Part shown: positions 1-64,000 of the stretch, in pieces | Layout: each line of letters starts with the position of its first letter | Numbering within the stretch: the stretch's first letter is position 1 | The notes under the pieces: generated by a model | What the model was told of the DNA's origin: nothing | The model's database searches: none | What the model saw: only the letters and a program-made list of their open reading frames with translations | From: Urechis unicinctus | Taxonomy: Eukaryota > Annelida > Polychaeta > Xenopneusta > Urechidae | DNA length: 64,000 nucleotides | NCBI GenBank assembly: GCA_034190875.2 | Contig: CM067343.1 | Span: 40,922,616-40,986,615 of the forward strand | Direction: 5' to 3' | Position numbers and translations under genes: made by a program

Positions 1-1778
1 TGGCTGCGAAACCCATGTGTATTATCGAGTAATTTGCAATGCTCGTGTTTGTAACGGCCAAACGTGCTATTGAACCTGAAAAAAAGCAATTTTAGTGGCT
101 GTTAAAAACAATATGATATAATTACACTGATAGAAGAGTGTAATAATAATTTTTTGAAGTAGTTCCTCTTACACGATCGATCATTTGCACGAAATCTCCT
201 CCCAATGTAGACTTTGTTGTCCGACTTTACTGACAGAAATTAGCTCAATGACTAACGCCGCTTTAATTGCTATTTGTATATTCAGACTGCTCTGAAAAAC
301 ACAGTTTTTTTGCCTCCATTTTCAACACATTCCCGCTCAGTAATATACCTCATTGCTGCTATCTAAATTGGCAGAGAAGCAACTGTAACAACTATAGTAG
401 CTGTAAGTTCAACCATGAAACACAAAGCAACTACTGTTAGCAATTATTTATCAGTCCACACTATTAACATTTCACAGCAGTTGGTTAGTATGGTCAATTA
501 AATCGTATTGGCATTTCGTGGTTTATTTCGCTTGATAAATTGAATCCTGATATTGTTATGCCACAGAAGCTGATCGCTTGTTTGTTTGTGATGCAATCAC
601 TAACAATACATATTATGTTAACGGCTCCAAGAATGCCTTCAAAGCAAGAATGTCAATTAATTATGGATGACACGGTTTTCATAAGTTTATGTACTGAAAT
701 TCCGTAGGCTTTTAGCACGTATAAGGACATGTCAATGCAACTCTATCCACTGAGTTGTTTGCGTGTTAATCATTTTCCTAAAACCGATTTCACTATAAAA
801 GAGCACGATTTCTCATTCATTTAATTGGCATACGCTTACGTCATGTAGATCGGGAAAGTAATTCACGAAGTACTTTTATTTATTTAAACCATCCGTGACA
901 TCTCATTACTCGCTTACATCTTAATATTATTGTATGTATGCTTGTGGTGTGTAATGGTACACTTGTGACAATGATTACTGCATACTAGAGAGATTACCAT
1001 CTATCTAAAGCCAATTTGGCTGGATGTATTCAATAGCAATTAGCACATTGCATTCGAATGCAGCGCAAATAACGCAAGGATTATCAGATAATAGATATAA
1101 AACGCCATGGTCAATCATACAAACGTCGAACAATATTCTTTCGAAGATATTTCTGATATTTGAGACATTAATTACGCCTCGCATTGTGTTAACATTTTGT
1201 TTTTTGTTTTCTAGGTGAATATGATCAGTGATGACACTCCAGATGACGCCAAGTACGCCAAATATGCTACGTAAATTTTGATTAACTGAGGTGTTACGAC
1301 TCAAAAGAGTCGCTGTGGTTTGAATTTGATGCAAAGCAAGGTGGTAATGTGGTTTCCATGTCGAATTCTGGATATTGTCAGCTACATTTATTTGCTACAT
1401 CGTGTGCTGTTCTTAAAATAGTTATTTAACTCCACGTCGAAGTTGAAAGGCTATCCAACTGGCATGCAAGGTATTACGTACGATATATCTGTAGCGGTTT
1501 ATCGAATGTTAATACGCCAACCCAGAAGTACGATGCAGTGGTTGAAGAACATAGACTGAGGTGGTGAATACGACAAGGGTACCCGTCGGCGACAAGATAT
1601 TTCATACCTCGCTGTATATATGGATAAAGAGGTTCGGCGCTGGGAAGCGTGACATCGGGAATCATTTGACTACGTTTAAGTGCCTTAAAGGTGCCTGCTT
1701 ATGCGATTATTTTCCGCACGGTTAATTAATGAAAAACATGTGACCACCATTAAATTGACAGCTACTGACATGCTCAAT
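1..1778. other. AT-rich non-coding stretch, nothing recognised
   Basis: I see no gene, RNA gene or mobile-element signature. Overlapping open frames of 60-110 codons on both strands near 1.0-1.35 kb have no recognisable motif and no plausible gene structure around them. The stretch ends where the first copy of a tandem duplication begins. Confidence 0.5.
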
Positions 1779-2162
1779 CCCAAAACCCATTTATTTGTCT
1801 AGACGGCCGCAATCATTTAATTACAGAATACGCGAACCAACATGGAGGTATTCCAAACCCACCAACAGAGCTTAATAAAAGAACAAGCACTAATGCAAAT
1901 ATAATCAATAACATGCATACAAACAAACACACACATATGCAAATACACATATACTCATTTATGCTTGTTTTATACATGAACATAATGTACAAATTTATGA
2001 TGAATATATATAATTATCAATATATATATATATATGTATATATATATGCATATATATAAATATATATATATATATTGTCCGTATATATATTTATATATGT
2101 TTATATATATATAGATACATATTTATATATATACATATATATATAAATGAATGTCTATATAG

Positions 2163-2208
<46 letters not shown>

Positions 2209-2211
2209 TTT
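1779..2211 (+). repeat. Local tandem duplication, copy 1 (~430 bp)
   Basis: This copy and the next share long near-identical non-microsatellite text: both begin with CCCATTTATTTGTCT, pass through CGGCCGCAATCATTTAATTA, then AACAAGCACTAATGCAAATA, then ACAAATTTATGATGAATATA, and end in the same order of irregular TA-rich words followed by AATGAATGTCTATATA. Copy 1 carries about 40 bp around 1832-1875 that copy 2 lacks. Its TA tract (about 2164-2205) is pure only at the end. The high similarity suggests a recent duplication, unlike the old blocks elsewhere in the window. Confidence 0.9.
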
Positions 2212-2433
2212 CCCCAAACCCATTTATTTGTCTACGGGGGACGGCCGCAATCATTTAATTACAGAATACGCTCCCTCTCGAACAAGCACTAATGCAAATA
2301 TAATCAATAACATGCATAGAAAAACAACACACACATATGCAAATGCACATATACTCATATATGTGAACATAAACATAATTGTTTTATACATGAACGATAA
2401 TGTACAAATTTATGATGAATATATATAATTTAA

Positions 2434-2500
<67 letters not shown>

Positions 2501-2575
2501 CCGTATATATATATATATATGTTTATATATATATATAGATACATATTTATATATATACATATATATATAAATGAA

Positions 2576-2640
<65 letters not shown>
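2212..2640 (+). repeat. Local tandem duplication, copy 2 (~430 bp)
   Basis: Second copy in direct orientation, directly abutting the first. Its unique part nearly matches copy 1, but its TA tracts at about 2453-2497 and 2580-2640 are longer and purer. The microsatellite portion therefore changed faster than the flanking text after duplication. The join lies at the TA tract ending at about 2205, so unequal exchange or slippage within TA is a likely mechanism (inference). Confidence 0.9.
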
Positions 2641-5279
<2,639 letters not shown>

Positions 5280-5280
5280 C

Positions 5281-5640
5281 CTAATGAATGTGAAAATGGC
5301 TTAAAAGGATACGATTACTGTAAGGCGAGTAGAAAATTTCTTCATTCGAAAAATTAGCCGCGTATTGACATTTCCCACCGAGAGGAACCAATTTGAATGT
5401 ACGTGTTGGTGCACCCGCATATAAATATGTACTAAATTCAAGCTGACCTTAGATAGTAGTGGTGGGGGAGCTTGTCGAACAAAGGTTTATTTGGTCATGG
5501 CTATGGATATATATGTTGGTTTCAATGGTGAATGTGATTTCATCATAGTACTCCAGTCAGATCTTGTGAGCAAGATGGGGCAGAACTATGTCCGTGGCTG
5601 ATTTAGTTTGTGGTAAATGGCATAAGCCACCAACTTTGTT
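5281..5640 (+). repeat. Older local duplication, copy 1
   Basis: Shares with the stretch at 5935-6310, in the same order: a GGCTT...TACTGTAAGG...AGAAAA segment, TTGACATTTCCCAC, a CACCCGYATATAA word, CCTTAGATAGTAGTGGTGGG followed by GAGCTTGTCGAACAAAGGT, GCAAGATGGGGCA and CTGATTTAGT. No protein feature is visible. Confidence 0.8.
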
Positions 5641-5934
5641 AGGCGAGTATGTCAAACCTAACTGTTCAGTGTTGAATGTATGAAGTGAATGAGCATATGT
5701 CTCTGCTCCCGGAAATAAAGTTGTGTGTGAATGTGCAAAATTTCTGTGTTAATGATTACTAATGTAAAGGAAGGGCTCGATTCGATCAAATCACTTTCAT
5801 TATGCAGGCTTAAGGAACATGTTCATGACATATAATACAGCTGAAAGTCAGGGTTGTAAGCATTCTACCAAGAGTTTTAGATAAATTCCAATGTGAATAA
5901 TGAAGGTGTCATGTTTCTGTAATATCTATTATGG
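5641..5934. other. Spacer between the two duplicated segments
   Basis: AT-rich single-copy-looking DNA with no feature recognised. It separates the two copies of the 5.28/5.94 kb duplication by about 300 bp. Confidence 0.4.
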
Positions 5935-6310
5935 TGAACATCAGGTTGCACCATTCCCTCAGAGAGGCTTACTGTAAGGAGAGAAAAAATTCGAAAGACA
6001 TTGACATTTCCCACACATAAAAAATTGTTGCTCTTATTTGTTTTAAGTGCTGTTGTATGTGTAGATTTCCGAAAAATTATATATTGATATTTGTTTACTT
6101 TTTTCCTGAAAGCTCTCTATGGTAGATGTACGAGGACTATTCTATAATAAATCCACACCCGTATATAAGACTACTGCACCTTAGATAGTAGTGGTGGGGG
6201 GAGCTTGTCGAACAAAGGTGTCCCTGGATATACTGTTAGAATGGTAGGTGCATGGTCATCCAGTCTAGCAAGATGGGGCAAACTTCTGCTGATTTAGTGT
6301 AAATGTAAAA
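5935..6310 (+). repeat. Older local duplication, copy 2
   Basis: Direct repeat of 5281-5640. The best-kept part is the GATAGTAGTGGTGGGG...GAGCTTGTCGAACAAAGG core at about 6183-6222. It diverges in spacing, with insertions near 6040-6130. It ends beside a TA-rich region starting near 6325. Confidence 0.8.
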
Positions 6311-6324
6311 CAGGGAGGGCATAA

Positions 6325-6332
6325 TATATATA

Positions 6333-6384
<52 letters not shown>

Positions 6385-6480
6385 TATATGCCGATGATAT
6401 ATATAATTTGTGGTTGTTCTGCATAGAGCTATTAAGAGAGAGAGAATGACCTTAGATAGACAGATATAGAGATATAGATA

Positions 6481-6557
<77 letters not shown>

Positions 6558-6880
6558 CGATAGATAGAGAGATATAGATATAGACAGATATATATATTAT
6601 GGTCATTAGACAGAGTGTATATATAGAGAGATATATATATATATATATATAGATATATAGAGATATAGACAGAGATATGATATATAAGACAGAGAGAGAG
6701 AGAAGAGAGACAGACAATAGATGATAAAAGACAGTTCATATATATATATATATTGAGGTATAAATATATATATATATATATATGTCCTATAATAATTCGT
6801 TATATATATATTGGGTCATTAAAAAAACTAAACCCAAGACTATACATATATATATATATTTATATATATATACATAAGTA
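6325..6880. repeat. Compound TA / GATA / GA-rich microsatellite region
   Basis: Holds (TA)n at about 6334-6376 and 6483-6556, separated and followed by purine-biased GATAGA and AGAGAG words (6436-6480 and 6557-6735), then further short TA runs to about 6875. Translated frames are low-complexity Ile-Tyr/Ser-Leu and are not genes. Confidence 0.95.
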
Positions 6881-7803
6881 CTACATAATAAAATCATACG
6901 TCTGCACAGGGCATCCCATCAACCGACAATGCAGTTTGTTTATTCGGTGGAGGGACGAGTGACAAATCAAATATCATTCAATAGGGAAATCATGAGCACG
7001 TATTTAACTCAACATCTTATATTCCGCCGCAAATATGTCCACACTAATGATAAAACCAGGGGTAAAGTCAGCCCTACAGGACATCTGAGTAAGTATGTAT
7101 TTTACCGTCGGATCGGGGCTAGGCCTGGGATAGATGCTGATATATGCGACTTTGTTCAAACGTTCATAAAGAAAAATTGTAGCTAATAAATCGTCACACA
7201 AATTGATAAAAAGGTGTCAATAGTAATTGGCTTTGTTTTTATGTATTGGCTCTATTAAAAAGTCGTTTAATTTTAGAAATACAGCGGGTTTTTTTAGTAC
7301 ATACCATCGCCGATCGATCTTTTACCATTGAGCCACGCGCTTTTGTTTACATTTTAGCTTCTACGAAACCAGGTGGCGCGCTGGTCGCGAGCTGCACAAC
7401 AAAAACGTCCGAGTCGGGTATCTTATTATAACAAGATCTTTGGTCACATCCCATACAAGACCGACCAATCATGAAAGGCATATTGACTAAGTAACTATTA
7501 TCGTCTCCACATGCATTGTTAACCATTTGTCATGTTTTAAACTGTTCGATGACGAAGCGATCCAAGACATTAAATGTGTAACTTCAATAAGGATTACCAA
7601 ACAATAGCACATTGTAACACAAGCAACGAAAACAATTAGCATTATTCATGCCATTGAGTAGCCTTAAGTGCAATTTCTAAGCTCAGGTTCAGCAAAGCAG
7701 CTGCAATAATTACTAAGATGTGCGTGGTCATAAATAATGCATGGTATTTATATCGCAGGAAAAGAAGGAAACAACAGGTTGCATCTTATCCAGGGCAGGT
7801 GTT

Positions 7804-7805
<2 letters not shown>
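6881..7805. other. Non-coding stretch with an unrecognised 85-codon frame
   Basis: A + strand open frame at 6929-7186 of mixed composition overlaps the edge of the TA-rich region. I recognise no domain in it and see no splice or promoter context. A tRNA-like A-box word read on the - strand near 7335 has no B box at the right distance. The rest of the stretch is unannotatable. Confidence 0.4.
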
Positions 7806-7895
<90 letters not shown>

Positions 7896-8049
7896 TATAT
7901 ATATAGATATATCTATATATCTATATATATCTATATCTCTATATGGAGATGGATCTCTGTTTATATATATCTATATATATCTATATATATATATATATAT
8001 ATATTTCATATATCCATCTCCATATACATATATATATACATATACACGC

Positions 8050-8085
<36 letters not shown>

Positions 8086-8110
8086 GTATATATATATACG
8101 AAAGCATAAA
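7806..8110. repeat. (TA)n tract with an embedded inverted repeat
   Basis: Pure (TA)n at about 7807-7893 runs into TATAGATATATC words and then ATATGGAGATGGAT at 7941-7954. After about 57 bp, mostly TA, the reverse complement ATCCATCTCCATAT occurs at 8012-8025, followed by more TA. With the flanking self-complementary TA, this could form a long hairpin or cruciform. Confidence 0.9.
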
Positions 8111-9252
<1,142 letters not shown>

Positions 9253-9269
9253 ATACATATATCTATTCT

Positions 9270-10500
9270 TTAATCACCTTCCGCCACACTGCCTGGTGGT
9301 ACTCCTGCACATTTTAACTCTGGCAATCATCTGTGACCTCTCCCCCTGGAGTTCCTCTGTCAATGTCCCCATACTAAAACCTCATCAGAACCCACACATG
9401 CCATCTTCATGTCGACCCGTTAGCCTAACATCAGTTACTTTCCAAAAATTATAAATCTTTTTAAATCATATAATTACATGGCACTTGATTACCCAGAACT
9501 AACAGCTTTTCGACCTCATAAAACCACTACTCACAATATATTATTCGTCCAATTATCACTGCAATCAATGGAGTACATTTAATCTTCGATATGGCAAATA
9601 TACCCGCAATATAAATAGAAAAAAAACTTGGTATTACAGGACTAGCTTTGAAATGGATGCCCAATTATATCAGAAATTGATCAATACAAATTAAAGCAAA
9701 CAATATCCTTTATACCCCCCTCCAATCTTTTTAAATATCGTTATCGATGATATTCCAACTCGCTTTACTTCATCCATTTAAGCACACGACATAGCCATCT
9801 TGTCTGCTGATTAATTTTTAACTACATTAACAAAACTCTTTAAACCATTTAAACAAATGTCAAAATTGGGTCTTTAAATGAAGCTTTACCTATTTCTCCT
9901 TCAAAATCTTATGTCATTCATATTGATAACATTATAAAAGAATTCCTTACTTCCCTTATACAAAACCTCTTCTATGTTCCTTGGAGTTATTGTAACTAAG
10001 TGCCACAATATTATCATCCTCATCACATATATGAGCGGCACTTTCGGGGGGGGGGGGGGGAAGAACATATATTTTGCAAAATACACTCATCACACTCAAT
10101 TTAACACTTTCTCTATGGAGCCCCAGTCATAATCACTGCATCTGTAAAATACATTCGCAATATAGAAGCTGCACAGTCAGCCACTCTCAAAGCAATAACT
10201 AAATCAGAGCCACTTTTTAATATCAAACAAGAGTCAAAACTCAGAATATTTATGTTGAAACTCAACACAATCAAATCTTCCTAAAGCGTACAAAATCCAG
10301 TATATAAACACTCCCATATTCTAAATCGCACCCACAAGTATATCCATTTAACACATCGTCACATATACTCATTTCTCCCCTCTCACCTAGTTAATCCACT
10401 TCACAGACTTTGTGTAAAAAGCTGTTAAAAATTCAATCCAATTTCAATAAATCTCTTGTACCGTCTAACTCTATTTATATATACACTGACGGCAAGTTGG
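9270..10500 (+). mobile_element. Jockey/I-type LINE relic (reverse transcriptase, start of RNase H)
   Basis: Decayed non-LTR retrotransposon, + strand, broken by stops and frameshifts. In order, in changing frames, I read: PILKPHQNPHMPSSCRPVSL at about 9371-9430 (finger region), FRPHKTTTHNIL near 9510, GITGLALKW near 9633, LNIVIDDIP near 9731 (after motif B), a degraded motif C (HDIAILS) near 9784, SPSKSYVIHI near 9898, FLGVIV near 9980, GAPVIITAS with a following Q.A.L.AIT pattern near 10118-10200, and IYTDGK at 10479-10496, the first acidic motif of an RNase H domain. These are typical of the Jockey/I superfamily. The endonuclease part is missing (5' truncation) and homology stops just after the RNase H start. 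Not functional. Confidence 0.85.
10046..10060 (+). repeat. G15 homopolymer inside the LINE relic
   Basis: Fifteen consecutive G bases interrupt the reverse-transcriptase-derived text between the FLGV-like and YGAP-like motifs. It is probably slippage expansion after the element died. Confidence 0.95.
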
Positions 10501-11070
10501 TGAACCTAGCACTCGCATTCACGTACAGCGACACATGGCCGAAGATATCCGCTTTAATAGGATCCGTCAAAAACCAAACAAATCTTTCTTTGCTAATGCG
10601 ACGTGCCCACACGAACACCTATTCACTTTCGATATTCTTTTTCCAAAGAGCTGTGGGCTCCAGCTTGCACATATGCATTGATTATATTACTGTGGTATTT
10701 GTCAATCATTTCATCCTGCGTTTTACAACTAGATGGGTTTCATGTCGCAACAGATGTTGGTAGTTTCACATCGCCGGGCTTGTACACATTTATGACTAAA
10801 ATTGAAGCAGATCGACAGGAACGATTCACGGTAACCATACAAGCAATACAATTGACACTATCATATTGCACAAGACCGACTGAAAACTTGAAATCACGCT
10901 TATGAAGAACTGCGCAACATATTGTCTCCCCTTGAGAACCAGAAATGATTCCATGCCATTCACCAGGGCCTAATCATACCTTCCAGAATATCAGATTCGT
11001 TTTCATCTAGCCAATTATCTTGTAGAAACGGGAAATCGTATTTATTCATCTATTTCTGAATGGAGTTTTC
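10501..11070. other. Stretch between the LINE relic and block A
   Basis: LINE-like text fades after about 10500. Two overlapping + strand open frames of 100-117 codons (10410-10763 and 10603-10905) run through it. Only the first residues of one, with IYTDG, are LINE-derived; the rest matches nothing I recognise. Confidence 0.4.
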
Positions 11071-12159
11071 GTTACTCAACCATCAATGTTCGGACAAGTT
11101 ATTGGGGTCACGTGATTCAATTTCCCAGATGATTGCATGCTATTACCGAGGTGGTGTTTGTATCGGTGGCCACATAAAATTTCAGGAGTAATGGTAGTTT
11201 TACAGGCGCGCAACCAATAGTTGGCAGTGGATATTTGTCGACATGCTACTTTCAGTCGGATCACCATCAGCAATTACCAGTTGGTTAAATGGCGAACACA
11301 GCGATTTGTCAATTCGTTGTGTTGATGTCAACAGTAATTACAGCAGCCATCTTCAATACATATACTTTTATAAATACAATTGGTTTTTCTCATTGGCCAA
11401 AGAGTCTGTTATGTGTTTTGAAATGCACACACTAAATGCTGCGAAACACTTGGTAAATTTATATGCTTATTTTTTTTATATCCCCCAGTTTATTTTGTGT
11501 TGAGCAATATTCATACGGTCGAGGTCGCAGATATCATTAAACTCGCCTGATACATTCTACACATAAGAAGTAGATAGATATACCAGCAACGGGACCTCAA
11601 CAGTAAATAACGCTAGCGTTATGAAGAGAAGTAGCACATAGTCATCAGTTGTGAGCATAGACACTGTCGCTACTAATTAGATTGGAGTGTTCATGTAATC
11701 TGTCGGTTTGCCCAAATTCAAAGCAATCAGGCAAGACTACAGTTTTAAAGCGTCCTTTATGTGTGTTCTGACTGCGCAAACTTATAAATACAGGAAAACA
11801 AAAATGTTGATTATGATCTCGACTCCGACTAATTCGCTAACATTGACACTGCTTGTGCTTGTTGTTGTTGATTAATCTGATGATTATGATTATGTTCGCT
11901 AGTGTGTAAGCGTCCTCCTCTCAACGGTTGTATAATGATTCTTATACCATTTTGTCGAAACAGGTTACATGATTTTCGATTGCATATCTATAACATTCAA
12001 CTTTTAATGATAGTTATTAGATATGTTACGATCCCTAGTATACAGGCCGAATACATACGATTGAGGTATGGCAAAGGTATATACATATTCATTGTCCCTC
12101 CGTCTTTCGTAACCGTGTCATATTAAGAGTTTAATGGAAGGAATCAGGGTTTTACTTTG

Positions 12160-12480
12160 CAGATATAACCTTGGATTACTCGATATTTTAATTGTTGCAA
12201 AGTATTTTAGATTGAGCCGCTTCGATAGTGGATCAATAGGGAAGAGAGGGGCATCCACGTGGATAGCAATTTAGGAGTAGTCGAACTATGCATACTAATT
12301 CGGTATGCCACCACCGTCTGATTGAATATATTAGACCATTTGAGACTCTTGTCTAGTTGAAATCACCATGGTTGTCCCATTAAAGTGGCATAGACGCAGT
12401 GCATGAGGATATTGTTAGTCAACCACCGGATCAATACTTGGATGGAGTCGGTCAATACAGGTGTAATTCACCAAATAAAT
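12160..12480 (+). repeat. Sub-repeat X, copy 1
   Basis: Shares with 18080-18500, in order: a GAGCCGC...GGATCAATA word, GAGAGGG.ATCCAC.TGGAT, a CCACC..CCGATTGA-like word, TTAGACC/TCAGACC, and TTGYCCCATT...GTGG/GTCGC. Because the second copy lies at the far end of block A copy 1, the block is flanked by direct repeats about 5.9 kb apart. No protein is conserved between the two copies. Confidence 0.65.
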
Positions 12481-14569
12481 ACTCCCTCAAAAATATATAC
12501 TAAACAATGGCTTCTTAGCCGCCGTAGCCCGTGAAGTATGAGCTATGTTTGCCTTCATAGTCTATCGTCGTAGATCTGCATTAATACTTTCAAAGGGCAT
12601 CAGTAATAAATGATCGGATTTGTGGTAGTCATATAACATGAGCTGTATTATCTATTGGGTATTTTTTGATGACAAATCCACTAACGGCAGCCTCCACCCT
12701 TAGATCAATTTGCTTATTTGACACATAGAGGTCGTTGCAAACCTTTTCGTATAAACGCTGAAGCTTTATGCGTATGAAATGCATATCAACTTAATCGAAT
12801 GACCCAGCAGTTGGACTGTTATTCCATATAAATGCATAAACAGCTGTCAGAGAAGACATGTACATAAGTTATTTGCACCCGGCATCCTCGCAACCAATTT
12901 GGCATCGCAAACCATATCTTACCGAATCGATTTAAATTAGATTTTTATGAGCGCCATTGCGGTAGTGTTGAAGGTAAACTGTGGTGGTTCTGAAACTTCC
13001 TATTCGGACCCATGCCGTCACCAGTTCTATTGACGTTATTTCCAGGGCAGGGCAACAGGTACAATAGTGTTTGCGAAACCACTCGGTCACGCTTTGATAT
13101 TGATAGGAAGCCAGCAATTTGTGCTCTATAGATATATTAAACATGGATGGTATTGCTACATAACCCACTTACAGCCGCGGATGTAGTAAACCTTGTTCAA
13201 TGGAAGCAGAAGGCTTTTTAGTATCAAATCAATATCCGCAGTGAGGCAATTGCCTCTTGACTGTAAAGCGTTCTAGTTCAATTCATAGGCAACGAAAAAG
13301 AGCGCTATGGCTGTGCTAAGCCATGAAAGCATGAACCAGCCACATGACTACTTATTTCATTTTTTGCCTATTTGGATTCACTCTTCCCTACGTTGCAACA
13401 ACACAAAACGGTAGCCATATAAACAAACATACCACTGTATTCAGATGTTTGCTCATGTTACATACTTCTTAACTGTTGATAGCAACTTGCTCCTGTTAGG
13501 AGTGCCACCACTTGTACATTGTCCAGACACCCCATGACTGCCCGAGGAAAATAGGGTTTTCATATATTCAGCGGGTAAAGATGTTCTCGCAAATGTGCGT
13601 GTATCTTGTGGGCAAGCACATGCATTGCCTTAAACGAATATTGGGATCGTTATTTGGCTTTGCATTGTTGCACAGGTATGTAGATCAGCGAAATTGAGCA
13701 GGAATTTCCATTACCAAATCCATCAATTATGATGAGCCAGACTTACTAAAGATGTAAGGTATAGCTCCATGTACCTCCGTCTGCTTACGTCTGTATTGAA
13801 AGCTTATTTGAGTCAGGTGTTATTGGCATTAAAGTGGTCCGATTATTGAACTTTTTTTTTATTTTAACTGATCAGCAAACAGGGATAAAGAAGTTAAAAA
13901 GAGCAAGCACCTATGCAGTTATATCTTACAGTTGCACATATCATCCAAGCTTATATTCTGTAGTGACTTTATGCCATCCAGATGCAATCATTTAAACGAA
14001 TTGTGAGACGCGATCAAGGTTCTATTAGGCCTACAAAATAAATATTAGGTCTAATTACGTACAATTATAAATGTTCTATCCTTTTGCAATTGGTTAATGT
14101 TGTTTACTGCCATTTTGATGATGAGCCTTCAGCTAACCATCACCTTCCGCTGAAAATACTATACTAGCAGTGAAAGCAATAGCAATAAGAATTGTGAGGC
14201 CTTAAATAGAGAGTTAATAATTTGACAATCTACATATTGTTCCAGATAAGCCATTTAAATAGCTCTCACAGTAATTTTGTGGAACCTGATTAACACGTAA
14301 AATACGCAGCTCAAGGGGCAGGCATTCAGGAATGCATTTTAGATCGCTGTAAAAAGAGCGAGTTATCCTCACCTGGCTTTGCTTAAAAAATAATTTATTA
14401 CAATTTATAAGCCATTTGATCCAAGTCCGCTCCTCGCAAACTATTTCGCCTTCCTTTGGATATCATGTGTCTTTCGTCCACGTAAACCAGGAGAATAATT
14501 CAAATTTTTTTTTGCATTGGATACTGTTGCATACAAACGGTGTTATGTATAAACGCAATTTTGAACCAC

Positions 14570-14810
14570 ACCGCTAGTTGTTTTCCTCTCTATAATTATC
14601 GATAGGATAAATATAAATTGAGATTGTCCCAGTAGAAGCATGTTGATTGTTAATGCTAGTCTGTCTAAAGCTATTGAGCCAATGACTGGGGTCAGAGTTT
14701 GATATTAGCCTTGGCTTGGCTCCAACTCTTTCTCGTGCGTCTTGATAACGGTCGGTTGTAAACCAGATTAATGGATGTTTGGGGCGGTGGTTTTACAGAT
14801 GCCTGCCCGC
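14570..14810 (+). repeat. Sub-repeat R4, copy 1
   Basis: One of four copies of a ~240 bp sequence marked by GGTCAGAGTTTGATATTAGC, then CTCGTGCGTCTTGATAACGG, then TTAATGGATGTTTG and GGTGGTTTTACAGATG. This copy lies at the position in block A that corresponds to the 55.99 kb copy. Confidence 0.8.
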
Positions 14811-16049
14811 GACATTTGCTTTGCTGATACCCAACCGATCGCCGACTGACAATATTTGCGGACCTATTGGTTTCGATTCGATCTCCATAAGCTCTTACAT
14901 TGTTCTGACAACTTAACAAGTGGCATATTCTGACCGATTTATCCATCCTAATATCCGGCATACAGTTGTGCGGTTAATGGTTTGTCAAACGCTGTTTAAT
15001 TGCACGGATGGACAGGTTGGATATTCGTGAATGGGATATATATGAACGCTACTTTCTGGATATTGGGTGTATTTCTAAATCTATTTCCGGTCGTATATGT
15101 ACGTATTGCACCATTTTATTTTATCCTTGGTCGTAAACCTCCTCAATTCGGATACTTATCTGGTTTAGAGAACCTACCAAAATTCAAAATATGCGAATGT
15201 TAATCGGATTTGTATTACTTCCGAATATTGATAATATCTTATTAGGTGCCTCAGTAAATGTTTCGCCTCGTTTTCAATTTGTGATGGAGATGTACGATTC
15301 CCTGACTTACATCTTACTTGATTAAGCATAATACTGGATAAAATACATTGCTTCCTATGAGCCTTTCATGGCTGAATGAATGTGTTGAAATTTGGATTGA
15401 AGCCACTTTAACATGGAAAAACAAGGTATGAGATCCCAAGAGCAAGAAAGAATTTAGCTGCTGTTGAACACTATCGTACTTTGAATGTCTCTTAAAGGAT
15501 ATATATTGACTTACTACTATCTGCAGAAAACTTTGGCTTGAACCAAGAGCCTCGAGTGCCTAATCAAGCCCCTTTATTTCGCAACTCTTTTGAAGCTATT
15601 TTTGACTGTCCATCCTTACTTGCTTAAATCCATCTAGAGCCGAGAAGACGGTATTTCTGTAGGAATTATCTTCCACCTTTCCAAGAACAGTTCAAATACA
15701 GTTTAAATCGACAATTCAGCATTGCAGCCTGTCGATTGTGCACACTTACTCCACATAAAGTTAAGAGATAATGTTTTCTTTGATGACACTTCACACATTA
15801 AGCTAACGCATGTATGGACCATACCTAGACCTTGCGCCTTCGAGTAAAATTATCCCATTAAGTGTCTTCGTTATCAAAACTGCTACAACCGGTTTAGCCT
15901 TTGGCGTTGGTTAAAGTGCTATCATATTTCATCATAATGAATTGTTTTCAGCTGTTCTGGTTCTTGCTTCGCAAATGGCATCCATACAACAAAATTGGTT
16001 ACAGGACAAGTGGCACGGACCAAGACGAGAGATTGAACTTACATAACAC

Positions 16050-16405
16050 ATAACTAATTATGCTAGTTGCTTTCTCTTCTGTAACTCTTGATAGAATGAA
16101 CATAATGTGAATCCTCACAAGTTAGACTAAAGTTTTTTGCAGCCGTCGCGTGTTTACTTTTAATGCTAGTCGACCTGGGGCTATTCTGCCGATGGCTCGG
16201 GTCAGAGTTTGATATAAGCCCTCTTTTGCTCCACATTGGAAAAAGATCCATCTTTCTCGTGTGCCTTTAACGCCATAACGATCGGTTGTAAGCCATATAA
16301 ATGGATGTTTGCTGCGGTGGTTTAACAAATGACCGTATGCTAGTACAGTAATACTATTTCTGTCCGTGATCTGTGGACAAAAATCGTTATAAGGAATGTT
16401 CATAC
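16050..16405 (+). repeat. Sub-repeat R4, copy 2
   Basis: Contains GGGTCAGAGTTTGATATAAG, a TTCTCGTGTGCCTTTAACGC word, AAATGGATGTTTGCTGCGGT and TTTAACAAATGACCG. It extends further than copy 1 and shares with copy 3 (18.78 kb) a tail with ATTTCTGTCCGTGATCTGTG. The - strand frames of 62 and 93 codons here are not preserved in the other copies. Confidence 0.8.
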
Positions 16406-18079
16406 TTATTTCTGTCAGTGTACAATTTTGATCTGAACTATCGAGGCTTAATAATGCTAGGTTGATATAATTCGGAATATCTTGTTTAATAGTACGGTCA
16501 TTGCTGGCTACATTGTTCCACTCATAATTTGACGAATTCAGGTCGTGTAGTTTCTAACAAGTGACAGTAACACATAATATAATTGCATCTACAGAAGCAG
16601 TAATTACTGCAGATTCATCTCATATTAGGGTTAGACGATTAAACCTAAAATAGCCACGAACTATCCTATGACAATGAATAACGTATTTTTTATGGTCTTT
16701 GTGCTATGGCGAACGACCTGCCAGCTGCAAGCCTGCATGATCTAGGCATGGCGGTGTTTTCGCACGTCAAGATTGCAATGATTAGACAACTGTTGTGCGG
16801 CATGTATACTACGAGTTGTTAATTTGATATCAAACGTTCCCATTTTTTTTTTTACGCAATAATATACCACCATGTTGCATGAACGCTCGACTTAACACTC
16901 GTAAGATTATGCAACTTTTGCATGTATGATCATTTGCAGAACAGATACGGCAAATATAGATTTGCACAATATCAACTGCAAGATTGCTTGATATGCAAGG
17001 CGACTAACATGTCACCCTAGACGCAACTAGTACTATTCTACAACTATGTTCTATGAAACCTGCGTTCTCGAATGAACGGACAATGGATGTACTTTTGTGC
17101 CTCCCGAATGATGTACAAAAGTCACATAAGTGGAAGGAACTCCTTGCCATTGTTTAATGAAGTTAACGATTGAATCTGATTGTGAGTGTGTATTGCATCA
17201 ATAAATAATAATGACGCAGGGACACATTAACTACCATGTAATGTACACTGCTTTGACGCCGTATGATGACTGCTAATTATTTGGTTAAGATCAGGAATGC
17301 AAGTTAACAATACTATGCCAAGATGTCGTATGTAAGTTTTCACTACTCATAGTTTGATATCCCAAGACATCAGCCCCCCAATAAAGCGTTCAAGAAAGCA
17401 AGGGAAACCAATGTGTAGTATCGCCGTCTTGAAAACCCGAAAATATCCAATAAACGATTGGTTCGTGTAATACTTTAAGTAGTGTACACTCTACTGGTAA
17501 TATTTTGGTAGCCCATCGAATTTGACAGTTGCTGAAACGCTGAAGTCATTGCGGGGATAACATAGAAATTGTAGGCATAATAATTGAAGTGACAATCAAA
17601 TGGAAATCATGCTAAACAATGCTTAGGCAAGATTATAATGCGACAATAGTGATCATGTACTAGAATATCCAATGCTGCCTAGCAGCTTCCTCGATGTAAA
17701 TGCTTGCCAGTTTGTCAAAGTTGTAGTGATCTTAACTTTCAATATCTAATAATTTTCAAAATAAACACGTCAGAAAATATATCCCGTTATTGATGGTCGG
17801 TATAGTTTGATAAATGTGCAGCATATTTGCATTTATGAGGAACAATATAAAATAGGATAATTTGAATCACCGATTATAGTGAGAACTGATTATTGTAAAA
17901 TTCATCTTACGGCCCAATGCAATTATCTGTTTAGTGGATGGGCTGCGTCGGACGTGAATAATTTGTTGATGAATAGTCGAGTCCTTGTTATTAAACGTTA
18001 TCGACGAAGTGTGTTGAGGCCTGATTAATAGCACAGAACTCTCATCAACTGAATACAGTTTTCGGAAACAAATCACTTG

Positions 18080-18500
18080 CAGGTATTGATTTCAATTATC
18101 AGTCAGAAAACACAACATATTAACAAGTAAATCAGCAACCCATCAGGTGATACATTTGATACGATAGAGCCGCCTTGTTTGGGATCAATACAGTCGAGAG
18201 GGATATCCACATGGATGACTATTCGGAAGTAGGTGGACAAGATACAAATGCAAACGAATATAAGGCATATGACCACCTGCCGATTGACTGGATCAGACCG
18301 TTAGAGCCTCTCGTTCGGGTGAAATCCCCAAACATGAGTTGCAATCTATGGCATACTGGTTGCCCCATTGATGTCGCCTTGGACGATAGTAGGATGCAGT
18401 GGGCCGAGGCTACAGAGTGTCTACAGTATCACTCAATGTTACATTTGACCTGTGTTAAAGACAAGACGTGTGATTCACTCATTGACAGATAAGAAGAAGG
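18080..18500 (+). repeat. Sub-repeat X, copy 2, with a 105-codon frame
   Basis: Second copy of X (see 12160-12480). A + strand open frame at 18175-18492 of mixed, Cys/Asp-containing composition runs through it, but the first copy of X has no corresponding frame. Chance is therefore the simplest explanation. I recognise no domain. Confidence 0.6.
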
Positions 18501-18779
18501 TATTGATGAGACTATTGCAAACTATATAATTGTATAGGGATGATAGTTACTGACCAATGAATCATGACCTTGTACCGCGTGCACAGAATTACCCCTTCGG
18601 TATCTATTGTAATTAATGGGATAAAACTCACAAATCGCTACGGGCAATTAAATTGATTTACAGTGGTCATAAAAAACATGGACATGAGCAATGTGCTCTA
18701 AGATTATTCGTGACTGATATGACATAGCGAATACCTCAACCATTTAATATATACGAAATTTTCATGAGCACTACCCGGG
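18501..18779. other. Spacer, nothing recognised
   Basis: AT-rich spacer between sub-repeat X copy 2 and R4 copy 3; no feature seen. Confidence 0.4.
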
Positions 18780-19055
18780 TAGACTCGAGGGTGGCACAAG
18801 CGTGTTTACCTTTGATGCTGGTCAGCGTGGAGCTATTCTGTTGATGGCTTGGGTGAGAGGTTGATATTAGCCTTTGCTTGCGACCTGCATCCGATCCCAA
18901 AACGAAGATTTTTTTTTCTCGGGCACCTTGATATCATAACGATCGGTTGTATGCCGAATTAATGGATGTATATGAAGGTGGTTTTACAGATGACCGGATA
19001 CTATTACTGGGATGATATTTCTGCCTGTGATCCGTGGAAACACAAAGTTTATATA
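18780..19055 (+). repeat. Sub-repeat R4, copy 3 (outside block A)
   Basis: Contains GCGTGTTTACCTTTGATGCT, GAGCTATTCTGTTGATGGCT, ATCATAACGATCGGTTGTAT, TTAATGGATGTATATGAAGG and GGTGGTTTTACAGATGACCG, then ATTTCTGCCTGTGATCCGTG. It is the copy most like 16.05-16.40 kb and lies beyond the end of block A, so R4 moved or was duplicated on its own. Confidence 0.8.
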
Positions 19056-20400
19056 AGGTTTACTCAATTCATCATTTATTATTCACATTTCTTATTGATA
19101 AACTCTTTATAATCAAATAAATGGATGGTAGAAACATATCCATACGTTAAAGAAACTTGCTGTGTAAGTTCATTGATGCCGGGCTCTTTGAGATATTGCT
19201 TCGAGCTTTTTGTTAAGTAGATCTGTCGTCGCTGATAACATGGTTCAAGTCTTCATCCGGTGAAATCAGTTCGTAAAGGTTAAATCATCACTTACAAGTG
19301 ACATTAATTGATTTCATCATTCGCTGGAATTATATTTGTCAGTGAATTACTCGATTTGAGCTTGCTTGTTGCCATTACTGACGCATTACAAGGTAGACAT
19401 GATTAGAAAATTGTTGTATGACAAATAGTATCACCTATCACAGCGGTAAGTCCGGATTTCTCTGATGATATCAAGCACACCAGATAACCAAGCTGGATAT
19501 ACGAATGTTTTGAATTACAAAATGCTTCTAACTTTCCGCAAGTTATTTTAGTCAGCGACTTCAAGAGCAAATGTTGTGAGGGTATTTCTTGTTTAAGTCC
19601 GAATTCTCTTCTGTAGTGGCTTAAGCTGTTAGCATCTGTACCGTTGTTATGCGTCCCGTACAAAAAATCATCAGTTGTTTGATGAAAATGTCCGATTAAT
19701 GTATGCTCAAACTCTTTCTTCGATGTCGGCATCACACCACGACAATGTACTATGGTATTTATATTATTATTGTTGGATTTAATCAGCACAGCCTTAGCTT
19801 TGTTGGACATTATCTCTGAGAAAATAGGTGTTAATTAGATTTATGCTGTGTATAGATAATTCCATAAATGCTGAAAAACAGGTTAAGTGATGTGATATAT
19901 TGCCTGCGTAATAAGACATTGGAACAACATCTGATGCTGATACGATAATTAAGACATTTCTTTCATGACATATCAGTTGCCTGATGCCCTCCGGTCACAG
20001 CGAGCTCATTGCCGTAGTTGTATTAGTCTATTAGGCCGGGGATAAGCCTCAGTGGTTATTTACTTGACTAGAATGGCGAAATGTGAAGTGTCCGTATCAG
20101 CTGCCCCCCTGGTCATTTTCGCCGCTGATTGAATTCACACTAAAGAATAGCTAACAGCAGCGTCCTGCGCTCGTGCTTTACACTTGTTGTGAATTGTGGG
20201 GCTCAAATCAACCAGAGATGATTTCCTTGACTTGGTGTGAGGACATTAAAGGTCAAACACAAAATAAATTTTGTATGTGGCTAAATAAGCGGCCCATTAT
20301 GATCATTTTATAGCCATACAACTCATTAAAGTATTGAAAATGTATGCAAAGTATGATGGACTATCGATCATATCGCTCGAACTTCCCACTCGGGAAAGGT
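19056..20400. other. Non-coding stretch, nothing recognised
   Basis: A - strand open frame of 135 codons (19403-19810) is the longest non-microsatellite frame here. It has no motif I know, no obvious promoter and no splice context. The rest is AT-rich unannotated DNA. Confidence 0.4.
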
Positions 20401-20417
20401 CGCCTTCCCTCTGTATA

Positions 20418-20425
20418 TGACGTCA
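20418..20425. promoter_or_regulatory. Perfect TGACGTCA palindrome (CRE-like)
   Basis: Matches the full palindromic CRE/ATF site known from animals. It lies about 50 bp upstream of a + strand open frame at 20476-20664. One such site is expected by chance in roughly every 65 kb, so on its own this is weak. Confidence 0.25.
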
Positions 20426-20475
20426 TTCCTGCAACACAACAGAAACACCCGTGACCCATTTTCACAGCGTCTTCA

Positions 20476-20970
20476 ATGATTTTTCACAGCTATGTTTTTG
20501 TGTTCGTTTTTGATAAGATAGCGCTATGCTTTATTGTTGTGCGGTTGGCTGCTAAAACGGAAAACATTCAGATAAGAGATTCTTTGCTTTCCCGTGGAAA
20601 CTCTGACAGAGCTCAACCTTTCACAAAGACGGTACTCTGCCAATGGGGAATTTCGAACCCCTAATTGCGACAAGGAGATGCTGTGTTGAAAGCAATTACA
20701 GTTCCTGTTAAATACAGTGAGTATCAAATGACCACATCAGCAAACAAGCAAACATCAGTCAATACAAACTTGTATTCAATAAACATTTGCATTCGCATAT
20801 GGTATAGTCCAATTTGCTGTTTGCTTTCAGATTACATCCACAGGCGTATTGCTAAGGCTATGAAACTCCGCGAAAATTTTCCCAGCTACTCGAAATCTAC
20901 AGACCTTGATGATAAGGCTGTTTCTCTCCTTAGAGCAGAAAGTCTCCCTAAGGTCCATCCCTGGGTATAA
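20476..20970 (+). other. Weak candidate for two exons of an unknown gene
   Basis: Two in-phase open stretches, 20476-20664 and 20665-20970, separated by a single TAA. Inside the second there is a donor-like ACAGTGAGTAT near 20714-20724 and a pyrimidine-rich acceptor-like TTTGCTGTTTGCTTTCAG ending near 20830. Downstream the frame is charged and of normal protein-like composition (ending LPKVHPWV) to a TAA at 20968-20970. No domain is recognised. The combination may be chance; I list it as the only stretch with any exon-like context in 64 kb. Confidence 0.15.
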
Positions 20971-22257
20971 AATCGTGCCTGGAAACTTCGATGACATACC
21001 TATTAAGGCAGTTGGATAGAAGTTATTGGATGGTCTGTGATGCAGCTATTATCTACCATATACTCGCGCATATTTTTTATGTGAAAGGCATCACTTTGTC
21101 TCTATTTCTGTAGCCATTGGGACACAGTCACTGCACACACAGTCGTGATCTACGACACGCGTCATGGTCATGTCTGGAGCCGATACGTCATACTCATTAT
21201 TCCGTGAGTCTAATGGGCTCACTCTGATAACTTAATCGAGTGGTGAATCAAAGTCTTCGTCTGACGATGACTTAATTTACAAAATGGCGCGGCCTGTTCG
21301 AAAATTATCAACGCTGACCAAAAGTTGCTATCATACCAAAGGCAGACAGATAAGTGTTATATGAATGACGTCACTTTGTCCGCCGTCTGGTGGCGGAATG
21401 ATGCAAAATGGCTTGAGAGAGTTTAGCAAAGTCCGTTCGAAAAAGAAATTTAATATCTAATTTTATACCTGTTGCAAATGGTCGATTGTTATTAAAACAC
21501 ACCTACTGCTTAGTTCAAATATGAGTTTTCATTCCCAGTTGCCTTCATGATATCGTAAAAAACATTGGCGTTGACCTTTAAGCAACTATAGAATGAATGT
21601 TCTTCTAATATCGTGATGACTATTATACAACCGCAACTAGTTATTCACCGTTCTAATCACGCCAAGCTCTCTTAGCCAATGTGAATAGCGGTTGTGACAG
21701 AATGGTCAATCAATTCGGCCTAAAGTAGGCATGGCGTGTTAATTAACAGGTTTCATGGGCAACCTCATATTGCACGGCATCTATTATGAAGGTTTGTATT
21801 TATTGTTGGCAAAATCAATGATGGCTGATACAGTAGAGACAGGCCCATGCATTTTTGGTTGTCATATGGAAGAACAGCAGTTTGCCTTATTTGCCATGCA
21901 GCACCCGCATGATAGTAATATATAACGGTTAAATGTCACCAGGACTGAACCCTGTCGGCCTGCAATGCCGACGCTTGAATTCACACTATATCATATTGAT
22001 AATGTATTCTTCTTTTTCTGCTAATCTTGTAACTTTCAGAACACCGATTTACCAGCCTGTAGGGTATAAAGTGAGCATTTGCGTAACATATTGTTTCAAG
22101 TTAGAACGCGAGTTTGATACGTTCGCATAGGCCTTACCGTTAATGTAAAACTTAACTTTCATGGTAGGTAGTTCCATGGCAGTATGTTTTAAATCTAAAT
22201 GTGTTGATGGAGTTTTCGCCACCAGCTGTATCCAATAATACGCGGTAGAAGAAGCTC
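20971..22257. other. Non-coding stretch, includes a second CRE-like site
   Basis: Holds a second perfect TGACGTCA at 21366-21373 and a short GC-richer inverted word around 21379-21396 (CCGCCGTCTGGTGGCGG). No gene is recognised. A + strand frame of 65 codons at 21933-22130 has no motif. Confidence 0.35.
21366..21373. promoter_or_regulatory. Second perfect TGACGTCA palindrome
   Basis: Identical 8-mer to that at 20418-20425, about 950 bp downstream. No transcript start can be defined. Confidence 0.25.
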
Positions 22258-25200
22258 ATGTTACGTCATACATCAGCGATCAGTGTTCGGACAAGTTATT
22301 GAGGTCACATGATTTAATTTTCCAGATGACTGCATGCTATTACAGAGTTGTTGTTTATATCGATTCTCACATGAACACTTTGCATATTATAGTTGCATCA
22401 CAGGCGCACACTCAATAGAATGCTACTTTCAGGCCGATTACCATAAACGGTTATCAATTGGTTACGAACATGGCAAATTGCGGATTCGCACGCATTACTT
22501 GCAGCTAGATTTCAGCCGGTTGGGATGATGAATGGAGGGTTTGATATTAACGTAGTAAATATTATAACTAACAGGCGTAATTTACGTAGTGATCGTGCAT
22601 ATCAAAAACACAGAGTAGCATTTATTACAGCCATCAGCCCCCGCAAACCGATATGTATGGATGGATGTATGTACGTACGTATGTCTGGATATATGTTTGC
22701 ATGTTTGTATGTATGAATGTTCGTATATAAGTATGTATGTACGTATGTATTTTTGTATGTATGAATGAATTTTTGTATGTATGTATATACGAACGTATGA
22801 ATTAATGTATGTCCGTGTATGCATGCATGTTTCCGTTTGTTTTGGAGGGGTTGCGTTAAAGTTTGACGGTATATTCGAAGAATTGGTCCGAGAGTTTTAT
22901 TTTGGAATGTACAGAATCATCTCTATGTATTTTGTTGCTAGGAAATAGTCTTAGGAGCGAGCAGGTCCTTACTTGTACTGCGGTATGTACATTTTAAGTT
23001 TTATATATGGGATGCACGTAACCTTTGGGGTTAATCATGTTGTTGGAGGTGCGTTTTACACTGTGCAGCCACACAAACTTTGAAATGATTTCGCTATGTT
23101 AATTCATGGGGATGACATTGATGCTTGGGCAGCACCCCTTTTAATGGCACTATTTACTTTGGCTTAATCCATTAGTTATATAGTTTTATCAGTTTCAGTG
23201 CAGCTGGGAATGTAGCATGACGTAGTCTGTGATTTAGTAACCCTCCTGAGTTTTTAATGCAAATTGCATGCGAAGGCTATCCTTACATGACAAACAAGGA
23301 TCGTTGTTATTAGTATTGCTTCGCAGAGTAACCTGCAAATATTAGTTAGAGAAATAAGCTTAAATGAATCTCTGGGATTATAAGTTGCTTTTAACGATGA
23401 CGTGATATCGCGACGTCAATGTATAGCAAGTTATGATATTCTAAGTGAATATTATTATGTTTTTCGCTACATCAATTATAACATATGATATCAGAGGGTC
23501 ACGCACTCATCTAGCCGCCCTAAACCAAGAAAATCTACACCGTAGTATCAATACTATTGTTGAAACACCAATTGAACTTCATTTTCATTTTATTATTGCT
23601 TGTAATGTCACGATAGCACAGATAATCATTTGGCCCATTGCATAAACACCTACCACGTAGGTGAAAAATATCATATTAATCATCAGTAGATGATTCATAT
23701 GTTTACCACATCAAATGGTTCAGAATCAGATGAGTAGCCGTGCGAAACTAACCAGACTACCTGCAGCACAACACGATATATCAGAATATAACGTTGTTGT
23801 GGTTCAATCATATTCAAGTGAATTATGGCTAAGGCAAGACGGCAATATTTGTGGGTGAAATTAGCGTTGATAGTCTAAATGTGAAAGTAGATATGTAATG
23901 ATACATATTACTTGAACCCCTAGGCTTCTTTTCAGCCACATCTGTAAACAACAAAATTAGGTAATCTGAAACGTGTACTGCTAAACCTTACTTGGCGTTC
24001 CACAGTAACTCAAAAGACGAACTGTGGTGTGTCGCTAAATGCCCACTCTAAATCATCTAATACCTATATCGTATTTACCCCCGCTTATTCCGCGTTGAGC
24101 AATATTTACACGGCCGAGTTGGCATATATCATTCAAATCGCTTGATACATTATGCACATACGAAGTAGCTAAATGTACGAGCATGGACCTATGTACACCG
24201 CAAATGGACCCCAGGGGTAAGTAGCGCTAGCGTTATGTAGAGAAGTAACAGATACTCATCAATTATGAGCTTAGACACTATCGCTACTTATTAGATTGGA
24301 GTGTTCAGGTATTTTAAAGCAATAGCGTGATTTGTATATCACCTATGTTACGGACAGGTAGAGTATTCACCGATTGACAGATATCAGAGTGACCATAGCG
24401 CATGGCGGGTAAAGATGGCTAAATATACTACCCAGTTCCCTTTAAAGGAACATTCCGAGTTCATCTGCGAAATGTTTCAAATAAGCAGTGTTACCTTTAT
24501 AAAATATTTGTGTGAATACTGTACTATTGACCTGAGTTGTAGAAATGAATGCACATCTTGACATATCTTTGCCAAGGTACGTGTTTATTGTTGGCTAGTG
24601 CGGCCAATGACTCCAGGCATATTGGGGTCGTTTTGTCTTTGCATTGTTGCACCGGTGCATAAATCAGTGGATATTAGAAATTGAGCCCAAATTCACGCAG
24701 CGAAATCCATTGTGTATGTCATGCAAATACAATGCTTGTAAATCAAAAAGTTACATAACCACGATGGAAGAGAAAACGGCCAAGAATAAATGTAACATCC
24801 AAATTAATCAATATTATAAAGAATATCTTTATGTACCATATTGGATAAATGCAACGAATAATTGCTTTTCGAACGCAATTATATATCTATGTTACACGAA
24901 CGTTATACCACGGGGTGGGGTGGGGCTATCACTACTTAACATCGATGGAATATGTAACTTTACATTCATTAACTTTTGCACAATATTGATTCCAAGATTG
25001 CTTGCGATATACAACGATTATCATATCATCCATGACATAAACTTGACATGACAAATATGTGTTATTTTAACAGAACAAATATCGGACGATAACGATATTC
25101 GGATACATTTTCTAAGCTTTAACTTATTATCGGTAAGACTAGGAGTCATTGCACATATCAAATCAGTATATCGTATTCTAGTCATACTATGTGCGAAACG

Positions 25201-28040
25201 GACTCTCGGATGGTTCCACAGAATTGTGCCCCAGCAACCCACAACTACGCTCGCTAGTTTTACACTCTATTTGCATATCGCGTATCATCGTCGTTCAAAT
25301 CAACCATCATCCACTCCCTTGATGACTTTGCCTGAGCTTACTACCGATAATGCTCGTAGAATAAGGCGAAACGTATGATAGCTCGCCTTGATCTAGTGCC
25401 TGATACGTAGGATACAGTAAATTCATTACAGTGCTATCGATGGATTGGTATTTTTCCTCTTGGCGACGATATTTCAACTGTCTCCGAGGTCAGAACTTGT
25501 CATACAAGCAAAAATTTGTGATCAATAAATTAGGGCAACTTACATTTAAGCTAACACATATATTTATTTTAAAAAACTGACAGAAAAACATCGCGCATAT
25601 TTCAGCGTTTGAAGAAGTTTCGCAATTGTATTTGCACCGTAGGAGCCAATAAAAACGGAGGAGATATTGATTAGTGTACCTTTTCAATTAACGGTCATAA
25701 ATACAATCTCCTGTGTCTGCATATCAATTAAAGTGAAGCAAGAGTGATGCATTTTTGCATAAAAATGTCATGTAATTTGATTCTTACAATAACTGGGTAA
25801 ATGCATGGTAAAATACATAATATTATGATTGAGCAAACCAAATATACCGCTGCTTGCAAACAAGACTCTCATTCGATGCAGCATCTTTACCATCAGATGC
25901 ACAAAGTGATCCGATCGACAATAATCTTCGATGTTCCTTTGGCCAGAGATTCAGCATTTCAAACAATATTTAATCAAGCAAATGCATTCTGATTAAATGG
26001 AAATCGGCGATTACAGTGACCACACAATCTCATAGAACCGGCATGAACTCGAGAAATTCATCTTTGTGCTAGTATGCTGATACGTACAGAATCCACATAA
26101 ATCGTTTCATGGATGTTTACTGCAGATTGGATTTGCTCATTTGTATAGCTGACGTTTTCGTTGCCGGTTGCATGGCGCTGGCTGGAAACTAAAATTGCCT
26201 TGGAATGAATCGTATTTCAAAAAGTGTTCTGGTGACAAAATGGAAAACAGGAAAAGAAATACGGATAACAGCAAATATAACTGTTTTTATGTCGGGAAGG
26301 GGGGTTGGTAAAGCGTCGAATTTCCATACATTTCACTTGGGTATAATAAGGTTATTGCGATCACAGAATGGGTTATATATAACGTCTGCTCAATTAACGA
26401 ACGTAACAAGATTTGCTGCAAATTAGTCGGTGATGTTTGTTATACAAATTTACAAAGAAGACCAGTTTGAATTCGAGTAATTGAGTAACTCGTTTGATCC
26501 CATTAGGATATTGGCAGATCACTTCCTCTAACAACTATATTGTTAACTCTCATGCATGTTGTACTGTGACTATTTTTGCCTGGCTATTCAATGAGAGAGT
26601 GTATCAGTTAATGAGGCGTAAAATTCTACTTAATGCAGATGTTATATACGATTAATAGGACTGAATATTTACAACAAATCAATTCTCCTCATGCATTACC
26701 GTATCGAAAATACAGAAATGACATAAGTAAGACATGGCAAGCTATAAAAATTAAAACATGGATCCTGGTGCGTTTATAATAATTCATTTTGAAGAGCGTA
26801 AAATCCAAAAAGAGCTCCAAACCGCTATCGTCATCAATAACCTCCTGGCATGTACATAACAGCATGGTGCATGAGAGGGGTGTTGTGGTTTTGTGGTCAT
26901 ATAATGAATGCCTAGTTAGGATGGTTGCTTCCACATCTTGATTGTGCTGCGATTGTCTATCAACATATTTTATTCCGGATCTATCAACATATCCCGGATC
27001 TTGCATATGTTGTGGATGAGAAGTTTTACGGATGGGTGAGATGTGTGCTGCCATCGAGACATGGTGGTCCATCATGACCCCGATGTTGGTGACAGTAGAA
27101 GTGGGTGTTAGTTGGATATTGCTGCATTTAAAGATTCACCTGTTATTGATTTTAGCCCTCGGTACATTATAGCCTTTTGCATACGCCTGTGTGTCGCCTT
27201 GTACAGATAAATGGACTGGAAGAATAAATCATTTGTATATGCTTCACGTGTCAAAATCACGACAAATCGGCATTGGATGTACAATGCCATTGCACAATTC
27301 ATGCAATCATGTCTAATGTTATTGTTTCGCTTCACACGATGCCTGAAACATGCCAGTCCCAGTATCAGAGTATACCACCGTCACAGAATACTTGCGCGTC
27401 TTCCTGACTTAATTTTGCGGACGGCTGTATGCGATGGATGAGATAATGTTTATACCATTTGTCATGCGACTAAAGAGAACCACAAAGTGCGTTATCATTT
27501 GCTTAAATTATACCGGCACTTATATATATTTGTTGCGTCAATAGAATATAATGCACACTGCTATAACGCCGCAAGATGACTGGTAAGAATTATTCAATGA
27601 TCATGAATGCAAGTAAACAATACTATGCCAAGACGTCGAGTTTTTACCACTCATCGATTAATAACAAGGAACCAGCTACGAATTAAGCGTTCTACAAAAC
27701 TAGGAAAACCATCTTAACTATAGTCAACAATTAATTGAAATCCATGATATTCCGATTTTTTTAAATGGGCTCGAGTATCGTCGTAAGTTGGTTATATTCT
27801 ACTCATAATATTTTGGTTTTCCATCGTATTTGACAGATGTTGAAAAGCTGAAGTCACGGCGGTGCTGACATAGGGATTGCAGGTATGATAATTGACTAAG
27901 TTATTAAAATGAAATCATGCTAAACAATGCTTACGCAACGTAGGAATCAGATATAATCAATTACGTACTCAAATATCCAATGATGCAAAGCATAGAGCAT
28001 ATTATTGCGCATTCGACCAAGTTAAAGTGATCTTAATTTT
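22258..28040 (+). repeat. Block A, copy 2 (gapped)
   Basis: Collinear with copy 1 but with large gaps. 22.26-22.65 kb matches 11.07-11.36 kb; 24.0-24.33 kb matches 11.40-11.70 kb; 24.60-24.70 kb (TTTGCATTGTTGCAC) matches 13.65 kb; 24.95-25.23 kb matches 16.93 kb and 60.7-60.99 kb (GGTTCCACAGAATTGTGCCC against GGTTCCGCAGAATCACGTCC); 27.30-28.03 kb matches 17.2-17.76 kb and 63.36-63.99 kb (ACCATTTGTCATGCGACTAA is kept exactly at 27458 and 63489). Open frames inside it, including the 135-codon frame at 24644-25051 and the 128-codon frame at 26689-27075, are not kept in the other copies. Confidence 0.8.
22648..22830. repeat. Degenerate (ATGT)n tetranucleotide microsatellite
   Basis: About 180 bp of ATGTATGT-like words with many variants (GTACGTAC, ATGAATGT, GTTTGTAT). 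It lies inside block A copy 2 at a point where copy 1 has no such tract, so it is probably an expansion within this copy. Confidence 0.9.
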
Positions 28041-30263
28041 TTAAAACATATTTATATACACAAATCAACTTCAAATGTGCTTTAAATCGATTTGATGTTA
28101 TATATACTACTAAACACAGTATGTTAGCCATCAATACCATTACAACTTCATTTGGTCTATATATTCTGTATAGCCCCGTATAGGTCACGTATCAACACTT
28201 GGCTTGGTAATTGAATTCAAACCCGCCGTCCCCATATTTTGGCAATATCATAATATTGTTACATTAATCGGATGTCTCTAAAAGCATATATTGTTTAAGA
28301 ATATTGCTAGGTAAGATTGATTGCGATTTCTTTTGGGGTGAAATTCTTAATTCAAACCGTCAGAGTTACATATAGAGTAATGCATAGTATGAGACATGAT
28401 AGGCCGAGCACGGGGAAAACGTTACGCCACATTTCATATCTAATTCAAATCTAATGTGGAATTCTTAGTACAAACCCCTTAGTCATAGTTATTCTGGGCA
28501 GCAAATTTCTCTGTATGTATGACGCCTCGAAAACAATCCCCAACAATCATTTGACATATTTATTGCTGATTCATTTGACCAATTATAACAGGTTTTATTC
28601 GCAGCATCCGCAACTCGATACATGTAAACAATTGCAAACCAGATTGTAATGGTTTTAAATCCGTAAGATTACCAATAATGAAAATATATGCAGACACTAT
28701 TAAACGAGTGATAGCGAACAATTCTGATGAATCATCTATACGAAGAAGTGAAATATATTCAAAATCAACAAGACAGTGGAACGGTGGGTATAATATCATA
28801 GAGTACTAGATATTGAACCTGCTCAGTGGGACATGCGCCGATATGTTTGCATACCTTTTATATATTTATTAGGTGGATTGAATGTGTGCATGACTGCTAA
28901 GTTAGATACCCGCATTGGTACAGCTCTACCCGGATCTATATATCGGGGCCGTGAGTCAATTGAAAGCGCGAGTTGGCGAATTCGTTGCGCCCCAAGCAAT
29001 CAGAGGGAAAACTAGCTTGGCGCGTCATCCGGTGTTTTGCGGGTTAATCTAGTCAGCAGGATTGCTATACGGATGAGGAATGATTACGATTTTTTCTATA
29101 TCAAATCTTTGGAGATGACGGTCAATGCAAAAATGGGCCGAATGCATTGAGTTTATGGAATCCGTTATATACGCGACAAATGTTTTCTCACCTTATTCTT
29201 ACCATATCCCCAAGACATTGCCAATGGACTCGAGTTGTTGAAGCGCGCCATAACGGATAGAGGATGTCCATAAGATAACCGTTTTTGTTCCTATTTCGTT
29301 AATAGAAATGGCTATTTGGGGCTAAATTTGCGGGCCTCGACGCGAGTGAAGCAGATTCGCAAGTAATGGCGACGCGAGTTATCGGAGCTCACCTGTAATC
29401 ACAATGTTATAGCTCGAAGAAAGTATTTGCTAATGCAAAAACATTGACGGTATTCTGCTTAAACTTCCACGTTACTCACAACATTTTTGCGACACAGGCA
29501 ATGCAACTGGAGGTTCAATGTCGAAAATCAACATAGAGTAAGCATACCTAGCACGTGCTCTGTGTAGCGGCAAGCATGCGGCCCTTCCTAGACAGCGCGA
29601 CTCAATACGATGTTGCATTTGTCACAAGCTGCATATGCTCTCCCCAACGCTGCGTCTGGCGAATCAATAGCCAACCCTCACGAGTTTCAAATATTTAACA
29701 AAAGCATTGAACAAATATCATATTAGATTTAAGATAATTACCTAAAGCAGGCGATTTTCAAAACATCACTCTAGCCGTTGTTGTACACGTTGTGGTAAAA
29801 TTATGTCATTCGGTTGTTCCGGCTAATCTCAGGGAATCAACAGCGCTGTGCAGTTAACACAAAGTAGCTAAGGTACATATCTATATCAAAGGCACATAGC
29901 GGTATTGATAGCAGCTCGTGAATCAATCTTATTCGCATACTGATCATATCGCTTGCATGCTTACTGATAAAACCTAGGTGGCTTATTTGTTAATCATTCA
30001 TTTTGTATCGTACGTTACATTCATAACATTTGGACGGTTCAATAACATGATGTACTTGGATCGCATACATGGCGTCAATTGTTCTTTGTATAGATACAGG
30101 TGCATGGCATTCTCTAAATATTTCTTTTCAATCTAATATCAAATATGGAACTAGAAGCCACTTCTATCGAATAACCGTTGCAAACGTTATGACATGTTAG
30201 CGCACAGCGAAATCATAACTTATTGTTCGTAGGCAACGCACTGATGCAATTCGTTTTGATTTA

Positions 30264-30265
<2 letters not shown>
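28041..30265. other. Non-coding stretch, nothing recognised
   Basis: No gene, RNA or element is seen. The part at about 28.9-29.7 kb looks somewhat less AT-rich than its surroundings and has several CpG-containing words (e.g. GGCGACGCGAGTTATCGG near 29367), but carries only a 60-codon frame (28833-29015) without motif. Confidence 0.4.
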
Positions 30266-30925
<660 letters not shown>

Positions 30926-32270
30926 TATACGTGTGTGTGCTTGCAATCAATCGTTATCCCGGATCAAAATACGCTCTTTCCTAGCATATATTTTACGTAT
31001 ATCCGGCCAAATTAATAAACTGTAAAGCATGAGCGTGTATATGGAGAGTTTTGAAGATACTGTATCAATTTAAGTATTAGTATACTCAAAAGCTGGCATT
31101 TACTTCACTTGACATACAAATGTATGCATAAGACATTTTAGTGTATAATTCATTCCGTGCACACTACAGTATTTGTTGCAGAACATATAAGATGGTGGGC
31201 GGTGTAGGTGTAGTTCGTTCTGCGACCCGATCCTTTCATAATCTACGTTAATAATAAATAACAATAGGGCATATAACTTACAGCAATTTTGAATACCTAA
31301 TCGATGATTCTACTGTAGGTGTGGCACGGAAAATGATTTAGGTGCTATAATCGATGTCCGTAAAATCCAGCCAACAGTGCTCTGCAGCAACAGATAAGCC
31401 AAACAGAGATCTCGGGATGGCCAGGTGAAGGTTCAGTGGTCGTGACATTGACATATAAGAGGGATTACAAAGGTTTTCTACTTAGCTCACAGGCGTTGTC
31501 TGAGTTAGACTACGAATGGAAACTGCGCTTGATATGACTGGCACCTTGTAGCGGTCTGCATAATGTTCAATGAGTTAGATAATATTAGCGTTGGATTGTT
31601 TTCAGCTTCTCAGCGCCGAAAGCACAATTATTCTTGGGCATTCGTACACCTTGAAAAACCAACGGCAAAGACAGAATTAAGACGAAGTGGCTTCGCCAAT
31701 CACTGCGTTACCCCGTTAAGTAGTTTACCATCCAAGGTAGTTTTAATTCGATATGCATTTAATAAAAAGTGACAATGGCAGGGCATCTAATGACCATTTT
31801 TGCCATGGCCAGCTATCAATGTAACTAATTGGGGAGCCATCTTTGTAAATCATTCTTAATCATGTGCCATGTCCATAATTGTTGTGACGTGTCGGAAAGT
31901 ACTTCCTCTGTTAAAAGGAATACCGCTGCTAATGGTTCTAGCATCGTTAGTGAATGTAAAAAAGAAGAATAAGTAAAAATCATCATCAAATGTTTTTATC
32001 ATTTGTTTATGAATTAACGTCCATGGGTCTCACCAATGGGGATGACATTGAACACATGATATACTGCCAATCATTTTTTACTTCCATTCCCTTCTTCCCA
32101 AACTCATCAGCAAAACAATGGAGTGCAATATATGCATCGATTGTACATGAACCGGATCTGCTTTACTGCATGATGTGCGCTTGCTACATTAAAGCAGAAG
32201 CATTTTGGTCTGCATGATTGGCTGCATTCAATGATAGTCGCATTCCATGAAAACAAGACCGTCACTGGCA
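30926..32270. other. Non-coding stretch, nothing recognised
   Basis: Single-copy-looking DNA between a TA region and block C copy 1. Short + strand frames at 31563-31772 and 31990-32217 (69 and 75 codons) have no recognised motif. Confidence 0.4.
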
Positions 32271-32274
32271 AGCT

Positions 32275-33125
32275 GCTAGGTACGTTTTTAGTTCAATTCA
32301 TTCCCAAATAGATTGAGGTTACTAGGCGCAACTAACGCGCTGATGGATGGCTTTGAAAGTGGATGGATATAGCTGGTTAAGCAGATGTTTCTCAGATGAG
32401 ACAGACGCGATACTTAAAAGTCTGTCAGTTTCCAGACGTTAGTCGTCTGCAATTCTACTCCGTAATGGAAACCGAAATATTAATTACAGATAACGTAACT
32501 TCATGCGTGGCTGATTGTGATAGGGCATGGTCGCTGATCAATCCAATACATTTTCCGAATAGCCAAGACAGACAATCATTTACAGCCGCATTACAGCAGC
32601 AATAACAATTATTAAAACATTTACGACCAACGTTACGATAAATATAACGCATTGTCATTTATCATCTTAACTAACGATTAATTTCCTAACTATTCAGTAA
32701 CGCAGAACCTGTGAGTTGACAAATAGTGGCCAGGGTTTCTGAGCTTTGTCAATTAGCACATTTCCTTACAATATCTGTTTGTCTAAACGAAATCCTCTTA
32801 TCGCTTGTCATAACGCGATTTTAGGTACACAAGCATTCCCTTGGTTACTTTTGGGAAGACATGGGTCATGTTAATTAAATTGTTAAACTTGCCACAGTAC
32901 GGGGTTCGTGTCAATATGGACATTATCTAGTTAGATAGGTGTTATGCATTGGCTAAGTTAAGTGCCATGACATAGTCAAAACCTCGCTCTTCCTACATTC
33001 AGCGTTTGCATTGGGTCATACCTAGCTTGCTGCGTGTTTTTATACGCCTATCGCCGGCGAATATAATTTACGGGTTATGATAACAATCTATGTATTGAAC
33101 GTACCATTTAAAATGAAGTTATACA
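32275..33125 (+). repeat. Block C, copy 1 (short)
   Basis: Begins with GTACGTTTTTAGTTCAATTC, almost the same as the start of copy 2 at about 33579 (GTACGTTTTTCAGTGCAATT). It shares with copies 2 and 3, in order: GCGCTGATGG/GCACTGATGG, GTCTGCAATTCTACTC near 32446 (as at 41392), TATCGCTTGTC near 32797 (as at 34141), CAAGCATTCC near 32830 (as at 34191), and CTTCCTACATTCAGCGTTTG near 32990 (as at 34507). It stops beside a G-rich run. Confidence 0.8.
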
Positions 33126-33129
33126 ATTT

Positions 33130-33148
33130 GGGGGGGGGGGGTGGGGGG
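33130..33148 (+). repeat. G-rich run (G12-T-G6)
   Basis: Twelve G, one T, six G. It lies at the 3' edge of block C copy 1. A single short tract like this could join a G-quadruplex, but there is no sign of function. Confidence 0.95.
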
Positions 33149-33577
33149 TTATTACTGCAATATCACCAACTTGTGTGCAATACAGGGAAGAGTAGGTCTA
33201 TTAAATGTGACAATCTCTTCCCTCAGCTGCGTGATTGGGATGTGTATCAGCCCCGGTAACTGCATTGGATCCATAATGTGTCACAAATATATATTTTACG
33301 CAATGTCGCAGTGTCCACATTCGATGTTTTGATTGATGTTTGCTCATGCATTCGATAGAAGTAAGGCAACAAATATGACCGCTTATGCGGAAATGAAAAT
33401 TGAATTACTAATTTTAATTTTTAGACCGATCACGGTCGGTGGACTGCCTATTCCTAAGAAACTGAGAATATCAGACTGACACCAGTAATATAACTAATTT
33501 TAGCTTAAAGACGTGATGCGTCTACATATTCGTGTCCGAAAACCGGTCATATTTGTCATCAAGACAGGCTGTCCTAC
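33149..33577. other. Spacer between block C copies 1 and 2
   Basis: About 430 bp with no recognised feature. Confidence 0.4.
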
Positions 33578-36500
33578 AATGTACGTTTTTCAGTGCAATT
33601 CATTCCCAAGTTAAGTGGAGTGTGGTTGCCAAGCGTGCCCAATGCACTGATGGATTGTTATGAAATTGGATGCAACGGATGGTTTTGCATTCGCTTCTCC
33701 TTAAAGGCTCTTAGTTTTCATTTGCAAATTGCCTGCAATTATTCTCCTCAAAAGGAACATACATTTCAATGTACAGAGAATTTAGCGTGATGTGTGGTTG
33801 CTATGTGGGATTGCACCATTGCTGATCAACCGGATAAAGATACAAGAGAGTCAAAACAGGGAATAGTCTATAGCTGTGCCGAAACAGTTATACTAGCAAA
33901 CAAGCAGTCAAAAATTTAAGCGGAGTGCTATAATAACTAAAGCAACTTGTCGTCTACGTCTCAGCAATGTTCTTTTTAAAATCGACTTCAGTAATGTAAA
34001 TCATGACCCAACGAATAGCCATTGCCAGTACCTTTTGTAACTGGTTAGCTCTGGAATGTAATAGCGAAGATTTGGGAAAGTGGGATACAGAGCAATGGCC
34101 AACCTAAGAAAAATATCTGCTTGATTGAATAAAATCTTCGTATCGCTTGTCTTAGCGCTGTTTCAGATATGCTAAGCAAGAGAACGAGTTCAAGCATTCC
34201 TGTGGTTAATGTTAAGAATTAACGGGCAAGATTGTTGTTACTTGTGAAATTGCCATTGCACTGGGTTAATGTCAATCTAGGTATCATCGAAGTAGAAAAC
34301 TATAAATATATCGAATATCATCTGCGTTTATAAGCACGGAGCCGGTATTAAATTAAGAGATTCGATCTTATCAGACTGGATATTACCTTTGCTATATGCA
34401 TTCAGCATGCTCAATCAGGCTTTATCTAGTACCACTGAACCGGCTGGCTTTGGTGAAATTTAGCATGACCTAAGCTTAGTGCCTTGGCACTGTCACAACT
34501 ACATTCTTCCTACGTTTGGCGTTTGAATTTAGTCATAACGAGCTATATCTGAATTTAAAACTGTATCACGTCTATCTTTTACATATTGAATTCGATTGTT
34601 ATGGTAACTTTATACCGGAACAATATTTTGGTTTAAACATAGCATTAATGTAAGGAAAGTTAAAGATTTTATATAATTCACAGATAATGTTGTTTTCTTG
34701 GTTAGGAATTTATTAATATCAAAATAGGCAATATCTAGCTTTACTGGTAATTACATACGTTGCATAATTAAAGCTGAATATTACCTACTGGTACAAACAC
34801 GGCTACCGACACGGTCATCAAAAAAACTCTGGCCAATTATTCGTTTTGAAAGGTATTCTTAGCTGGTATATCACCTAATGATGAATAACTTTAATGCGTG
34901 GTAAACTGCGAATGACTCGCAATGTGTTTCGCATCTCATTATTGAACTGCCGATACGTATAAGCTTAACCTTATTTGCATTGGAATAATATTCCCGTGCT
35001 GCATGATTGGTCTTACCCATCTAAAATCGCAATTGCTCAAGACCTTAATAGCCAGTGTGTTCAGTGCTTATATCAGGTAAATATGCGGCGGACCAACACA
35101 CTAACACTAGAGGGAAATACTGTGGCGGGAAAGCCGGTTATCACGAAATAACACATGTAATGTATTGATTGTGTTATGTGATTATCAATAGTAACTCCTG
35201 AGCCAGCAGTCCCCGGTTTGACACTATTGGTCATTCAGTCAAGCCTTTTTAACTTACCCTGCTAGTTCCTAATTGCAGTTATGACAGGATCCGGCTAGTC
35301 AACCACAAGTTGTACATATACTAGTCACATGTATCTACCAAGCGAGGCACAACATGCCACAAGGCATGTATTAGAACCATGCGACTTTATGATTTATGGG
35401 ATTTCTTCGCAAAGATAATTCTCCTCACTTACCATATTTCAACGCCATCTTTTTCAGAAAAGTTTTAAGTTGAATGTCAAAAAAGTGTCTAAGTCCACTG
35501 CTGACCAAGGCATTAGCAGAATATTTAAACTAGTTCTTTATATGCAAAAATGAGATGATAACGGAGTATACATCCCCGCAATGACCTCAAATAGGCAGCA
35601 AAGTCTAGATATAACCACACGAGCAATAGGTGCCCAGTAAGAGGATTGACAATAAAATGTACAGCTATGCCACTGTTGATTATATCAGGCGTATGCTTAT
35701 TAATGCGCTATTTAGGCATTGCTGATAATTCTTTAAGATGGTAGGACATAATAGATCGGATACAGCAATGTCTAAAATGTCCAAATAGACTCGTAAAAAT
35801 AGATTAAATTTGGAATATTCTTCCGTGCCGAATAATGCGATTAAAAGAGATGTGTTGATGACAATTATTGCACCACTGTTTACATTGTCCAACATCATTA
35901 CAAAGATTAACAGGTATCAAGGTGTCACATATTGAATCAGTGACTCCGTTATGACTGTGCTTGTGAGACCTGCAAATTTATTGTGATGTTATAATCGAAC
36001 AACAAAATTAAATATCTATGTATCGGCCCGTCAATTCACACGACGCATAGATGTTTCGAGTAGCACTTTTTGATGAAGCGGATTACAATTTACAAATCAC
36101 ACATAGAGCATGCCTTCCCAAATCCAATTGCAATAGAATATATCAGCATTTATTCATTCGTGCTCTATGGAAATGCTGTAAAGCCGAGGAACGGTCGCGT
36201 GGCGGTGGCTTTTTACCTACTAAAACGTGACCTCCTTTTCCTGGAAGGAGTCTACTACAATCTAATAGTCCCTGGCGCAACAAACATCAGCAGGTTGTTT
36301 AAGCAGCATAATCTTCTGGTCATAGACCACGTGGCAAGGACTTTATAGAATCCCTTTCTTTATAACATGGCGGATGTTTGCACAGAATTTTGCGTCTGTC
36401 TTTGAATATTGATTCACATTGATATTCATCTGCACAGTTACGTACAAATCATCCGTTATTAGATTTTGTGTTAAAACACATGTTTAACATCCGATATTCT

Positions 36501-38945
36501 GAATGATGGGCATTACTGCATAATAAACATACCAAGGACTTGCGAGGCAAACGTAAAGGGATTTAAAACACCTAAGATAATATCTGTGGGAGCACAGTGG
36601 AAAGTGGTAATGTTTATGATAATATACGTATTGTGAGTCACTTTCAACGACAAGGTAATACCGCGACGGTGATAGATCCGGATTATTATGATGAAATGAC
36701 ATCGCCAACCGGGCAGGAATTTGTTACACTGTCTGAACAAGGGCAAGAATAATACCATCGAGTCCGTAATCATTTCGCCACTTGGGCGGGTGCATCCCTT
36801 TTCATATATTTGAACGCCATTTAATCATTCTTGTCACAAGAAATCAGTCGGATTTCAAAATCTTAGGATCGAAAGCACATCCTGTGGATCGAAACGCGAC
36901 GCAGCATTAAAAACCAGCTTGTACTTTAGTGGAGGTCTGGATATTCACATCAGCATCTGCACTCGCGGTCTCCCATCCAATGTCATTATATATGATGCAA
37001 AGCTGTTGTGAAAATCGGCTATATTACGGGCTTTCATTCTACATTCTTTATTAGTCATTAGCGAGTACTTATTGGCCTTTCGGCAGATATGCCGATCAGG
37101 AAACATTGGCTGTGGCGAGTTACAAACATTACCATTTTAATATTGACATGCGGACGATATTCAAGTTTTCCAATGAAGCATGAATGGGAAAAGTTTCGGA
37201 AGTATCTCAATTATAACATGAGCTAATATAAATTCAACATGTCATAAAGAAAGTTGCTCGATAAACAGCAATTTGCGTAATGCGAATAGAATATACTTCC
37301 AATCTGCGCGATATGTGTGCATACAAAGTTAATGAATAAAATTACACTGCGTTTGAACACACAGGGATATGGTTTCGCCACATATATGAATAAAGCAGTG
37401 CTTTCAATAATCATCCAGTATATTATCATGCTCCCCTAGCATAGATATGCTGAGGTACTACTATAACCCTATACTTACCAATTGGTAGGGCTTACAATTG
37501 AAAGGTAACATAGGATACATTTATGATGTAATCGTTATCATTAATGTGCATGGGTAATCAAGAAAGACAATCAATCGTAGAAGTGAGATTGATTTGCATG
37601 GAACAAGCAATGTTGCTAATAGTTGTTAATGCTTTGTAGGACAATGAAGAATTACCAATTATCTTGGACTTGTGCCATATATCTGTTGACGAATGTTATC
37701 TTATTTACACTGCCAAATTTCCGTAAGGCTTTTTAAGCTGTTCAGGTTGTGGGCCTCCATCCATTTGTTTCCAAAGATGCACATCGTTGTGACAGTTAAC
37801 TGGACAACTGGACTTGATGTTATAATTAACAAATTGCAATACTTTTATTCTTACAATTGCTTGTATAGGATGGTACATAACTATGTTAAGTGCTGAGCAT
37901 AGTTCAATAACATGCAGTTTTTCATAGTAATCAAATGGCCATCCTATTAAATGTGTACGCCTTCATTTATGTAATACACCTGTTTGGATATATCGTAGCT
38001 ATAAGTTATAAACAGGAATTATATCATAATAAGGCATAAGTTGCTGGGATTTATTGTTTAGAACTATATTTGGATTGGTCATAATTCATTTGTGACCTAT
38101 CTTGTGTTGAGTGTAACCGTATATAAATGGCCCCGATACCCATTCCATACAGAAAAATGAACGAGGATACTTTTTCCACTGGTATTTTAGGTATGTTTTA
38201 GTCTGCGGCGTTGTTTCCAAAGACAATCACGATTACAAATTACTGGCGAAGTAATGATAGTCACAGTCCAATTGATTGATATATTCTACAAGCGCTGATG
38301 TTCTAAGAGCACATATTAAGATTATGTATATCCGTACTCATAAAGTTCCACGCCTAACCTTATTGCTCATACTCGTCTTCAGAATGTTGTCAAAATGAAT
38401 ATCTTTGATAATTATTGTTAGGCCCATGTAGAATAGACCTCAGTATTGATGAGACACGTAATATGTCAGTAATGATTTCATGCTGCCAGTTAGAATTATA
38501 ATCCACAATCGCTACTATAATTGTTTGATACGTTTTGATAATGACCGTAATTACAACAATTATCGCATGATTGGCTATGTAGTTCAGATTAACGTTATGA
38601 AGACCAATATGGTTGAAAACCTACCCTGCACTGTGACCAAGTTACATGGTTGATATAATGCACAAGGAAGAACCCATAAGACACACTATTTGCTATAACG
38701 AGCTGAATTTGAAGAGAAATGTGCACTGTTTAAATGTCTCCATTGAAATCAACGCCTATGCTCATTGCAAATGCACTTATGTTAGCCTCATAACCAACTT
38801 CCACAAAGCGTTTGGCAATCAATCACGAATGTTGTCAAGGGAAACCAATCACACATATTCCTGATTTTCACAAGTGACGTGCATGAACCGTTGATCGCAC
38901 AGTGTGTTGTCAAATAAAATATTCAAATATCCGCAACAAACATCG
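33578..38945 (+). repeat. Block C, copy 2 (longest copy)
   Basis: Collinear with copy 3 at 41.24-45.03 kb. Matches in order: GTGCCCAATGCACTGATGG near 33635 with GTGCCAAATGCGCTGATAGG near 41275; TTCTTCCTACGTTTGGCGTT near 34504 with 42239; GGGAAAGCCGGTTATCACG-type words near 35127 with 42352; GTGCCCAGTAAGAGGATTG near 35631 with GCACCCAGTAAGATGATTGG near 42780; CACTTGGGCGGGTGCATCCC near 36779 with 43808; AATGTTGTCAAGGGAAACCA near 38827 with 44919; AAGTGACGTGCATGAACCG near 38872 with 44973. No open frame is shared between copies. Copy 3 is shorter mainly through deletions in the middle. Class unknown. Confidence 0.85.
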
Positions 38946-41234
38946 ATCTCCTTTACTCCGATCGTTAGTGGTCATGTTAGCCATCGTAGTAGCCCTCGTC
39001 CTGCATGCTTAATTTGTAGAGCGATGGCAATGGTCAATTGCTTGCAGAAACTATTTTCAATCACAGTGTCATGTTTATGATTATCACGTTTCAAAAGAAG
39101 AATGGGTTTGTGAGGCATAGCAGAATATATACTATTCTACATATCTGTTTAAAACGTTGTCGGTTTGTTTAACACTAGTGAATTGTGAGTTTGCCAGGTT
39201 AATATTATTTTATTCAGATATATTCAAATGTAAGTGAATTAACCAATATCTACACTATGCTTGGCCGATAAGGATGCAGCAACTCTTCGTTAAGCGTTAC
39301 AAATTTCTTGCTCAAAAATAAGATCACCAAAACGAGGGCACCATTCACATGTGCACAACTAATTCAACCAAACGCACGGCAGCATTTAATGGCGCATTTA
39401 GATGACGTTTTAAGCATTTGTTATTCCACATATATCATACAACTCATAATAAATACGATTGAACTCAATGCGACACGCTGCACCAAGCTGTCTTAATGCC
39501 TTAGAGATCGGTATAGAGCCAAATTATTGGGGTTAGGTGATCTAATTTTCTAGGTGACTAGGTGTCATTACAGATGTAATGATTATTCCAACAGCTACAT
39601 GATAATTTTGCTAAGCAATGTTTGTTTCACTCGATCAACACCCATTGCTCACAGAAACTATTGTTCAACCTCCTGGTGTTGATTCGACCTCCATCAGCAA
39701 ATTTTGAGCCGTTATAAGGCTGCCTCCTGCGTGGCCTACTCCAGTAAATGTATAAGACCTAATCGCAATATACATTTGTGTATAGGAACACACCATATAT
39801 ATGGTTTTCCAATCGCTGTATGACAGAGCCTGTCGACGAGAGAAGGTATCATGGAGTGTTGCTATTTTGATTAATATTAACACGGTATTTGGGGCCGTGA
39901 TCAAGTTTAAATCCGGTGGTATAAATACATCGCCTACTAGTAATTCAAACTTTGTCATAAAAAGCCATCAAAACACCATTTCCCGAGGTTGGTACGATTT
40001 ATATTGCTTCCACGAACGACCCATATGGACATAACTGCCGCTTATTTAGTGTCTCAATGCATCTGGTTGACTTCTATCAATTTTTGATGGACAGTTATAT
40101 TGCCCCGGCTAGCATTTTACTAGATAAAGCGTATCAACAGATAAAAATACTGCATTCTTCAAACCGTTTTTTGCCAACTGAATGATGATTTTTGATATAC
40201 TGTCACTTTCTAAATTAAAATAAAGACGGAATTAGTTCTTCACATCAAAAGAGAATGCAGGTTCAGGGAATTTGACTTCAAAAGTGTACATGTCATGACA
40301 ATAGATACAGACATGGTGGCATGAGTGATTGGCAATAGCTGGTGCAAAGAACTAAGATGAGACGTAAAATATATTTTAAGTAACTACACTGCATTTAGAT
40401 CGAATTGTTTCATTTTCTCGAAACAATGTAACCATGAGTATAACATCAAACCAGCACCGTACGGTTTATTGATTCGACTCATTGGCACTGATACCGTGAC
40501 GAATGAGAACTTTATATACTTTGGGCAGTTTATTTAATGCGTCCATGGTTTTGAATTCAAGATACTTGCATTGGCAATTATTATCTTAAGGCTAGCAATT
40601 AGTATTGGCCCATGCCACGTGATTTACGATGTTACTTTCATGCTCTAACATTGCTTGCAGCATTCTTGTGGCACTGATAAAGCAACTTAAGACTCAATGC
40701 AGAGCATACATTACACCGGTTACACCGGGATTGATCAAACTTTATTCCAAGCCTATTATATCAGCTCTTGCTTTGAAAGTAAATGCACATGAATCGGCTG
40801 TACAGGTTATGAATTAATTAATGATTATGTGAGAGGTACTATACTTTGCAAGGTTGCAGGTTAAAGTAGACTTTGATAACAATATCAAGTCAGGTATTGA
40901 CTTATATTTACTCTGTATAGAGTTTTATGTTTTTGTCTAATAATCACGATTAAAAATAACGTGGAAATTTTACCTCTGTCGCCTCTTGAAGAGATCGTAG
41001 GCACATTGCGTTTCGTAATATAGGTCAAAAGTAACGAAATATGTCCGATGTTCTCAGCTAGTATCTTTGCTATTTCATAATTTAGATGGATATGATATGT
41101 AATTAATATTCGTAAATATTGCCGATTCGTACAAATTAGCTCTGTATTTGCCCTAACTGCATTTCTAACAACATGGCAATGGTCGCTATGGATAATTATT
41201 ATTGTGAACACACCATAGATCACTAACGTAGTAC
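38946..41234. other. Stretch between block C copies 2 and 3
   Basis: At 39530-39580 a short stretch (GGTGATCTAATTTTCTAGGTGA and following) resembles the start of block A (11110 and 22305). This may be a block A fragment and is the only hint of a link between the two families. Otherwise nothing is recognised; open frames of 62-112 codons lack motifs. Confidence 0.4.
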
Positions 41235-44200
41235 TCCTAATACACTTTTATAAGCTAGATTGTGACTACCATGCGTGCCAAATGCGCTGATAGGTTATTA
41301 CGAAATTGCATGCAATGAATAGTTTTGCAGATGCTTCTCTTTTTCGACGGGGTTTGATGGATGAAATGCTCTCAGTTTTCAGTCGATTATTGTCTGCAAT
41401 TCTACTCGTCAATTGCAATATAAAATTCAATGTACAAATAATTTGAAATGGTGTAAGACTGATGAGCAGGATTGTATCATCGTTGATTTATCAAATTAAG
41501 CATCGAAATAGGCATGGCAGAAAATCGTTTGTAGCTGTTTTGCAGCAACAATACTAGATAACAAGCAGTCCCACATTTACTCTGAACGTTATGATAGCTA
41601 TGATATCTTGCCATCTACGTCTCAGCGAAGGATCAATAAACAAAAGCTTTCAGTAACGTCAATTATAAGAGTTTACTCCGAGCGGTAACGATCAGACAAC
41701 GCCGTTGGCTGTTGTAAATCATCTTCTCATTTACATTCTGCATGATCGTGCATGCTTCTCCAACCCCTTAACTTCATAATGCATTGGTAAGCCTTAGCTA
41801 AGCTCGTGTGCTACTGAAGGATGCAATTTTGCATCATACCTACTAATATCTGCTAGTCTGAATGTAAACCTCGTATGACTTGTACTGACGTGGTTTCATG
41901 TATACTTACAATGAGGAAAAGTACCAGCGTACCTATGGTAACTGTTGGGAAGTTATGTGTCAGGTAAAAATAATCTGGGCATTATCAAAGCAGATAGCAA
42001 TAAATATATCGAAATTCCATCATCGCATGCAAAAAAACAGAACTGATCAATTTATAAATCAAAGGCTTTGATCATTTTAGGCCGGATATTATCTTTGATA
42101 TAGGTCGTTACCATGTCCTACCAGGCTTTATCTAATTGGATAATGTTGATCAGATAAACCTGGATATCATGCAACAGCATGCATATGTGACACTTAGGCG
42201 ATGCCTAAATTAAGTGCCGTGAGATATATCAGCTACACTTCTCCTGCTTTAAGCGTTTAAATTAGGTAGTACTGAGCATTACTGTTAAATAATTGCCTTT
42301 TTATGTCTATAGTGGACTCGTTCATCCCTAACACGCGTGTATAATACTGTGCCGGGATAACCGGTTCATTAACATGCATAAAATGTGGTATATATTGATT
42401 GTGTTTTGCGCTAAAAAAAAGTTACACCACGAAGCAGTTCATGGTTTGTTATTTTTGGACATTCATCCTAACAATGCTTAAATGCGGTCATGCCAGGATC
42501 CGATACGTGTAGAAATACGAGTTTCACGTATTGAGTAAATGATGCAAAATGTGATACAGTTGTCTAAATAACAATCCTACCTCACCACATTTCAACTAAA
42601 TCCATTTCTAAATGATTTTGAGTTTGTTGCCGTAAAGTATGAAACTGTCATAATTATAATGTTTAAGCGATATAATTAGCAGCAGAAAGGGAATTGTGAT
42701 AGAAAAGATTGTGGAAAATCTATCCAAGCAAGGATCCAAGTATAGGTGTTGCCAAGATCTATACCACTTGGGCAATATGCACCCAGTAAGATGATTGGCT
42801 CTGGAATATCAAACCATGCCGCTGCGGATTTACCTGGCGTACTCTTATTAATGAAACGCTTGAGCAGATCCTCTAACTAAGACACAGCTGATGTTTCGTT
42901 AGGGAGCAAGATATGGTTAATTGGACACAGCCGTGTAGCAGTACATCCTTGTAGGCTAGTAAAAATATATATATCTTGCAATTTGTTCATGTGACATCAT
43001 GTATGGTCAACACTTCAGATAATATAGCAGTTCGCATTCCCTACCGTTATGATCAAGATATACCAATATATATGTTCCCACAGATTCTCAAGTTCAATCT
43101 AGGACCAAAGTATATCTGTGTCTGTTAGCCCAGCAAACTCTATGATAGAATTGCATTGTACCGCACTTTTTGGTGAAGCATATTATAATTAATCGGTTAC
43201 ATGTTAAGCACGGCGATATTTTGAGCCAATCAGCCAAATCGCTATTACATACTTAAATACCTTTCAATCATCATTAACTATCCTAAACCGTTGTCAGTTT
43301 CATACTATCTAATAAGGTTGTCTACAAGGCATGCCAGCCGACGACAATTTCCTTTGCATAGTACCATGTCAGTATCTGCAATAGGATTCATGCTACAATC
43401 ATTGTTTAGAGTTGATATTCCGCTAAAACACAAGTTTACAATAGAATTTTCTGTGAGCATATCTGCACTACCCAACATTATCTGGTAATCATGAGATATA
43501 TTATGTTTAAAAATGATTGGTTAAACAATTTCCAAACATCTAGCAGGGAAAACTGAACTATTTTTCAAGCATCTCATAATAGAGAATATCCTATAGAAGC
43601 GCGTACGTTTGTGAATGATGGTAATGTTAAGGGTAATACAAGACAATTTCAACAACAAGGATCTATCTCGACGGTGATATATTAAGATTATTCTGAAGAA
43701 GTGCCAACCCTAGTTGCCACAAATTCGATGCCCCTGTCTAGGCTGCAAAACCCACGCCGCCGGGACAAGGTCCAGCACAATACCATTGAGCCCTATACCT
43801 TTGCCCCACTTGGGCGGATGCATCCCCTTTCCGATATTTGAGCGCCATCAAACGTGATTATTTGTGTTATACTGAATCTTAAGATCGAACGGCATTAGGT
43901 GACACGGCTAATCACTACACCATTGGAAAGGGTTTGGTAGAGGCCTTGATAATCACGTTATTATCTGAAGTTGTGGATTCATATTCAATGTAATTAATAA
44001 TTTTATAAAAATGCATTATAAATCTATTCAATTAAAGGGTTTTCGTCGTACAATATTTATTAGACAATTCTGGTATTTCTTTGCTTAGCTACCCTCTGAA
44101 ACGATATCCACCCCAGAACAACTTAGCTTAGATTATATCATTACGTTGCAGAATATTATCAGCAGTGATCAATTGCGTCACCAATTAGCTGTATAGATGC

Positions 44201-45035
44201 ATTGTATAAGTACCAGGCATAGATCGGAAACAAACACTATAATATGTATACGAACTCCATTATGATGGATGTTATTATATCCGTCTTAGGTGGCCTTTAT
44301 TTTAATCTTTGCAAAATGATAAAACGAATGACTTATTGGTCAATATTATCCTGCAACTGTAATTGATAACCGACGCGGCTTTATAACTTGACGCTAGCGG
44401 TTGCTATCATGGGGTGGCAGCAATTCATGCTGAGCGCTGATCAGTTTGCTGTAATAATTATAAGGCTAACTATCATAACATTATCTCTGCAGGCCTTCTT
44501 TTCCATGCGGATGCCATACACTTGAGTAGCTATGAGTAGTTAGTACGATATCCGGTTATGTGATTTTATTGGTTGCATCTATAATGGAGATGATCACAAT
44601 GTAGTAGTGAGCTCTCCAAAGAAATGTCTGATGTTGAAACGTACGTGCGGGTCCAAAATAAAAATGGCGCCGATCCCTATATCATGCATAATGTATACAA
44701 GGAGACCGTTTCTCTGGTACTTAAAAAGATTTTTTATAGGCTCGGCCGGACACCTCACATTCATGAACAATCGTCATTGAAAGATTGTCTGTCAAGAATA
44801 AACCTTTTATAAACATATGCAACAGCTTTAATGTCTCCGTTGCTTCCAAACGCATATACTCTTTGCGAATGCGCTACAATTAGCTTCTATTTCAACTTGT
44901 ATTAGCGAATCAATCACAAATGTTGTCAAGGGAAATCAATCACATCTCTTCCTGATTAACAGACCTGTACCAAGTGACGTGCATGAACTGGTGATTGCAC
45001 GTGCATTGTCAAATGATATATTCAAAGCCAGGACG
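41235..45035 (+). repeat. Block C, copy 3
   Basis: Third direct copy (see 33578-38945 for matched words). The last clear match is the GTGCATGAAC...GTCAAAT.AAATATTCAAA-type text ending near 45028, some 75 bp before a 129-bp TA tract. The 62-codon frame at 44624-44812 is not kept in copy 2. Confidence 0.85.
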
Positions 45036-45084
45036 GGGCTTCAGATATTGGAAGATCGAGGTAAAATAACCTGTATTAAGCCAA

Positions 45085-47312
<2,228 letters not shown>

Positions 47313-47329
47313 TAGTATAGTTAGTTAGT

Positions 47330-47415
<86 letters not shown>
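47313..47415 (-). repeat. (TAAC)n 3' tail of the RTE LINE
   Basis: On the + strand this reads as about 25 units of GTTA. On the element's own (-) strand it is a (TAAC)n run that begins right after the last coding text (a frame ending EDIISLN and a stop). RTE-family LINEs are known to end in short tandem repeats instead of poly(A), so I assign this tract to the element. Confidence 0.85.
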
Positions 47416-47455
47416 GAGCGAGATGATGTCTTCAGCCGACGCCTTCTCGAGAAAC

Positions 47456-48992
47456 TCAGATGGTCGTCTTCCACGCATCCCGGTCCAGCATCAGCGTCCT
47501 AAGTTCAGATGTTTCCTGTTGTGTTGCGTCCTTCTTCAGCTGAACTACGAATGTAATTCTCCTCCTGCCCTTGCTTCTCATTCCGTCAATGGGTTCCAAG
47601 AGAAAAAGGGGGCTCACAGCTAGCTCTGGGTGGCGGACACAGTGGTCAGCAAGCCTCATCCTTCGTTCCCTGATCTTAACAGTTACCCTTGGTAGGGCAG
47701 GTAGAGCTGGGAGTTTGGCATATGGTCTTCCCAGTCACATCAAGGGCCATCCTTAGCACGTCCATATCTCGGCTCCATACAAGTACAGACTCAACTGTAG
47801 CAACGAACAGACGTCTCGTAATGTCATCATTGAGACCCGCTCTCCACAATCGTCTCAGGCCATGAAGGGCCCTCCATGCCAGGGCTCTCCTCGCTCTTAT
47901 CTCACTCTCAGTTGATCCTATGAGGACACCAAGGTATTTAAACTCTTCAATACCTCTAGGGGAGCGCCACTTTGGGTCTTGATGGTACTGCCCACTGAGT
48001 TGATTGTCATCACCTTTGTCTTCTTTGAGTTGAGCTGTAGGCCAACTCGACTACACTGAGGTCAACAGCTGCAAGCAGTTTTTGTGCCTGATCCACTGTG
48101 TCTGAGAGGAGACTGGTGTCATCAGCATATTCAAGGTCTGTAATCACTGCAGCTGGCACTCTCCTACCCCGCGCTTGGCAAGCGTTAAGCCTAGTTCTTC
48201 CTCCCTTACATTGATAGCACATCTCAAAGCATAATCCAGGACGAGCACAAACAAGAATGGTGCTAGTATGTCACCCTGCAGAACTCCAGCTGTGATTTCA
48301 AAGAGGTCTGTGGTATCATCTGGTGTAACCTCCTTAGCCCATGTCTTTTTGTAGCTTGCAGTGATTGCCATGACTACCTTCTCTGGAACACCATATGCTC
48401 GGAGGATCTCAATGAGCTTGCCTCGGTGTACATTGTCAAAAGCTTTCCTGAAGTCGATGAAGGTGATGACACACGACATGTTATTGTTCCTGACTCCTTC
48501 CAGTATTCGCCTCAGGGCAAGGATTTGCCCAGTTGTGGTTCTGTTTGGTCGGAAACCATTCTGCGAGTTTCTCAGAAGCGGTTCAAACACAGGGCGTATG
48601 CGAAAGACTGACCCCCGGTAGTTATCTGGTGAAGAGAGGTCACCGGATTGGGGTACTGGTATAATGTTAAGAGTAACCCACTGCTCAGGTAGCTCTCCCA
48701 ACTCGTAGGCTTTGTCAATAAGCGCCAGAACTGTGTTGTCTAGTGGGACAAACTTGAGCAGCTCGGGTGTTACACCGTCCTCACCACAACGTTTCCCCGT
48801 CTTGATGTTTGACTTTGCCTTCTGGTACTCCTTTAATGAGAAGGGACTATCAAGTATGGGCAAGTTGCTGAACACTAGGGCTACTTGTGTGTCCTCATCC
48901 ACTATCTCGGTAGGGTTCCCTAGCAGCTTCTTAAAGTGTGCATGCCATAGCAGCACCCTCTCCTCGGCGCTTAGGGCCTTGAGCTTGGCAGC
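47456..48992 (-). pseudogene. RTE LINE reverse transcriptase and C-terminal region, frameshifted
   Basis: Counting from Met at 48956: finger region with DNYRG (111-115), QNGFRPNRTT (132-141), motif A FIDFRKAFD (166-174), motif B GVLQGDILAPFLF (224-236). Between DNYRG and RIRPVFEPLL about 20 residues usual in this family seem absent, without loss of frame. A frameshift near 48160-48185 puts motif C (YADD, DNA 48118-48129) in another frame, and a second near 48030-48050 moves the thumb region (KYLGVLIGS near 47930, then ESEIRARRALAWRALHGLRR) again. The C-terminal part (HCVRHPELAVSPL...GRRRITFV, 47456-47659) is in a further frame. The set of motifs fits the RTE/RTE-X group (family knowledge). 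Confidence 0.9.
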
Positions 48993-48995
48993 TTA

Positions 48996-52260
<3,265 letters not shown>

Positions 52261-52430
52261 CTATAATATATAAATATATAAGTACATAGATATATGTATA
52301 TATATATTTAAATATACATATAAATATATATATATATATATTAATTTTATATATATATAAATATTTATTTAATATATGTATATGAATATTGATATATAGA
52401 TATAAATATAAATATTATATATTATATATA

Positions 52431-52504
<74 letters not shown>

Positions 52505-52530
52505 TGTATGCATATATATATATAAATGCA
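52261..52530. repeat. Irregular TA-rich region with (TA)n core
   Basis: TATAAATATA, TATGTATA and ATTTATATA words around a pure (TA)n at about 52433-52498. Confidence 0.95.
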
Positions 52531-53180
<650 letters not shown>

Positions 53181-53702
53181 GCAATACATAGATTATGTAC
53201 CATAGCATTTAAGTAGCCGTAGCACATGAATTTGGAACTATGTTAACCTTCATAGTCTATCGTTGTAGATCTGCATTAGTAATTTCAATTCAGATTTTGT
53301 GGCAGTCGTATAACATGGCTTTGTTATGAGCTGTATTGTTAATCGGCTATCGTAATTTATGACGAGACTGGTGGGCAGGATTAAGCGTTATTATAGTGCG
53401 ATATGTAGATCTAATTATATCTGCACAGTTGCTTACTCATCTTGGTTACCAGGGAATGTTCTCGGTTACTAGGGAGTAATGTTGTTCCCTTTTAGTCTGT
53501 TCTTGGTGAAGTGAATGCTGTGTGCTATTATCTCAACACCCTATCCCAACCGATTGGCTATGTTTTATCTGCCATGCCATTGCCTTCACCTCAGGATGCC
53601 TCCTCATGATGCATACCATCGGAATGCGTTGTATGGGGAGGTAGCTCTGGTATGGTTGATTATTCATTCCCTTATATGGAGACGGTTACGCCAATTCTGG
53701 CG

Positions 53703-53710
53703 TATATAAG
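53703..53710 (+). promoter_or_regulatory. TATA box of the putative LTR
   Basis: TATATAAG, about 220 bp into the putative LTR and 216 bp before AATAAA. This spacing is reasonable for a U3/R arrangement. Confidence 0.5.
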
Positions 53711-53802
53711 ACCCATAAAAACGCGCTTCCCCACAGAAGTTACACAGAAGTCTCACAGAAGTCAACAGTAGCCAGAAGTCAGAAGGAAGACAGCCAAACT
53801 CT

Positions 53803-53854
53803 AAAAGAGACTGACTCTCGTCAACTCCAAAAGAGACTGACTCTCGTCAACTTC
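53803..53854 (+). repeat. 26-bp tandem duplication inside the putative LTR
   Basis: Two adjacent 26-bp units starting AAAAGAGACTGACTCTCGTC differ at one base near the end. Upstream (53728-53790) shorter CAGAAGT words recur with the same clustering. Confidence 0.95.
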
Positions 53855-53918
53855 AAGAGAGGCTTTAAAAGAGACTCAATCACTTCTACCTTGTTTTCTG
53901 CTTGTGAATTTAATTAGA

Positions 53919-53924
53919 AATAAA
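53919..53924 (+). terminator. Polyadenylation signal of the putative LTR
   Basis: AATAAA about 48 bp before the CAACA end, in the position expected for the R region. Confidence 0.45.
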
Positions 53925-55989
53925 CCAACTTTGGTTTAAAACGGAGTCCTTAATCTACCTGTGCGCCAACAAACCGTTTTGGTAATTTGAAGTTAAACCG
54001 AACGCGCAATAGAAGAACAAATGATAATATCTAAGCCAAGGCGCGATAGACATCAGCATGAGTTATTTGCAGCCGGCATACTCGCAACCAATTTGGCATC
54101 GTAAACATTATCTTACCGAATCAATTTATATTCGACATTCCTGAGCGCCATCGGGGTATCGTCGAAGGGAAACTGTTGTGGTTCTGAAACTCGATATTCG
54201 CAGTAATACCGTCACCAGATTTTTTGTCTTTATTTATACACTTTGATACTGATAATTGAGGAAGCCAACAAACCTAGCTATAAAGAAATATTAAACATGG
54301 ACGTCATTGTTATATTGTTCACTTACAGCATTGGATGCTATAAACTTGTTCAATGAAAGAAGAAAGCTTTTACGTATCAAATCAATATCCCCAGTGAGTC
54401 AGTGTCTCTTGACTGTAAAGCGTTGAGGCTCAAATCATAGGCAACGAGAACATTCTCCTTTTGCTGTGCTAACCCAGGAAAGCATTAACCCGCCCCATGA
54501 CTTCTTATTGCTCTTTGTGGCTATTTGAATTTACTCTTAACTACGTTACAACCACACAAAACCGTACCCATGTAATCAAACATCCTACTGTAGTCTGGTA
54601 TTTGCTCATATAAGATCAAGCTAAACCGCTTTTGCCAACCTGCCCCTGTAAGTAGTGCCACGACATGCATTTTGTATGGATGCTCCAAGACTGCCCGAGG
54701 AAAATAGGGTTTTTAATATATTCAGCGGTAAAGATGTTCTCGCAAATGTACGAGTATCTCGTAGCAGACAATGCTTCAACAAATACTGGGATCATTATTG
54801 GCTTCGCATTGGGGCACAGATATGTAGATCAATAGAATTGAGCCGCAATTTGCACTACCGAATCAATCAACTATGATGAGCCAGACATACTGAAGAAGTA
54901 AAGTATAGTCCCTTGTACCTACCTTGTTTAGTTATGTACCAAAGTTCATTTGAGTAAGATTTTATTGACATTAAAGTGGTCCGATTAATGAACTTCGATA
55001 TATGTAAACTGTGAAGCTATCTTATATAGGCTATTGTCAATTTCCAAGCCTAAGGCTTGATTTGGTATTAAACTGAACCTTGAAAAACTCCGTCGAATAT
55101 ATGTAGCTCTTTACTCACGTTAGATATTTTTGAAACTATGAGCCAAGCTTATATTGTGTAGTGGCTTTATGCAATCAATGTGCGATCATGATCAACGCAT
55201 TAAAAGACGAGACCCTGGCTCAATTGGGCATTTATAATAAATAATAAGTCTAGTTTGCGTATAATATAGTTTCATACGTCTGATCTGTTTATGTTGTGTT
55301 CATTGACCTAAATATTTGCATATGCGAAGTACGATATGAAGTATATTTATCTTTAAAACCAAGCAGTAAGTAATGACTCGCTTCCTTAACATGTCGCTGC
55401 TTGGTACAAGTATTTAGGATTGCATGTAAGGGGTCGTGAATTGCGCCTTATCCATAAAATTTTATCGATTTGGCCGATTAGTTAACACGTTGTTTGCTGC
55501 CATGTTGTTTATCAGCCTTCAGCTAACCACCACCTCCCGTTGAAGTTTTGGAAGTTGTTCCCTAAAAAATATCCCTGTTGATTCAAATATAAAATCATGG
55601 AAAATACTTTTTACAAGCAATTTGAGCAATAGCAACAACAATTGCACGGGCTAAACTAGGGAGTACTATTAATAATTTGACGATCTATATATTGTGCCAG
55701 ATAAGCCATAAAATAGCCCGCGCCGTGATTTCGTGGAATCTGATTAACTCGTAAAATACACAACACAAGAGGTAGACATCCAAGATTGCCCGTTGGATCG
55801 CCGTAAAAAGAGCAATCTATCCTCACCTGGCTTTATTTACTTTATCAGCCATTTGCTCCAGACTATTTATTTCGTCATCCTCTGGATTGCATGTGTTATT
55901 CGTCCTGATATACAGAATGAATAATCCAAATCAAATTTGCATTGGAGGCTGTTGAATACAAACGGTTTTGTGTATAGACGCAATTTTGA

Positions 55990-56225
55990 ATCTCAATGCT
56001 AGTTGCTTTCTTCTCAATAATCAACGATAGGAAAGGCAAATTTAATCCTCCAAAGTAAGGCTAAAGTTTGTCACAGATGTAGAGTGTTTACTGTTGATGC
56101 GGTCTGAAGCTATTAAGCCGATGGTTCAGGTCAGAATTTAATATTAGTCTTTGCTTGATCTGACTCTTAACGGTCGGATGTGAACAAGATTAATGGATGT
56201 TTGTGGCGGTGGTTTTACAGATGGC
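55990..56225 (+). repeat. Sub-repeat R4, copy 4
   Basis: At the block A position that corresponds to the 14.57 kb copy. Contains GATGGTTCAGGTCAGAATTT, AATATTAGTCTTTGCTTG, TTAATGGATGTTTGTGGCGG and GGTTTTACAGATGGCTG. Confidence 0.8.
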
Positions 56226-58199
56226 TGCATCCCAGCAATATTAGTTTCACTGAATCCCAACTGATCGCCAAATGACAATATTTTCTGACCCATTGGATCG
56301 CCTTTAGCATTTGTATAGCCGGCATCATGGTGGCTTCTTCGTTATTCTTACCCCCTAATGTGTTGCCTATCTCCGGCGTGCAGTTGCGCGGATAATGGTT
56401 TGTCGATCGGTGTATAATTGAACCGATGGACAAGTTGGAGATTTGAATGGGAAATATATATATACACTACTTGCTGGGGGTTGGGTGTATTTCTAGGTTT
56501 AGTTCCGGCCACATATAAGCAAATTACCCCATCTTATTTTATCCTTGGTAATAAACCATCCGTATATCGGATACTTATCTGGCTTAGAGAAGCTATCAAA
56601 AATCAATATTTGAATGTTAACCCGAATTTTATTGTTTCCGGATATTGATATAGCTTCATCTTAGTAAGTGTCTCAGTGAATTTAATGCCTCGTTAACTCT
56701 GTTGTCTTGCAATTTATGATGGAGATTGACGTTTACCTGACTACTTGATAAAGCACAATACTGGTTAAACTACATGGCGTTATATGAGATTTTCCCAGCC
56801 AAATGAATGTTTCCAATTTTAGCTTAAAGCCTTTATAGCATTGAAGAGTGAGATTCCCACAGCAGGGAAGAATGAAACTGCTGTAGAACACTACTGTACT
56901 ATTAATATCTCTTATAGAATAGAAATTTACCTATTATTATTTTCTACAGAAACTTTGGCTTTAACCAAGCGCCTCAAGTGCCTAATCAAGCGGCCATTGT
57001 GCAACCTATTACGCTATTTTCGACTTTCAAGACGAGGCATCTGTTCAATCTTGTTTGCCAAAATCCGTCTGGAGCAGAGAAGACGGCATTTCCGCCTTGC
57101 CAATCTGCTTTGTCTTTTATGGGGTTCATACTGCGATGTCAATTGTTAAAAGAGTAGTTAAAATGCAGTTTTAGAAGCCAAATCTGCTTAGCAATCTCCC
57201 AGTCCGCAGTTGCATTGCCGTTGCTGAAAGATAAATCGGGTTTATGTATTTGTTGCAACAAGCAATCAGTATAGTTTTCTACATAACACATCAAACAATA
57301 TGCATGAATGGTCCAACTGTTACAATTATAGCACACATTTGTCAAAGACTGCTGCATTTAAAAATATCTCTTGATTTTGTTAATAAAGACTTTACAATAC
57401 AGAAAGCAACTAAATAAATTATGTTTGATAGGAATCATATTCTCAACTTTAACGCGAAACGTGAAGTACCTCAATGTTCAGCTTCACTACTTTGCACGAA
57501 TCCTGGAACAGCCATGAGTGATAGTTGACATGCATGCTCTTGAGACAGTACCTGCTCATTCAACTGTGGGCATTTTGATGGGCGTATGGGAATAAATGGC
57601 GATATATCCTTATTTGGCATTCGGCTTTGTCGTAAGGATTTGTCGGGTAAGGCTAAAATTTTACCTCTTTGTTATTGCCACCTATATGACATCATAAAAA
57701 ATATAGAAAAAGTGTGAATGAAAATAAGACGAGCTTCAATTCCTAGCATTGTTGCATTGGTTACAAGTAGAATTATGCATTGTTATGTTTTGAAATTAGG
57801 CGCATAGAGATATTGGTATGATACATTGTGTTTTAATGCAATTGCACTGGTTGTGCTGCTGCATTACGTGACGCTATAAGTAGAACAATTGTTTCTGCGT
57901 GGATGCACAATGAGCAACCAGAATTAGCCATCAACGGGTGCTCGACAGCAAGTAAAAAGAATTTTTGTTCTTTAATCACACGTGTACGTGTACGGACCAT
58001 CCTTAGACCTTGCGCTTTCGAGTAGCATTATATGTGTCTTCGTAATCACAACTGGTGCCACCTGTTTTGTTTTCGGCTTTGTTAAAGCGACGTCAGCTGT
58101 TCTGGTTCATGCTTCGTAAATTGCATCCGTACACCTAAATAGACTACTACGATTTGCGTTCAGGTGTGGTCACAACCTGGTAACATATCGATTTCTTAG

Positions 58200-59999
58200 G
58201 TGTTTACACTAGCATGCAGTCGTCATCTTTATACCAGGGATATTCCTTGTGACAGAGCGACAAAGTGGATCACGTCAGTTGTTACGATAGTGTCAGTTAT
58301 TTTAGAGCCTAAGATTAAATTTAAGTAACCGTGTTATGTCTAAGATGAAGCCAGTTCCCGCGGCTCAGGGGTAAACTGCGTCATAGTTTTGCATCGTAGT
58401 AAAAAGAGCCGATTTGGCTTAATTTAGTTGCCTCGTTGGTCACTTATGTCATTATTTGGAAGATGGTAACATATATTTGACGGAAATGATAATGATGTCT
58501 TCTGTATACATCCACTATAGGTCTTTTTGCGGTGCACGAATGTCATTCACATTTGTGTCTTCTAATGTTGAATATGGTTTGTCGGAAAACCATGTAACAT
58601 AGCGATATAAATGTATACAACGGCACGCACAAAATAGCAAAGAGATCGGACCAATTGGACCAATCAATTTCAATACCACTTGATTTGTGCTGAGAGCACA
58701 TACTATATCTAGCTTGCTACAACTACTTTTTATATGTTGCTGCTTATGAGCGGTTTGAAAATAGCAGCGACACTTTTGTTTATATCTTACCTGCTGCCAA
58801 CAATCGGTTTTTTCAATGGCTTCTTGCCATGCGCCGATGTGGCATTTTCATCAAAACGAACATTAGCATTGATGTGTTCTACATGTAAATCGATGCAACG
58901 AACTGTTTATCTTAACGTAATTAAATATATCATAAATATACGACTTTAATTACAACAATTGCCTGTTCCAACCTGAACAAATCAAAAAAAAAAAAATGGC
59001 ATTGCGACATATGGCGCATTGTTAAAGGGGTCTCGTAGCATGCATAATCGCAAGTAACAAACAATTTGAACAAAAAATTCAAAAACACCCCAACGGCAAA
59101 TATATCTTGATTGACAACTGTCGAAACAGGAAAACAATGAGAAGAACATAAACAATACGTTTGATTTTGAAGTGATTATAATCATCAAGATCTTCATCAA
59201 TCAATTTCCTTGTCAGTCTTCGTTGAAAAACCGATTTGCATATGTTCTTTTTTAGTTGTAAATTGCAGGGGATGCTTAAGTCGCAGCATTTCATCACCAG
59301 TTGTCTTCGTGTTTATTTTAGAGCCATTTTCAGAGCCCATTTGGGACAAGCTCTCCTGATCGTTGTTTTTCACGTATTTTCTGTATTGTTTGATGAAAGA
59401 TTAATTACAGCCAAGAACAAAACAGGGTGTCGGCAGGTACGAATGTAAGGAATAGAATAGTGAATCATATGTATAGACCTTCCATGTCACGGCGCATATG
59501 GATTAGGGCCAATACTGTAGAAACACATAAAAAATCATTGAATTTGACGTTGTCTACTGTCAATTTTTCATTTCACACGGTGCCTAACACAAGCGTGTCC
59601 GAGTGGTACAGTAGATTATCATCACAAAACCCTAACACGTTTTCCACACTTAAGTATACAATACTATGCTTAGATGTATGATGTAAGTTTAAACCAAATA
59701 TTGATTAAAACCCCAAAAACATACCCCTGATCAAGCCTTCAAGAACACCAGGAAAACCCTCCAGTGTGGAAATACTCAATCATTAATTGCGTATCACTTT
59801 TATTCGTATATATTTTACTGCTAATATTTTGGTTCTCCAACTGCACGCCCTATAACTTGATCCGGACTAGCGCACTAACATACAATGCACATTGGCTTTC
59901 TAGCTAGAACCTGAACATGTAAGGATAGCCCGAAAATGCACATTGTTTGTATGCATCCCGAAGACATCCCGAGGAATGTGTTCGAAGTGTAAAAATTTC
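58200..59999. other. Extra segment inside block A copy 3
   Basis: About 1.8 kb lacking a counterpart at the matching point of copy 1 (between ~15.97 and 16.41 kb, where copy 1 instead has R4 copy 2). It contains an A13 run at 58984-58996, a hydrophobic 71-codon + strand frame at 58734-58949 with no known motif, and a stray piece of a later part of block A (next entry). Confidence 0.5.
59490..59860 (+). repeat. Out-of-order fragment of block A
   Basis: TTTCACACGGTGCCTAACAC near 59570 matches the CTTCACACAATGCCTGACAC text near 63368 and CTTCACACGATGCCTGAAAC near 27331. Then AATACTATGCTTAGATGTAT near 59658, CCCTGATCAAGCCTTCAAGA near 59725 and TATTTTGGTTCTCCAACTGC near 59825 match 17.31-17.51 and 63.65-63.85 kb. 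It lies ~4 kb before the collinear copy of the same text, so this part was duplicated locally. Confidence 0.7.
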
Positions 60000-62900
60000 A
60001 TATTAATTTATCTCCGTGTATAATTCTGATCTGAACTATCGAAGCTAAATAATGCTAGGTTCATTGCGATATCATTCGGAACATCTTATCGAATTGCACT
60101 GTCACTGCTGATTACATGACTCAATTCATGATTGGATGAAATCCAGGCGTTTAGGTTAACAAATAACTAACATGTGATAGTAATTCACATCATAATTGCA
60201 TGTTGCAATAATTTCGTCAATCGCTGGCATAACAATTGTTACGACATGAAGTCATCCCTACAAGTACAGCCATTTGAATTTACAGCGATTACAAAACCTC
60301 TTTAATTTTAATAGAAGAGCTGGTTAAGCTGATGAAAAAAACAGGAAATCAATTGAAATTACTGAAGGTTCATCGTGGTTCGGGAATTAGACGACTGAAC
60401 CTAAAATAGCTACGAGCTATCCTATGACAATACATTACGTATATTGGTGTGGTATTTATGCTAAAAAACGACCTGCCCAATGCAAGTCTGCATGATCAGA
60501 CCATTGCATTTACTTTGGCTGTGTTTTCGAATGGTACGATTGCAATGATTACACAACTGTTGTTTGACATATATATTCCGGGTTGTTAATATGATATCAA
60601 ACGTTCTAATTTGTTTTAATAAAGTGCAACCATGTTACATGAATTTTAGACTTCTGGTTAGGCAATAACTATTTAACACTCGTAACATTATGTAACTTTA
60701 CATGCATGATCTTTTGCGGGAAAGATACAGCAACTATAGATTTGCAAAATATTAACTACAAGATTACTTAACATGCAAGACGACTTATAAATTATCAATG
60801 ACAAACTAAGCAAGTTAATGTTAATATAAATATGACAAATATCAGATGGTTACGATATTTAGATATAAATTTTTAGCTCCATCGTCTTTTGAAAGACAGA
60901 GAGTTCAGGGTATATATCAGTGCACAATAATCCCGTCATACAGTGTCGAACAAAAGACCCTCTAATGGTTCCGCAGAATCACGTCCCAGCTCCCCGGACT
61001 GGAAGTGGTAGAAGCATAAAATAATTGCCACATATATGGCGCTAGCAGGTAACCTTATGGTTCAGGACACGTGACCATACCGCCTGGGATATCGCTTTAG
61101 CGCTTGCAAAAATTATTCTTATCCTTTTATGATTATGTTGGTGTGTATATACACAATGAGTCCTTTCGGTCTTCACGTGAATTAATTTTAAGCAAGCATG
61201 AAACACCTGCGAATAACACTGTCAAGTAGTTTGGGACTGCATAAGTCTGATGCAATTATTTGGCTAGAATGCCGAAACGTAAATAACCCTTATCAATTGT
61301 TCCCATAGATATGTGGACTGCTGATTGCTGTTGTTCATTTGTTTTCGTTGAAGTTAACATAATACTGGCTGTTATTGCCTTTAGAATGGATCTCATTTAC
61401 TAAGTTATTCTGATACAAAAAGAAATACAGGAAACTTGACACTAAACCATGAGTTCGTGTCGAACTGTGAGGATACTTGCACCGACAACTTTTTAGTTCA
61501 GAGCAATCGATTGCCTATAATTTTTCTCTAATGCATATCGTCAAGTTCTTAGGTTTCAACCGTACATATTTATTATTCAATTTGGTTGTTTAGAAGTTCT
61601 ACATGTTTGATACATACTTGTTTATTGATAGGCGTTCCATGAACATTATCTAATAATATTGACCTACGCTTTTTATCTTGCGTTGACGGAATATATTTCT
61701 ATTTCCGCGCCGTAGTTGTCAATGACGAAACGTTTATTGATATTTCAATTAAGTGATTGTATATAATCGGATAATTCATTTACTTGGACCGATAAATTTA
61801 TCTTAAGAGAAAACCGTTGATGTATTATGTTTTAATGATTATCATCGGATATAAGAACCGGTCTAATCTCAGTTTCTAAGAATATAATATTTACAGGTTG
61901 GCTTTTTAGATACTGTTACATAATAAAGTTTATATCCAGTCATTGTTTGCTGTGTACCCATTCAAAGGAGGTGGGGATGCAAACTGTCACTATTTTCCCC
62001 ATATGAAAATGAATTACGTAAGCTACGCACAGTGGTTATTCTGTCCATCAATACTATTCATATATCTAATCATCTCAGGATTCTTGAGCAGCTGGACAAA
62101 TTGTAATTGTGTCCAGATAAGGCATAACGTAAGCAGCACTATTCTGCAACAATGTTCTGTGAAACCTCTGTACTAGAATAAATCTACAGTGGACGTACTG
62201 TCAAGCTTCCCGAATGGTTTATCTATACTGGAAATGGTGGATAATGGAATTATATGCAGCCCAGTCAGTGGCGTGTTTCGCATATGAATAGGAGGGTCGT
62301 TGCATGCCATCTCAATTGAGTGTCTCCTGCCACATCAACAGCGCATTTGCGAGCCTTCATTGTTCCTCGCGGAACAAGTCAATAGATCACACAGTCCAAT
62401 GTTTACCAACGCTATTGGTGACACTTCCCAAAGCTGCATGTATATAAGTCACACAAGCTAAAGGCACTTTTTGGCAAAGTGTATTTAAGCTAACGTTTGA
62501 ACCTGATAGTGAGTGTGTATTGCTTGGTGCGATGTTATGTCAGCTGGTGTTCAAACGAAGCTAGCTACAGAGAAGCATTAGAGTATTTGAGTCAGTCTTT
62601 ATATCCATTCGGAAAAAATGGCAGATCACGTTGGCCACCTTAAAACAATGCAGTCTCGTGTGCTTTTGTCTGTCTATTTAGTACACAAGGGTGTCAGCTT
62701 AACGTTAATGAAGTATAAACTCCGTATATTTCACTTGCCGCGGCGATTGTTCAGCTGTTATCATTGAAACCCCACCCCCACTTTAACGACCATTAATTGT
62801 ATAGAACATTTGCAACCATATAATTGTCCTAATGCGTTAATGTAATTGAAATAGAAGAATGACATTTGCATGACAGTGCATGCTATGACAATTTACATAA

Positions 62901-64000
62901 TCATGTCATGAATACATGGTTCCTTTTGCAATTAATGCTAAAAATGAAACTACAAAAGCTGAATTGATACTATCGGTGTTTGTTTTGTATCAAAATACAC
63001 CTCCTTCGTTTAAATCGAAGATTAATGTTGACAATGGCACATAAGAACATGGTTTAGGCGTAACAAAACTGCCTTTACTCATCAACGTCATGGTACCACC
63101 TTATTACTAAAACCGATGTCAGGGCTAAGCGCTGCAGATCATAATTTGTTCGCAACCCCAAAAAATCTAAATACGTTCGGATACTGCAAGGCATCTGAAG
63201 CCCAACTCAGTTAATTCATGCGAAGTTAAATAAATTCCATTTATTGACACTGTAGGACATAAACTACCATTTCGAAGTCACGATAAAAAAAAACCAGTTG
63301 CAAACAATGTTAGATGTAGAAAGACATTATGCGCTGAATATGATAATGCTTTCTGTCGTTGTTTCGCTTCACACAATGCCTGACACAAGCGTGTCACAGT
63401 TTCACCGTTCGTCATCGCCAAAAATGATTCCGCTTTTTCCGACTTAATTTGACGGACGGTTGCATGTGAACGATTGGATAATGTTTGTACCATTTGTCAT
63501 GCGACTAACGAGAACACAAAAGCGCGTTATCACTTAGCTTCAATAACAGCCGGGATTTTATTGATTTGATTCGTCAAAAGAATATGATGTACACGGCTTT
63601 AACGCTGTGAGATGACCGAGAAGAATTTGATAAAGAACCTGAATGCAAGATAACAATACTATGTCGTTTGTAAGTTGTAACCAATCTTCGTTTGATAACC
63701 TGAGAAATCAGCCCCTGATCAAGCGTTCAACAAAACAAGGGAAACGATTATATTGTTTCGCCACCTTGAAAACCAAAAATATTCATACACAATTGGCTCG
63801 AGTATAACTTTATGTAGTATATAATCGACTGATAATAGTTTTGTTTTCCTTCCAATTTGACAAATGTTGAAACGCTGAAGTCATTTTGGTGTTAGCAAAG
63901 AGATTGCAGGTATAATAATTGAAGTAGGAATCAAAATGAAATCATGCTTATCAATGCTTAAGCAACATTAAAATGTGATAATAGTGATTATGTACAAGAA

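What the first reader, a model, noticed from the sequence alone, without database searches (positions are those of the whole stretch)
11075..64000. Block A: a multi-kilobase, non-coding, three-copy direct repeat of unknown class
Copies at 11.07-18.06, 22.26-28.04 and 53.2-64.0 kb keep the same word order and orientation over kilobases while having diverged heavily by substitution and indels. No coding frame is kept, and I see no transposon signature. A TE would usually show a terminal structure or a decayed protein. A macrosatellite monomer or repeated segmental duplication of intergenic DNA fits better. If found genome-wide, it would be a large undescribed repeat family.
Basis: seen in the sequence. 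Interest (0 to 1): 0.72.

Follow-up and report, generated by a model that had tools for sequence, protein, structure and literature searches.

The report
Ancient decayed tandem non-coding duplication array
A stretch of apparently non-coding eukaryotic DNA seems to have been copied several times long ago, always in the same direction, and the copies have since drifted apart much as unused sequence would; it is real, but most likely ordinary.

Summary
The three Block A copies are homologous. Two more A remnants (18.16-20.15, 39.46-40.71 kb) and a second family, B (33.52-38.93, 41.25-45.03 kb; fragments at 4.08, 32.25, 46.40 kb), lie between and beside them. At E<=1e-4 all 169 non-self nhmmer matches (overlapping pieces, both directions counted) are plus-strand; one reversed and four shuffled controls gave 0 at that level. 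Nine of 12 copy pairs with three or more matches are perfectly collinear. K2P is 0.25-0.45 over alignable pieces. Indels ignore the codon frame, codon scores show no outlier, and six-frame Pfam scans of every copy but B3 gave nothing above cut-off. In the blocks with three or more copies, gamma rate variation does not improve likelihood. Best explanation: repeated tandem segmental duplication, then near-neutral decay. A regular, homogenised macrosatellite does not fit. A transposon is less likely but not excluded: B copies start within about 75 bases of one another. Genome-wide occurrence is untested; the genome search did not complete. Low to moderate interest.

The parts
4076..4329 (+). B-1: remnant matching the 5' end of B
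   Evidence: nhmmer E 3e-8 to B1 33594-33832; profile round also links it to B0, B1, B2, B3
11070..17750 (+). A1: Block A copy 1, with an internal duplication 14572-14812 / 16061-16344
18159..20155 (+).
   Evidence: nhmmer E 4e-37 to A1 16109-16575, 7e-16 to A1 12207-12420; its last part (20.03-20.16 kb) rests on weak matches, E 7e-4 and 2e-5 in the profile round
22227..29530 (+). A2: Block A copy 2, patchy; tail 28.65-29.53 shared with A4
32248..33120 (+). B0: 5' part of B
   Evidence: nhmmer E 1e-26 to B1, 2e-25 to B2
33522..38928 (+). B1: longest B copy
39460..40708 (+). A4: shortened A copy lying between B1 and B2
   Evidence: nhmmer E 9.5e-16 to A3 56231-56809, 3e-11 to A1, 2e-9 and 6e-7 to A2
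41253..45027 (+). B2: second long B copy
46401..46734 (+). B3: remnant of the B 5' end (weakest member; not covered by the six-frame Pfam scans)
   Evidence: nhmmer E 2.6e-5 to B1; 2e-42 with a profile that already includes it
53188..64000 (+). A3: longest Block A copy, cut by the window end; internal duplication 59.4-59.84 / 63.3-63.85 kb

Best explanation
The window holds an old array of tandem segmental duplications of DNA in which no gene was found. Two blocks with no detected similarity to each other, A (at least 10.8 kb in A3, perhaps about 14 kb in full) and B (about 5.4 kb in B1), recur in one orientation along 4-64 kb and beyond, in the order B, A, A, A, B, B, A, B, B, A. Copies most likely arose stepwise by unequal exchange or replication-based tandem duplication (inferred); nested short duplications inside A1 and inside A3 fit repeated rounds. 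Afterwards the copies were not homogenised; they lost pieces, microsatellites and a non-LTR retrotransposon fragment came to lie between some of them, and they drifted in a near-neutral way (the near-neutral pattern is measured on part of the array; the duplication mechanism is inferred). No product or sequence-specific function is indicated.
For: 169 of 169 non-self nhmmer matches on the plus strand; 275 of 275 in the profile round, self matches included. Controls: 0 matches at 1e-4 in all 5 control targets. Order: Spearman 1.0 for 9 of 12 copy pairs with three or more matches; the other three (A1-A3 0.93, A1-A1b 0.86, A2-A3 0.44) include matches to the internal duplications. These counts hold redundant matches from overlapping pieces, and some pairs rest on one or two places, such as B-1/B1. 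A4 carries start, middle and tail pieces of A in the right order between B1 and B2. Gap lengths divisible by 3: 18%, 21%, 6%, 16%, 6%, 0% over six pairs. Gamma rates add nothing on the concatenated A blocks (2445 columns, lnL -6990.26 vs -6990.27, alpha 999) or the B 5' block (872 columns, -3049.98 vs -3049.97). No Pfam family above its cut-off in six frames of 10.8-30.2, 31-46 and 53.2-64 kb.
Against: Spacing is irregular and A2-A3 collinearity is imperfect. Homology of five B copies begins within about 75 bases of one another (B1 coordinates about 33540-33612) and that of three A copies (A1, A2, A4) near one point, while 3' extents differ: a shared end, as a mobile element would have, though a shared duplication breakpoint would give it too. 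Divergence of one pair varies by block (A1-A2 K2P 0.30 at 11.1 kb, 0.60 at 13.5 kb), so one event per copy is too simple. Identity is uneven in places: A1-A2 dispersion p 0.002, B1-B2 p 0.025 at 50-base windows but 0.33 at 20; 60-base windows of A1-A3 reach 97% at 13.54-13.60 kb (not tested); the 3' end of B is 78% alike against 62% (p 1e-6, segment chosen after the fact). No breakpoints were resolved.
Confidence: 0.65

Rival explanations
1. A and B are introns and spacers of a tandemly duplicated gene whose small exons are hard to see or decayed; duplication of the gene carried the non-coding DNA along.
For: Tandem gene clusters commonly create such arrays (general knowledge). The 3' end of B is more conserved than the rest and holds a stretch of about 30 codons open in both copies on the plus strand, with one 9-base gap.
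Against: 498 codon-score tests on ungapped stretches of 10 copy pairs gave no outlier (top z 3.13; mean 0.64, because the null includes stops). No Pfam match above cut-off; the B-end segments reach FlaF E 0.015 below its cut-off, and the best PDB match is a chain named Cake6 at E 0.014; I read both as chance. The open stretch is bounded by gaps of 7 and 1 bases and, in B1, by a stop.
Confidence: 0.15
2. A and B are large non-autonomous transposable elements inserted several times locally. Read on the minus strand, B looks like an element with a fixed 3' end and variable 5' truncation, as non-LTR elements have.
For: Five of five B copies start within about 75 bases of one another in B1 coordinates, while B-1, B0 and B3 are short; A1, A2 and A4 also share a start. 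A non-LTR element fragment lies on the minus strand nearby.
Against: No minus-strand match among 169, which independent insertions would give only rarely. No A- or T-tail or target-site repeat was apparent by eye at the aligned starts. Inverted pairs of 20 nt or more: 1 in A1, 2 in B1, 0 in B2, all internal; A2, A3 and A4 were not searched. No LTR-like direct pair in A1 or B1 among self matches. No transposon domain in the copies scanned (B3 not scanned). A4 keeps the order of A across kilobases of loss, between two B copies.
Confidence: 0.14
3. A macrosatellite or complex satellite still active elsewhere, with this window at its degenerate edge.
For: Kilobase units in one orientation; the array continues to the window end.
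Against: No constant period; the most alike block between copies is 81.5% identical.
Confidence: 0.05

Closest known systems
Tandem segmental duplications with short tandem repeats at their edges, e.g. the sea urchin Sp185/333 cluster (PMC5103432, abstract and section list seen)
   Same: Long direct duplications mixed with microsatellites; here 4 of 9 junctions between neighbouring copies hold a listed array, e.g. 45090-45234 just after B2 and 52813-53178 just before A3.
   Different: No gene found here; 5 of 9 junctions have no array in the list (score 100 or more), and one array lies inside A2 (22652-22830). Copies here are 49-82% alike in the blocks compared.
Human macrosatellites (TAF11-Like, SST1, PRR20, ZAV; PMC3018141, passages seen)
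   Same: Kilobase units, mostly head to tail.
   Different: Units there are 2.4-6.6 kb, each array with its own unit length, and TAF11-Like and SST1 monomers are given as 97-100% alike within an array (a few monomers there are inverted). Here spacing varies and identity is far lower.

Membership tests
Tandem segmental duplication array | Long homologous segments in the same orientation and order at one locus | tested here: met
   169 of 169 matches plus-strand; 9 of 12 copy pairs perfectly collinear
Tandem segmental duplication array | Homology not limited to a mobile element | tested here: inconclusive
   No Pfam family above cut-off in the copies scanned, no terminal repeats in A1, B1, B2; but shared starts of B copies
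Tandem segmental duplication array | Copies confined mainly to one locus | not tested
   The genome search gave an error in 11 of 11 attempts
Macrosatellite | Regular unit length | tested here: not met
   Block starts at 11.07, 22.23 and 39.46 kb; A1b and A3 begin later in the block
Macrosatellite | Highly similar monomers | tested here: not met
   Highest block identity among copies 0.815
Non-autonomous transposable element | Terminal repeats | tested here: not met
   for A1, B1 and B2 only; true ends unknown
Non-autonomous transposable element | Sharp ends shared by copies | tested here: inconclusive
   B starts agree within about 75 bases in five copies, A starts in three of five; no tail or target-site repeat seen by eye
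Non-autonomous transposable element | Dispersed copies | not tested
   Genome search unavailable
Protein-coding gene cluster | Conserved reading frame or known domain | tested here: not met
   B3 not scanned
Known RNA family | Rfam match at gathering score | tested here: not met
   0 matches in the window

The most novel reading that the evidence does not exclude
A and B are the visible edge of a large, undescribed, orientation-locked non-coding repeat family that keeps duplicating without gene content and without homogenisation, perhaps transcribed as a long RNA or small-RNA precursor where orientation matters more than sequence. The shared starts of the B copies, the more conserved 3' end of B, and the island near 14.73-14.80 kb that recurs at four places in three A copies would be its retained signals.
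Probability: 0.08. Interest if true: 0.6.

Novelty: new member of a known kind. Interest (0 to 1): 0.22.

Why it matters
Old duplications of this kind are easy to overlook: here non-self matches cover 25.1 kb of 59.1 kb of unmasked sequence. If the genome holds more such arrays, they would give a local near-neutral clock and a record of duplication history. On present evidence there is no function to explain.

Tried and rejected
Coding origin: tblastx between copies gave matches in several frames on both strands, many with stops inside (at most 25 rows per pair shown); codon scores and gap lengths gave nothing. Pfam matches below cut-off, read as chance: DUF6095 E 0.12 (17), PH_8 0.58 (34), At5g52880_ARM 0.2 and Chalcone_2 0.12 (37), DUF4139 0.27 and BH3 0.23 (30, outside A and B), TraN 0.23, FlaF 0.015, STING_TM 0.072 (48). 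Scanned in six frames: 1-9.00, 10.80-30.20, 31.00-46.00 and 53.20-64.00 kb. Not scanned: 9.00-10.80, 30.20-31.00 and 46.00-53.20 kb, apart from four ORFs in the last; B3 lies in an unscanned part.

RNA origin: Rfam 0 matches at gathering score; a permissive scan of 31-46 kb only gave mir-297 on both strands, below its gathering score, on the TA array at 45.09 kb. The segment aligned from four places in A folds with 0 of 35 pairs changed on both sides.

Transposon ends.

Outside copies: one 23-base word of A in viral contigs, 0; one 21-base word in genome contigs, 0. These hold viral and prokaryote DNA, so the misses mean little. Four paper searches listed 10, 15, 10 and 10 papers; no title or abstract start among them describes such an array. 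Only PMC5103432 (abstract, section list) and PMC3018141 (passages) were opened. The organism was not identified.

Extra conservation: the gamma test is negative for the concatenated alignments; for two small subsets it improves lnL by 1.07 and 0.72.

Full report
What was checked. Self-comparison of the window with blastn confirmed them. A1 (11.07-17.75 kb) and A3 (53.19 kb to the window end) share two long alignments of 1312 and 1582 columns at about 70% identity and several shorter ones. A2 (22.23-29.53 kb) is patchier. The similarity is not compositional: searching 700-base pieces of the microsatellite-masked window with nhmmer gave 169 non-self matches at E<=1e-4, while the reversed window and four shuffled windows gave none at that level; one shuffle gave two weaker matches, best E 4.9e-4. 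The 169 include both directions and overlapping pieces, so they are not 169 separate places.

What more is there. All 169 matches lie on the plus strand. They fall into two groups with no match between them: A (A1, A1b, A2, A4, A3) and B (B-1, B0, B1, B2, B3). One of the 169 lies outside the named regions, a local duplication 5412-5609 / 6156-6300. Order along the window is B-1, A1, A1b, A2, B0, B1, A4, B2, B3, A3. A4 (39.46-40.71 kb) sits between two B copies and carries pieces of the start, middle and tail of A in the right order. A profile round linked the members further, but its E-values include sequences used to build the profiles. B-1 and B3 are the weakest members, E 3e-8 and 2.6e-5 in the first round.

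Shorter duplications are nested inside: 14572-14812 with 16061-16344 in A1 (73% identity), and 59.4-59.84 with 63.3-63.85 kb in A3 (68% over the part compared). Matches to these are among those that lower the collinearity of three of 12 copy pairs.

Divergence. Over blastn alignments K2P is 0.25 (A1-A3), 0.30 (A1-A2), 0.36 (A2-A3), 0.40 (B1-B2), 0.40 (B0-B1) and 0.45 (B0-B2); local alignments favour the better parts. On MAFFT alignments of named blocks it is 0.21-0.35 for A1-A3, 0.50-0.56 for B1-B2 apart from its 3' end, and up to 0.73 for pairs with A4 and 0.85 for pairs with B3 or B-1. The tree of the A copies is close to a star, with A1 and A3 on the shortest branches. Values for one pair differ between blocks, so several duplication rounds or conversion tracts are needed.

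Coding. Gap lengths are divisible by three in 0-21% of cases over six copy pairs. Of 498 open stretches tested for amino-acid-like conservation, the best z was 3.13, with the distribution shifted by 0.64 because the null includes stops. Six-frame Pfam scans found no family above its cut-off in any copy scanned; B3 was not scanned. The one protein family above its cut-off in the parts scanned is a reverse transcriptase fragment at 48.1-49.0 kb, minus strand, RVT_1 E 5.5e-16, with R2 and LINE-1 proteins among its PDB matches. It lies between B3 and A3, outside every copy.

Constraint. Adding gamma rates to an HKY model changes nothing for the concatenated A blocks (2445 columns) or the B 5' block (872 columns). 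These blocks were chosen because copies align there, and most of B was not in this test. Mismatches in A1-A3 are not significantly clustered (p 0.11 at 20- and 50-base windows), nor in A2-A3 (p 0.71); A1-A2 are (p 0.002), and B1-B2 at 50 bases (p 0.025) but not at 20 (p 0.33). Mixed ages or conversion could do this as well as constraint. Three spots stand out: the 3' end of B (38.70-38.93 with 44.81-45.03 kb), 78% identical against a pooled 62% of three other B1-B2 blocks (p 1e-6, chosen after the fact); a 60-base window at 13.54-13.60 kb, 97% identical in A1-A3; and an island near 14.73-14.80 kb that recurs at four places in three A copies. No codon, Rfam or covariation signal names the first or the last.

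Starts. On re-checking the calls, the homology of all five B copies begins within about 75 bases in B1 coordinates (about 33540-33612), and A1, A2 and A4 begin at one point of A near 11.07 kb, while 3' extents differ. A common breakpoint of a tandemly amplified unit would give this; so would the end of a mobile element. By eye no A- or T-tail or target-site repeat is seen there. I therefore keep a transposon as an open rival.

Mechanism. Same orientation, same order, nested rounds and losses of different size in each copy are what stepwise tandem duplication leaves; unequal exchange between direct copies or microsatellites is a likely route. Listed microsatellite arrays lie at 4 of 9 junctions between copies, as STRs lie at edges of segmental duplications in the sea urchin Sp185/333 cluster (PMC5103432, abstract); 5 of 9 have none, so I do not claim them as cause. 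The near-neutral pattern is measured, on part of the array; how the copies were made is inference.

What it is not. It fails the test for a macrosatellite (irregular spacing, low identity), and no transposon protein or terminal repeat was found in the copies examined. Whether it is a genome-wide family is open: the genome search did not complete. The organism is unknown; the gene-poor sequence, long TA microsatellites and a non-LTR element suggest a eukaryote, probably an animal (my own judgement).

Noticed in passing
47459-49694, minus strand: Broken non-LTR retrotransposon: reverse transcriptase fragment (RVT_1, E 5.5e-16) with neighbouring ORFs on the same strand that matched no Pfam family. 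In 50,697 phage records it matched one, at 31% identity.
   Followed up: partly
2004-2204, 2419-3063, 6324-6686, 7807-8457, 9076-9266, 30267-30929, 52262-52535, 52813-53178: Long AT dinucleotide arrays, three of them over 600 bases; shorter TA-type arrays lie at 45.1, 47.2, 49.7 and 50.9 kb.
   Followed up: partly
47312-47415: A TTAG tetranucleotide array of about 25 copies next to a TA array.
   Followed up: no
38700-38927 and 44812-45027: 3' end of B is more conserved between copies (78%) than three other B blocks (62%); reason unknown.
   Followed up: partly
4076, 32254, 33540-33612, 41253, 46371-46401: Starts of the five B copies coincide within about 75 bases in B1 coordinates while their 3' extents differ.
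   Followed up: partly
1778-3064: Local direct duplication at about 430 bases offset, overlapping AT arrays, about 75% identical.
   Followed up: no
5412-5609 and 6156-6300: Short local direct duplication outside the A and B families, E 6.7e-11.
   Followed up: no
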